From Cyrtodaria siliqua (taxonomy: Eukaryota; Mollusca; Bivalvia; Adapedonta; Hiatellidae), in the NCBI GenBank assembly GCA_037043455.1, contig JAWPHD010011493.1:19417-83416 (forward strand): DNA of 64,000 nt, read 5' to 3'. This document shows positions 1-64,000 of this stretch, one piece after another. The translations under genes were made by a program, and so were the position numbers. How positions within the stretch are numbered: the stretch's first letter is position 1; every line of letters begins with the position of its first letter. Below the pieces are notes generated by a model. The model ran no database searches and was not told the DNA's origin. It saw only the letters and a program-made list of their open reading frames with translations.

Positions 1-698
1 AGATGATTTCATATGTGTTCATAATATGAACATTGCATGATTACATAGTATTCGTCTTCTCCTGACATACACAACATGCGTTTTCGCTCATGATCTTTCA
101 ACATTCAGTAGAGATCTGAAATGTTGATAATGGGCAGCTTTAGATGACAGAGAGAGTTCGACTTGCCAAATTTAGAGAGCGCAATCAATTAAGCGTTGTT
201 TAAATATCGCTATAAATAACTGTATGTCTCCTACTTCACCCGATATCCATGCTACACCGAAACCATATATAGAAAGAAGTGATTTAGCGTGAGTTGCCCA
301 TGTTCTCCCAACGTCATCAATATTTCTTAGCATTTTATAACCTTGTCTGCAAGGCTAGCGCTTGGATTAAATTCCTTTAGCCAGACTTTTACCGAGATAT
401 TTTGGAACTTTAATTGAAGGCGCTAAAACCTCGCGTTTGCGTACACATCAATAGGAAGTCAAAATAGTATGCTTATAGGGTATCAATATTTCCATATCAA
501 ATGCATTCTGCTTTAGTGCTTATAATTACAAGCTGAGTTGTACAATATTCAAAACGTTTTAAAAATTGTATTTATTTAATATAAAAAATTGTCAAGACTG
601 AAATTTTAAAATGGACAGAATGAATGCATGCATATAATAAAAAAATATAAAAAGACATACTCTCTTGTCACCATTTATTAGACCATTTATTATTTTCA
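1..698. other. Intergenic, no gene seen
   Basis: AT-rich sequence with stop codons in all frames. I recognise no exon, RNA gene or named repeat here. The missing 5' exons of the DUF5054-like gene could lie here or, more likely, upstream of the window. Confidence 0.5.
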
Positions 699-702
699 TT
701 AA

Positions 703-1211
703 AGGGACAATGTCCGTAACCTTTAGCTTATAAAACACACACTAATTATGTTCGCAAACATTACACACCAAACATTATTGAATATTTACTAATTAAAAGC
801 AAGAGTGTTTGACGGAATTCAATCGCGGTACAAAAAAAATGAGAAACCGCTTTGGGCGTTTGAACTCGCAGCCCAAACTAAAATTACACTAGCGGTAATA
901 ATAGTGAGCGTAAAGTAGGTCGACACAGCTCCCCACTGAGCTAACCGGGCTATACATATAATGCAATACATACTATGGTCAAAGCCTAATGCGCTAATGG
1001 AAGTCACGTGATCGCAGAAAAGGTAAATATGGTGGGTCCCACTTTATTTACAAATAATAATTAAAGCACTTTTTTTTTTCAAACTCACGAATGTATTACT
1101 ACACACTTCTTAGGGTCTATGCTCATGTTTATATGTATAAATTTCACTGAATAAAAGTCGGACGGTTATTTGGTTATGCTCAATATCTGCTTACTTACGG
1201 ACAGTGTCCCT
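703..1211. mobile_element. MITE with TTAA target duplication (piggyBac-like)
   Basis: The ends are inverted copies: AGGGACAATGTCCGTAA at 703-719 and its reverse complement, with one mismatch, at 1195-1211. TTAA flanks both sides (699-702 and 1212-1215). A TTAA duplication is characteristic of piggyBac transposons and their non-autonomous derivatives. The element is about 509 bp and has no ORF, so it is non-autonomous. Confidence 0.7.
851..957 (-). repeat. tRNA-like SINE head inside the TTAA element
   Basis: Read on the minus strand it shows an A-box-like GGTTAGCTCAGTGGGGAGC and, about 75 bp later, a B-box-like GAGTTCAAACGCC. The arms do not make a convincing tRNA cloverleaf, so this is a tRNA-derived repeat rather than a tRNA gene. 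Confidence 0.4.
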
Positions 1212-1215
1212 TTAA

Positions 1216-2645
1216 ATGCATTTCAATATGCTAACATTCATAGAAATAAGATAAATAACAATATATTTATAACACCGACACAAATATAAGGCTAAGCTGA
1301 GGCACATAAAAACAAGTTCATCTAACAGGGGTTCCAAAGAAGCTAGAAAGATCGCGTTGCATTGTGAGACAAAATTCAGAAATGCTACATACACCACGAC
1401 TATCATGCAGAGAATACTATTTATTATATTACTTATTAAAATGTCCACATTTTGATCAAATGCGCAAGCATTACATACCACGTTATTTCTATCAGCACAC
1501 GAATGTCATTAAATACAAGTAGCTTTTAACCCATCCCGCAGTCAAAGTCCAAAAAAAGCTGTGTCTTCGTCAGAATTCTTTTACAAAATGCCAAGTAACG
1601 TCGTACATGCGACGTATTTTATTGATAATGCTTCCTCCCTTCACATTTAACATATGTACTGATCCTTGTATACCGTTTTGTTGTACCATTTTTATGTATG
1701 TAATGTACCTTTCTCTCTTGTTGTAACCCATGTTACCTGAGGTTGTATATAATAAAGGATTTGTTCTGTTAAAAAACAAAAGGTAATAAAAGCCACTTCA
1801 TTCTAAAAGTGTACCCATATTTTGAATAATCGCACCTTTTGTATTGTTTCATGACTCATGTTCATGTTGATTGAACATAAAATTATCCCAATTTACAGAC
1901 AGCCGATCAAACACGTTCACACTTGCCTTTGTTCCAATTCACGCTACCGTGTGTACAACTAATTAGTGGGCACTTAACACTTACCGGTCATCGTAAAGTT
2001 CAAAAACATCGACGGCCTTTAAACAGAGCATCCTGGCTTATTAATTCTTAAAAAAAACATTGTCAAACTTTTTGTTTTGATCAGCCGTTTTGGCCGCTAG
2101 AAGTTTTACCCGGCTCGATAACGCAATTAAATGTGTGGATAATATTGAGCGCGGGGAAACAAACTAGTTGATTTACAGCGAGAGGCGGAACAGTGGGCGG
2201 CGTCTCCCGCACGCACGACAGTGGGCGGCGTGGTAGACGCCCACCGCCGCACACACGACAATTTAACAACGGTTTTCAATAAACACTGCGATAATTAGTT
2301 ATCGGTCTTTCATTGTCCGTGTCTATATCAAACTGGTCTTTCATTGTCCGTGTCTATATCAAACTTTGATATAGCTTTGATATAGACACGGACGGACAAT
2401 GAAAGATGCCGGACAATTCTATGATGCAGTTATATTGAATTCAAATTAACAGCAGCTTCTGTCCTGCGTTCGAGCGGTGGCGTTGTCTGATGGGATCTTC
2501 ATCATTAATCGCATCTCCCTCTGAGGTTACTGTCCCAGTATGACATAACATGATGTATCATCTGGAAATAAAACAAAATACACAATATAATTTCATTTCG
2601 AATCATTTATATATAACATTGCAATACTTGTGATTTTTTTGACAG
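1216..2645. other. Non-coding stretch upstream of the first visible exon
   Basis: I see no exon. The only structure is a hairpin at 2304-2406: a 31-bp unit occurs twice in tandem (2304 and 2335) and again inverted at 2376-2406. A short GC-rich patch lies at 2168-2270. Confidence 0.5.
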
Positions 2646-2847
2646 TGTCCGTCGGACTCCATAAAAGCAGCATTTATAGAAGCATTACAGAATGGCGACA
2701 TAACATATCATGCTGGACCAATGAATATGCAACCAGAAAATATGGATGAAATGTTGTTTGAACTCAGTTTAAACATAAGTCAAAATTTGGACGACGCATT
2801 GAACATAAAACGGACCTTTCGAACATTAAGCCAGAGAGATGTACCGG
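2646..2847 (+). CDS. DUF5054-like gene, first visible exon
   Basis: Acceptor tttttttgacag, donor CCG-G/gtaagt. It encodes CPSDSIKAAFIEALQNGDIT and continues to SQRDVPG, ending in phase 1. The 5' phase (0) means at least one coding exon precedes it outside or upstream. Confidence 0.75.
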
Positions 2848-5800
2848 GTAAGTCTTAACCTCGAGTTCAACGCCATTACCTCAGGATGCTAGATTTTAGT
2901 CTAGTTTTAAATTTCCTGAAGGAAGTCGGACTATATAAATCATTATAATATGTTCTTGTATATATTTACTTATTTATTTACCCGTTTTCGGGCATTTGTT
3001 GATTTACATATATAGTTTATATCACTACCGTATCATCCCTTATTTGTAAATAGTTTTATCTTTATATATTTACATTAATTTTTAATTAATTCTTCCTTTC
3101 ATCATCTTTCATCAGGTTTTGCGCGCAATATGACCTATTTCTGTGTCGACGTGCCGTAAAACACCATTCATCCATTACTTCAGGATGCATAACACGTTTC
3201 GACAACATTTCTCTAAACTATACAAGTCGGTAGTATTAAATAGTTATTATACCCTCGCAAACGAAGTCTGAGAGGGGGTATATAGGAGCCACTGCGGCGG
3301 TCGGTCTGTTGAATCTTGTGGTGCAAACTTCTTTTACTGTTTTCAAGGTATGAAATTGAAACTGTCCTCCTTGAATGCTACTTTCCCTGTCCGATCTTTG
3401 CATACTTGATCAACATGAAGTGTAGATGTGCGTGACACAATTTTGGTTCGGCTCGGTCAATTCCATGCAGAGTTATTGCTCTTGAACTTAGTCAAAATGC
3501 AATTGCTAAATTCATCATATGCAGTCTTGTGGAGCAAACAACTTCTACAGTTTTCAAGATATTAAATTGAAACTTTGTATACTTGATCAAAATGAAGTGT
3601 ATATGTGCGTGACACAATCTTTCTTTGACTCAGTCAATGCCATGCAGAGTTATTGCTCTTGAACTTAGTCAAAATTGCTTTTCAGCATATGAGATACTGT
3701 GGAGCGAACTACTTTATTAACTACAGTTATTAAGATACTGAATTAAAACTTTGTGTACATGATCATCATGAAGGGTAGATATGCGTGGCACAATTTTGGT
3801 GGCTCAGTCAATTCCATGCAGAATTATTGCCTTTGCACGCAGTAAACATTGCTTTATTCAGCATTTGCAATATTGTGGAGTGAACTGCTTTTACAGTTTG
3901 GAAGTTATTGAATTATAACTTTGCGTACATCATGTACATGATAAACATGAAATATACATGTACGTGACACAATGTTGGTGTGGCTCAGCTCACCCAATGC
4001 CATCAGAGTTATTGCCCTTGATGTTATTAAACAATTGTTTGCAGGGGGTATTTATCACCTTCAGTGATAGTTCTAGTTGATTTCAGTCTCGTTTTAGATA
4101 TCTTAAAAGAAGTTATACTATATAATTCGTTATAATATGTTCGTGTTTGCATTTACACACCCGTTGATGGGCACTTGTTGCTCTTACATTTAATGTTTTT
4201 TAATATATCATGCCTTTTTTGTAAATAGTTTCACCTATACGCACTGTTTAATAATTGACTTTCATTGTTCATTTGCATCAGCGCAATGTGACCTATTTGT
4301 GTCTACGTGACATAAAACACCATTCAATTAGAACGTGATTTTTATCTTTCCCCATGTGTAAGATCAGGCTTTCCATCACCCATGTGATGCGGATAACGTT
4401 ATCCGGTATGCAATAATTTAGCATTACATCAGGTTGCTTACACGTCTCAAGTTTATGCTCTCAGTAGTATAGTTAATTTGGTCTTCTTGTACCATTATTT
4501 TAGGATTCATACACGTATCCTGCAGAATGTACAAACAGAATGTACATTTGTGTCATTAAAGAATTAATGTCAAATACCTTGTTTGACACATTATTTAAGT
4601 ATTTCATCAAGTTATGATTTCTGTGTAAATGTTATAGTGCTTAAATTGGCATCCGTGGCCGAGTGGTTAGCGTCCCTGCTTTGAATCACTTCACCCGCCA
4701 CTGTTGTTGGTTCCATCCCACATGGACCTAGGAATCGTTATGTGAGGAAACTATCCAGCTGGCTTGCGGAATGTCAGTGGTTCTAACCAGGAGCCTGCCC
4801 GAGCACAAAAATTGCCCGGAGTTGCACCTGCTGTCATCCTCCTCCAATGGAAGCTGGAAAAGTCGCCATATTACCTTAGCTGTTGGTGCGACTATCCAAT
4901 TCAATTCTAGTGGCTAGTGTTTAAACAATTTAAGAAAATTGCTGCAGTCTCAATTTTTGTTTTTAAATAATCGTCTTTTTGGATGAATGACCAATGGAAT
5001 TCATGATTAAAGATGAGTAAGACCAATTCTAAACTAGTATCAATTATCGTCTGTTAAATGTCATAAAGAAAAGTGTTGTATGTTTAGGCATGACGAAGGC
5101 GGTCATTCCGATATTGTTGAGGAAAAACATAGTAGCAGTGTCTGTAGGCGTCAATGATGGAACCAGCCCACCAGCTGTACCGAATATATTTACCTGGAGA
5201 CTTGACAAAGACCATGATATCATAGCTATGTGGCACCCAGGTATGCTAGAAGTATAGTTCAAGAGTTGATGTATGCTAATTATTATCGAACTTATATTTC
5301 ATTAGATTAAATCTACCATGTGACATCGTTCAACATTTTTTGGAGGAACTACTTTTCCTACGCGAAAGTCATATGTTGTATTATCTCTTTTTTAAAAAGG
5401 TTTTTCAATCTTGTATCAAAATGTTGAAATTATATAATTTTATTTTTTATGGATTTTCTGCAGGTGTTAATTTTCAATAACCAATCCCGAACAAAGTTGG
5501 ACTTTATTCAAGTGGTATGTCACGTATTTAGCATAAAGTCCTTTGGAATTAATTCAAGTTTTATGTGATTCGGCAAATGCTTTGTTGTGTGATTCGGCAA
5601 AGACTGCACATACATAAACTGCATAACTATAAATGGTTTTACATTACCGGTTATTACAGATATTCCACAGAACATTATATGGATGTATTTTGCATAGTGT
5701 CAGCATGAATAAAATATGACAACGATGGTGTTATAATACCAGCTCTCATAACATCTACTTCCATATAGTTTGCATAAATAAATCTCATATTGTTTGGTTA

Positions 5801-8800
5801 TGATAACTTACTCAAGACTTACATACTCGTACAGGTGGCTACCCAGATAACCCTGGTCCCAACCCATCTCAGCCAGGAGGACTCTCTCGTAAAGATTGTA
5901 TAACAATAGATAATTTTAACAAGGCGCTGTGCTTTGCGTTCAGGACGGATAACTCGGGTCCCCCTTTAGATATTGAGGTAAGACGTAGACATTCTATTTA
6001 CCTTCATATTGTCTTGGAGATGTATGCTGTAGTTAGTAGCTTAGGTTTTAGACTCTGCAAATACACACATTTCAATAACTCACAATATATATGAGAATGT
6101 TTTGCAATTCTATGAAAACAGCGAGATCATTTCACAATAGGCATCAACTTGTGTCTGCAGTCTATTAATTTATTTAGCTGTTTGTAAATATGAGTTTATT
6201 AGTATTATATTTCTCATGCTATAACATTATAGGAGATTCTAGGCTACTATGAAATTTTGCGAGCAGAGTTTCCAGATGCCAGAATATACGCCTCCACGTT
6301 TGAGAAGTTTGTTGAAGCTGTTCAGCCGATCAAAAACAAACTTCCCGTGATAACCAATGAGATTGGAGATACTTGGATATCTGGGATAGCCTCGGACCCG
6401 AGAAAAATGGCAGAATATCGTGTTGTTACGCAGACATTAACTGAATGTATAAACAATGGTAAACTTACATATTTTGATCATCCCATAAACCTGTTACATG
6501 TGAGAATGCAATCATATGATTACTATATATGACAAAATTGCCAACTTTATAAATTTGAAAATAGTTACCTGTTTTATTTTTTAAAAGTATTCACAACAAC
6601 ATTGCAACCCCCTTTTTCGTGTCGCATGGCAGACATTAAACGATCACTGTGTCCGTCGTCCGTCACACTTTAATCTTGCATTTCAACCTCGGCCATAACT
6701 TGGAAACGTTTTTGACCTATGTTCACGAAACTTCACAAACATCTTCATCTTAGCCCCAAGGAATGTCCAGTAATACATACTGATAAAAGTGATCCCTTGA
6801 GAGCAACAAACACAATTCATAGAATAAAGCAGCAGACTCGGTTTTATTGAGTCTGTTCATGAGAAGTAATGAAAGAAGCAACACTTATCACGCCCCCTAG
6901 CACCGGCTTAAGCGGTATTCTACTTTAAAGCCATCTATATTGGGCTCGTTGGTCCCAAAGGACCAGTAAAAAATAACACTACTGATTCGTAGCACGGGGA
7001 GACTTTTTACAGTCTGACTTTCATTAACTAGCGTATAACGTGGCAACATACTGACCTTTGGTCAACTTTATAAAGTTCTTCATTATCAATTCTTTATTTT
7101 CTTCAATGAAGAATTGTGCCCCTTTTCATGAAGCTTTAACATTTCAAAAAGAAGAGTGCTCCTTAATTCATGAAGGATTGCACCCCTCGTCTTAAAACGT
7201 TATCGTTATATTGTCTTTGCTGAAATAAGCACATGGCAGGCAACACATGTGTTCCGTGGAACGCCCTTCTAGTATGAAAAACTCACTTTGTTATGCTAAT
7301 GAAGAGATCATGGCAAGAACATTTGAAATAACGGAAACTTCAAGCGGTTGTCTGCTCCATAATATAGATTCAAATACGTTTGCAGGAAAGTGTGACACCA
7401 GAGACAAGAGAATAGTTGATTCTGTGTTCTTCCTGATCAAACCTGGGGAGCACACGTGGGGATTACCGAGTGTTTACGACGCTGTTAATTGGACCAACCA
7501 CGATTTTGGGAGAGCCAGATCAGGTAAGGGGACACGATTACTTTTGAAACAATATTAAATATCGAACATGACAGGAATATATATTCGGCGTAACTACTCG
7601 ATGTTAGAAATTAGTATCGTTTTGTGAACCGTTCCAAGTCGCTAACCCTGTATTCGCCTCTCTATATGTTGTATTGTCATGTTCTTGACTGCAAACACGT
7701 TTGATTCTTTGGAGTTGTTGCAATCATGAAATTTGAACAATTCTAAAATTTAAACAAAAAAGTAAATAACAGATTTTCTATTTAACACAGGAATGAATTA
7801 TTTTAACTGCACGCAGTCTTGGTTGGAGCAGAGACAGTTTACGTTCCTAGCTATAGACCGCTTAGCTGATCACCCTGTGGTTGAAGACATACATCAGAAT
7901 CTGAAAATGCTCCTTCCAGCAAAGCCTAGTTTAGAAGGTATGTTGTGTAGCGCATACCTCAAATCGGGAAATTTATTTGCGGTTTAGAATTTGTTCACTT
8001 GATATTCACATATATCAGGTCATATGCACAGGGGAACACGTTTAAACGGTAAGTTTCAAAGTACATGAATGACTCGTGGAGAATATGCATATATGAGAGG
8101 CGGAGGAGGTGACATTAGCTATATGAAGTTGGAACGCATGCATGACACATACATGCGGTGTATGAACCTACATTTTGGAAATTAAGTGGGAATGTTTGTT
8201 TAGTATTTTACGTCATTTGGGAACGTATATACAACTGGGCGATACTAAGTTACGGAAAGTAGGAACGCGTACACAAGGAGAATTCAACTTCAAAACGGTA
8301 AGTAGTACCATCCATATACACAAGGGTCTGACACTGAATCTCGGGTGGCAAAACAGGTTCGGAGATATTGTAAAATCTGAATGAATCGGATCCAAGTCCC
8401 CTCACATATATTTAGAGAATATTTAAGATATGATTTAAAACAGGTTCGGATTTGGGATATTGTAAAAACTATGAATCAGATCGAAGTTCCCTCGCATATA
8501 TTAGAAAATATTGAAGATATGATTATTTACTCCAGATTTTAAAGAGGTCAATCCGAAACAATACTTCAGAAACGAGGATGATGTAGTAATTGGATTCACC
8601 GACGAAGGATCTATAGATTTATTATACGATCCCTTTAATAAGGTCAGAACTGAGAGTAGCTCTCCTGTATTATTGAGTTAAAAGACACAGTGGCTATCCT
8701 TTATTTTGAACATTAGGATATTATTTTAACACCTTCATTAAGAGGTACCTATCACATTAAATACTGTCATTAAATACATTGAATTATATAACACATGGGA

Positions 8801-11800
8801 ACAGTAAACCTATTGCCATGGTAATTTGCTGTAACATGTACTGATCGGTTTAACTTGCATCCGTCACATTAATTCCGCAAAAAAATACAGACACAAAAAA
8901 AACACGTAAAATTCTTTTAATCGTAAAATTCTTTAATCGTTTTTTCTTCTTTTTACGAAAAAACAAACATAAAAACTGTGTATATATGCGTGTGTCTGTA
9001 CTATAGCAAAATCAAATGTTCAAGGTCATAGTTCTTTAAAATGGTCATTTCTGTTCAAAATCTTCCTTTATGGATGGAGTTCAGTACTATTTAGCTCGAT
9101 GGACTTGAAAGCCGGAGAATCCGGGTTCCGAGTCTGCTGCTTTATTCTCTTAATTGTGTTTGTTGCTCCCAAAGGATCACCTATATCAGAATTTATTAAC
9201 ATTCACTCTAGCGTTCGTTTAGTGCAGTGTGGCGGCTGTAAAATGTCTCCCCGTGCTACGAATCAGTAGTGTTATTTTTACAGGTCCTTTGGGACTAGCG
9301 AGCCCAATATAAGTGGCTTTGAAGCAGAATACCGCTTAAGCCGGTGCTAGGGGGCGTGAGAGGTGTTGCTTCTTTCATTACTTCTCATGAACAGACTCAA
9401 TAAAACCGAGTCTGCTGCTTTATTCTCTTAATTGTGTTTGTTGCTCCCAAAGGATCATCTATATCAGTATTTATATCCCTTAGCCTCATGCGTCTGATCA
9501 ATGTGTTCTAGTCTATCCTCCACGCACTATATATTTGATAGTAAGAGTGAGTCCGGTAACCGGATTCCTCTGTACCATTGCCTTCTCTCTCTGTGGCTGG
9601 TCTAATTAACCTTAAATGCGTTGATGAGCCCTTAATCAACATTCTGTTCACTTATTACAGAAATGTATCTCGAATTTGAGGTCAAAAGGTCAAAACGCAA
9701 TGCTTCAGATTCAAAAAAAGAAAAAGAGATATGTTTATATGTCTAAACAATTTTGAAGTTGTTTTTGAGACGTACACTATGTCTAAAGTCACTTGGGCAA
9801 CGATTAACAAGTGCTGATATCATAACAAATGAAACGCTGTTCATAGCTTTAAATTCTGCTATTATTGTAGGAAAACTGGGCGAAATCGAGTAATTTCGGA
9901 CGGTTCATATACCGGACATATGATGAATCAGATTTCAATTTGACAAATGAACTGTATCACTACAGCTGGTGGATATTCACAAAGCCGAACCTGACAGTGA
10001 ATGCAAATCCAAGATCCTATGTTTGGGAAACACAATTAGATAAACTGTACAAGTCAACAGGTATACTCTTTCGGCATTTATTGATTTACATACATAGTTT
10101 ATATTACACCCTGTCATCCCTTATTTTTTTTAATAGTTTTATCTTTATGTATTTACATTAATTTTTAATTAATACTTCATTTTTTTATATTTTTTGCGCA
10201 CAATATGACCTATTTATGTGTCGGCGTGCCGTAAAACACCATTCATTCATTCATTCATTCATTCATGACGTGTACCAATTCTCTAAGACCTGTATTTTGT
10301 GTGTGAGGGTCTTACTAATTGTTACATTTGTGTTTATAATTCAATTCTTCTCAAGAATTATTACTTTTGTTCAATTCTTATTAAGAAGTTCCCCGTGTGG
10401 TTGCCGGGGTAGAATACAACCACTGCAAACACACCGTCACATGCAGAGGGGTAGGACCCCCCCCATTCATATTCATTTTGTAATTTTTTGTTCATGCTCA
10501 TTAAAGGTCTTCATCATGACCCCTGCATTGTTTCAGGTGCCATCTTGCTCACATCACTAAGAGCAGTGGCAGAAAAACAATAAACGTGGCTCCAGCGTAA
10601 ATGGAGTTTTTACGATAGAATTTGCAGCAACTCTGCAGTTCAGGGTGAGAAGGTTCTAGGCCCATTTTCCATATTTTATCTCGATGTACATGGAAGATGA
10701 GCCTGGCATATAACCTTTTCATGTGTTGGTGCGCCTTAAAATCCCAATTCAATTCAATTATCAAGAAGTGAATTATCACTAATACTTAATTCTTCTCACG
10801 AATTTAATTTAACACTAATAAAAAAAAAATGGAATAAAATTAGTCGTTAAGTCATCAACTGTCCTATTACTACTAAATGTAAACCCCATGCTCAGTGTCG
10901 TTTACTCAAGCGGTTGCCATTATAAAGACTTTTTGAAAAATAAACTATTATACATTTATTATATAGATGTTGCCCAATGGAATATACAATACATTTCAGG
11001 TTCGGATTTTACGTTTCTGCTTAAGATTATAATGAAAGACCCTGCATCGTTTGTAGCATACGGCGCACCCAGAGAGATTTGGATCAAATACGCCTATACC
11101 CCGGGTAGTTCCCAACAAAAACCAGGTAATTTTATGAAGAAATAGAGATTATTTAACTGCTGGGATCGATTATAGGGAAATCCTTCACGAGTGGTAGACG
11201 TGTGGTTCTTTTCACGAACGAGCGCACGCGAGTGTGTGAAAAAACAAAGCACGTCTACCATCAAGTGAAGGATTACCTAATAATCGATCCCAGCAGTTAA
11301 ATAATATATTTATTACATTTTAAATTACGTTTTTCAAACAAATATTCGCTTTATTGAACGTTATCGGCGGATGACGTCGACGTCAGCAACACTTTGTTGA
11401 CGTCACGCCTCAACGTCGCAACGTTAGTTATTATTGTGTTCTGAGTTAGCAACGTTAGTTATTATTGTGTTCTGAGTTAGTTATTAATATTTAGCGATTA
11501 TGAATATTCTTGCACTGAGAAATCCCGATCTTTCACGCATAGAAATGTAATAAAAGGTTATAAGTCTTACAGAAAGAGTAGCGTTCACAGAATACAGTCA
11601 CTCCAACAAGTATTACAACACAAAGGTGATTCAAAAAGTACATTTCAAACACATTCAGTAAAAAAGCACATCACAAACATATAAAGGTTGGCAACAGGGG
11701 TACTGCTTTGGAACGGTCAGTGACTAAAGAGACCAACGGGGAGTTTAAACCCGTTCAAGAGTGCACCAAACCTCACTCTTACCCTGTCATCACCGCAAAA

Positions 11801-14800
11801 CAACAGGACAGTGTAAATAAAAAATAATCCCCGCCGAGTTAAGACCTAAGAAAGCGTAGATAGTTGTTAAAAGAAAAAAAACCCAGAAATATTCATGTAT
11901 ATATCAACAAAAAATAAGTTAAACCTACGAAGCTAATCTCATATGTACTCGATGACTTGTCTGACGTCAGACCATCAAGGGGAAATCCGTTAAGGGCACG
12001 ACAAAATGGAGTGTGTTCCTTATGACGCTTTTTTTTAGTTATGTGATAAATATTGGTAAATTCGCACGTATTTGTCCCTATTTCCGCTCATTATTCTTTT
12101 CTCTAAATATCCTGTTGGGAAGTTCGAATCGGCTTATATTTCGGCAGGCAGTCATTTGTGAACGTGACAATGACGTAGTTTTCGGCGCGTTAAAACGTGT
12201 AACGTTTATTCTGATTGGCTGATTGCATTGTGGGATTTTATCATGACCCAATTATTTAGTACGGTACTGAAACTACTTAGTGCAATACTGAATATTCTAG
12301 TATGATACTGAATAAGTGACTGACTGACTGAGCGAGCGAGCGTGTTTTACGGCACGTCGACACATAAATATGTCGTACTGTTCGCAAAAAACATATATGA
12401 AAAATATATTGTAAACAAGTAAATGCAAATATAAACATATGACCATGATGACAATGAATTATACAGTCTGATTTCTTTTAAGGAATCTAAAAAAGATGTG
12501 TATGTTTTAACTTAATGGAATACATATGTGAATGCTCCGCTTCTAACATAATCAAGTATATGGTTGTAATGGACGTTCCGTATATCGTATTTACATAAGG
12601 CTTATACGCAATATTTGGTTGCAAGTTCCGTAAACAATGTTATATGTGTTTACTTCTAACCTTATATGTAATTTATCTGCACGTTCCGTATATCTTGTAC
12701 GTTTCTCATATACTCTGCATGTGATACCATTCATGTAATATGAATTGTATTTGTCGAGGTAATCGGTATTCCTTTTCTCTACTTGTGCAGGATTTGCCGT
12801 GAATCTCCAATGGTTTGACAAAACATCAACTAGATTACCAGAGTCACTCATGTATTACTTCAGCCCTCTTCCACCGATACCGAAAACCCGAAAACCAAGT
12901 TCTGTATATGTACACGAGTGGAACATAGAACCAGACAGAGTACAGCACAAACACGATATTTATGATATAAAGGATGAAACCCATACTGCCGATTTCCAGT
13001 GGAAACTCAAGAAGCTAGGATATTTGGTGGACCCTAGTGATGTCATCTTGAATGGCAGCCAATATTTACATGGTAACTGTAACCCATAACTCATGCGCCA
13101 CAAAACGGGTGTATACAATATGCAATGTTCATCACCACACAACACGAGAGTACACAATACTTCACCTTCAACTTTTACAAAAGTACAACTCTCTTATAGT
13201 TGATAATGATATTATTTTCTGCTGGCTTCCAAGCCATGTAGGAATACGTGGTAATTACACAGCTAATAGTGCTGCAAAAGCAGCATTAAGTTTACATATA
13301 TGTGATGCCAAATTACCTTATATTGATTTTAAAAGTTGTATTAACACATATATTCGTAACTCTTGGCAAGCCGCTTGGGATTTGTCAGTTAACAATAAAC
13401 TCCATTCAATTAAACCTTACTCGGAGAATGACGTTCTTCTAGTAGAGAAGAAGTTGTCCTAGCCCGGTGCATTCATTCATATTTATTACAAGGTGAGCAA
13501 TTAACAGAATGTATACCCTGCTTTGCACCGTTAACGATCAAACACATCTTGTTGGTATGTGTAAACTTTGATCCTATGCGTCAAAGGTACTACAATGTTA
13601 ATACTATGATACTATAGATTTTAGTCTTGTTTTAGTTTTCCTGAAAGAAATCAGACTATATAAATCCTTATATATATTTACTTATTTATATAACCGTTTT
13701 CGGGCATTTGTTGATTTACATATATAGTTTATATTACTACCATATCATCCCTTATTTGTAAATAGTTTTATCTTTATATATTTACATTAATTTTTAATTA
13801 ATACTTCATTTCTTTATCTTTCGTCAGTTTTTGCGCACAATTCATGTGTCGACGTGTGGCATGCACTATATCACACAACACGGGTATACATCATGTGACA
13901 TCCACCTCATGCACCACACAACATATGTATACATCATGCGACTCACAACGCGTGTTAACATAATGTACATACACCTCACCACACAACACGTGTATACATC
14001 ATGTGACTCCTCACCACACAACACGTGTATACATCAAGTACATACACCACACCACACAACACGTGTATACATCAAGTACATACACCTCACCACACAACAC
14101 GTGTATACATCAAGTACATACACCTCACCACACAACACGTGTATACATCATGTGACTCCTCACCACACAACATGGACGTACACCATATACATACACCACA
14201 CCACACCACACCACACAACATAACACGTCCATACATCATGTGACTCCTCACCACACAACATGTGTATACATCAAGTACATACACCTCACCAGTCAACACG
14301 GGTATACATCATGCGACTCCTCACCACACAACACGGATGTACACCATGTACATACACCACACAACACTTGTCAACACCATGTACAGTCACCCGAATTCAC
14401 ACAGGTGTATACACCATGTGACATCCACCTCACCAGATAACACGGACGTACATCATGTGAAATGCATCTCACTGCACAACATCATATGACATGAAAAATC
14501 ACCACACAACACGTGTGCAGAGCATATAACATGCACCTCATCATATAACCCGTGTGTACATAAAGTAACATGCACCGAACTAAAAGGCACGGGTGTACCT
14601 CATGTGATACGCAACTCACCACACAACACGGATGTACCTCATATGGTACGCAACTCACCACACAACACGGATGTACCTCATGTGATACGCAACTAACCAC
14701 ACAACACGGATGTACCTCATGTGATGCGAAACTCACCACACAACACGGATGTACCTCATGTGATGCGAAACTCACCACACAACACGGATGTACCTCATGT

Positions 14801-15586
14801 GATACGCAACTCACCACACAAGCCTGATGTACCTCATGTGATACGCAACTAACCACACAACACGGATGTACCTCATGTGATACGCAACTCACCACACAAC
14901 ACGGATGTACCTCATGCGATACGCAACTCACCACACAACACGGATTTACCTCATGCGATACGCAACTCACCACACAACACGGATGTACCTCATGCGATTC
15001 GCAACTCACCACACAACATTGGTGAGATGTACATCATGTGACATGCACCTCACCACACAACACGGGCATACATCATGTGACATCCACCTTACCACAAAAT
15101 ACAAATGTACATTTTCACCGCACAGTGACTTTTTATCAGTAATAAGAGTACAATTCATAAATTAAATACTTTTTTCGGCAAAAGGACGATTGATCTACAC
15201 ACGCAAAGTTGTGTGTATCTTTGCCTTAAGTTTTGTTTTTTAACAAATGTACTCATGATCGTATCAAATCCACATATAAAAAACGTGTGCTTTCTGTACC
15301 ATTATATATTTCAGCTGTAGATTCTGAAGTACATTACACAACAACCAATGGCAGCGGTTTGCACTTGATCACACAGGATGTGCCACTTGTCAGCCTCGGA
15401 ACAATTCAGAAATCGCCCTCGCCATTTCCTGTCCCATTGACACCAATTGAACAGGGGCAGATAACTGGAGTGGCCTTTCACATGTACAATAATATGTGGG
15501 ACACAAATTATGTAACGTGGTATCCCTATCAGGCAGGGGATGAAAACTTTAGTGCTAGATTTTACATAGTTTTTAATACAAATTAA
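2646..15586 (+). CDS. DUF5054-like protein, GH/deacetylase-type fold, 3' eleven exons (5' partial)
   Basis: Eleven exons join in one frame: 2646-2847, 5088-5240, 5835-5977, 6233-6458, 7386-7523, 7791-7937, 8536-8642, 9871-10060, 11000-11125, 12791-13072, 15315-15586 (1986 bp, 661 codons plus TAA). Every junction is GT..AG and phases match; eight of ten introns are phase 1. Recognisable stretches are VAVSVGVNDGTSPPAVP, DIIAMWHPGGYP, GEHTWGLPSVYD, VVIGFTDEGSIDLLYDP and a C-terminal NNMWDTNYVTWYP. From memory these match DUF5054, an uncharacterised family of roughly 700 residues related to GH38-type glycoside hydrolases. The HTWG and terminal W-x-TNY-x-x-WYP blocks are the strongest clues. The usual N-terminal His/Asp metal-binding strand and any signal peptide would be upstream of 2646 and are not seen. 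Substrate unknown. A GH38-like or other carbohydrate-active enzyme is the alternative. No poly(A) signal was located. Confidence 0.75.
2880..3177 (+). mobile_element. LINE 3' tail (RNase H LINE family, ATTC-type end)
   Basis: Sequence from tagattttagtctagtttta through cccgttttcgggcatttgtt to gacgtgccgtaaaacaccat. The same order of blocks recurs at 4075, 10070, 12316 (reverse), 13166, 17785, 19690, 38640 and 54661. At 13166 and 19690 it follows RNase H coding sequence, which identifies it as the 3' end of a non-LTR element. Confidence 0.6.
3240..4074. repeat. Diverged long tandem repeat, about four units of 150-230 bp
   Basis: Units share ttgtggagcaaac, a block like tacttgatcaaaatgaagtg, gtgacacaat and ccatgcagagttattgc. 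The array begins with ccctcgcaaacgaagtctga, a motif of a widespread invertebrate interspersed repeat. Confidence 0.6.
4075..4327 (+). mobile_element. LINE 3' tail copy
   Basis: Diverged second copy of the tail at 2880, with cccgttgatgggcacttgtt and ctacgtgacataaaacacca. Confidence 0.55.
4649..4908 (+). mobile_element. tRNA-Ser-derived SINE
   Basis: The head has an A box in ccgtggccgagtggttagcg and a B box in ttggttccatccc, followed by a conserved body (ctatccagctggcttgcgga, aattgcccgg, caatggaagctgg) and a tail attcaattc. Related copies lie at 47121, 49842 and 52063. The class II head (with variable arm) and the GACTTGAAATC anticodon region of the 52063 copy point to tRNA-Ser. Confidence 0.75.
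5088..5240 (+). CDS. DUF5054-like gene, exon with GVNDGTSPPAVP core
   Basis: Acceptor atgtttag, donor CCCAG/gtatgc, phase 1 to phase 1, 153 bp. It encodes MTKAVIPILRKNNIVAVSVG followed by VNDGTSPPAVPNIFTWR and DHDIIAMWHPG. These are the beta-strand/loop blocks typical of the family's barrel domain. Confidence 0.8.
5835..5977 (+). CDS. DUF5054-like gene, exon GYPDNPGPNPSQ
   Basis: Acceptor ctcgtacag, donor GAG/gtaaga, phase 1 to phase 0, 143 bp. Encodes GYPDNPGPNPSQPGGLSRKD and then a hydrophobic strand KALCFAFRTDNSGPP. Confidence 0.75.
6233..6458 (+). CDS. DUF5054-like gene, exon ITNEIGDTWISGIASDP
   Basis: Acceptor cattatag, donor AATG/gtaaac, phase 0 to phase 1, 226 bp. It carries RIYASTFEKFVEAV and LPVITNEIGDTWISGIASDP. 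The E-I-G-D-T-W block is conserved in this family and in GH38-like relatives. Confidence 0.8.
6776..7003 (+). mobile_element. Interspersed element G, forward copy
   Basis: Contains gcagcagactcggttttatt, gcaccggcttaagcggtatt and actgattcgtagcacgggga. The element recurs inverted at 9245-9473 with very high identity, and in part at 9134, 22745 and 36470. No ORF is seen, so it is probably a non-autonomous transposon or SINE body. Confidence 0.65.
7386..7523 (+). CDS. DUF5054-like gene, exon with HTWG motif
   Basis: Acceptor acgtttgcag at 7385, donor TCAG/gtaagg, phase 1 to 1, 138 bp. It encodes KCDTRDKRIVDSVFFLIKPG and EHTWGLPSVYDAVNW. The open frame extends further upstream (to 7247), but 7386 is the start that keeps phase with the previous exon and has a pyrimidine-rich acceptor. 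Confidence 0.75.
7791..7937 (+). CDS. DUF5054-like gene, exon SWLEQRQFTFLAIDRL
   Basis: Acceptor atttaacacag, donor GAAG/gtatgt, phase 1 to 1, 147 bp. Encodes NYFNCTQSWLEQRQFTFLAI, a helical segment following the barrel. Confidence 0.8.
8351..8525. repeat. Two-copy tandem duplication, about 87 bp, next to an acceptor
   Basis: The block containing aaaacaggttcgga occurs at about 8351-8437 and again, somewhat diverged, at 8438-8525. The second copy ends about 10 bp before the acceptor of the exon at 8536. Confidence 0.6.
8536..8642 (+). CDS. DUF5054-like gene, exon VVIGFTDEGSIDLLYDP
   Basis: Acceptor tttactccag, donor AAG/gtcaga, phase 1 to 0, 107 bp. It encodes a beta-strand block VVIGFTDEGSIDLLYDPFNK from the C-terminal all-beta part of the protein. 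Confidence 0.75.
9134..9473 (-). mobile_element. Interspersed element G, inverted copy plus partial duplicate
   Basis: 9245-9473 is the reverse complement of the copy at 6776-7003. A partial second copy of its end lies at 9134-9200. Just upstream, ccgggttccgagtc (9122-9135) resembles a B box, so part may be tRNA-derived. Confidence 0.6.
9474..9660 (+). mobile_element. 3' part of a SINE related to that at 63226
   Basis: Shares blocks with the 3' half of the SINE at 63226-63543: tctatcctcc, a diverged gataataagag block, ccggattcct, cttctctctctgtgg and gttgatgagcc. The tRNA-like head is missing. Confidence 0.5.
9871..10060 (+). CDS. DUF5054-like gene, exon NWAKSSNFGRFIYRTYDE
   Basis: Acceptor tattattgtag, donor ACAG/gtatac, phase 0 to 1, 190 bp. 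Encodes ENWAKSSNFGRFIYRTYDES, then NELYHYSWWIFTKPN. The W-x-G-x-F-x-Y-x-T-Y pattern fits the beta-sandwich C-terminal domain of this family. Confidence 0.8.
10070..10266 (+). mobile_element. LINE 3' tail with (ATTC)n end
   Basis: Same tail family, ending in gtcggcgtgccgtaaaacac and six to seven ATTC repeats (10240-10266). It inserted just downstream of a splice donor (10060/10061). Confidence 0.65.
10385..10761 (+). mobile_element. SINE-like element with ttcaattcaatt tail
   Basis: Starts near ccccgtgtggttgccggggt and ends gttggtgcgccttaaaatcc followed by caattcaattcaatt. This end closely resembles the tail of the tRNA-Ser SINEs, so the two share a 3' end. Confidence 0.45.
11000..11125 (+). 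CDS. DUF5054-like gene, exon LKIIMKDPASFVAYGAP
   Basis: Acceptor tacatttcag, donor CCAG/gtaatt, phase 1 to 1, 126 bp. Encodes GSDFTFLLKIIMKDPASFVA and YGAPREIWIKYAY. Confidence 0.75.
11149..11304. repeat. 156-bp palindromic element
   Basis: Arms ttatttaactgctgggatcg and its complement enclose a nearly perfect inverted repeat that continues through cacgtctacca. It would fold into one long hairpin. It starts about 24 bp after a splice donor of the + strand gene. Confidence 0.75.
12316..12490 (-). mobile_element. LINE 3' tail, inverted copy
   Basis: gtgttttacggcacgtcgac is the reverse complement of the family's end. It is preceded by a (GACT)/(GAGC)n simple repeat at 12316-12343 and followed by cagtctgatttcttttaagg. 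Confidence 0.55.
12791..13072 (+). CDS. DUF5054-like gene, exon LQWFDKTSTRLPESLMYYF
   Basis: Acceptor acttgtgcag, donor CATG/gtaact, phase 1 to 1, 282 bp. Contains NLQWFDKTSTRLPESLMYYF and a Tyr/His-rich linker. The donor is followed within about 15 bp by the first units of the 36-39 bp minisatellite. Confidence 0.8.
13088..15110. repeat. Minisatellite of 36-39 bp units at a 5' splice site, split by a LINE
   Basis: Units contain caccacacaacacg, gtatacatca and catgtgatacgcaactca. The first units lie at 13088-13165, directly after the donor at 13072; the main block is 13849-15110. The core catggtaac..aactcatgcg of the exon/intron junction resembles unit text such as catatggtacgcaactca, so the unit may derive from the donor region. 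Long ORFs in the array are translated repeats. Confidence 0.8.
13166..13848 (+). mobile_element. Non-LTR retrotransposon fragment with RNase H domain, inserted in the minisatellite
   Basis: An open segment (about 13190-13459) encodes IIFCWLPSHVGIRGNYTANS followed by AAKAALSL. This is the C-terminal part of a LINE-encoded RNase H (the W-x-P-S-H-x-G and G-N-x-x-A/D motifs). It runs into INTYIRNSWQAAWDLSVNNK and then breaks. The 3' tail of the family follows (13620-13848). The copy is 5' truncated and frameshifted. Confidence 0.75.
15315..15586 (+). CDS. DUF5054-like gene, terminal exon
   Basis: Acceptor attatatatttcag, phase 1, ends in TAA at 15584-15586. It encodes GLHLITQDVPLVSLGTIQKS and the family-typical ending HMYNNMWDTNYVTWYPYQAG followed by an aromatic-rich last strand. 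Confidence 0.85.
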
Positions 15587-15940
15587 ATAACTGATAAAAT
15601 TCATGAGGTTTTTAAGTTTTATATTGGGACACATATCCCATCAGACATTCCGTCACAAGAGCTCTAACCCACGCAGGTCAGAGTTTATTGAGTATTGTGC
15701 TTTATTATGACTAGTTATGCTCTAAAAAATGCACGAATACCTAGTTGTGCTCCAACTTTTAGAAAAGGACAATACTATGAAATGCCATGACTGTCTTATG
15801 ATGCTGCCGATTAATATATTCAGCGCATTCCCGTGTATATGTGGTAGGTCTTTCATGATATTCAGTCAGTTTTCATTATATTACTATATGCAGTAGTTCT
15901 AATAGATGAGGTCTTTTGAACATTATATGAAGTAGGTTTT
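15587..15940. other. 3' flank of the DUF5054-like gene
   Basis: Presumably the 3' UTR and downstream flank. I found no clear AATAAA and no other gene. Confidence 0.4.
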
Positions 15941-16450
15941 TAGCTCTACTGGCCAAGGGCCAGCAGAGCTTATGGGATGGTGTGGTGTCTGTCGTCCGTA
16001 GTTCGTTGTCCGTCGTCTGTTAACTTTTGTTTCGTTAAGACGATAGGGCCTTCATTTTTCACCGGATCTTTACCAAACTTAAACAGGTTGTTAATATCAA
16101 TGAAAGCTCGGACAAGTCTGAAAACCAGCCAGATCGGACAGTAGCAGCGGAGTTATTGCCCTTGATTTAGTAAAAAATGCTATATTTTGCCTCGTTAAGA
16201 CGATAGGGCCTTCATTTTTCATCTGATCTTTACCAAATTTTAACAGATTGTTAATATCAATGAAATCTCGGACAAGTTTAAAAACCAGCCATATCGGACC
16301 AGTAACAGCGGAGTTATGGCCCTTGATTTAGTTAAAAATGCTATATTTTGTTTCGTTAAGACGATAGGGGCTTTATTGTTCATCCGAACTTGATCAGGTT
16401 GTTAATGTCAATGAAAGCTTGGACCTGACCTGGCTTTTGCGCGCGACACA
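15940..16450. repeat. Interspersed repeat with about three 170-bp tandem units
   Basis: Opens with agctctactggccaagggcc and its inverse. It then repeats a block of ttcgttaagacgatagggcc, tctttaccaaa, gttaatatcaatgaaa and gagttat..cccttgattta about every 170 bp. Diverged relatives lie at 17500-17740 and 18340-18545. Confidence 0.65.
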
Positions 16451-16609
16451 TCGTCTTGTTTTGGTGATCACTTGTCCCAAATTAATTAAAAATCCATGCA
16501 GGGGTTTTGAAGGTACAGTCCGGACACGAACTGCGGACTGACGGACGGACGGATGGTGCGATTACTATAAAAAAGAGACAGAGGTGTTGCTTTTCCGGCG
16601 GCGGCGGCG

Positions 16610-17300
16610 AAGGCGTCAACATTCAAGTTTTGCGTTTATGTCATTTTCTCACAAACTGTATGCACTACACTTTTCAAACTTTGTTTATAGGTGGTACATC
16701 GCAACGTGACAAAGCAAATATGGAAGTGACATTGACCCTCCAAGCAAAGGGCAGATAACTGAATAATTGTTAGGTTCAACTTTTGCGTTTAGGTCACTTT
16801 TTCACAAACTGTGTGCACTACACCTTTCAAACTTTGTTTATAATTGTATCTTGGGTGGTACATCGCAATGTGACAAAGCAGATGTGGATGTGACCTCGAC
16901 TCTCCAAGCAAAGGGCAGATAACCTTATATATGTTACCTTCAACTTCAGCGGTAAGGTCACATTTTCACAAAATGTATGCACTAAGACCTTTCAAACTTT
17001 CCTTATGGTTGTATCTTGAGTGGTACATTGCAACTTGACAAAGCAAATGTCGATGTTACCTTGACCCTTCAAGCAAGGGGCAGATAACTTAATAATGTTT
17101 ACCTTCAACATTTGCGTTTAGATCACTTTCTCACAAACTTTATGCATTAGACCTTTCAAGCTTTGTTTCTTGGATAGTACATCACAACGTGGCAAAAGGC
17201 AAATGTGGATGTGACCTTCACCATCCAAGCAAAGGGCAGATAACCTTAATTGTTACATTTACATCACTTTCTTATGAACTATAACTATGCACTAGATGTT
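16610..17300. repeat. Tandem repeat of about 155 bp, five units
   Basis: Each unit has ttttgcgtttaggtcactt, cacaaactgtatgcacta, a ggtggtacatcgcaa block, gacaaagcaaatgtgga and caagcaaagggcagataa. Units start near 16627, 16773, 16936, 17104 and 17248 and are diverged by substitutions. Confidence 0.7.
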
Positions 17301-17439
17301 TTAAACCTAATTTATAGCTTAATCTTTGGAAGACAGAACATTCTATTTTGACATAGTTGTGTCTTAGGTAGTGCATCTTTTTGGACGCATGGATTTCATC
17401 TATGACCTTGGCCTAGTTTTTGGAGCTGATCATTTTTAG

Positions 17440-17780
17440 CTCACCTGAGCACGAATTGCTCAAAGGTGAGCTATTGTGACCACTCTTCGTCTGTCGTCTG
17501 TCGTCAACTTTTAGCTTGTTTACACGATAGAGGCTTGACAGTTTTTCATCTTGTTTACACGATAGAGGCCACAATTATTGAGCAATCTTAACCAAACTTG
17601 CACAGATTGTGTATGACTATAAGATCTCGGACGAGTTCGATAATGGGCAAGATCGGACCAGTTACACAAGAGTTATAGCCCCTGAATTAGCAAAAAATGC
17701 AGTTTTACATATTATTATCACGATAATGGCCACAAATTTTTAGCAATCTGAACCAAACTTACACAGTTTTTATTATTATT
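17440..17780. repeat. Interspersed repeat with terminal hairpin
   Basis: tagctcacctgagcacgaat and its inverse gctcaaaggtgagct form a hairpin at the start, followed by cgtctgtcgtctgtcgtc. The remainder is related to the 170-bp repeat at 15940. Confidence 0.55.
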
Positions 17781-17784
17781 ATTA

Positions 17785-18075
17785 TTTATTTTAGATTTCC
17801 TAAAAGAAATCAGACTATATAAATCATTATAATGTGTTCTTATATATATATTTACTTGTTTATATACCCGTTGACGGGCATTTGTTGATTTACAAATTTA
17901 GTTTATATTAGTACCATATCCCTTATTTTTAATAGTTTTATCTTTTGATATTTACATTAATTTTTAATTACTACTTAATTTCTTCATCTTTCGTCGGTTT
18001 TTGCGCACAATATGACCTATTTATGTGTCGACGTGCCTTAAAACACCATTCATTCATTCATTCATTCATCATTAT
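17785..18075 (+). mobile_element. LINE 3' tail with (ATTC)n end
   Basis: Contains cccgttgacgggcatttgtt and tcgacgtgccttaaaacacc, and ends in ATTC repeats. Confidence 0.6.
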
Positions 18076-18556
18076 TTGTTTTAATTATTATTTTTTTCAT
18101 TATTTTTTTATTTGCTTATCTTTTCTTATTTTATTTTTTATTTTAAACGCCGTGTTGGATTTGACAAAACTTAGCAGGACGCATTTTTATGATGTCTAGT
18201 TATGCATATTGCTCTTTTTTTGGTTTGTTAATTTTTAATGGAGTTATGACTCCTTGATATTTTTACTTTGAATTTCTTGTCGGCGCTAATCCTCCTAAAC
18301 GCCTTATTTCGACGAAATTTGGCAGGAAGCATCAGTATGATGTCTAGTTGCGCAAATCGCTGCATATCAATGGAATCTTGGACAAGTACTATAACCAGCT
18401 AGATCTTGTTAGTAGCGACAGAGGTATGGCCCTTGATTTATTGAAAAAAGATATATTGTATTTGCCTTTATTAAATCTGTAGCTACTTCATTTTTCATCT
18501 AATCTTTACCAAATTTGTTTAGAATGTTAATGTTAACAAAAGCTTAAACTAGTTGC

Positions 18557-18559
18557 TGA

Positions 18560-18599
<40 letters not shown>

Positions 18600-18622
18600 G
18601 TCTCTCTGTCTCTCTCTCTCAC
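18557..18622. repeat. (CT)n microsatellite
   Basis: About 60 bp of CT dinucleotides with TGTCTCTC interruptions. Confidence 0.9.
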
Positions 18623-18659
18623 CCCAATGCAAACCATTTCTTTTTTTTGCCTAACAATG

Positions 18660-19455
18660 GGAAAGGGTGACACGTTACAGAGCGAAAGGGTGAAACGTTA
18701 AAGAGAGAAAGGGTGACACATTATATAGGGAATGGGGACACATTACAGAAGGGAAGGGTGACACATTAGAGGGAATGGTGACACATTACAGAGCGGAATG
18801 GTGACACATTGCAGGGAGAAAGAGTGACACATTACAGAGAGAAAGGTGAAACATTACAGAGGGGAAGGGTGACACATTACAGAGGAAGGGTGATGCATTA
18901 CAGAAGGGAAGAGTGACACATTAAAGAGAATGGGTGACACATTACAAAGAGGAAGGGTGACACATTACAAAGGATGGGCGACACATTACAGAGGAAGGTT
19001 GACACATTACAAAGGTAAAGGGTGACACATTACAGAGCGGAAGGGTGACACATTACAGGGAGAAAGGGTGACACATTACATAGGGAAAGGTGACACATTA
19101 CAGAGGGAAAGGGTGACACATTAGAGAGAGAAAGGGACACGCATTACAGAGTGGAAAGGTACACATTGCAGAGTGGAAGGGTGACACATTACAGAGGGGT
19201 AGGGTGACAAATTACAGAGAATGGGTGACACATTACAGAGGAAAAGTGACATATTACAGAGGGGAAGGGTGACACATCGGAGATAGAAAGGATGACACAT
19301 TACAGAGTGGAAGGGTGAAACATTACAGAGAAATGGTGACATATTACAGAGGGGAAGGGTGACACATTGCAGTGAGAAAAAGGGTGATACATTACAGAAG
19401 GGAAGGGTGGCACATTACAGAGGAAGGGTGGCACATTACAGAGGGGAATGGTCTA
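18660..19455. repeat. Minisatellite of about 23 bp, some 34 copies
   Basis: The unit is close to gggtgacacattacagagg, with length variation in the purine stretch. The array is intergenic and has no coding or splice-site content. Confidence 0.9.
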
Positions 19456-19689
19456 GGTATCTCTAGACCAATTTTTTCCAGTGCATATTTTAGTTTTGCA
19501 GACGACATTACAGACGATGCGTGGAAAGTTAGACTAGACGGCGCGTTAAAATCACACTCCTTGTTAGATTTCCGATAAAATCGCAACATCTTTAAAACGA
19601 GTGTTCCGATTGATCTCATCATCATAATGAAAAAAAAACAACAGCATAGCACTGAAAAAGCACAAGACAGTCATGGCGTTCCAGTCATC

Positions 19690-20345
19690 CTTATAGCTGA
19701 TACTGTTATTATTTTCTGCTGGCTTCCAAGCAGCATTAGGTTTACATATATCTAATGCCAAATTACCGTATACTCATTTTAAAAGTTGTATTAACGTATA
19801 TATTCGTAACTCTTGGCAAGCCGCTTGGGATTTGTCAGTGAACAATAAACTCCATTCAATTAAACCGTTACTCGGAGAATGGCGTCCTTCTAGCAGACCC
19901 ATTCGTCGAGAAGAAGTCGTTCTAGCCCGGTGCAAGATAGCCCGCATACATGTTATACTCATTCATATTTATTACAAGGTGAGCAATTACCAGAATGTAT
20001 ATCCTGTTTTGCACCATTAACGGCCCAACACATATTGTTGGAATGTGTAGACTGTTCCTATGTCAAATGTACGACACAGTTAATACTATGAAAGAGTTAT
20101 TATTTGATACTATAGATTTTAGTCATGTTTTAGATTTTCTGAAAGAAATCAAGACTTTATAAATCATTATATTTTATTATGTTCTTATATATATTTACTT
20201 GTTTATACACCCGTTGACGGGCATATGTTGGTTTACATATATATACATAGTTACAAAAAATAACAGATAATTAGCCAAATGAACTATAAAGAATAAACAG
20301 TGTGTATGACAGTGGTGATGTGCGCCGTAAAACAAATTAAGTTCT
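19690..20345 (+). mobile_element. Non-LTR retrotransposon 3' fragment (RNase H, internal deletion)
   Basis: Encodes IIFCWLPS, then jumps by an internal deletion to NAKLPYTHFKSC and SWQAAWDLSVNNKLHSIKP. This copy continues into RREEVVLAR, which the copy at 13166 lacks. The tail of the family follows from 20100. It is a dead copy with frameshifts. Confidence 0.65.
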
Positions 20346-20851
20346 TACAGATTGGGCAATATGACAATGTGCGGCCGGTCTTTCAATAGTGGAGCTGAAA
20401 ACTTAGAATACAATGTTTTGATTGAGCATATATATATATATTTTTTTTTTTAGTAAAACAATGTTGCAGTATTACAAACAAGTAGAGTAGTAGTAAAATG
20501 GTTTCCACCAAGTACACATTTTGATACTTAAGGTCAATTCCAAACAGCTGCAGACAATGTAAAACTATGTCTATGTTGGTAAAACAATAATCATCAAAGT
20601 TTATCGCTATGCACATATATTTTATAGCACGTGCATACAGATAAAGAGATGTTATTACAAGCTGTGTATAGAAATCGTGTACACCAAGTATTACTTTCGA
20701 CAAAATACATGAGGTTAGTTCCGACCGTGAGCAATTTAAAATTAATGTAACCAAGCTAAGTTAACAATACAATGGCAACAACACTAACCTTTTACGGATA
20801 TATAATAGTAGTAAAAACTTGCGACAGATAGTAGTTACTGTAGTAGGTATA

Positions 20852-20962
20852 GGATAGCGGCTATGAAGAGAAATCTTCACCATTAAGAAAACGAAACGGA
20901 GGGAGCGTAGTGACCGACCGCGGTTTCTTAATGGTGACGATTTCTCTTCATGGCGTCTATCC
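20852..20962. repeat. 111-bp palindrome
   Basis: Left arm ggatagcggctatgaagaga through caccattaagaaa; right arm is its near-perfect complement. The loop is GC-rich (gggagcgtagtgaccgaccg). Confidence 0.7.
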
Positions 20963-21119
20963 GACTTAGTGTTCGCCATAGGTTTTATCGATAGCACTAT
21001 ATAGGTCACACTCCTAACCGTGAAGACTGGTTGTAGTAAAATCTTCATGAATAAATGGTGCAAGTATTTGAAAATCTGAGGCAAATGATTGGTTAAAAAA
21101 GTAGGGTATGCACTAAATA

Positions 21120-21735
21120 TTTATTTCCTCCAAGCATAGGAGAATAAACATACATATTACAGTAAAACAAAACATGCAACATATATATAATTCAACATAT
21201 AAATGGCATACATACAACGCATGTGACTTACAGAATGAGCATTTAAACCATTCAAAATACAGAATATTTACAAATAGCATAATTATATCACATACGACAG
21301 AGAGGAATTTAAGTCATAAATAGCAAATGGAAATAAATAAATGAATAATAAATATATATTGTGGTAATTAGAGGTTGTAATTATCATAATACCTTTAATT
21401 TAGTTAATATTAAAAGTCTGATTACGAGGCCCGCCTTAATTCCATTAAGCGATGGGAAAGCTTATATTAGCAGGATTTTATAACGGATATTTCGTCAATA
21501 AAACATGTTTAAAAAGTTGTTTACTGAAAAAAGCGATAACCTGTTTAAAATTACCTATACGTTTTCGCTTCTTGGAGAATGGGTTGGATGGGGTAAGAAA
21601 ATTAATACTCGGACCACGTAATGCGAGCAGGAAATGTCGTATTCACAGAATACACCCGAAAAGCACACACTGTTTGCGCATGTATCGTAGGTAGAAATAC
21701 TGTAAACCATCGATCCTTCAGATATATTTGGATTT
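21120..21735 (-). other. Probable 3' UTR of the receptor gene, with poly(A) signal
   Basis: An AATAAA on the minus strand lies at 21120-21125, about 610 nt after the stop codon. Between them sits an internally deleted MITE. The extent is a guess. Confidence 0.4.
21420..21623. mobile_element. MITE family CATTACGTGGTCC, deleted copy
   Basis: Ends gattacgaggccc and ggaccacgtaatg. It shares ccattaagcgatgggaaagc and attttataacggatatttcg with the full copies at 24503, 32535 and 40171, but about 75 bp of the middle is missing. Confidence 0.7.
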
Positions 21736-21961
21736 CTAGTTGCTAACATGTTTTCTCAATGGGTCACTAGCAAAGTGATGACTATCATAGACCGGTGGTA
21801 GATCCGTCCAGTTACCATCACCGCCAATCGGTGTTACGTGTGTCTTTATAGATGCAGCATTAAACACTGTATGCATGTTTCCTCCTGGACTCACAGCTCT
21901 GCTTCGAAATCTGCTGAGACTGGCAAAACTGCCATTGATGCCACTCCTCGCCATGCTTTTG
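21736..21961 (-). CDS. Receptor gene exon 24, cytoplasmic tail
   Basis: Acceptor atgttgtag, phase 2, stop TAG at 21736-21738. 75 residues, basic and Ser-rich near the membrane (SLSRFRSRAV). DLPPVYDSHH supplies a PPxY motif of the kind bound by WW domains (NEDD4-type ligases), and a tyrosine. Confidence 0.8.
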
Positions 21962-24900
21962 CTACAACATAGATATAAATATGCAGTGAGTATGTCATGA
22001 ATTTGCATAAAAGACATGACAAAATATTCAGAATTGAATATATTAATTTGAAGACTTGTAACATAAAATTGGTACTTTGGTAGCTGAACTTAAAACGTTT
22101 TACAAACAATGGATGTAATGGTTATGGACACATTTTTAAACAATGTGGAAAGTTGTCATTTTTCCATGGTATGAAAAATAATTCCAGTAAATGTACATTT
22201 AGAAAAATCTATACTCTCGTTCAAATTCGGTGTATCGCTATGTAGACTAAGTATACATGTGTGATGTTGATAGATGTTGTCTTGATTCTTATTATTATGT
22301 TTGCAGTGTTTGTCAATTATGTTCACCTGTTAGTCGCATTAAACTATTCTAGTCAGCTAATGTCGGTTTGGGATTGCTGAGCCCGTTACTTATATTTAGT
22401 TATCGGTGGTACATTTTCAATTTCTTTTGTTTTCTTACTTAATTTTTGATTCGGTGGTTTCACTACTCCGGCCGATAAAAGGCTTGGGGAATTGTTTAAC
22501 CACTTATAGGATATGGTGTCTGCTTTTTAATTTAATCTTTTGGCTGTTACTTGTGATACGCAGGCTTCATAACCGCTGCGCCCAACTAAATTCCATTATG
22601 TTTATTTCGCTCTTCGGGGCATTTAATTTTATTAGATACTGGGACCATACGCCGTACGACATGGGGAAGCCATGAACCCCATGTCCACCGCCATATGCAT
22701 GCCATCTTCGGGATGGTTAAAATTTTGTACTATTGATTTTATTCATATTGAGTTCTGCTCAACCCGGGGCTAGAGGGCGTGAGCGGTAGCTAGCATATTT
22801 CACTACCGCTCATGAACAGTCTCAATCAAACCGAGACTGCAATATTTCGTATGTGTCGTGCTTGGCCGTTTCCAAAGGTTCATTATCATACTCTTTTTTT
22901 AGGGTCCCTTTGAAGAATGCCTTGCCGAAAGCTGTACACGAGATTTTTTATGCTTTAAAGAATATAAGAAAATGATAGTTGTATGATCAGAGGTTTATTA
23001 TCTATCGTACATTAGCAGGCATGGTACATTTATTTATAAAGTAAATACCTTATAGTTGTTTTCCATATAACACACCCAATAGCAATTACAGCTACGACGC
23101 CTACCGTGACACTAGTGCATATAATAGCAACTTTGAGTACTGAAAATACAAATTATTTAAAATTAAATCACTGTTGAACTAATAAAACACTATAACCAGA
23201 ATGAAAAATAGTATTAAATCCTCCGTGAATTAAAACCATCAAAGACAAGTAATAGTTAGTCGAATGCATTTGATTTAATTCTATTTCATTGTTTTCATTT
23301 CGCAAATTAGAATTATATAGTACTAAATCCGCAATGAATTAAAACAATCATGAACAAGTAATAGTTAGTCTAATGCATTGTATTTCAGTTGTATTTCATT
23401 GTTTTGTCTCAAAGGAAATTGTTTTACTTACATGACAGAGTTTCGGCAGATTCCTGATTGCCAGAGGACGTTACATGTTCCTGGTGTATAGTTGTTTGGC
23501 TCGGGGTGGTCGTTACTTTGGACACAACTAGATTCAGTATACATTTGAATATAATGTATAATTGTAAAACAGAAATACATTTCAATCTTACATCAATAAA
23601 TCAAGACGAATATATTGACCCTTGTCATGAACTTTTACAATTGCGCTTATGAAATTCTGAATAATGAACATATGAACGTCGCTGTTAACACATAGTTTGC
23701 CCTAGTTTGCATATTAATGCAGTTCTTAAATATGTCTATAACATATACGTACGACTAATTGCCATTAAACATAATTGCCATTAAACATAGTATTAACACA
23801 TCAAACGAGTTTTGTTTATTCTTCGACAAATGTCAACATGTCTCTATTATGAATAACAAAACGCAGAAATTAAAAAGTGTTTCTACTCACCCGAGCAGTC
23901 GATGACGTCACTAGCGCCGTATGCTGATGTCGTGTACCCACTAGGGCAAGAATTACAGCTGCTTTGTCCCGGCTCCGACTGGTAAGTCCCTACTTCACAA
24001 TCGATGCACAAGCCATCGCTGAACTGAGTACCAGCAGGGCATTGTACTGTATATCAAAATTAGAGAAATGCATTTCGATATTTGCTCGTTATTTTCTATC
24101 CTCTGCCTTAATAAATAAATACAGTAAAACGGGCCAATTTTTTCGATTTGTTAATGTTTTATTATTGACCGTCGAGTAGTACGATCAAGAACCAATAGGT
24201 GCAATTTGTAACATAGTTCATGGGAGACAACTCAAGCTGACCAAACGTTTTGATCTAACAACTAGTTACAGCAAACCACTTTGCTCGCTATTGGTACTAT
24301 ATATTTAAATAGGCTTCGAATACGAAGAATGCAGTAATTACTGTTCTCTGACACTTTAAGGAACACAAGGAATTTTTGACGTATTTATCCAGCATTAAAA
24401 TGTGCACCTACTTTTTTAATCGAATATCATTTTGACTTAAAACCTGCTTGTATGTATTTAAATAAATAAACACACTGTGTTTTCAACTGCTTTCGTTATT
24501 GTCATTACGTGGTCCCGTCTTAATTCCATTAAGCGATGGGAAAGGTTATATTAGCAGGATTTTATAACGGATATTTCGACAATAAAACACGTTTAAAAAC
24601 ATTTTTACTCAAAAAATGCTATAACATGTTTACAAGTACCTATTAAATGTTTTAATTTGACAATATGTATACTTTTTAAGCCGAAATTAAGGTTTTATTT
24701 CATACCCAAGCCAACCCCGTTTTCGCTTCTTGGAGAAGGAGTCTGATGGGGTCTGGAAGTTAATACTCGGACTACGTAATGTGCAACAGGATTGTAATAT
24801 ATGTTTGATACAATATTATCATCATGTAGTAATGTGAAAATAAAACAATTTGCTATGATCAAATAAATATGTACAAGTAATAGTGTGCAAAAAAAGATTG

Positions 24901-27900
24901 CTATGAACTACTCAACTACCATTTAATAATGTTTATGTTATGTAAAACAACATACGGAATGCTTTGACTTTAAAAAACACACAAGTGTGTCGTGTGTCCC
25001 TTTGAAAAAAATTGACTGGCCCGGCGATTGCCGGGATACTATAATAGTTTTGAAAGGCACACAATAAACGAACGGGTTGAAACACGAAAAAAATTAAGAT
25101 GGCGAAATAGTTTTCAAGTTATTATACAATTAACCTGATCATTGTTGTAACACAAAGGAAAACAAACTCCAAATATGCAAGCTTATTTTAAATGAAATGT
25201 ATACAGTATTATTGAATTAATACTTGATAAATACTTCAGTATTGCCTTTGTCACTTTATTTGTTTGATTATATCTACTTGTGTAGTGTACCAACATCGCC
25301 GACTTACCACACAGATAACCTGTCGCTGCATATCCTTCGTCACATTGCACCAGTCCTACAACAGTGATTGCCTCTGTATCAACTGTGTAGGACACACCAT
25401 CTACCTCAATGTTGTATGCAGAGGTAATGTTATTTTCTATAAGGTCGGCTACTTCTTCCATGGCGAGTATAGCTTCAATTAATTCGGACAGACTTTGGCT
25501 TGCTGAAATTAATTAAAAAGTTGCATTATACATTTCACCATTTGCCTTCAACCATTTGTAAGGGAAGATTTTGTCAAAATACTAAACATATTTATAAAAA
25601 GTATATTAATGTAGATATAAAGGAAATCAAAACATTTCCCTTTAACCTGATACTTATAATGCATGTTTAACCAAACTTATCAATTCCTGTCCTTTAAAAT
25701 GGAAGGAATAAGTATAAAGGGATTTATGTAACAACTATACTGTACAGAGTTGTGTAATCGGACCAAGTATATATGTTATTCAAACTTTACTTTTTATACT
25801 AAAGATTAAATTCATTTAAATGTTAGTGCTAGAGAAATGTGTCATAAATTTCACTTGAAACTGTCGGACAACAACCTTTCCATGTCCACTGGTTTAATAA
25901 TCTGTATGTTAAATATTATTTTAGAAATACCACTAATCGTACTCACCAGACTGATAGTATGCATATTAAATATTATTTTAGAAATATCATCAATCGTACT
26001 CACCAGTTCCGGTGGACTGATAGTATGCATGTTAAATATTATTTTAGAAATATCAACAATCGTACTCACCAGTTCCGGTGGACTGATAGTATGCATGTTA
26101 AATATTATTTTAGAAATACCAATAATCGTACTCACCAGTTCCGGTGGACTGATAGTATGCATGTTAAATATTATTTTAGAAATATCGACAATCGTACTCA
26201 CCAGTTCCGGTGGACTGATAGTATGCATGTTAAATATTATTTTAGAAATATCAACAATCGTACTCACCAGTTCCGGTGGACTCATAATCAGCAAGTTGAA
26301 TATCTCCTGGTATTGTCAAGAAAATGTTAAATTCTATCGTCAAAGTAGATACTGCTGACCTTTTCCTTCTGGTTGACGATGAAAATGATGCCTGCATTTC
26401 ACATATTCTACTTGTTAGACAGTCAACGTCTGCCAATGCGTCATTAACATTCGAGCCAATTCTATCTTGAACGCTTGTTGGAACGAGTAGATAATACGGA
26501 ATTCTGGCTATGGAACCATAGGCAGGTGGTTTCAATGCATCTAAAATAATCGTTGTTAATAAGTGTACAGTCATTTTGCAAATGAATGTATATGGTTTTG
26601 GAAATAATTTTATTTTTATATTATATGATCTAATTGCGGGTAGGTCAGCTAGGGATAAAAGTCACTGCTGTTGCAGACGTGTTATACAAAGTTCAAGAAG
26701 TTTTAAATAAGAAAGATGTGTTTCAAGAGTCCACGAATTATAGAGTCTCCAGCCAGTTGAGTTGTATGCTATTCGTCTTCATATATTTAAGATGCCGTAT
26801 GAAACTAGTACTTTTAATATTAAGACTCCCTTGAACTAACATGACTACGTTTATATATTTATAAAGCGCACACCTACCAACACACACTGGTACTTTGTCG
26901 ATTGGTTCCCAAATATTTATATAAATCACACCTAACAACACACACTGGTACTTTGTCGATTGGTTCCCAAATACTTATATAAATCACACCTAACAACACA
27001 CACTGGTACTTTGTCGATTGGTTCCCAAATATTTATATAAATCACACCTAACAACACACACTGGTACTTTGTCGATTGGTTCCCAAATATTTATATAAAT
27101 CACACCTACCAACACACACTGGTACTTTGTCGATTGATTCCCGAATATTTATATAAATCACACCTAGCAACACACACTGGTACTTTGTCGATTGATTCCC
27201 AAATATTTATATAAATCACACCTACCAACACACACTGGTACTTTGTCGATTGATTCCCAAATATTTATATAAATAACACCTACCAACACACACTGGTACT
27301 TTGTCGATTGATTCCCAAATAATTATATATCACACCTACCATAACACACTGGTACTTTGTCGATTGGTTCCCAAATATTTATATAAATCACACCTAGCAA
27401 CACACGCTGGTACTTTGTCGATTGATTCCCAAATATTTATATAAATCACACCTACCAACACACACTGGTACTTTGTCGATTGGTTCCCAAATATTTATAT
27501 ATATCACACCTAGCAACACACGCTGGTACTTTGTCGATTGATTCCCAAATATTTATATAAATCACACCTACCACACACACTGGTACTTTGTCGATTGGTT
27601 CCCAAATATTTATAAAGCTCACACCTACCAATACACACTGGTACTTTGTCGACTGTTTCCCCCAAAATTTATATAAATCACACCTAGCAACACACACTGG
27701 TACTTTGTCGATGGGTTACCAAATATTTATGAAGCTCACACCTACCAGAACACACTGGTACTTTGTCAATTGGTTCCCAAATATTTATAAAGCTAACACC
27801 TACCAATACGCACTGGTACTTTGTCGATTGGTTCCCAACTATTTATATAAATCACACCTAGCAACACACACTGGTACTTTGTCGATGGGTTACCAAATAT

Positions 27901-30900
27901 TTATAAAGCTAACACCTACAAGAACACACTGGTACTTTGTCAATTGGTTCCCAAATATTTATAAAGCTAACACCTACCAATACGCACTGGTACTTTGTCG
28001 ATTGGTTCCCAAATATTTATATAAATCACACCTAGCAACACACACTGGTACTTTGTCGATGGGTTACCAAATATTTATAAAGCTCACACCTACCAGAACA
28101 CACTGGTACTTTGTCAATTGGTTCCCACATATTTATAAAGCTCACACCTACTAACACACACTGGTACTTTGTCGATTGGTTCCCAAATATTTATAAAGCT
28201 CACACCTACCAACACACACTGGTTCTTTGTCGATTGGTTCCCACATATATATAAAGCTCACACCTACCAACACACACTGGTACTTTGTTGATTGGTTCCC
28301 AAATATTTATAACACTAACACCTACATAAACACACTGGTACTTTGTCGATTGGTTCCCAAACATTTATATAAATCACACCTATCAACACACACTGGTACT
28401 TGGTTCCCAAATACTTATAAAGCTCAAACCTACCAACACACACTGGTACTTTGTCGATTGGTTCCCAAATACTTATAAAGCTCAAACCTACCAAAACACA
28501 CTGGTACTTTGCCGATTGGTTCCCAAACATTTATATAAATCACACCTATCAACACAAACTGTTACTTTGTCGATTGGTTCCCAAATACTTATAAAGCTCA
28601 AACCTACCAACACACACTGGTACTTTGTCGATTGGTTCCCATATATATGCCGTCTCAGCTCCACATCTATACTCCTCGAACGCTTGTTGTCCAGTCGGAA
28701 GCAGCTTACCATCCACACAGGTCATATTGCATACCGTCACAGTACTGATATCATCCGAGCATGTGACTCTTGTTCCAATTTTTCGTTTAAGTGCAGAGCA
28801 CACTGCATTATATATATGTGATAATGATGATGATTTATTTTTATTCATTTTATTATTTAAAAGATTGTGAAGTGTGTTCAATGACATAAAATTACAAAAA
28901 TATTTAAATTAGGAAAGCAACCATTTGTGCTGAAGTTTAAATACACCCAAAATAGTACAATTTACTGACACACGTGGTACATACGTGTACACTTATAATA
29001 TTGTATTTGTTTATATTGGTCTACAGTTGATACAAACAATAACTATACTTATTAACTAGTAAATAAATTTACCAGGGCATGTTTCTGTATTGCATGTTTC
29101 GATATCAACGTCATCTCCTCCACAGTCGTTACCCAGGTATCCCGGTTCTGGATTGTTGCAACTTCTGCTACGTTGTCTTGTTCCGCCGTTACACGTGACG
29201 TCACATGCTGACCACTCCAACCAGTCTGACCATCCACCATTTACTAAAACCATACTTAGTATTAATACTTTGCGAATCGATAAAGTAGCAAAACTTAGTT
29301 ATGCAATATAAACTTAACAGTTAAATAACAAATTATGATAAAATCAAAAGTCAAGAGTCAGTTAATTAGACAGTTTATAGTTTTCAATTAACACTATGCA
29401 GATGAAGCATTGAAATGATTTTTTTTTTACTTTTTGCGCTGTGTTTATTCTTCGCCAAACGATACAAACTGTTCATTGAAGCTCATAGTAAGCTATACTG
29501 AAAGTAGACGTGAGAATCATGGCTCTTATGGTAGCATTTACCTACCATAGAGTCATCATAGAGCCATGATTCCTGTGGTAGTATGTATCTAACATAGAGC
29601 CATGATTCCTGTGGTAGTACGTACCTACCATAGAGCCATGATTCCCGTGGTAGTACGTATCTAACATACAGCCATGATTCCTGTGCTTTTAGTAATAGGT
29701 AGGACCTCGTTGCGACCCCCATACGCACGTTTTAGGCGATGTTTCTGAAGGCATCTGCAATGCCCGCATAAACAACCACCGTATTTGAATAGAACAAACC
29801 TTAAATACCATAACTGCTTGCAGAAAACTCACCAAAGAGAGGAAAGACTTGATAATATAGTCGGTGTTCGAAGGTCACTGTTAATTTTCGTCATTTTCAT
29901 TGTTTACTTTCGCAATAATCTCATTCTCGTGCTACGTTACCTTTCGTATTTGGAAACTTAACACCACCCCATTGACACATCTGACAATTTCCGGTTAACG
30001 TTGTTCATTTGTGTCAGTTGTGGGCGGGTTTAAGTTTCTAAATATGGAACGGGACAGCGTTCGATTTTTTTCGAAAGATAAACATTCAAGAAAAATATGT
30101 CTGCTAAAACATAGAGTCGAACACAAATTGCCCAGATCGACGAGATAATCTTCTCTTTGGTGAGTTTTATGCATGCACGTGTGGTATTTAAGGTTTAGTC
30201 TATTGAAATACGGAGGTTGTTTATGCAGGCATTGTTTGATATCTTCCGAAACCTCTATTGCTGGGGTCGACCCTACCTATTCTATAAAGGATCGCATCGT
30301 ACATATAGCTAGCATAAGAGTACCCACCATAAGAGCTATGATTCTCGCATATATACTGAAAGGAACTCAGTTATACCTGGAGGTGTTTCACAGAACACGC
30401 CGGTATACCCGTCGTTGCAATTGCACCTGTAGATTTTATTGTCAGAGACACAGTCGCCACGAACACATTCATTGTATTTGCAGTAGTCCGGAGGAATATC
30501 ACACAAAACACCCGTCATGTCTCCTTGACAAATACACTCGAATCCGTCTACATTGTTTATGCAGATGTGATCACCGCACGGGGCATCTTTACACTCATCT
30601 ATTGCTGTAACAAAATGATAACCGTTGTGTTATATAAATACATAAATATAATGTGTTAGCATATGCCCTCATTCTAGCCATTTAACTATAATCTTTATGT
30701 TTTATTTGACATATATAGACATATATAGACATACAAACATATACATATATAAATAGTATTCTGGTAACAAGTTCTAGTAACAGTAGATTACCTGTCTGCT
30801 CAGTGTGTTTTGTTTTTCATAAAATTGGGAAGAGGCCCAGGCCTGTCCGATTTGCGGGCGAACGCGATTATTACTCATTTTTGGAAACATGTAAGATTTA

Positions 30901-33900
30901 GTCAAGTAAATATGAAGATACTATGCTTTATATTGGCATCCATTATTTCATCCATTATTTATAATAATTACTGACTTCTCATTCAGAAATGACTTAATTG
31001 ACAAAAACACACTGCAGAATTAATGCTTTTTCTCAAATTCTAGGAGACTGCTGGTGCGCACCGCTGAGGAAAGATTTCCGCCACGGTTGGGGAAAAAGTC
31101 ACATTTTCAATTTTGAAGGGGTCTTTTTCGCAGGCATCTATTGCCTAATATAAAAGGCCCTTGATGCTCATGTTTTTGTTGCAAAGTCTGTATAAAAAGT
31201 CGACTGTACCGATGCGCTACACAGCACCAGTAGTTTGCGTCTAGTGGGAAACATGAACAAGGAAAATACAAGGTAGCCAAGGCGATTTATGTTGGAATAA
31301 GTAAAATTTAATGTATCCAAGGCGATTTATAATGAAACAAGTACAGGCATGAACAAGGAAAATGCAAGGAAGCCAAGGCGATTTCTATTGAAATAAGCAA
31401 ATTGAACGTATCCAAGGCGATTTCTATTGAAACAAGTACAGGCGGTTTATATTGGAACAAGTAAAGTGCAATGAAATGTATCCATTGCGATTTATATTGG
31501 AACAAGTAAAACGCAGTGTATCCAAGACGATTGATATAGGAACAAGTACAATGCAATGTAGCCAAGACGATTTATATTGGAAAAAGTACAATACAATGTA
31601 GCCAAGTCGATATATATTGGAAAAAGTACAATACAATGTAGTCAAGTCGATATGTTGGAACAAGTACAATGCAATGTAGCCAAGACGATTTACATTGGAA
31701 AAAGTACAATGCAATGTAGCCAAGACGATTTATATTGGAAAAAGTACAATACAATGTAGCCAAGTCGAATTATGTTGGAACAAGTAAAATGCAATGTATC
31801 CCAGGCGATTTATACACGAACAAGTACAATGCAATATATATATATATAGTTATTACCGTCACAAATCGAAGGTGTGACGGCAACTAGTTGTTCTGTCAAA
31901 CTGTCTACGAAATCGTGCATTGTTATGATTTCCTTCCCGACTGAAGCAGAGCATGACTGCGATAGGGACGACACTTCAGCAGCAGAAAGAGACCAGCCAT
32001 ACATTGCGAGACCAGCTATAAAAACACCTGAAATGAAACACGTCATATATTAGTATAAATTCTTTGATGAATAGTAGTTGGACAAATCATCAGAATAATA
32101 GTACATGCGTTTCTAATTAAAACATTTATGACTTCCGTTTACTATTGACCACTGTGGGGCCTTGTTTATTTCATGATTTTAGATACATTTGTAATTTCTT
32201 AATTTGGGAATAATTTACAGAATTTTATAAACAGTTAATGCCTAATCATTACTCATATATCGAATGTTCAACGTAACACTGCTGTAGCTTCATATAAATA
32301 ATATAGAAAATAACCAGTGTACTATCTATGAATAATCCGAGCATTCTCAACATACATTTTTTTTTTAAATAAAAATTCTGCATAGCCAAATGAAATATCA
32401 AAGTGGTAAAAAGGGCTGTGAATAGCTCAGACAAGTGAGTGTATCTACTCACCACACAATATATTTAAACTAGATATGTTTATAAGTATAAAAAAGAAAC
32501 ATTAAGTGATATTAATTATAACATAATTGCACAACATTACGTGGTCCGAGTATTAACTTTCATACCCCATCCAACCCCTTCTCCAAGAAGTGAAAATGGG
32601 GTTAGCTGGGGTATGAAATAAAATCGTAATTTAGGTTTAAAAAGTTTGGATTTTGTAAAACTAAAACATTTAATAGGTAATTTTAAACAGGTTATCGCAT
32701 TGTTTTAGTAAACATTATTTTTAAGCGTGTTTTATTTTCGAAATATCCGTTATAAAATCCTGCTAATATAAGCTTTCCCATCGCTTAATGGAATTAAGAT
32801 GGGACCACGTAATGACATAGCGTGCTAGATGATGTACACATCGTGAAAATAACATTTGACATGCCAAACTATTCTGCGTATTTTCTTTAAACGAATCTAC
32901 TCAACATGTACTCAAATTCCTCACCATTCGAATTAAGTTGTTCTAAAGACAAACTTCCAACAGACAGATCTAGAGTTCCAGAGTTGTATAACGGTACGCT
33001 GCTTTCATCAACAACCAGCACATTATCCGAATATAGTTGCAGATGCTGTGTTGGCACGTCTAATATACACACAATGAAAGTCCAGTGATCTTGCGACATT
33101 GATACCGAACTTTCATACAAAGCTCTGAAAAACATATAAAACGTATGAAATGTTTGACCATAGTATTAATAATGACAAACAAATGAATGGATTGGTATTT
33201 ATTTATGTCAAATGTATCTTTAAAACGACTTTGCTCTGAAAATGGCTCCATAACGGTGTGTATGGAATTATATCCTTTCATCATTTATGTTTGTTATGAA
33301 AATTTAAATTAGTTGGAATGTAACTTTCATGTGGTATTGTTTTTATAAACCAATTACGTATAAGGTTAATACTTATTAATACCCGGCATTTATCGTGATG
33401 ACATCTTTAACGACAATTGACAGGAAGTTTCCCACAGCATCTGTAATATTTATAGCCAAATGAGGGTGCATGTCTGACTGACGTTTAGACCAAAATGCCA
33501 AAGACACCGCTCCAGTTTCATTATACGTGAACTCAGCAACAACACTACTGTCGGTCAACTGGTTAACTAGTATATCGAACGCAGAACAAGCGTGTTCGGA
33601 GGTGCTGTTAGTCGATGGTGTAAGCGTCCCATAGGGACATTCTATACAATTAGTTTGACCCCCGGCAGGTTGGTAAGTGCCAACTGGACAGGCCGAACAA
33701 GGTTCTAGTGTGGTTGCTGATTGGAATCCAGCTTCACATTTTCCTGAAACAATATAATAAATAATAGTTTGTAATAATGTTTTTCCATATTTTCAAAGAG
33801 GTAGATCGATACAATGCATACAGACAGTAACAGGACAATCGACATTCTTGATTTATTTAAAACTCATGGCGTCTGTTTAGATTTTCTACATAACTAATGA

Positions 33901-36900
33901 AATCATTTGCATTTGCAATCATTAATTATTAGAATAGTTCAAAGCAATTTGTCTTTAGATGTTGCCCAAATAATATATTGAAAAAAGAGGAAGATTAACG
34001 AAGAAAATTGACATCACAATTGTTCATTTAATTCTTTGCAAATATTTTTGAAATCAAAATGATGCATGATTAATAAATGGAGGTGCTTATTTTATTGCTT
34101 GATATAAAACTCAAGATTGCCTTGTGTCCCTTTAAACAAAAATTGCAAGCACAAATGTCATGTGTCGACACCGATATAATGTTTCCACGTCAGTTTAAAT
34201 CGCTAACAAGTCTCAGCGAGTTGGTCTCGGCGAGTTGGTTTATTTAAACAACCAACGAGCTGAGACAGACTCTATCTGTTTTGTAGTATTGTGCATTTAG
34301 TGACCCCGTCTGTACTCTAACTTCCATTTATTGGGAGTTAGAGTACGGTAAAGAGTAATTTTATTAAAAAGTGGCGTTTAAATTAAAATAAAGTAATTGT
34401 AAAATACTATAATTAAAGTTCATGTGTCACTTCCGTGTAAAAACAAGACTTTACATACAACAGTTGGACCTGGGCATTTCTCTCTCTTTATATGTTGAGT
34501 TACTTACGTATGCAGCTGGAATTTTGTTTTGAGCCAGTTGACAACGTGCTATATCCATCAGGGCACGTGTCACATAATACAGCACCGTCATGTTCCATGT
34601 ACTCCCCAGTTTTACAGTACTCGCAGTTACCCGTGCTCGAGTCTAGGTAAGTCCCTCTCGGGCAAGGCTCTGTAAGATTCACGTACAAATACATGATATA
34701 ACATCGCATTAACTCAATCAGTTTATATGTCGTCAATAAGTGTATATAACTATATATACCTATATTATATATACCTTTATTATATACGTATCAATAATTA
34801 TATACATAGTACCTTCATTTTCTTACAGTGGAACCTCTAGAGGTTTTCTGAATCCGTATCAGTATGATAGTAAAAATAGATTCCGTATCACTATCCTACT
34901 TAAAATAGAACAGGGAAATTCCTAATAATGCTTGCATTTACACCAATTTGCACGAAAACGTCAAGACGACGTTACGTCAAACAAACAAAACAAGTACGTC
35001 GCACCAATGAACTTTTAACTTGTAAGCTGTAGCTACACCCTCAAATACATTAAAATACGCCCATTTACCTTCTACAATTTATCAAAAAATAAGCCTTGAA
35101 ACATTTAGAAACCTTCTTTATTGCTTACGTATGCAACATAATGTAAAATGTGTCAGTTTTGTATTGTAAAATGTGGCAGTTTGTATTGTAAAATGTGACA
35201 GTTTTATATTGTAAAATGTGGCAGTTTTGTATTATAAAATGTGGCAGTTTGTATTGTAAAATGTGGTAGTTTTGTATTGTAAAATGTGGCAGTTTTGTAT
35301 TATAAAATGTGTCAGTTTTCTATTGTAAAATGTTGGAAGTTTTGCATTGTAAAATGTGGCAGTTTTGTATTGTAAAACATGGCAGTTTTGTATTGTTAAA
35401 TGTGGCAGTTTTGTATGGTAAAATGTGACAGTTTTGTATTGTAATCGGATGCAATTTTGATTTATTTTACAAACATAATACTACTTACTGCATTTGACAT
35501 CTGCTGATGCAAACTTATATCCAGTATCGCAATAGAAATCCGGGTTAGACCCTGTTGCAAAAGCGCCATCTCCCAGGGTTAAGTTTGCAATGTCAAAGTG
35601 TCCACCATCTACTTGAACTTGTATCTTATCAGCTATACTGGTTAATAAACCGGAGTTATATAGATAAGCCTCCGGAAGCGTCCTATCACCATGAATAAAT
35701 GAAGTCATAATATTCCACGTGACCGTTACGAAATCGGATTCAGTTTGTCGCTTGAAAATGTCTTTATACGGACTTCTTTTTTTTCTTGAGGTTGTTCCAC
35801 AGACGACATTAAGATTCTCAGTTTTGCAAGTGCTTTCTTCTGGACATATTGTGTTGTCTATATCCGCTTGTGATGTAGTCAGTAGCGTAAGCACTTGTTG
35901 CTTGATTGCTTCTTGTGTGGCGGCGTCAGAACAACTACCTTCGTAGTACAACTCAGCCGGCAGGAATAGGAACGGGAAAAAGGCTTCTGAAGTTTAAACC
36001 AAGAACAATCAAATATATTAATTTATCCAAGTTAACAAAGTACTATACAAAGCACTACATAATTGTACTATCCTAGTTAATCTTAACGTGACCCATTAGG
36101 GCCTGTGACACTCTACTGGCAACATGGACCCACTAGGGTTGGGATTAAATTTATTCGCAGGTCACCGATTGTAACAATATAAACGTACTATGATATTAAA
36201 CAGTTATACTTTTGTCATTGAAACATTTATTCAAAATGCTTTATTATAAACATTCTGGAAACATTTGGTTAAGATCAGATATAAAACATAAGTGATGTGA
36301 TGGAAACATGGCCAAAGTATGCCATTTATCTAACTGCAATGGCATACAACTCATGTTCATTACCATATACTATGACTGGTTGAAGAAATTGTCCAATATC
36401 TCATTATTATACACGTTCTGTAAAATCAACTCTGACAAGGGGATATCTTTGAAGCAACAAATACAAACAGGAGATAAAAGTAGCAGACTCGGTTTTATTG
36501 AGTCTGTTCATGAGATATTATATAATGTGCAACGACTTTTGCACAGACCCTATCCCCGGCTTAAGCGATATTTTACTTTAAAGCTACACAGTTTGGGTTT
36601 TCTGATAAAACAAAGGACTATTGTTTGGGGCGCTTGTTTCAGCCAAAGGTTTTTCGGCAATAGCATGAGCAATTTTATAAATACGGCCATATATAAAGTC
36701 ATTAGAACTCGAATTTTTAGTGGTAAATAACAATACCTTACTTTTCAAATTCGGTTGAGAAATAAATATTTTACAGCCAAAATGCTATTTTGGTGGGGCT
36801 TTTTCCATGCAAATTCCTTGTTGCTGGGCAGCAGACAATTATGAAATCTGAAATAACTTCCGTTTGCCCTAATATTTTGTTATAAAACTTTCAGAGTGTC

Positions 36901-39900
36901 AATTTATATGTATCAAACACATTAAAACCATTTTGGGATAAAAAATCTGTAAAAAAATATTTTTAAATTGTTTGATGCAGCAGGATTTTGCATTGAAATT
37001 GCCCTATCAAAAACAAGTTTTTATTTCTGATCCGATTTTGAAAAGTAAGATGTTTTTATTTACAATTAAAAATGTCTGTTTCACTGATATACGTCTTATT
37101 TATGTCCTATATGAATTTTGTCTTAAAGGTTCAAAACCCTTTGGCTGAAACAAGCGCCCCGAACAATAGTAATTAATAACACTTCTGATATGTAGTCGAG
37201 GCGATGTTCAACAGGCGCCACACAGCACAAACAAACGCTATAACTCTGAATGTGAATAATACCGTTGTTTAAATCGGATAAAATGGCAGTGCTATAGTTG
37301 CCAAATTATGTAATGTTTTCTTATTCAAGGGCAGATAACTCACTTCAATTCCATTAAATATGCATACATAGAGAAATATCATTATCCAAGGGCAGATAAC
37401 TCACTACAATTCCATTAAATATGCATACATGGAGAAATATCATTATGACACTCATTCTGTAACAGATTTGTTAACATTTGATGAAAATGGAAAGCATTAT
37501 AACGTATGTCACTTTTACAAATTCAAGGTCAGATAACAAGTTTTAAAAACAGTAGTCTGATAAGCATAACTGAAGAATTTGTCCAAGATCTTATTTTAAT
37601 ATATTATTATGCACATTTTTGTAAACATTTGGTTGGGATTGAATGAAGAATGGAAGTGATATAACAATATATTATTATACACATGTTCAGATTAGATAGA
37701 CAATTAAAATAGTGTTGTGTAACAATGCCACATTATGCAATTTCCGATGATTCAATGACCAAAAGCCATAAACCGAGATCTTTTGGTATATATAAGTTGT
37801 ATAAGATCGAATGAAAGATGGAGTGGACACACACAAAACGTTTACTGGTAGAAGGACGGACGGACAAAGTTGTCATGGTCATTTTTTAAAAGACATTTTA
37901 TGAAACGAACACTTTATTTATTGTATATTATTTACCAAAGATCTACAACGATGAATCATAATGGAGCGGATAATGGCGCAGCAACTGCAGACGACTCCAA
38001 TATTACTACAGTGAATGCCTCATTAACACCGTATAACAACAACTTACTGATGCAGTCTGGGAACTCGTCTAACGGATACCAGATTCCACTATCGCTACAC
38101 GTCATTCTTCCAGTAAAACTGGACCCGACTGCCGATATATCATATCCACTTTGGCATGCCATTATGTTAATTGATCTGAGCTGGACTGTGTCATTTATTA
38201 TCGCCCCGTTTGTAGGAGGGTCCAAAGGAGGACATTCAACAACTGGTAAAGATAAAACATGTATTGAACATATCCAACCTGATAAGATATTTCGTGTAAT
38301 AAACTCTAGCTGTGGGTTTAATTTTCATATGAAAAATTAGCTATGTTGCTAACATTGCATTTTCAAGCTACAGATCTGTGTTTTAACCCATCTGGTTAGT
38401 CTTGTGTTAGCTTGGTTTCTTTACGTTTCCTCGCATGCGACATTGCTATAACAAGGACGAACCGATAGTCAACTATGACATTGTCGGACGGTGTTTTTAA
38501 ATAGGAATAATTAAAACAAAGATAAATTAAATTTAGTGATACGTGAATTAACAGTTTAGGTGATACTTGAATTAGCTTTTAAACCATATTCGTACTAAGA
38601 CAGATTTACACACGGTTTGTATTTATTATTCAATCATATTTATTACAAGGTGCTGCAATTACCAGAATGTATCGTTAACGGTCAAACACATCTTGTTGGG
38701 ATGTGTAGTTTTTGATTCTATGCGTCAAATGTATTACAATGTTAATACTGTTGATTTACATATATAGTTTATATATTACTACCATATAATCCCTTATTTG
38801 TAAATAGTTTTAACTTTATATATTTACATTAATGTTTAATTACTACTTCATTTCTTCATCTTTCGTCAGTTTTTGAGCACAATATGAACTAATTATGTGT
38901 CGACGTGCCGTAAAACACCATTTATTCATTCATTCATTATTTATTATTTTGAGAATTTAAGCAAATGTTTATGATTTAAATATGAAAAATAGTTCAAAGG
39001 AAAAGAAATGAAAAAGATATTTTCTGGGATTACGTACCGTTACAATATGGCTGCGGCCCAGAACCCCACTTCCAGAGTCCCTGATTTGTCACTCCATCCC
39101 GCTCACAAGTCATCAAGTCTGTACCATTGAGCAGCAAATTAAGATCACAGTCGAGGTTGCATGCTACACCATAGTAGAACGAGGTATCCGTACAGTTGTA
39201 GAGCATAAAACGTGAATTGTCCAGGCTATCGGTGGGACCAGTTGAACATTTGATAACTATAACGATATATCAAAATTCAAAAAAAAATGAAACAATTCAG
39301 TGTGTATGTAATTATCGTACCATTCTGTAGTTATTTCTTGTAAAGTAAGTCAAATGCATAATTGACGGATGTTAAAAAACTATAACATTATCCCGTTTTG
39401 ATAAGTGCAATATCACCATGAAGTACCTTTCTATCAAGAAAAATTATATTGAAAAATCGCAACTTTTTTTTTTATACAAGTACGAGTATATTGAATTGAT
39501 TTTTTTTTATTTAACAACGCGTCAAACCCAGAGCACTATTAGGTTTGTATATATTTATATATACCACGATTGTACTGACTTTTCAAACTAATTGTTATTG
39601 CAGAGTAAAACAATAATAGTAACACTAGAAGTATATAGACCACTGGATGGATACGTGTTTGAAGTTGAAGAGACTTTTTTTTTTATTTCGATCACCAAAT
39701 TAATGGTAATCCATTTATTCACCCCGTAATAGGTCTGTGAGGGTCGGGGTGGGCCACCCCTCAACAAACCGTACATATATAGATATAATATGTGTAATAG
39801 TTATATATAAACAGTTTTCAAAATATTTAGAAGAAAAAAATGCATATCGTGATTAGAAACTGTATAAATGGGGATTTTTTTTTTAAAATTTCTTTACAAT

Positions 39901-42900
39901 ATTCAAAAGAAGTTTTAAAATACAATTTTGATGAAAGGGGGTCTCTGCAATCTGAGGGTCTTTCAAAATAATTTTATTTGCAAATACACCAGATTGCTGT
40001 GTGTTCCTTCAAATCTTGAAAGCAGTAAACATTTATAAAATTGTCAAAATATTTATTTTGTTACTTTAATATGCCTTCGATGATAATTGTAAAGAAATGT
40101 GTGTTTTTTAAAACCCAGCACATATATCTTGTATAAAGTAACGTAGATAAAAAAGTTCAATTGTTTTTTACATTATATGGTCCGAGTATTAACTTTCATA
40201 ACCCATCCAACCCCTTCTCCAAAAAGCGAAAACGGGGTTGACTGAGGTATAAAATAAAACCTTAATTTAGCCTGAACATGTTTGCATATTGTAAAATTAA
40301 AACATTTAGGTAATTTTAAACAAGTTGTCGCAATTTTTCAGTAAAAAATGTTTTTAAACGTGTTTTATGTCGAAATATCCGTTATAAAATCCTACGAATA
40401 TGAGCTTTCCCATCGCTTAATGGAATGAAGGCGTTATACTTCGGAAACAAATACATTCATTTTCAAAGACGTATTTGACGTATATGGTAACTCATTCATC
40501 ATGTTTTACCTTTAACTTCAAGTGTGACAGTACACTCTGACTGTGGCGAGGTGTTTCCTTCAATATCTGTAGCCCTGTAATGAACATAGTGTAAACCTTC
40601 TTGCAACTCGTCACCAAGGTCCGGACCGTTTATCTTGGTGATTGAAGGATCCGTGTCAACATTATCGGTAGCTGTGGGTTCGATCCATGATACCGTCGTA
40701 ATGTATGTCCCGCGGTCCGCGTAGAATACCTGAGGCGACTGGCATGCTATTACAGGAGGATAGTTATCTGTAAAACAAATGCACTCCTCACTGAAAACTG
40801 TTTTATTCAATGTTGAGAGTAAATGAAAAAACAAGCATTTATGTGAGACGAGTAACGGCTATATTTGATATATATACTCACTTGCAAAAGAAAGTGTACA
40901 TTTTGAACATTTTACTTTACACACTATCCTCTTTATCAGTATCTTAATGATTCAGCCTGATTGACAAACAAATGACAACATGATATTGGCAATGGTATGA
41001 TACAAACTTTGGTACCAAACATGGCATATTCATTTTAGAATTTGTCGATTTAATTCTAAAAATACTTTATACAATTAAATCTAAACACAACTCAGTGTAC
41101 ACTTTCTTTTGCAACTGAGTATAGTTTACTAGAAATAATAACAACGAGAAATCAAATAAAATAAAAGTTAACGCTAATCGTTAACATCGCCGGTGATTGC
41201 ATCCATACAGGGCAGAGATTTGCAGCTCTAACTCGCAATGTCTTCCTCTGCCGCGTTCATTATACTGGTATACTGCTGTCAGTGTAAACAGTACTGCTGT
41301 CAGTGTAAACAGTACTGCTGTCAGCAGTAAACGGAACTGATGTCAGTGTAAACAGTACTGCTGTCAGCATACAGAACTGATGTCAGTGTGAACAGTACTG
41401 CTGTCAGTGTAAACATGATGCGTGTCATTTTACCAAACATTTTTTACAATATGTCCATGCTGTTTTGGGTAGGGTGAATATATTATTTTATATATAGAGG
41501 AATATATTAACTAAGCTATTTTGTGTTCCTTTTCCTATTGTCTATCGACAATCACCCTATGATATACACGTTTATAAATAAAAACACGTATAAACTAAGT
41601 GTCATAAAGTGCAATGGTCTTCTTCAGTCGTTCAAAAAGTAAATGTTACTACGCCTTTTAAATTAATTAATCCAGTATTTGGCTTGCAGTCACCGAAAAA
41701 AGATAGAGTTTCAACTTAACCGTACAACTGATCTTATTTACTCTCACCGTCAATGTGCATCCGAGAGGTTAACGTCGTTGCGTTGGAAACCTTCTCATTC
41801 CTCACCACTGCTGGTTCGAATCCCATTGGGAGTTCAACTTGTAAGTGAGAAAGTGTCGATTCTTACGGATGACGGGAGGTGTACAGTACTTGTTTTACCC
41901 ACTGCAGGAAAATATTGGGGTGGTCTGCCTCTACCACAAAAACAATCGAACGTCATAAATGGCATAAAATGTGCTAAAAATGAAGTAAAACCATTCAAAC
42001 AAACTGTCTCCGACCACGCCATTTCAGCCTACCTGTACAACTAATCTGATTTATTGTCACCGACCACGCCATGTCAGCCTACCTGTACAACTGATCTGAT
42101 TTACTGCCACCGACCACGCCATGTCAACCCACCTGTACAACTGATCTGATTTACTGTCACCGACCACGTCATGTCAGCCTACCTGTACAAATTATCTGAT
42201 TAACTGTCACCGACTTCACCATGTCAGCCTACCTGTACAAAAGATCTGATTAACTGCCACCGACCACGCCATGTCAGACTACATGTACAACTGATCTGAT
42301 TTACTGTCACCGACCACACCATGTCAACCTACCTGTACAACTGATCTGATTTACTGTCACCGACTTCACCATGTCAGCCTACCTGTACAACTGATCTGAT
42401 TAACTGCCACCGACCACGCCATGTCAGACTACATGTACGACTGATCTGATTTACTGTCACCGACCTCACCATGTCAGATTACCTGTACAACTCATCTGAT
42501 TAACTGCTACCGACCACGCCATGTCAACCTACCTGTACAATTGATCTGATTTACTGTCACCGACCACGCCATGTCAGATTACATGTACAACTGATCTTAT
42601 TTACTGTCACCGACCTCACCATGTCAGCCTACCTGTACAACTGATCTGATTTACTGTCACCGACCACGCCATGTCAACCTACCTGTACAACTGATCTGAT
42701 TTACTGCCACCGACCTCACCATGTCAGCCTGCCTGTACAACTGATCTGATTTACTGTCACCGACCACGCCATGTCAACCTACCTGTACAACTGATCTGAT
42801 TTACTGTCACCGACCACGACATGTCAACCTACCTGTACAACTGATCTGATTTACTGTCACCGACCACGCCATGTCAACCTACCTGTACAACTGATCTGAT

Positions 42901-45900
42901 TTACTGCCACCGACCACGCCATGTCAACCTACCTGTACAACTGATCTGATTTACTGCCACCGACCACGCCATGTCAACCTACCTGTACAACTGATCTGAT
43001 TTACTGCCACCGACCACGCCATGTCAACCTACCTGTACAACTGATCTGATTTACTGCCACCGACCACGCCATGTCAACCTACCTGTACAACTGATCTGAT
43101 TTACTGTCACCGACCACGCCATGTCAACCTACCTGTACAACTGATCTGATTTACTGCCACCGACCACGCCATGTCAACCTACCTGTACAACTGATCTGAT
43201 TTACTGCCACCGACCACGCCATGTCAACCTACCTGTACAACTGATCTGATTAACTGTCACCGACCACGCCATGTCAACCTACCTGTACAACTGATCTGAT
43301 TTACTGCCACCGACCACGCCATGTCAACCTACCTGTACAACTGATCTGATTTACTGCCACCGACCACGCCATGTCAACCTACCTGTACAACTGATCTGAT
43401 TAACTGTCACCGACCACGCCATGTCAACCTACCTGTACAACTGATCTGATTTACTGCCACCGACCACGCCATGTCAGCTTGACAAGTCATCTTCTGCGGT
43501 CCAATTAACTGGAATCCATCATTACACTGGAAATTGCAATCGTCATCAAAGGAATAAGAAGGATCGTCACACAAAACCTCACCGTTAGCTGGTGCTGTTG
43601 GCACTGGACATATCACCTCTGAAACGATATAACGCACGTGTGCTACTTCATATATACTCTGACCACCGGGCATGTTACCTTATATAGTACTTCTATTAGT
43701 GATACATGGCGACCAATTGCTGGAAACTGTATTGGATCTGTAAATGTTATGGTTGTCGCCTTCTGTCCCTGTTAGGTACATATCTATAATTGCCGCTTTT
43801 CATAAAAATACATAACAATAACATTAAATAACAGTGTGTGCGTGTATACATCTAAACTTACCGAAGCTGTATTGCACTGTGAATGTTAGAGAGCAGGGGC
43901 CCGTTTCACAAAGCTACGTACGATAGTTTTGATCGTAAGACCAGATTTAGCACCAGCCCCTGTAATTTAACTAAGCATTTAAGGTAACCAAAACTTTGTG
44001 CATAATTATGTACTTGTATTAGAAAATGTAATGCAATTTCATTTTAAGAATTTAAGAATTTTACTAACGATAGATAATATCGTAAGAAGTTTAGTTTAAG
44101 GACTATCGGTCAGCCATCTTTGAAAAAAAAATCCAAAATGGATGGGGTATGATTAATTGAAATTTTCATCCAAATGCAAATTATAGGCATGAACATTGTC
44201 AATGATATAATAGATGACATTAATGCAACACTATTGATGTGAACACAATATCAGAAACAATATTTATTTGGCAGAAATAGTGCCCTTTATATTCAAAAAG
44301 TTTAGTGCAATTTTACTCTAATATGTTTTGTTTTTTATGTTAAATAAATTTGTCCATAGAATTGTCCATTTATCTAAAAATGGCACACGAAACATCATTT
44401 CTAAATTAAATACGGCATGTTATTACATCATCCACATTTCAAAGTCAATCATTGTAAAAAAAAAAGCTATTCTTTCAATGACATGTACTTTCAAAATAAT
44501 CTCAATGCTATAGTATGGTGGCACTGACGGGTTTTAATTGTCAAACTATTATAAATGGCAACTATATTGTTGGATGTATTAAACACAACTGTGTGACTGT
44601 TGTGAACAGAAACATGGCAACACAAGAGTAATTTATTATTATATTCCTATAAAAACAGCACAAACTAAATAATAACATATGAATACGATAAAATTACCTG
44701 TTTATCCGAATGTTTCACCATACAGAATGTTTCAATTTACAATTCGCCTGCATGCTTTTCATGTGTATCATGTGCGTGTGTTGAAGGCACATGGCGCATA
44801 AAGAAAATCTTCATTTTTAACAATGGTGTACTTCGAATTTTGGATGATGTGATAACATGGCTTACTTTATTTAGAAATGATGTCTCGTGTGCCATTTTTA
44901 AATAAATGGACAATTCTATGGACAAGTTTATTTAACATAAAAACAAAACATCTTAGAGTAAAATTGCACTAAACTTTTCAAATATAAAGGGCACTATTTC
45001 TGCCAAATAAATATTGTTTCTGATATTTTGTTCACATCAATAGTGTTGCATTAATGTCATCTATTATATCATTGACCATGTTCATGCCTATAATATGCAT
45101 TTTGATGAAAATTTCAATTAACCGTACTCCATCCATTTTGGATTTTCTTTTCAAAGATGGCTGACCAATAGCCTTTAACGGGCCACATGATTCAGTATCG
45201 TCCGAAGGACTTATCAGGTGTGACATTCGTTTTAAGAATTCCGATAATCCATGGCTGGGATTATAAGAATCTTTTATGGATATCCGATTAAGATAGGGAA
45301 TTCCAACCCGAGGTATACGTGTTTAAAACACTTGTACCGAGGGAATTTCCTATCTGAACCGAATACCCATGATAGATTCTTTTTCTTGAATATCAGAGAA
45401 ATGTTGTGCATTGACGCCGCCAGCTATTGATGTTTTGCATGTTTTCCTGCATACCGGATGTTGGCGCGCGTGAATTTTATCTCGACCCTAGGGTGAGATG
45501 GAAATATCTAGCCCCGGTAAGATGACGGATATCCTTGTCCGGTATGCAAGAAAAAACACTCGATCCCTGGAATACTAAATCGAGATGCGAACTATTAAAC
45601 AACGTCGTAACATTGCAGCTCAATAGACACAACGAAGTAAATTTATTTATGTGTAAATAAATAATTGTATACGTACTGGTGCATGTTGGAATTTGGTTCC
45701 ATGTTTCTGACGACAGACACGACGCCTGATTGTCTCCAGTCATTTCGTAACCATTATCACATTGAAATGTACACGTACTGCCAAAAACATAACCGTCCGT
45801 ACACGAAACTTGCCTTCCATTCGCTGGAATCGTGGGAGCTTCGCATGAAAGATCTGAAACACCATAAAATAGAAATAATTTCGCCAACACGTGTTTTACC

Positions 45901-48900
45901 ATAGCCAAATTATTATTATAAATATCATCTTGAGTCAGGGCCTCAGTTTGACCAAATTGAAGCTAATTGTTTCGTAATATTGTTTCTCTAATAATGCAAT
46001 AAAAACTACTAAACGTAAAAGACTTGCATCTAGCAGATAGACCAGTCCGGGAACATATTTACTCCGGAGGCAAGCTGCCTTAAGGAGCTTTCCCCTTTTT
46101 AGAGCTGTCTAACACTGAATTACTTTTGTTGTCTATACTTCTAACATGGTATACATAACGAATGAAACAAAATAAAAACATTGCCTTGGAAGCCTTAATG
46201 AAGAAAAAGCAAACAGGATGAAAAAGAAACTATTTTCAGAGTTAGAATATTTCATCCATATGTAGATAATAAAAAATTATATAAGACAAATATGTATATA
46301 CTCATCATAAAACATTATTTGAAAAATGAAACCGATACAGTTATGCCTTTGATTAACGTTAAGTTTGATATGATATACTAAGAAAATGATTTAAAACAAT
46401 GGGTTTACATTTTGTGAGAAAAGAGAACTGGCAGGTGGCAGTAAGTCCCTGATTATCCGTGGCCGTGTATGTCACCGTGTGTTGTCGACCACCACCAGGT
46501 AAAGCAGGAAAAATAGCACCGTTCTTATAGTCATTACAACACGTGATCACGCTCCTGAAAGCAAAAAGCATTATTACGCTGCAACACCGTTATTACGTTC
46601 CTGAAATTAACAACCGTTATTATAGTCTAGATCATCTGCGACGCTTGCTTGTTTTCAAGACAAACGTCAAGAACTGTTCTTCTGAAAAAGGTTTGACGCG
46701 GCAGCCATTTTACCAAGATTCGGGTTTCTGATTGGCCTATACAGACGCACCTTCTATCGAAGATAAACAGAACGACAGAAAGACACTAAATTAATAAATA
46801 AACAAAGAGGGAGACTTTATCATTATATCGACAAATGTTGTGGATGGTCACAAAAACAGACACGTGTTTCCGGTTTCATTGTTCTTCACAAAGGGTCAAG
46901 ACGTTTGTATTTACAATCAAGCGTCAAAGACGATCAAGACTGCAGTTATTATACAGCAACACCTGTATTACACTCCAGCACGCAATAACGCTACTGAATG
47001 TAGCATGGTATTATACTTCAACACCGTTATATTACCACTATTGTTGCGTTATATACTAAACAAGTTGTTGCGGCATTCTTACCACAAGGCTATATACTGG
47101 ACTCGTGCTTTTCCTTCAGGAAATCACTTGCCCCTCACCGCTGTAGGTTCGATCCCTCAGGGGCCTAGGAATCTTTATGTGAGCAAGCTATCCAGCTGGC
47201 TTGCGGGACGTCGGTGGTTCTACCCAGGTGCCCGCCCGTGCACGAAAATTGCCCGGAGGGCCACCTGGGGTCTTCCTCCACCAATGGAAGCTGGAAAGTC
47301 GCCATATGACCTTAACTGTTGGTGCGACTATAAAATCCAATTCAATTTTCCTTCAGGACAATATCAGTGTTTCCATTTCCGGCTAGGCTTATCAAAAATC
47401 ATTTTTAGTCAGAAATTTCAGTTCAATCGATCAAACAATATTTTTTCTTAAAAAGAAAAAAACCATTATTGCTATGAAATCGATACACGTGAAACATATA
47501 TAGGTTATTCATGGCATACTTACGAGCTTATCGATACGTCATCGTATGGTTCCGGTTCCGACCACGTGACAGCAACACTTTTCCCATGTATGGCAGTGTA
47601 GACGGGTAGAATGTCGCTTGGAGGACAGTTTCTGTACTTGGGCGGAATCACTGTAAACCAGTATGTTATGCAATACTATTGAGTAGCTCAGTTTTCATTG
47701 GTGAAATAATTCATTGTAAGTTTTCTGTCAAATTAGTCTAGAAACTGAATTGCATTTTTATTAGATTACAAATAAAGGGACACTACTCTTAACTGTACAT
47801 GTTATCTATATTATTTGTATACATACGTGGTGGAGGTGGTGGTGGTGGTGGTGGTGAGCGTCTGCCCCGCCTTCGCCACCAGCCCCTCTTCTTCCGTATC
47901 CGTTTTTCCTTCTTTGGGCGGCTGTTGTCGCTTAAAGTATTGCCTGCAACAATAAGAAAATCGTATTGTGATACGAAGATACATTCAAACTGTACATTCA
48001 ATTTGTATTCAAGATCCTCCTATTATATCAACTTCATTTCCTTCCTATCCTACTTTAATGTTGTTTTGTGAAAATAGTATAGATGTGTATTGTGTCGTAT
48101 GAAACCGTTTGCATTTCTGAAAATAGAGATATTTTTGAACAGCCAAACTCGATATTCTCATAAAGAAATAGACATAGAGCCGTTTTTATCAGTGCCAAAA
48201 AAGAATTAAACTTGTTAAACGTGTTAAAAGATTTATCAAAAGAGGTTATGACCCTATCATTTTGCGACGCACTGCATGCTTGGTGGTGGACCCATTTACA
48301 GTTCGCCACTATGCTTTCCTCTTTGATTGTGCGATGATCGGACATGCTGTGGAACCTATGATGACGTCTACCTAAAGCCCAAAAGGACGGTGACGTTTGA
48401 TGATTGACTGCAGTCTTGTCTTGTCCTGCCCTCATTGGTGTATTCCCTTGTTGCTCTGGCTTATGCCAAGTCAATGAGTACCTTGTCTGTGGCTTTCTAG
48501 GCTATTTGTTTTTTGTATTGATATATACACGAGCATCTGTATTTTACTTTAATTGCTTATTAATGCTGCCTTGTTGGTTAGAGAATAGTTCATGGCGGGG
48601 ATTTACTTTATTTACACTGTCCCGTTTTATTGGGTTGAAGTAGGGTAAGTGTGAGATTTGGTGTACCCTCGAACCTAATTTAAACTCCTAGCGTTTTTTT
48701 TTTTGCCACTGACCGTTCCAAGGCGGTAGCCCTATTGTCAACCATTTTGTGTTTGTGATGTCTTATTTGGCCTTTTATCATCTTTACATTTGTTCTTTGT
48801 TTCTGTGTGTGTTTGTGGTTGACCTTCGTCCTTGAATGCTGCTTTTCCTGTTCGATTTTTATATCTATATTAAGCTGGATATATAGAAGCAAAGTGTGCG

Positions 48901-51167
48901 ATAGCACAAACAAGAAAGGTTTAAAAACAGGAACGATCAGTGGCAAAAACGTCCATATGGTTTACCCCAGGTTGCAGGGTGCACCAAACTTCATTCTATT
49001 TTTACTAATAAAACAAATTTAATCCCAGATTGTTTGTCTAAAAGTATCACAGCAGCTACGCAGTTGTTAAAATACTTACACTCTTCGTCCTGGCAGTTGT
49101 TAAAATACTTACACTCTTCGTCCTGGCAGTTGTTAAAATACTTACACTCTTCGTCCTGGCAGTTGTTAAAATACTTACACTCTTCGTCCTGGCAGTTGTT
49201 AAAATACTTACACTCTTCGTCCTGGCAGTTGTTAAAATACTTACACTCTTCGTCCTGGCAGTTGTTAAAATACTTACACTCTTCGTCCTGGCAGTTGTTA
49301 AAATACTTACACTCTTCGTCCTGGCAGTTGTTAAAATACTTACACTCTTCGTCCTGGCAGTTGTTAAAATACTTACACTCTTCGTCCTGGCAGTTGTTAA
49401 AATACTTACACTCTTCGTCCTGGCAGTTGTTAAAATACTTACACTCTTCGTCCTGGCAATCGTCACCCTCCCAAGTTCCGTCTGGAGAACACACCAGGTG
49501 TCGTGTTGTACCGCTTAGTTCCTGCGAACATACTGTACCTATCCTCACCTCTGTATAGCGGAGATCGTATATGGTCAAGTCGGTGTCTATACATAGCTCT
49601 ATGTTCTTGAGGGCAACCAGAGAGCACGTTGGTTCGATGTTTTCCTAAATAGGATAGGAAATATTATAATAAGTGATATAAATATATGCTGCTGCTGCCT
49701 GCTGCTTTTGCTGTCGGTGATAACAAATTATGATAAATCGTAGATATCTATATTTTAAATGCTATATACAGGTCCTACTTCAATCCACCTTAGAGCAAAT
49801 AAAGAGAATGAGGGATACGATATATAATATATACTGGTATGGAGCGTCCGTGGCCGAGTGGTAAGAGGCTCTGACTTTTAATCACTTGCCCCTCACCGCT
49901 GTGGGTTCGATCCCTCATGGACCTAGGAATCTTTATGTGAGGACGCTATCCAGCTGGCTTGCGGAACGTCTATGGTTCTACCTAGGTGCCCGCCCATGCA
50001 CGAAAATTGCCCGGAGGGACACCTGGGGTCTTCCTCCACCAATGGAAGCTGGACAAGGCGACATATGACCTTAGCTGTTGGTGCGACTATACAATTCAAT
50101 TCAATTTCTACCTGTGAAAGTACATACTGAAAATAATAAATATTATATAAGTTGAAGAAAAAAAGACATGCGGCTGGCAGCTGCGGTACTGCTGGTGTCG
50201 ATGTAATACATATTGATAATGCATTATAGTCGATGTAATACATATCGATAATGCATTATGCCCGATGTAATACATATTGATAATGCATTATGTAAATGGT
50301 TACTCCTCTGCAAGCTATACAATCTATTTTAACAAATCATATTAAAATAAGGCAAACATATGTTTTACATATGTATATTTAATTTTGCATCATATAATTA
50401 TCAAACATATCTCATTCGTTTAAGAACAAATATATAATGCAATTTAGTAATATACTGAAAGGAAAGAGAAACGCAACACGGGAATTTCCGCTATATAATG
50501 TATATACTGCACACTCAATTCCACATAAGATTCCAAAGAAATTCCAAGATGTTTTGTAAATAAAAAAGGTTGCAGTTAGTTAGAGAAAGGACACAACTGT
50601 GATGTTTTGTAGAAGATTTAATCACAGTACACTTTTTAACAAGAAATTCATAAATGTTGAAGTTCCTCGTTGAAAAATTGAGCAATTTCAGTTAAATGTT
50701 GAAGTTCCTCTTTGAAAAATTGAGCCAGTTCAGTACTGTATTTAACGTAAAGACAAAATTGTGTAAACTAAGTTTGCTCACATGCTGGAGCCAAACGCGT
50801 ACTCTGTCAATAATAAAACTTTGAAGGAATACTATTTGCTGTGTTACGTGTTATTTAAGTCTTTTTTTTCGAAAGGAAAGGTCTTACGTAGCCATGTACC
50901 ATTCGATTACCAGCAGCATATGGTACATACAATATAAAGCGGAAATTCCCGCGTTGCGTTTCTTTTTCCTTTCAGTATATATTATTTAGTTTCTAAAATA
51001 CATAGTTTAAGATATAACCTATTAATTTTCGCACTACTTCTACTACTTACCTTATATTTAATGTCTAAATTAGAAAACAGCTCTCTTCCATCACTATGAT
51101 TAACGTGAAAAAATAAAACATGAATCAAAACAACAGACAGTTTAGTCACCATCTTCGAACGGAACAT
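21736..51167 (-). CDS. SVEP1-like multidomain type I membrane protein, 24 exons, 1588 residues
   Basis: Exons join without frame conflict (4767 bp including stop). 19 of 23 introns are phase 1, the signature of shuffled extracellular modules. Order by residue: signal peptide 1-30; CCP-like 40-107; basic/poly-Pro 108-146; HYR 147-236; CCP 237-295 and 296-357; HYR 358-443; CCP 444-516 and 517-581; module A with furin-like RKKRS 582-747; ephrin-receptor-like Cys-rich (GCC2/GCC3) 748-840; LamG/pentraxin-like about 845-1040; EGF x2 1046-1121; TSP1 1122-1178; CCP-like 1179-1243; module B with RRKRS 1244-1399; GCC2/GCC3 1400-1451; Ser/Thr stalk 1452-1483; TM about 1486-1508; cytoplasmic tail with PPVY. 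The make-up matches molluscan proteins called SVEP1-like. I see no VWA domain, and there is a TM anchor, so this is a relative rather than an orthologue. Likely a cell-surface adhesion or recognition receptor; the ligand is unknown. Confidence 0.85.
22745..22880. mobile_element. Diverged relative of element G, intron 23
   Basis: Shares ggggctagagggcgtgagcg and catgaacagtctcaatcaaa with element G. Confidence 0.45.
23049..23139 (-). CDS. Receptor gene exon 23, transmembrane helix
   Basis: Acceptor gtattttcag, donor ATAAG/gtattt, phase 1 to 2. Encodes VAIICTSVTVGVVAVIAIGC followed by VIWK, a single hydrophobic helix with a basic stop-transfer, so the N-terminus is extracellular. Confidence 0.85.
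23432..23527 (-). CDS. Receptor gene exon 22, Ser/Thr-rich stalk
   Basis: Acceptor actgaatctag, donor TCAT/gtaagt, phase 1 to 1, 96 bp. Encodes VSKVTTTPSQTTIHQEHVTS then SGNQESAETLS, a probable O-glycosylated juxtamembrane stalk. Confidence 0.7.
23891..24046 (-). CDS. Receptor gene exon 21, GCC2/GCC3 Cys-rich repeat
   Basis: Acceptor gatatacag, donor TCGG/gtgagt, phase 1 to 1. Encodes CPAGTQFSDGLCIDCEVGTY, QSEPGQSSCNSCPSGY and C, the third ephrin-receptor-like repeat. Confidence 0.85.
24503..24781. mobile_element. MITE family CATTACGTGGTCC, full copy, intron 20
   Basis: 279 bp, ends cattacgtggtcc and ggactacgtaatg (one mismatch). No coding capacity. Confidence 0.8.
25308..25502 (-). CDS. 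Receptor gene exon 20, module B second half
   Basis: Acceptor attaatttcag, donor TGTG/gtaagt, phase 1 to 1. Encodes SLSELIEAILAMEEVADLIE, YNIEVDGVSYTVD and VQCDEGYAATGYLC. It corresponds to the second half of exon 11, where there is no intron. Confidence 0.75.
25890..26285. repeat. 66-bp minisatellite spanning the exon 19 donor, about 5-6 copies
   Basis: The minus-strand unit contains tccaccggaactg/gtgagtacgattg. 66 bp is a multiple of three, but the intron part has an in-frame TGA, so distal donors would truncate the protein. Confidence 0.9.
26268..26540 (-). CDS. Receptor gene exon 19, module B first half with furin-type site
   Basis: Acceptor gattattttag, donor ACTG/gtgagt, phase 1 to 1. 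Encodes VDCLTSRICEMQASFSSSTR, then RKRSAVSTLTIEFNIFLTIP. It is homologous to the first half of exon 11, with a basic cleavage motif RRKRS at the same place. Confidence 0.75.
26862..28650. repeat. 58-bp minisatellite spanning the exon 18 donor, about 30 copies
   Basis: The minus-strand unit contains ggaaccaatcgacaaagtac..tgtgttg/gtaggtgtgat, i.e. exon end plus intron start. Several distal copies have lost the GT (cctagc or cctaac instead of cctacc on +). 58 bp is not a multiple of three, so only the exon-proximal donor keeps the frame used by exon 19. Confidence 0.92.
28608..28802 (-). CDS. Receptor gene exon 18, CCP-like domain
   Basis: Acceptor atataatgcag, donor GTTG/gtaggt, phase 1 to 1. 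Encodes IGTRVTCSDDISTVTVCNMT, GQQAFEEYRCGAETAYIW and VPVC. The last ~40 bp with the donor are the first unit of the 58-bp array. Confidence 0.8.
29073..29243 (-). CDS. Receptor gene exon 17, thrombospondin type 1 domain
   Basis: Acceptor atggttttag, donor CCTG/gtaaat, phase 1 to 1. Encodes NGGWSDWLEWSACDVTCNGG, TRQRSRSCNNPEP and C..C. The W-x-x-W-x-x-W and C-x-x-x-C-x-G-G-x-x-x-R-x-R motifs are complete. Confidence 0.95.
29510..30347. mobile_element. Foldback element, intron 16
   Basis: Outer ends tgagaatcatggctctta and its complement (agagctatgattctcgc). Inner arms around 29690-29838 and 30147-30300 are also inverted (e.g. aaaactcaccaaagag / ctctttggtgagtttt). The left end is expanded as a 46-bp tandem repeat. 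A minimal relative lies at 57729. Confidence 0.75.
29540..29690. repeat. 46-bp tandem repeat at the foldback end
   Basis: Three to four units with atagagccatgattcc and gtggtagtacgtacctacc. Confidence 0.75.
30377..30604 (-). CDS. Receptor gene exon 16, two EGF domains
   Basis: Acceptor tttgttacag, donor CCAG/gtataa, phase 1 to 1. EGF 1 starts AIDECKDAPCGDHICINNVD (calcium-binding type). EGF 2 is YCKYNECVRGDCVSDN..C-N-C-N-D-G-Y-T-G-V-F-C. Confidence 0.9.
31257..31840. repeat. 39-40 bp minisatellite about 15 bp downstream of the exon 15 donor
   Basis: About 14 diverged copies of gccaagacgatttatattgg followed by aacaagtacaatgcaatgta. It begins almost at the donor but the unit does not include it. 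Confidence 0.85.
31857..32027 (-). CDS. Receptor gene exon 15, LamG end and linker
   Basis: Acceptor cattgtttcatttcag-type, donor GACG/gtaata, phase 1 to 1. Encodes GVFIAGLAMYGWSLSAAEVS, the standard LamG closing strand, then a linker ending TPSICDG. Confidence 0.85.
32535..32814. mobile_element. MITE family CATTACGTGGTCC, full copy, intron 14
   Basis: 280 bp with perfect inverted ends CATTACGTGGTCC and GGACCACGTAATG. The interior matches the copy at 24503 in reverse orientation. Confidence 0.8.
32925..33124 (-). CDS. Receptor gene exon 14, LamG middle
   Basis: Acceptor tttttcag, donor AATG/gtgagg, phase 2 to 1. Encodes DHWTFIVCILDVPTQHLQLY and SGTLDLSVGSLSLEQ, typical LamG strands (W-T-F-I-V..L-Y-x-D). 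Confidence 0.85.
33383..33743 (-). CDS. Receptor gene exon 13, GCC2/GCC3 repeat and start of LamG
   Basis: Acceptor attgtttcag, donor GCCGG/gtatta, phase 1 to 2. First CSACPVGTYQPAGGQTNCIE (Cys-rich repeat), then about 75 residues beginning the LamG/pentraxin-like domain (AVSLAFWSKRQSDMHPHLAI). Confidence 0.85.
34508..34669 (-). CDS. Receptor gene exon 12, ephrin-receptor-like Cys-rich repeat
   Basis: Acceptor aatcttacag, donor ATAC/gtaagt, phase 1 to 1. Encodes CPRGTYLDSSTGNCEYCKTG, CDTCPDGYSTLSTGS and C. The C-P-x-G-x-Y..C-x-x-C..C-x-x-C-P-x-G-x-x-T pattern is GCC2/GCC3. Confidence 0.85.
35140..35445. repeat. 23-bp minisatellite about 45 bp downstream of the exon 11 donor
   Basis: About 13 copies of ttgtattgtaaaatgtggca. 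The unit does not contain the donor itself. Confidence 0.85.
35489..35986 (-). CDS. Receptor gene exon 11, module A with furin-type site
   Basis: Acceptor taaacttcag, donor TGCA/gtaagt, phase 1 to 1, 498 bp. It begins right after a CCP, encodes EGSCSDAATQEAIKQQVLTL, a C-x-x-x-x-x-C pair, then TSRKKRSPYK, a putative proprotein convertase site. After that come a strand FVTVTWNIMTSFI and FYCDTGYKF. It is homologous to exons 19-20. The alpha/beta pattern around the basic site recalls SEA-like domains; that is my inference and I know no named family. Confidence 0.75.
36470..37220. mobile_element. Element G interrupted by element F, intron 10
   Basis: 36470-36617 and 37171-37220 match the left and right parts of element G (see 6776). 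Element F sits between them, so F is the younger insertion. Confidence 0.6.
36618..37170. mobile_element. Non-autonomous DNA transposon F with GGGGCGCTTGTTTCAGCC ends
   Basis: gcgcttgtttcagccaaagg at the left and its exact complement at 37140-37160 are terminal inverted repeats. actattgttt / aacaatagt extends the symmetry outward. A related, more diverged copy lies at about 61985-62360. No ORF. Confidence 0.7.
37330..37445. repeat. Two-copy 62-bp direct repeat, intron 10
   Basis: ccaagggcagataactcact..ccattaaatatgcataca occurs twice. Confidence 0.75.
38048..38242 (-). CDS. Receptor gene exon 10, CCP/sushi domain
   Basis: Acceptor ctttaccag, donor ATCA/gtaagt, phase 1 to 1. Encodes VECPPLDPPTNGAIINDTVQ, MACQSGYDISAVGSS and W..FPDC. 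Confidence 0.8.
38640..38940 (+). mobile_element. LINE 3' end fragment, intron 9
   Basis: Starts attacaaggtgctgcaattac (RNase H LINE 3' coding remnant) and ends tcgacgtgccgtaaaacacc with ATTC repeats. Internally deleted relative to 13166. Confidence 0.6.
39038..39256 (-). CDS. Receptor gene exon 9, CCP-like domain
   Basis: Acceptor atatcgttatag, donor AACG/gtacgt, phase 1 to 1. Encodes IKCSTGPTDSLDNSRFMLYN, VACNLDCDLNLLLNG and W-x-x-G..YC. The cysteine/tryptophan pattern is that of a sushi domain, with extra cysteines. Confidence 0.75.
40171..40436. mobile_element. MITE family CATTACGTGGTCC, intron 8
   Basis: Left end cattatatggtccgagtatt; right end diverged. Contains cgttataaaatcct and ttcccatcgcttaatggaat. 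Confidence 0.65.
40510..40767 (-). CDS. Receptor gene exon 8, HYR domain 2
   Basis: Acceptor tgttttacag, donor AAAG/gtaaaa, phase 1 to 1, 258 bp. Encodes NYPPVIACQSPQVFYADRGT, VSWIEPTATDNV and LHYVHYRATDIEGN..C-x-V-x-L-x-V. A complete HYR domain in one exon, unlike HYR 1. Confidence 0.9.
41270..41415. repeat. Minisatellite with unit cagtactgctgtcagtgtaaa
   Basis: Six to seven imperfect copies of a ~21-bp unit in intron 7. It is not near a splice site. Confidence 0.8.
41700..43477. repeat. 50-bp minisatellite spanning the exon 7 donor, about 29 copies
   Basis: The unit includes ttgtacag/gtaggttgacatgg on the minus strand, i.e. the last ~43 bp of exon 7 plus the first ~7 bp of the intron. 50 bp is not a multiple of three and reading through meets a stop, so only the first donor keeps the protein. 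Distal units (left end) are more diverged, and a SINE splits the left end. Confidence 0.9.
41752..42003 (+). mobile_element. tRNA-derived SINE inserted in the 50-bp array
   Basis: A-box-like gcatccgagaggttaacg and B-box ggttcgaatccc lie about 55 bp apart, followed by an unrelated body. Array text resumes on both sides. Confidence 0.6.
43433..43618 (-). CDS. Receptor gene exon 7, CCP/sushi domain
   Basis: Acceptor atcgtttcag, donor ACAG/gtaggt, phase 1 to 1. Encodes CPVPTAPANGEVLCDDPSYS, FQCNDGFQLIGPQKMTC and W..ISC. The last ~43 bp, with the donor, form the first unit of the 50-bp minisatellite. Confidence 0.85.
44101..45172. mobile_element. Large foldback element, intron 6
   Basis: About 380-bp inverted arms (44101-44480 and 44790-45172) around a 310-bp core. 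Examples: cagccatctttgaaa at the left and its complement tcaaagatggctg at the right; gaattgtccatttatctaaa and its complement nearer the centre. No transposase ORF. Confidence 0.8.
45264..45384. repeat. Palindrome of about 120 bp, intron 6
   Basis: Arms aagaatcttttatggatatc..gatagggaattcc and their complement (gaatttcctatc..agattctt) around cgtgtttaaaacac. Confidence 0.6.
45677..45853 (-). CDS. Receptor gene exon 6, CCP/sushi domain
   Basis: Acceptor ggtgtttcag, donor ACCA/gtacgt, phase 1 to 1. Encodes LSCEAPTIPANGRQVSCTDG, FQCDNGYEMTGDNQASCL and W..PTC. Four cysteines and the tryptophan are in place. Confidence 0.9.
46409..46554 (-). CDS. Receptor gene exon 5, HYR domain 1, second half
   Basis: Acceptor ttgctttcag, donor AAAAT/gtaaac, phase 2 to 1. 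Encodes LPGGGRQHTVTYTATDNQGL followed by TATCQFSF, the canonical HYR ending (V-x-Y-x-A-x-D-x-x-G-x..C-x-F). Confidence 0.85.
47121..47347 (+). mobile_element. tRNA-Ser SINE, 5' truncated, intron 4
   Basis: Begins aaatcacttgcccctcaccg with B box taggttcgatccct; the A box is missing. The body and attcaatt tail are intact. Confidence 0.75.
47524..47650 (-). CDS. Receptor gene exon 4, HYR domain 1, first half
   Basis: Acceptor ggtttacag, donor AGCTC/gtaagt, phase 1 to 2. Encodes PPKYRNCPPSDILPVYTAIH and VAVTWSEPEPYDD, the start of a HYR (hyalin repeat) domain. Confidence 0.8.
47827..47943 (-). CDS. Receptor gene exon 3, basic and poly-proline segment
   Basis: Acceptor ttattgttgcag, donor CCAC/gtatgt, phase 1 to 1, 117 bp. 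It encodes RPKKEKRIRKKRGWWRRRGR, RS and then nine prolines made by a (CCA)n microsatellite. The segment links the CCP-like and HYR domains. Cluster RRRGRRS could be a proprotein convertase site. No family recognised. Confidence 0.65.
49062..49458. repeat. 33-bp minisatellite, 12 copies, spanning the exon 2 splice donor
   Basis: The minus-strand unit reads CQDEECKYFNN in frame and contains GAGT/gtaagt. The copies look identical by eye. No stop codon occurs on either strand in that frame, so the array can be read as exon or as intron. No spacers, so it is not a CRISPR array. Confidence 0.9.
49443..49644 (-). CDS. Receptor gene exon 2, CCP-like domain
   Basis: Acceptor cctatttag. It encodes ENIEPTCSLVALKNIELCID and ends HLVCSPDGTWEGDDCQDEE, a degenerate sushi domain with the terminal G-T-W..C pattern. 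It ends in phase 1 at the first of twelve identical donors (GAGT/gtaagt). Donors at every 33 bp down to 49080 keep the same frame, so the exon may be longer by multiples of 11 codons. Confidence 0.7.
49842..50105 (+). mobile_element. tRNA-Ser-derived SINE in intron 1
   Basis: Full-length copy: gcgtccgtggccgagtggta A box, gtgggttcgatccct B box, then the family body and an attcaattcaattt tail. Confidence 0.8.
50195..50295. repeat. Three-copy 29-30 bp tandem repeat
   Basis: cgatgtaatacatattgata followed by atgcattat, three times. Confidence 0.75.
50451..50978. mobile_element. Foldback element of about 530 bp in intron 1
   Basis: tatactgaaaggaaagagaa..cgcaacacgggaatttccgc at the left is inverted at 50932-50978. 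The right end is only about 70 bp from the exon 1 donor. No ORF inside. Confidence 0.75.
50640..50735. repeat. Two-copy 42-bp direct repeat
   Basis: aaatgttgaagttcctc..gttgaaaaattgagc occurs twice in tandem inside the foldback element. Confidence 0.65.
51051..51167 (-). CDS. Receptor gene exon 1, signal peptide
   Basis: ATG at 51165-51167; a second in-frame ATG five codons on (51150-51152) gives a cleaner signal peptide, MVTKLSVVLIHVLFFHVNHS. Donor AAG/gtaagt, phase 0. Confidence 0.8.
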
Positions 51168-51218
51168 TACGAAGTCACGCCGGGCAACTGAATAACGTTG
51201 TCGGCCACCAGCACGAGT

Positions 51219-51225
51219 TTAAATA
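51219..51225 (-). promoter_or_regulatory. Possible TATA-like element
   Basis: TATTTAA on the minus strand, about 55 bp upstream of the ATG. This would allow a very short 5' UTR. Weak evidence, from position only. Confidence 0.25.
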
Positions 51226-51562
51226 CTGAAACCAACACACATGTACAAAACTTATTTCATTATAACCTTTGAGAAGTAAACATGGTAAAGGATTGCGACG
51301 ATTTGTAAAGTGTATTGTTCAATTCCAAATAGACTGACCTCATTGAATCTGAAATGGCCAATCAAATACAAGAATCACTAGGAAGTAAAGCATCACTGAC
51401 CTTGAGTAAATCATATTTTTATAATAATTACCTATACAGTTATATATGTATATTACTGCTATACATAACTGATATAGATATAAATGATCAGGAAGCAATA
51501 ACAGCTAATTGCTTTTCAAGAATAATGGGACTGGCAATTGCTAAATTAAAGGATACAGCATT

Positions 51563-51662
51563 CTTTTCCATAGGGTATTGCCGGTAGTTTTCCATAGGGT
51601 ATTGCCGGTAGTTTTCCATAGGGTATTGCCGGTAGTTTTCCATAGGGTATTCCCGGTAGTTT
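51563..51662. repeat. 24-bp minisatellite, four copies
   Basis: ttttccatagggtattgccg then gtag, four times. Confidence 0.9.
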
Positions 51663-51781
51663 TTTCGTCAGAGTATCTAGACCAGTGTGCCTTTACATAC
51701 AGCCGTAATTTCGAGCCAGGTAACACTCAATACTCAAACTCAACACTTAAAGTTAAGAGGAATTCGGAGTGTTTGGTTTGT

Positions 51782-51783
<2 letters not shown>

Positions 51784-51826
<43 letters not shown>
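51784..51826. repeat. (GA)n microsatellite
   Basis: About 43 bp of uninterrupted GA. Confidence 0.95.
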
Positions 51827-51829
<3 letters not shown>

Positions 51830-52062
51830 TATCAAATACATTAATATGATTAGTTTACATGTTGTTTTTTAACTAAGCTGCCTTCAAATATCAAGATTTG
51901 TTAGATTTAAGATATCAAGATTTGTTAGATTTAAGATATCATATATTGCCAAATACGAAAGTCATAAAACACTCATATGAGTTTTAAATGAACATATATA
52001 ATACCCAGACGTTAATTTTTTCATATCCTGTTCATGGAAAGTCATTCAAGGTTGGGTAAAAT

Positions 52063-52326
52063 GCGTCCGTAGCCGAGTGGTTAGAGTCTCTGACTTGAAA
52101 TCACTTACCCCTCACCGCTGTGGGTTCGATCACTCAGGGGCCTAGGAATCTTTATGTGAGGAACCTATCCAGCTGGTTTGCGGATCGTCGGTGGTTCTAC
52201 CCAGGTGCCCGCCCGTGAATTAAAATGTGCCCGGATGGGCACCTGTGGTCTTCGTGCACCAATGGAAGCTGGAAGTTGCCATATGACCTTAGCTGTTTGT
52301 GCGACTATAAACTCCAATTCAATTCA
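52063..52326 (+). mobile_element. tRNA-Ser-derived SINE
   Basis: gcgtccgtagccgagtggtt A box, gacttgaaatcac anticodon region, gtgggttcgatcactc B box, family body, caattcaattc tail. Confidence 0.8.
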
Positions 52327-53190
52327 AAACTGGATCATGAAAATGCTATCATTCATGTACTTATTACATTTGTGGTTTTTTTCCACTTACAGGTGCAAGT
52401 ATACGCAGTAAATATCAACTTGATTGGGCCAACATTAAGACATTGATTAACCCTTTCGCTGACACAGTCGAAGACACAGATTTTTGCCACCAATGTAAAC
52501 CGAGATCAACCTGTCCATATTGTGCATACTGATCAGGGTTTACACTGTACCCACCTGTTAAAAGAATGTTTTTATAACGCTTTATATACAAAATATCAAT
52601 GGAAGGTTTGAATTTAAATTTTAGCAGACGACATTTAAAATTTGGCGGCGAAAGTGTTATTTAAGCGCTGGTTAATAAATACGACGTGTGCATTATTTAA
52701 TGAACTATTGCTAAAACATGTCTCATGTATTTTAAATAATATTTGACGTATAATTATAAAGTTTGAATAGAATTTTAGCTGAAAAGCCTATAAGGTATGT
52801 ATTTCATAGAATAAACCAATGTGTTAGAGAGAAAAATCAATCACCGAATAAAGAATGCTTTGTACTAGTTCATCCAATCAAAATGTGTCACAGATTTTCA
52901 TACTTTTCCTTCCGTTTGAAAACGTAGTCAAACGACACTTATAGGGAATTTACCTAAATCATCGATGTTCAAACCTGTACACGAGGTTCAAGTTAGTTCA
53001 ATCGATAGTTTGGTATTTTATTATTGACTATTGACAATATCCAATTGCAGTTAGGTATACACAGTCTCGACATTAGGACTTTTAAAACGGTATTGTAGTA
53101 TTCAAGTTTAGATATATTGAATTAAATTGCATTTACCATAAATTGAATTTGGGGTAATTCGAAGATAGGCAGACACCTTTCTTCCGGGGT
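52327..53190. other. Intergenic, nothing recognised
   Basis: AT-rich sequence without credible exons or repeats I can name. Confidence 0.5.
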
Positions 53191-53196
53191 AAGCAG

Positions 53197-54590
53197 AGGT
53201 GTAGGAACTTCAAACGTGAAACATGTCACAAATATAAAACGGCTACAAATGTAAAAAAAAGAAGTCACATATGTAAAAACATACGACAAATGTAACACGT
53301 TTGGTGACAAATGTAAAAAATAAGAACACAAATGTAAAAATACATTTTAAAACGTTTTCATTTTTTTTTTAGATCTGTTGATCAAAGGTCATGACCATGA
53401 CGTGGAGCGGCGTCCGTCCGTCCGTTCGTCCGTCCGTCTGTCTGCCCGTAAACTTTTGTTCGTGGCGACTTCTCCTCAGACACCGCTTGGCCAATTTAAC
53501 CCTGGGGTCAAATTTGGCCCCGCCCCAGGAGTCACAGTTTTACATAGGCTTATATAGGAAAACAATATTCTTCTCTGAAACTATAAGAGCCAGAGGTTTA
53601 ATATTTTGCATTTACTATAAGCCTATGGTCCTCTAACCAATCCTGTTCGAATGGTGAACATGTAAACGTAATCTTGCATTATTGTGTCGTGTTCATTATC
53701 AGCTGATAATCTAAGTCTATGTAAAACATGTGACCTCTGGGGCGGGGCCAAATATGACCACAGGATCACCATTTGAACAGGCTTGGTTAGAGGACCATAC
53801 GCTTATAGTAAATGCAAAATGAGCCTATGTAAAACTGTGACCCCTGGCGCGGGGCTAAATTGGACCCCAGGGTTACCATTTGACAAACTTAGTAGAAGAC
53901 ACATGTAATACATGAGAGCTCTGTACCTTGTGGTTTCAGAGAAGATGGGTTTTTAATCTTTTTTCCTATATAAGTCTATGAAAAACATGTAAAATTTCAA
54001 AATACAAACTTTGGACCCCCGGGGCATGATCATGTTTTATCCCAGGGACTTTATTTGAACAGATCTGATAAGCTAGGCGTTGGCGATCACTTTAAAAGAA
54101 AAAAATTCGAAATCTGTCCAGTGGTTCTTTAGAAGAAGACTGTTTAAGATTTTGACAATATATGGTAATGGCAGCCATCTTGGACATAATGCTAGCAAAT
54201 CTAAAAAGCAAGTTATTTAATTATCATCCATGTGATGTTTTGTCAAAATTGGCCAAGCGGTGTCTGAGTAAAAATGGCCACGGACAAAAGTTTACGGGCG
54301 CACGGACGGAAAGACGGACGGACGGACGCCGCACCACGCCACGGTCATGTCATGACCTTTGATCAACAGAGCAAAAAAAAATGAACGTTTAAATATGTAT
54401 TTTTACATTTTTTTTTTTTTTTTTTACATATGTTACTTTTTCCTTTTTTTTCTCACTTTTGTCACTTTTATTTTACGCATGTCACCAAACGTGGTACATT
54501 TGTCGTATGTTTTTACATATGTGACTTTTTCTTTACATTTGTAACCGTTTTTACATTTGTCACATTTTTCACGTTTGAGGTTCCTACACA
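53197..54590. mobile_element. 1.4-kb foldback element with CGTCC-rich inner arms
   Basis: Outer arm aggtgtaggaacttcaaacg at the left is inverted at 54571-54590. Within it, many degenerate cacaaatgtaaaa motifs are inverted on the two sides. Inner arms tgttgatcaaaggtcatgac (53377) and its complement (near 54366) carry (GTCC)n and (GACG)n simple repeats. No transposase is seen. Confidence 0.7.
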
Positions 54591-54660
54591 GAGGCCCTAT
54601 TCTTGAACCACAAGGGCATTTCGACAGATATATAGACCTTCTTGTATAACATATAAATAC

Positions 54661-55050
54661 ATTCATACTTATAACAAGGTGAGCAATTACCAGAATGTAT
54701 ACCCGGTTTTGCATCGTTAACGGTCAAACATATCTTGTTGGAATGATCCTATGCGACAAAGATTCTACAATGTTAATACTATGAAAGAGTTTTTTGATAC
54801 TATAGATTTTTAGTATTGTTTTAGATTTCTTGAAAGAAATCAGACTTTATAAATCATTATAATATGTTTTTATATATATTTACTAGTTTATACACCCGCT
54901 GACGGGCATTTGTTAATTTACATGTATACATAGATTATATTTTTACCATATCAACCCTTATTTGTAAATAGTTTTATCTTTATATATTTACATTAATTTT
55001 TAATTACTACTTCAATTCTTCATCTTTCACCAGTTTTTGCCCAAAATATG
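54661..55050 (+). mobile_element. LINE 3' end fragment
   Basis: Begins acttataacaaggtgagcaa..ccagaatgtatacccgg and ends with the family tail catctttcaccagtttttgc. Confidence 0.6.
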
Positions 55051-55074
55051 TAATATGTATTGTATATTTTTTCT

Positions 55075-55140
55075 CGTATGCGATTTATACTGCACTCTCG
55101 GGCCTGCGGCCCTCGAGAAGCAGTATACGGGGAGATAATG
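55075..55140. repeat. GC-rich palindrome
   Basis: atactgc..ctcgggcctgcggccctcgag..gcagtat folds on itself. A similar GC-rich motif (gctcgcttgcgctcgcgtcg) lies at 63801-63820. Confidence 0.5.
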
Positions 55141-55499
55141 CACGAGCCGAAATTTATTACGAAATTTCGACTTTTCGTGTGAAAATCAGGTCGATAAGTT
55201 GATGGCACTAACAGGATTCCGTAATTATGGCTTGCCTAGGGTTTATTTACATTTCCGTACGTTTCTTCTTTTTTAAATTCCAATCCCTGTATTGGGGACA
55301 TATGAAGCCTCACAACAGAGATGAGGCTTAGGTTTACGGTTGTGAATCACTGAATAACACTTCAATCTTTAACGTGCACCGGGTACGTCTCTGCCTGCAA
55401 CGAGAACGACGGGTTTACATCTGCATTAAAACATAACATACTTTGAAAGTACTTTTCCCCGAGTAAAATACTGTGGAAGCGCGTTTTGAGTGCGTTTTT

Positions 55500-55590
55500 A
55501 AAAATCTGAGATATGACCCCACTTTGAATCGAACCTGGGACCTTGGACGTATTGCAAATATGCTGAACACTCGGCCACCGCAATACTGTG
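55500..55590 (-). repeat. tRNA-like SINE head
   Basis: On the minus strand an A box gtggccgagtgttcagca and a B box aggttcgattcaa. Not a tRNA gene: the stems do not pair. Confidence 0.45.
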
Positions 55591-56382
55591 TTAATTACAA
55601 TCAGGGTTTATATATTATATAAACCCTGATACATATTAACCCTGATACAATACGCGATGTTTATAAACATCTAATGCCTTGCACAATTTTCTGATTTTGA
55701 ATTGAAATACAGTATGAGCTACCAACTCAAACATCATTCTACAAATATTCAAGTACGGCATAAAAGTCTAGCGTTCGCATCGCATGCAGGAGGTCGTATG
55801 TTAAAACTTCGACCGGGTCATACTAAAGACTTGTACTAGTAGCCCAATTCAATATTTCTTCTTTTCTAACTTCATGACAGTAGTGTGACTTCTCGCTCTA
55901 CGATCTCATGTCTTCATGACTACAGACGTTCTGACATCTAATTCAGGAAGTCGAATTTTTAAGTTGGGGCAGCCCTACCCCACACACACACTCCAACCAT
56001 CCACCCCTCCATTCACTGGGTCCATTCAACATGAACCTTGGCGAAGCGCGAGTATGTACATTTCTCAAAGAAAAGTATTTATACCAACTAACACATCTGA
56101 TTGCTGCAATCAACAAGACAATCTAACAATAGACTTCCCGTGTCGTCTATTTTTTTAAACGTTATAAATAACTCGGCATATGCCGCAAACCCCAAATCGT
56201 GCTGCTGCTAGGATTTTCACTTAAGGAATGAAATACGCTCTTTTGGTTTTCATTGGGGTATGAAAAACATTTGGATGGTTTATAGTACGCGTGGAGTCCT
56301 TCGAAATGCGCTCTTATATTTACATAAATATTTACCTTTAAAATGACGTTGATATCTTCTCTATATGTGCTAGATTTACTAT

Positions 56383-56640
56383 TTATTTCGAAAAAATAGT
56401 ATTTTTGGTGGAGGCAAACCACCCGCTTTTCCTGTGTAGAACCATTACTGTACACCTCCCGCCATCAACCTCCGCGCAGTGATATTGTAGCCAATAATCC
56501 CTGTCACCACACAAATCACGTGACGATAGCTGAGGCCATGTGATTACAAAAAATGGCGATACACTAAATACGGTTTGGTACAGCAAACTCTTGCCGTAAC
56601 CAACAGGCAATTTGCAATAACATCATCAACTTCGAGAAGT
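56383..56640 (-). pseudogene. Possible remnant of a RecQ-like helicase motif I
   Basis: On the minus strand, LPVGYGKSLLYQ (56574-56610) resembles the Walker A box of RecQ-type helicases (LPTG-x-GKS-x-x-YQ). In another frame just before it, DVIAN would fit if a frameshift is allowed. No further helicase motif follows. Weak. Confidence 0.25.
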
Positions 56641-57700
56641 TGTTGAAAACATTCAACCTGTTTTGACTTAGGTCATAGATTTAAATACGTATGTAGGTCT
56701 ATGCTTGGGTGTAATCTACGCGCAGCTTCTGTAATGTTCTCAACGGAATACATGTTTGTTTAACAAGTAACCAAGTAACCGGTGTTCATATTCGCTAAAA
56801 CTGTTTTTTTTTAATCAAATACATTTTTTTTTTAACCAGATACCCCTTTTCACACTATTTTCCTATATTATGAATAAAGCAAGTTGAAATATTGACCTAA
56901 AAATATTTAACCAAACAATTAAACTTAAGCTGGATTTCAGCTATAAATGTGTGTGGTGGCAGTGATTAATGTAACAGAAAGGGGTAGTAACCACTGCGGG
57001 GAGTTTGCTCCCGCCATCCCTAAGAATCGAAACTTCCTCACTTACAAGTCGAGCTCCCAGTGAGATACCAGTCCAATTTTTTTAACCACCCGATCACACT
57101 TGTTTCCCCCATCATCCTTTTAATTCTCGGTCTTAGCTCCCCGATTAATAAACTATCAAATGATGAAATACTGGGTTCAGTTGTTTCTATTCCCTATTGT
57201 TTATGTTTGTGTTGCAGAATGTTAAAGATAGATAAGTTATACAACAACAGCATAAACTTTATTTCAAATCAGGTTACAGAGTAACAACATGATTGGTAAT
57301 ACAATATGATAAAGTTTGGTATGGGTAAGTGAAGGGGACAGTGTTTATTAGTTATATAAAAGAAGAAACAACTGATAAGAACAGAAGAGAAAAAAAATCT
57401 CCAGAAAATGTAGTTATTAATATATGCATGTATATATGTACGTATGCATTTGTTCTATAGTTGTTTTCACATCTGACCTAATTGCCGGCCACAATAATAA
57501 TAATAACCGGTGTTTCGCACGTGGATCACGTGCGAGTGGATCCACGAGGAACTAGCTAATTTTATGAATTCAGGAATTTACTATCAGTGTTGCACGCACG
57601 AGATCAGTGACCTTATCGTTATGGATGATAGTTGTAATATGAAATAGGTTAAACCTATAGGGCGAGCACAGTTCATGTTTGATTGTGCCGCTGCGTATGT
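56641..57700. other. Intergenic, nothing recognised
   Basis: No exon-like frame and no repeat that I can name. Confidence 0.45.
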
Positions 57701-57728
57701 ATGCACCGGTATGTGCAAGTCTAGCTGC

Positions 57729-57800
57729 GAGAATCGTAGCTCTTATGGCGTGTACCTATACCATGGTTGGTACATACCACCGTAAGAGCCATGATTCTCA
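57729..57800. mobile_element. Minimal foldback copy, ends as at 29510
   Basis: gagaatcgtagctcttatgg and ccgtaagagccatgattctc are inverted copies about 30 bp apart. They match the ends of the 840-bp foldback element in intron 16. Confidence 0.6.
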
Positions 57801-57858
57801 CGTCTAGTGCAAGTCTACCTGTACGTGTCTTATGAATCGTGACATCCCACCCCAACAA

Positions 57859-57859
57859 T

Positions 57860-57889
<30 letters not shown>
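57859..57889. repeat. (GT)n microsatellite
   Basis: About 31 bp of GT. Confidence 0.95.
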
Positions 57890-57893
<4 letters not shown>

Positions 57894-58179
57894 TGCTAAG
57901 GATTATAATCCGTCCTCCTACGACAGGCGTCCTACCCGACGATTATAGGCACAATGGAGTCTGGACTTTTATCTGTGTGTTTGTGTGTGATGTGATGATA
58001 TGTCTACTTGAAGCAGCGAGTTCAATGGTTTCTTTATAGTGCTGCCACACTGGAATACCATACCGTAGTATACATGATACCCCCAGTCACATTATTCTGA
58101 CGCTGGTCAATCAGTCGTAGCACTACCCATTATTTGCTCGTCAGGCAAGGGTTCCATTTTTAAAGTATCTGGTATGACG

Positions 58180-58240
58180 CGGTCAGGGGACTCGAACCCA
58201 CGACCTCCCGAATGCAAGGCAGACGCTCTAACCAGTACAC
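58180..58240 (-). repeat. tRNA-like SINE head, split by the LINE at 58241
   Basis: On the minus strand: actggttagagcgtctgcct, then cgtgggttcgagtccc. The remaining part (gcattgtggtg on the minus strand) continues at 60711 after the LINE. Confidence 0.6.
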
Positions 58241-60292
58241 TGGTGGAAAACACTCAAAACCTTTATTTCGTCCAATAACAAACCCTTTATTCCATCTCTT
58301 TTATACAACGATCAGGTCGTGTCAGATGAAACAGAAAAGGCCAATTTACTTAATGATTTTTTTAAAAAACAGACAATTTTAAATGACAATAACGTCGAAG
58401 TTCCCTTCATGCCCCCTAGTAACGTTAGCATGCATTTAATGGTACTTACCCCAGATGAAGTTCAGTCCGTCTTAAAGTGTCTCCCAATTGGTAAAGCAAC
58501 TGGTCCAGATGAAGTTAGCAACCGTATCCTTCGGGAACTTTCCAGTGAGCTATCAATTCCTCTTTGTAATTTGTTTAATAAATCTCTAGCTGATGGAAAA
58601 GTCCCGAATATTTGGAAGGAAGCTTTTGTGTGTGCCGCTTTCAAGAACGGTGACCCATCATCTGTTAATAACTACCGTCCTATCTCTCTTTTAAGTAACA
58701 TTAACAAAGTTTTGGAAAGATTAGTCTTTAAACATGTATTTAATTTTCTTCGCGTCAATAGTTTTCTATCGGCTCTGCAGTCTGGCTTCATGCCGGGCGA
58801 TTCGACCGTAAATCAACTTACTTATCTTTATAATACTTTCTGTCAAGCACTGGATGTAGGTAAAGAAGTAAGAGTTATCTTCTTTGATATAAGCAAAGCT
58901 TTCGATCGCGTATGGCACAAAGCTCTTTTAGCGAAACTTAAGTCTGCTGGTATGTCGGATGCACTTATAAACTTGTTTTCCAATTATCTAGAAAATAGAC
59001 GCCAATGCGTTATAGTTCCTGGTGCTAAATCAGAGTGGATTTCTATAAACGCAGGGGTACCACAAGGCTCTATCTTAGGGCCTCTTCTATTTTTAATATA
59101 TATCAATGACATTGTTATGGATATAGATTCCAACATTCGTCTGTTCGCTGATGTCACAAGTCTATATATTATTGTTGACCATGTAAATACCGCAGCCGAT
59201 ATCCTAAATTCCGATATAGTAAAAATAACTGACTGGGCGAATAAATGGCTTGTCGCTTTTAACCCTACAAAGACTGAATCATTATTGATATCTCGTAAAA
59301 GAAACAAACCCATACATCCACCTTTAAATATGCTTAATCAACAAATGCCAGAAGTTACAACTCATAAACATCTGGGCGTGAAGCTTTCAAACGACTGCAG
59401 TTGGCATTACCACATAGAATATATGACAGCTAAAGCATGGACCAGAATAAATATAATGAGAAAACTTAAATTCCAGCTGGATCGTAAATCCTTAGAAATA
59501 ATATATATTAGTTTTATAAGGCCCCTGTTAGAATATGCGGATGTCATCTGGGATAACTGCACACTTTATGAAAAACTGGAACTAGATAACATCCAAAATG
59601 AAGCAGCTAGAATTGTAACAGGAGCTACCAAACTTGTATTCTTAAATAATTTGCACACGGAAGTAGGCTGGGAAACGTTTGACGCTCGAAGGCGTAAACA
59701 TAAGCTTGTTCTATTTTATAAAATGAATCATAACTTGGCACCACCGTATCTTACTACATTAGTTCCTCCTCTAGTAGGAGACGAATCTCGATACAGCTTA
59801 CGAAATGCAAATAATCTTCAAACAATTCATTCTCGAACACAAAATTACTCCGATTCATTTTTACCTTCTGTTGTTCGTGAATGGAATTTTCTCCCGCAGG
59901 ACGCCAGATCTTTAGAATCTGTCTACTCTTTCAAACGATATCTTACCCATGAAACACGTCCCCCGAAGTATTATTACACAGGTGACAGGAAAGCACAAAT
60001 CCTACACACACGTCCCAGAACAAACTGTAGTTCATTAAACTATCACTTGTTTATCAAAAATATAACTGACTCTCCTCTGTGTCACTGTGGTAGTATCGAG
60101 AACACTGAGCATTTCTTCTTCACGTGTCCAACCTATCACATTATTCGCTTAGAACTTATCAACTCTCTATCAAATATATGTACTATCTCAACTAATATTC
60201 TCCTTTGTGGTGACCCCAATCTCAGTTACGAAACAAATGAAGTGATCTTCGAAAATGTGCAAAATTTTATATTAAAAAGCAAACGATTTTAA
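58241..60292 (+). CDS. LINE ORF2 fragment: reverse transcriptase with altered active site
   Basis: The frame is open from the truncation point to TAA (683 codons); there is no native start. Reverse transcriptase blocks are visible in order: GKATGPDEV, NNYRPISLLSNINKVLERLV, QSGFMPGDSTVNQL, VIFFDISKAFDRVWH, AGVPQGSILGPLLFLIYIND, then LFADVTSLY where the family has F/Y-A-D-D. The second catalytic Asp is Val here (GTC at 59153-59155). The C-terminus carries a Cys/His motif CHCGSIENTEHFFFTC. The blocks suit the Jockey/CR1 group. With this substitution and without endonuclease the copy cannot be autonomous. Confidence 0.9.
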   Translation, partial: WWKTLKTFISSNNKPFIPSLLYNDQVVSDETEKANLLNDFFKKQTILNDNNVEVPFMPPSNVSMHLMVLTPDEVQSVLKCLPIGKATGPDEVSNRILRELSSELSIPLCNLFNKSLADGKVPNIWKEAFVCAAFKNGDPSSVNNYRPISLLSNINKVLERLVFKHVFNFLRVNSFLSALQSGFMPGDSTVNQLTYLYNTFCQALDVGKEVRVIFFDISKAFDRVWHKALLAKLKSAGMSDALINLFSNYLENRRQCVIVPGAKSEWISINAGVPQGSILGPLLFLIYINDIVMDIDSNIRLFADVTSLYIIVDHVNTAADILNSDIVKITDWANKWLVAFNPTKTESLLISRKRNKPIHPPLNMLNQQMPEVTTHKHLGVKLSNDCSWHYHIEYMTAKAWTRINIMRKLKFQLDRKSLEIIYISFIRPLLEYADVIWDNCTLYEKLELDNIQNEAARIVTGATKLVFLNNLHTEVGWETFDARRRKHKLVLFYKMNHNLAPPYLTTLVPPLVGDESRYSLRNANNLQTIHSRTQNYSDSFLPSVVREWNFLPQDARSLESVYSFKRYLTHETRPPKYYYTGDRKAQILHTRPRTNCSSLNYHLFIKNITDSPLCHCGSIENTEHFFFTCPTYHIIRLELINSLSNICTISTNILLCGDPNLSYETNEVIFENVQNFILKSKRF

Positions 60293-60697
60293 ACTGACAT
60301 TACTTATCAACATCAGTAAATGAATAAGTTAGATGCTGCTAGTACGGATGGTTCGCCCCTACCCATTGTCGCCGCCCAGATTTCCCTTACATTTTTTTTT
60401 ATATAGTAGTAGTATTATTTAATATATCAATTTTATTATCTTTTGTGTGTGCGTTTTTCTTAGCTTTCAAACGTACTTTTCCTTCTAAATCTTGATAACA
60501 TTTTCCATTGTATAAGAAATATTATGTTTCTATTTTCTCTTCTTGAGTAATGTATAATAAATCTTCCATTCTAGTGTTACATATAAACATGGTAAGGAAA
60601 GGAACTTAATAAGCATTACGCTTCCGTTCCAATCCTTTATTTGTTGTTATTGTATATATGCTTAACTTGTAAATACAATGAATAAAATATGTTTAAA
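58241..60697 (+). mobile_element. 5'-truncated non-LTR retrotransposon (LINE) with 13-bp target duplication
   Basis: CTAACCAGTACAC occurs at 58228-58240 and exactly again at 60698-60710. The element starts in the middle of its ORF (WWKTLKTF..) and ends with aataaaatatgtttaaa. It lacks the endonuclease domain, as usual for truncated LINE insertions. The perfect duplication and open frame indicate a recent insertion. Confidence 0.92.
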
Positions 60698-60710
60698 CTA
60701 ACCAGTACAC

Positions 60711-61850
60711 CACAATGCTTCGGTCAAATTTCAATTCGTTCCCAGGCAGGACAGATATGGCATGGAACGAACTTCGAACGGCTATCTAGTCATAATCCAG
60801 TCTGGATCGACATTGGCTGAATCACCAACCGTCATAAAAGCTGCTACTACATCAGTGTATGTAAGATATATATACATAAACCGTGATGCACGCGTATACT
60901 TTTTTGCCGAACAACATGTAATTACGGTTTCAACGTTATGTCATTACGAAACATGTATATATATGATTTAAGCTTTTTTTTATTTGAATATACGTCTAAT
61001 ATACGTCTTGTCTTCAACGTGTGTTAAATTGATTCATACGTATTGTCTAATCATTATGATGATGTATGTTTGAGAAAAGTACAATGATTTTAAAACATAG
61101 GAATTTGTTGTTTCCTACTTGACATTTAATAAATGGTGGTCCATTTGCAGAATATTAGTTCAATATTTAGTTGAGTATGTCTGGGGGTGGAGGACACCGG
61201 GTCCGACGTTTTTCATCAATATATTCTGAAAATGCACCAAATTCATCAAATGCTATGTAGAAAAGACATTGGTTTGTTTTACTGTTATTGACGTTTAGCA
61301 CTAGCTGTGCTCAAGATACTTATTAGTTTCTACATCTACATTTTTAAGAAACTGAGTGTCCTATTTGACCCTAATGTTCCTGTCGGTGGTAGAAAAACAA
61401 AAATAGTGAAATGATAGGACAGAGAAAAGCATAGATCGATTGAAGCAGAAGACAGGTAAAGTTTCCAAACCGTGTTTTCATCACCTTCAAATTTGAACTA
61501 CTCCGTAGCATCAGACCAAACCGGATGACCGGTAACAGGTACACTGGCATAGTAACGTTTCATTTATATGGGGGTCCAGTGGAAACCTCAAACTTTGTTA
61601 AATGTAACAAAAAAAAAAAAGGTGAAGCACCAATAGTGGCGCGAAAGCCGGATTGCGAATTTAACATTTTAAGTGAAAAATCTGTGTGAAAAGGGGGGTA
61701 GTCCAGGTAAAATACATGACATAGTTATTTTCTTTTCATATAACATTTATAATGCTGTTGAACAAGTGTCAAGTTCCAAAGCTTTTCGACAATTCATTTT
61801 TGAGAAATGAGGAAAAAACAAAAATATTAACGAAAACTTCAAAACTCGTA
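60711..61850. other. Intergenic, nothing recognised apart from the SINE remnant at its start
   Basis: cacaatgcttcggtcaaatt at 60711 continues the SINE interrupted by the LINE. The rest has no credible exon. Confidence 0.45.
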
Positions 61851-61984
61851 GATGGACGGACGGATAGACGGACAGACACATGGAAATCGCGAAACTGTAA
61901 GCCTGGATTTGCTACGCAATCCAGCCAAAAAAACCCAACAAATTCTGTACATTATGGTGGAGTCTAAACCCGACAAATTTGCTA

Positions 61985-62360
61985 TTATTTCGGGCGTTTG
62001 TTTAAGTCAAAGGTTTTTCAGCTATGTGAGTGAGTAATTTTAACACAATGTAAATACATTATATATAATTGGAACTGGCAATTTTAGTGGTAATAAAAAC
62101 ACCTTTGTTTGGAAAATCGGTTAAAAAATAAATATTTTACAGCCATCAGTTCAGATGAGGCTTTTTGTATGTAAATTCCTATCTATCTGTCTACATCCTG
62201 CATAAGCCTCTTTCGGGTGTACATCTGCCGTGTTGCTGGGAGAGCAAAAAAATAAGAAATCTCAAATATAACTTCAGTTAGCCTGAATAGTTTCAGAATG
62301 TCTTAATTTCGGTTTGCCCAACTCATTAAAACCATTTTTGGATAAAAGGTCGAAGCGCCC
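61985..62360. mobile_element. Diverged copy of DNA transposon F
   Basis: gggcgtttgtttaagtcaaa at the left, gaaataaatattttacagcc-like interior, and cattaaaaccatttttggat..gcgcccc at the right parallel the copy at 36618. Confidence 0.55.
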
Positions 62361-62585
62361 CAAAATATGCAACATAGAGTAAATATACCTTTTGAACTAC
62401 CCCTACCCAAACACGCCAGTCAAATTATTGGGATCTCGGGAAGGAGGCTGTTCCTACCCCTGTCAGTGTGAGTAACATCTTGGGCCTAACCATCGTTTAG
62501 TCACTCTAGACCTGGTGTTGTTCTAAATACTAGTAGTTATATTTTTTCATAATGGACCATAATGTTACTGTGCGGTAAAAAAAGA

Positions 62586-62790
62586 TGCGATGACAGAGTG
62601 GTTAGCTTACTTGCCTCTGGATATAGAAGTCTGGGGTTCGACTCCCGGAGGTTCACGTCTCGAGAATTGATAACGCACTCCCTTAGATCTAGAAATATTC
62701 GTGTAAGATAGTCAAAGTTACTGTGAAAGTATGTGATGTAAAGCCGTTGGTCTCCTGTGCAGGGAGAGACATACCCTATTCAGGTAAAAA
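62586..62790 (+). mobile_element. SINE-like element with tRNA-like head
   Basis: A-box-like gacagagtggttagcttac and B-box ggttcgactcccgg lie about 45 bp apart, followed by a body without similarity to the other SINEs here. Confidence 0.45.
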
Positions 62791-63225
62791 ATCTCGCTGA
62801 ACTTCTGTGGTTATCATAAAAAAGCCTGCAGGTAAACTCATCCACAGAAACGAAACTGTGTCATTGTATTATAATTTCCGTAACAATTCCGGAAATTGCC
62901 AGATTGTTCGGGTTTGACACGAATGAACACGGAATAACCTCGTCGATTTCCGTCAATGGCTTACAATAGTAGACGACCGAATACGGAAATCTGCGAAGAA
63001 TTCCGATTGCATTAATGGTTTTACGGGAAAATAAACAAATGAAAGATAGTTTTTAACCGAATCATTTGTTTATCCTAATCGGTTAGCAAGACATATACAT
63101 TTCTGCGACACGAAATCTACTTTTATTAAATTGTGAAATGTGTTGACGAATTTTCGCCAATGAACAACGCGCAATGTAACACTTTGGGCTATGCTTCCGG
63201 TTAATGGCCGTTTTGGCGACATAGG

Positions 63226-63543
63226 GGCTGGCGTGGCGCAGTCGGTAGCGCGGCGGATTTGTAACCGGAGTCCCCGGGTTCAATCCTCCGTGGTGCCACT
63301 GAGTTCCGTCGGTGTGTTCTTGGGCAAGACACTTGACCTTAGCCTCGTCCGTCGGATGGGGACGTAAACCGGGCGGTCCCGTGTATCGGTCTATCCTCCG
63401 AGCACGTTAAAGAACCATAGGAATCTATTCGATAATAAGAGTAGGGCAGGTTCCCGGATTCCTATGTATCCTTCCCCTCTCTCTGGGGCGGCTCTTAATA
63501 ACCTATACTGTGTTGATGAGCCGTTAAACAACATTCAATTCAA
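63226..63543 (+). mobile_element. tRNA-derived SINE with conserved central domain and 14-bp target duplication
   Basis: The head gctggcgtggcgcagtcggt..gggttcaatcc has a TTTGTAA anticodon-like loop (Thr-type). The body has gtgttcttgggcaagacact and tcggatggggacgtaaaccg, blocks I recall from SINE central domains shared across distant invertebrates. It ends gagccgttaaacaacattc and caattcaa. TTTGGCGACATAGG flanks it (63212-63225 and again at 63544-63557). Confidence 0.85.
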
Positions 63544-63557
63544 TTTGGCGACATAGG

Positions 63558-64000
63558 TAAAAATGCAATTTCATTGTCATTTTTGGATGGGTTCGAGAAA
63601 GGTTTTTAATGTTTTTTTCACCTCATTCTGCTTGGAAACCACCATTCTTAATGATTACTGCGAATGCTTATCTTGTTAATTTCGTAACGAAATATGCTAC
63701 TTTACGGTTGAAGTCGCCCATAAACTGCCGTAAATGACCCAAGACTTTTCTAAAGGATGGATGGGTATGTTTACTTTTCGTCTGCATGATACCATAGGAG
63801 CTCGCTTGCGCTCGCGTCGCTTCGCTACTATGGTCACGTGCACAAGTCTAGTGGTGTCATTGGCTGAATTTATATTTGTTTCGTGATGTTGCTAGTTGCG
63901 TATTTTATTTACGTAAAACAGTATGTCAAGTGTTATAGTTTTGTATACGTATTTTTCCTACGTATTACCATTCGGTGATAATGTGGGTTCTGAAATGAGG
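63558..64000. other. Intergenic, nothing recognised
   Basis: Only a GC-rich imperfect palindrome around 63786-63836 (accataggagctcgcttgcg..cgctactatggtcac). Confidence 0.45.

Follow-up and report, generated by a model that had tools for sequence, protein, structure and literature searches.

The locus and its genes

The window, as the whole stretch of DNA analysed here is called, comprises 64,000 nt of Cyrtodaria siliqua (positions 19,417-83,416 of the forward strand of contig JAWPHD010011493.1, in the 2.88 Gb assembly GCA_037043455.1). Its minus strand carries a predicted gene that is intact and SVEP1-like. The partial model joins 20 exons (e2-e21, the first and last exons falling outside it) with no stop codon and with AG/GT at all introns, which are of phase 1 throughout except after e4 and e13. 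The Pfam domains found above the cut-offs are ephrin-receptor-like, sushi, HYR and thrombospondin type 1, and the closest proteins are those of clams (Mercenaria mercenaria and Ruditapes philippinarum), mostly annotated as SVEP1-like, the four longest matches showing 44.7-48.4% identity over about 1,200 residues. The open frame and the exon ends agree with these homologues: tblastn matches from the clam proteins end at the donors of e7, e18 and e19, and the end of e2 is backed by the identical donor position in a second copy of the gene on another contig, C3354. In one clam protein (P0001), a 32-residue stretch is tandemly doubled ahead of a likely transmembrane segment. The exons whose donors matter most here are the following, with the exon/intron boundary marked by a slash.

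49443..49644, minus strand: exon 2 (sushi-like by eye), donor AGT/GTAAGT, 96% identical to the same exon of C3354
43433..43618, minus strand: exon 7 (sushi), donor CAG/GTAGGT
28608..28802, minus strand: exon 18, donor TTG/GTAGGT
26268..26540, minus strand: exon 19, donor CTG/GTGAGT
25308..25502, minus strand: exon 20, donor without an array in the window and with a multi-unit array in C3354

Exon 3 ends, right at its donor, in 30 bp of (CAC/GTG)10 microsatellite (window 47827-47856), and the match to exon 3 of C3354 is longer there. A dispersed repeat at window 30000-30350 occurs in at least about 40 places in the assembly and is mostly 79-87% identical among the matches listed. Elsewhere, the plus strand holds a 686 aa open frame that by eye resembles a LINE reverse transcriptase (58232-60292) and a second gene (about 2600-15600), where one of eight open frames tried matches DUF5054 below the Pfam cut-off. 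This second gene contains arrays of 38-39 bp units at 13944-15080, in mid-intron, approximately 870 bp past a likely donor called by eye.

Arrays across the splice donors

The original prediction, made from the sequence alone, placed tandem arrays across the donors of exons 2, 7, 18 and 19 of the minus-strand gene. Tandem Repeats Finder (TRF), with which arrays were called, was run on the gene and confirmed all four.

49060..49458, minus strand: 33 bp array across the exon 2 donor, 12 identical copies, unit of 16 exonic and 17 intronic bp
42003..43476, minus strand: 50 bp array across the exon 7 donor, 29 full copies, unit of 44 exonic and 6 intronic bp
26855..28646, minus strand: 58 bp array across the exon 18 donor, 31 copies, unit of 34 exonic and 24 intronic bp
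25949..26286, minus strand: 66 bp array across the exon 19 donor, 5-6 copies, the last partial, unit of 13 exonic and 53 intronic bp

The copy numbers given beforehand (about 12, 29, 30 and 5-6) were reproduced with a single change, from 30 to 31, and the 15-43 bp of exon assigned to the units came close to the measured 16, 44, 34 and 13 bp. Each of the four arrays has as its first unit the genuine end of the exon, donor included. Two further arrays had been placed within about 60 bp downstream of donors and were found there, at 44 bp (e11) and 21 bp (e15); two more lie in mid-intron.

35142..35444, minus strand: 23 bp array, 13 copies, starting 44 bp past the exon 11 donor, unit without a donor (by eye), 2.1 copies in C3354
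31464..31835, minus strand: 40 bp array, 9 copies, starting 21 bp past the exon 15 donor, unit without a donor (by eye)
41271..41415, minus strand: 21/40 bp array in the middle of intron 7, not donor-linked
29557..29685, minus strand: 36 bp array in the middle of intron 16, not donor-linked

Copies of the e7 unit are more exon-like the nearer they stand to the exon (rho -0.70), and no gradient of copy similarity to the exon was seen in the e18 array. The difference in variability between the exonic and intronic parts of the copies was weak (P 0.02 for e7 and 0.5 for e18). If a downstream donor were used, a premature stop would follow in 28 of 28 copies at e7, 5 of 5 at e19 and 29 of 30 at e18; given these stops, and given the match of frame and exon ends to the homologues, the first donor is presumably the one normally used in the array-bearing exons. 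Exon 2, with its 33 bp unit, is the only one of the four with an in-frame unit and a donor in each copy: all 11 downstream donors would leave the frame open and in phase. The arrays were also considered as micro-exons, as AG precedes the exonic 13 bp in the e19 units; a polypyrimidine tract is absent by eye and the frame would break, and this reading was rejected.

The dinucleotide GT is retained in 12 of 12 copies at e2, 28 of 29 at e7, 20 of 31 at e18 and 6 of 6 at e19, so that splice signals are present in many copies. At e18, the 11 copies that have lost it include the first downstream one. The e2 and e19 copies are too uniform for a test of donor conservation; in the other two arrays the donor bases are not preferentially conserved, the nine donor columns of the e7 unit forming the most variable 9-column window of 50 and the donor window of the e18 unit ranking 40 of 58.

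A second copy of the gene

Contig C3354 carries a near-identical copy of the SVEP1-like gene, in which 19 of the 20 exons are 93-98% identical to those of the window and e3 is 82% identical. The homology spans window positions from about 20,320 to 49,680, with its upper end 36 bp above exon 2. Outside it, over flanks of approximately 14-15 kb above and 6-20 kb below, the two copies have nothing in common but scattered repeat-like matches. Because the homology ends near the gene and the flanks are unlike, a paralog is the most likely identity of the C3354 copy, and an allele, which would have to be very different in structure, the less likely one.

Comparison of the two copies gives a view of arrays in different states. 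At e2 and e19, C3354 has a single unit and no array, and the introns of the window gene resume after the arrays almost exactly as in C3354. The arrays at e7 and e18 are common to both copies: e18 has 31 units in the window versus 8 in C3354, and the 50 bp TRF rows at e7 amount to 29.5 copies in the window versus 22.5 plus 15.5 in C3354. Copy number is therefore unstable, as seen between these two gene copies only (12 versus 1 at e2; 5-6 versus 1 at e19). Conversely, e20 of C3354 has six donor copies, at spacings of 35, 47, 47, 120 and 120 bp, versus one in the window; tandem units containing an exon boundary are thus found in four window arrays and at e20 of C3354. Of the 14 arrays of the C3354 gene, three span a donor and one more is within 60 bp of a donor; two are 54 and 65 bp away from an acceptor, with the other eight elsewhere, so that the donor bias is stronger in the window gene than in its copy. 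In the middle of intron 10 (window 37321-37446) a 61 bp unit is present in 2.1 copies; in C3354 it occupies about 3.3 kb (C3354:25213-28526, L011).

The edges of the arrays were examined for traces of their origin. In-register matches between exon and intron one period apart are TGC at e2 (33 bp), GATTAT at e19 (66 bp) and ATATAT at e18 (58 bp), with shuffle P values of 0.16, 0.004 and 0.007, respectively; the 3-base match at e2 is within chance. Exon 19 of C3354 reads GACTAT in place of GATTAT, and the 6-base match may therefore have been imperfect or absent when the e19 array was born. The far edge of the e7 array is lost. A search with loose offsets yielded nothing for e2, e7 or e19 and ATATATA for e18 (P 0.02). 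These edge matches are consistent with slippage between short repeats, which they fall short of proving.

Distribution of arrays around splice sites

Of the eight arrays in the window gene with at least three copies, six are no more than 60 bp from a donor and none is at an acceptor. When arrays were placed at random in these introns, P was about 1e-4 for donor proximity and 5e-4 for four or more donor-spanning arrays, values which are post hoc and overstate the case, the pattern having been picked after it was seen. The absence of acceptor arrays has a P of 0.28 under random placement and is by itself unremarkable, so that the polarity beyond chance that had been claimed holds for donors, with this reservation, and not for acceptors. 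Rows of approximately two copies, two of which are part of the e15 array complex, are distributed otherwise: none of the 12 comes within 60 bp of a donor, and the end of one is 48 bp short of an acceptor. On the sense strand the four spanning arrays are richer in G than in C, and the arrays at e11 and e15 richer in C than in G; on these opposite biases, a strand-bias or R-loop signature common to all donor-side arrays was rejected.

A further spanning array was found on C3354, in what appears to be another gene (C3354:48207-51967, L013/L014). It consists of about 51 units of 74 bp, with 50 occurrences of ACAGGT, and crosses the donor CAG/GTATGT of an apparent exon (EEVQKLRNALKEAKSRSKQ) called by eye, with 35 open codons between acceptor and donor. 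The peptide is coiled-coil-like by eye and gave no significant Pfam match. A near-perfect 16-base repeat stands one period apart at the edges of the array (by eye; it may be a partial unit).

Beyond the gene pair, 90 sushi loci were taken, the 30 best-scoring and 60 picked by hand from 150 listed places, some of the 90 being e6 or e7 of distant paralogs of the SVEP1-like gene; 17 near-duplicates and one bad locus were left out and 72 were kept. A donor could be called in 49 and an acceptor in 49 of the 72, and a spanning array was found at 0 of 49 donors and 0 of 49 acceptors. Affected donor positions are thus 5 of 20 in the gene pair versus 0 of 49 elsewhere (P 0.0014). In the distant paralogs on contigs C1401 and C4052, which are partly the same loci, no array spans any of 11 and 5 donors, respectively. 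Arrays do occur near the splice sites of these sushi genes. A large one lies 34 bp past a sushi-exon donor (L032); in C3354 and in C1478 it is the e6 donor that is followed by an array at this distance (further C1478 sequence gave no additional exon match to the SVEP1-like gene). In C1401 and C4052, a 26 bp array lies 38-39 bp past the e7 donor and is unlike the e7 array of the window gene. On the acceptor side, a 69 bp array ends 43 bp before the e12 acceptor of C1401, and a 64 bp array of 7.3 copies ends about 32 bp before a sushi acceptor (L087, C67:351681-353045), its units containing an acceptor-like TTTATATTTAG. A 37 bp array of 15.7 copies lies about 110 bp past another sushi-exon donor (L103, C6852:2080-3435); its unit partly resembles that exon, and it is possibly an old donor-side duplication. 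The intron ahead of it seems, by eye, to contain decayed exon pieces.

With each position counted once, arrays that contain a splice site number six at donors (e2, e7, e18, e19, e20 and the apparent C3354 exon) and none at acceptors (one-sided P 0.016), four of the six being the cases that raised the question; without the apparent exon, called by eye, the count is five versus none (one-sided P 0.03). Arrays that are near a splice site without containing it, in a hand-assembled tally that was not blind and took arrays of at least three copies within 60 bp, number five at donors (e11, e15, e6 of C3354, e6 of C1478, and e7 of C1401/C4052) and three at acceptors (e12 of C3354, e12 of C1401, and L087). 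Outside this tally are the array at e3 of C3354 (65 bp from an acceptor), that at e9 of C1401 (2.0 copies, 18 bp from an acceptor), a window row of 1.9 copies that stops 48 bp short of an acceptor, L095 (12 bp unit, 2.2 copies) and L103. The original statement that no array begins at an acceptor is accordingly correct for the window gene (0 of 8); beyond the window, some arrays do terminate near acceptors.

Proposed origin and survival of the arrays

The data presented above lead us to a model in which the arrays are probably mirage minisatellites of the kind described in amphioxus, arising from donor-straddling duplications that are tolerated and then expanded while acceptor-straddling ones are removed more often. 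A short tandem duplication would straddle the donor, its exonic and intronic edges often sharing a few bases. The first copy would keep the whole exon and its own donor, the extra copies would all be intronic, and splicing would proceed from the first donor, leaving the array free to grow, shrink and homogenise as any minisatellite. A duplication straddling an acceptor would place a rival acceptor upstream of the real one and would be removed more often. Such removal would produce the donor-only pattern among arrays spanning a splice site, and differential survival would be expected to leave a polarity only among arrays that copy the splice site itself. The model leaves unexplained why six of eight large arrays lie at donors rather than in mid-intron, and why 5 of 20 donors are affected in the gene pair versus 0 of 49 elsewhere. 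The acceptor-side mirage of amphioxus BflGb6 (PMC3087553) also speaks against it.

A rival explanation is a donor-linked instability, in which R-loops, polymerase pausing or the change of sequence between exon and intron would raise the local rate of duplication or expansion. Besides the six of eight large arrays within 60 bp of a donor, events of differing unit length that appear independent have struck the same donors: e20 of C3354 is duplicated with three spacings (35, 47 and 120 bp), e7 carries a different 26 bp array in the more distant paralogs, and in two gene copies arrays follow the e6 donor at a distance of 34 bp. On this reading, donors of some genes may be recurrent duplication sites at which a local, perhaps transcription-linked, process at the 5' splice site seeds or expands minisatellites, a suggestion we make tentatively. 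As a general property of donors, instability is opposed by their freedom from spanning arrays at all 49 called donors of other sushi exons, by the absence of the 12 short two-copy rows from donors, by the near-only arrays (five at donors versus three at acceptors), by the C3354 gene, where only 4 of 14 arrays lie at a donor or no more than 60 bp from one, and by the opposite G/C bias of the e11 and e15 arrays; we consider it possible but doubtful as the main cause. Of the donor-linked pattern originally proposed, the recurrence is thus borne out, at e20 and at the apparent exon of C3354, and a general donor-linked birth of repeats is not.

The other part of that proposal, that the extra donors are kept by selection as U1-binding sites, for example in transcript protection or in the tuning of splicing, fares worse. 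Most copies do contain a donor that scores no lower than the poorest of the gene's real donors (12 of 12 at e2, 26 of 29 at e7, 19 of 31 at e18 and 6 of 6 at e19), but the donor bases are no better conserved than the rest of the unit, the donor window of e7 being the most variable of 50 and GT being lost in 11 of 31 copies at e18, and the e2 and e19 arrays are absent from the C3354 gene copy; selection for U1 sites was rejected as highly improbable. Exon 2 invites a separate reading as a productive splicing switch, with 12 donors yielding in-frame proteins with 0-11 extra 11-residue repeats. The open phase at all its downstream donors would suit this, as would the human IFI6 minisatellite, reported to supply alternative donors (PMC4526556), but the identity of the 12 copies equally fits the mere youth of the array and the C3354 copy has a single unit, making such a switch improbable. 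That same identity might instead betray inflated copy numbers or misjoined arrays in the assembly, and a misassembled mirage has been reported in amphioxus (PMC3087553); since the e7 and e18 copies are diverged and both arrays recur on another contig, an artefact is very hard to credit. We retain tolerated duplication at donors, followed by expansion, as the probable reading.

Comparison with known systems

Amphioxus mirages are minisatellite-like duplications of intron/exon boundaries with unstable copy number that reportedly leave regular splicing undisturbed (PMC3087553). They are described in Adh3, the globins BflGb6 and BflGb9 and TnC (PMC3087553), and PGBD5 is reported as similar in a paper that cites Adh and TnC (PMC3902484). 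The clam units likewise span an exon/intron boundary, keep many intact splice signals and vary in copy number. They differ in that both boundaries are hit in amphioxus, BflGb6 having an acceptor-side mirage (PMC3087553), whereas the clam gene, in another animal group, has four arrays of up to 31 copies at donors only, and in that a near-identical gene copy with single-copy sites accompanies the clam case. The gene pair as a whole is affected at donors only; outside it, the L087 array ends about 32 bp before an acceptor and has acceptor-like units.

Repeat units at an exon end, each with a donor, are a feature that the clam arrays have in common with the human IFI6 (6-16) minisatellite and its multiple splice donors (cited in PMC2572611 and PMC4526556), and at e2 the clam unit is likewise in frame. 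The extra IFI6 donors are reportedly used; in three of the four clam arrays their use would give stops. The IFI6 unit reportedly differs in length from the clam units. Intron gain by tandem duplication of an AGGT-bearing piece of exon (PMC4974935, PMC2891723) also rests on the tandem duplication of a splice signal, as the clam arrays do, but in the clam no new intron arises: C3354 has the same two introns, after e2 and e19, with no arrays in them. Another parallel comes from human duplicated genes with internal tandem repeats where exons meet introns (PMC2812944). Like the clam arrays, these are minisatellites at exon borders in recently duplicated genes; there, however, they are reported to extend exons or introns or to give rise to new introns. 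No bivalve case of exon-boundary minisatellites was found in the literature searched, and it is on that search alone that novelty in bivalves would depend; the cone-snail intron paper PMC3862624 deals, in the text seen, with microsatellites.

The clam arrays thus belong to an already described, rare kind of repeat, the reports found of exon-boundary-spanning minisatellites being mainly from amphioxus with one human case, and are striking for their number, their size and the gene copy with single-copy sites. With four arrays and a close copy in which two of the sites are single, the birth, growth and decay of such arrays can be read directly, and it becomes testable whether a donor bias reflects the sites at which duplications occur or the survival of some of them over others.
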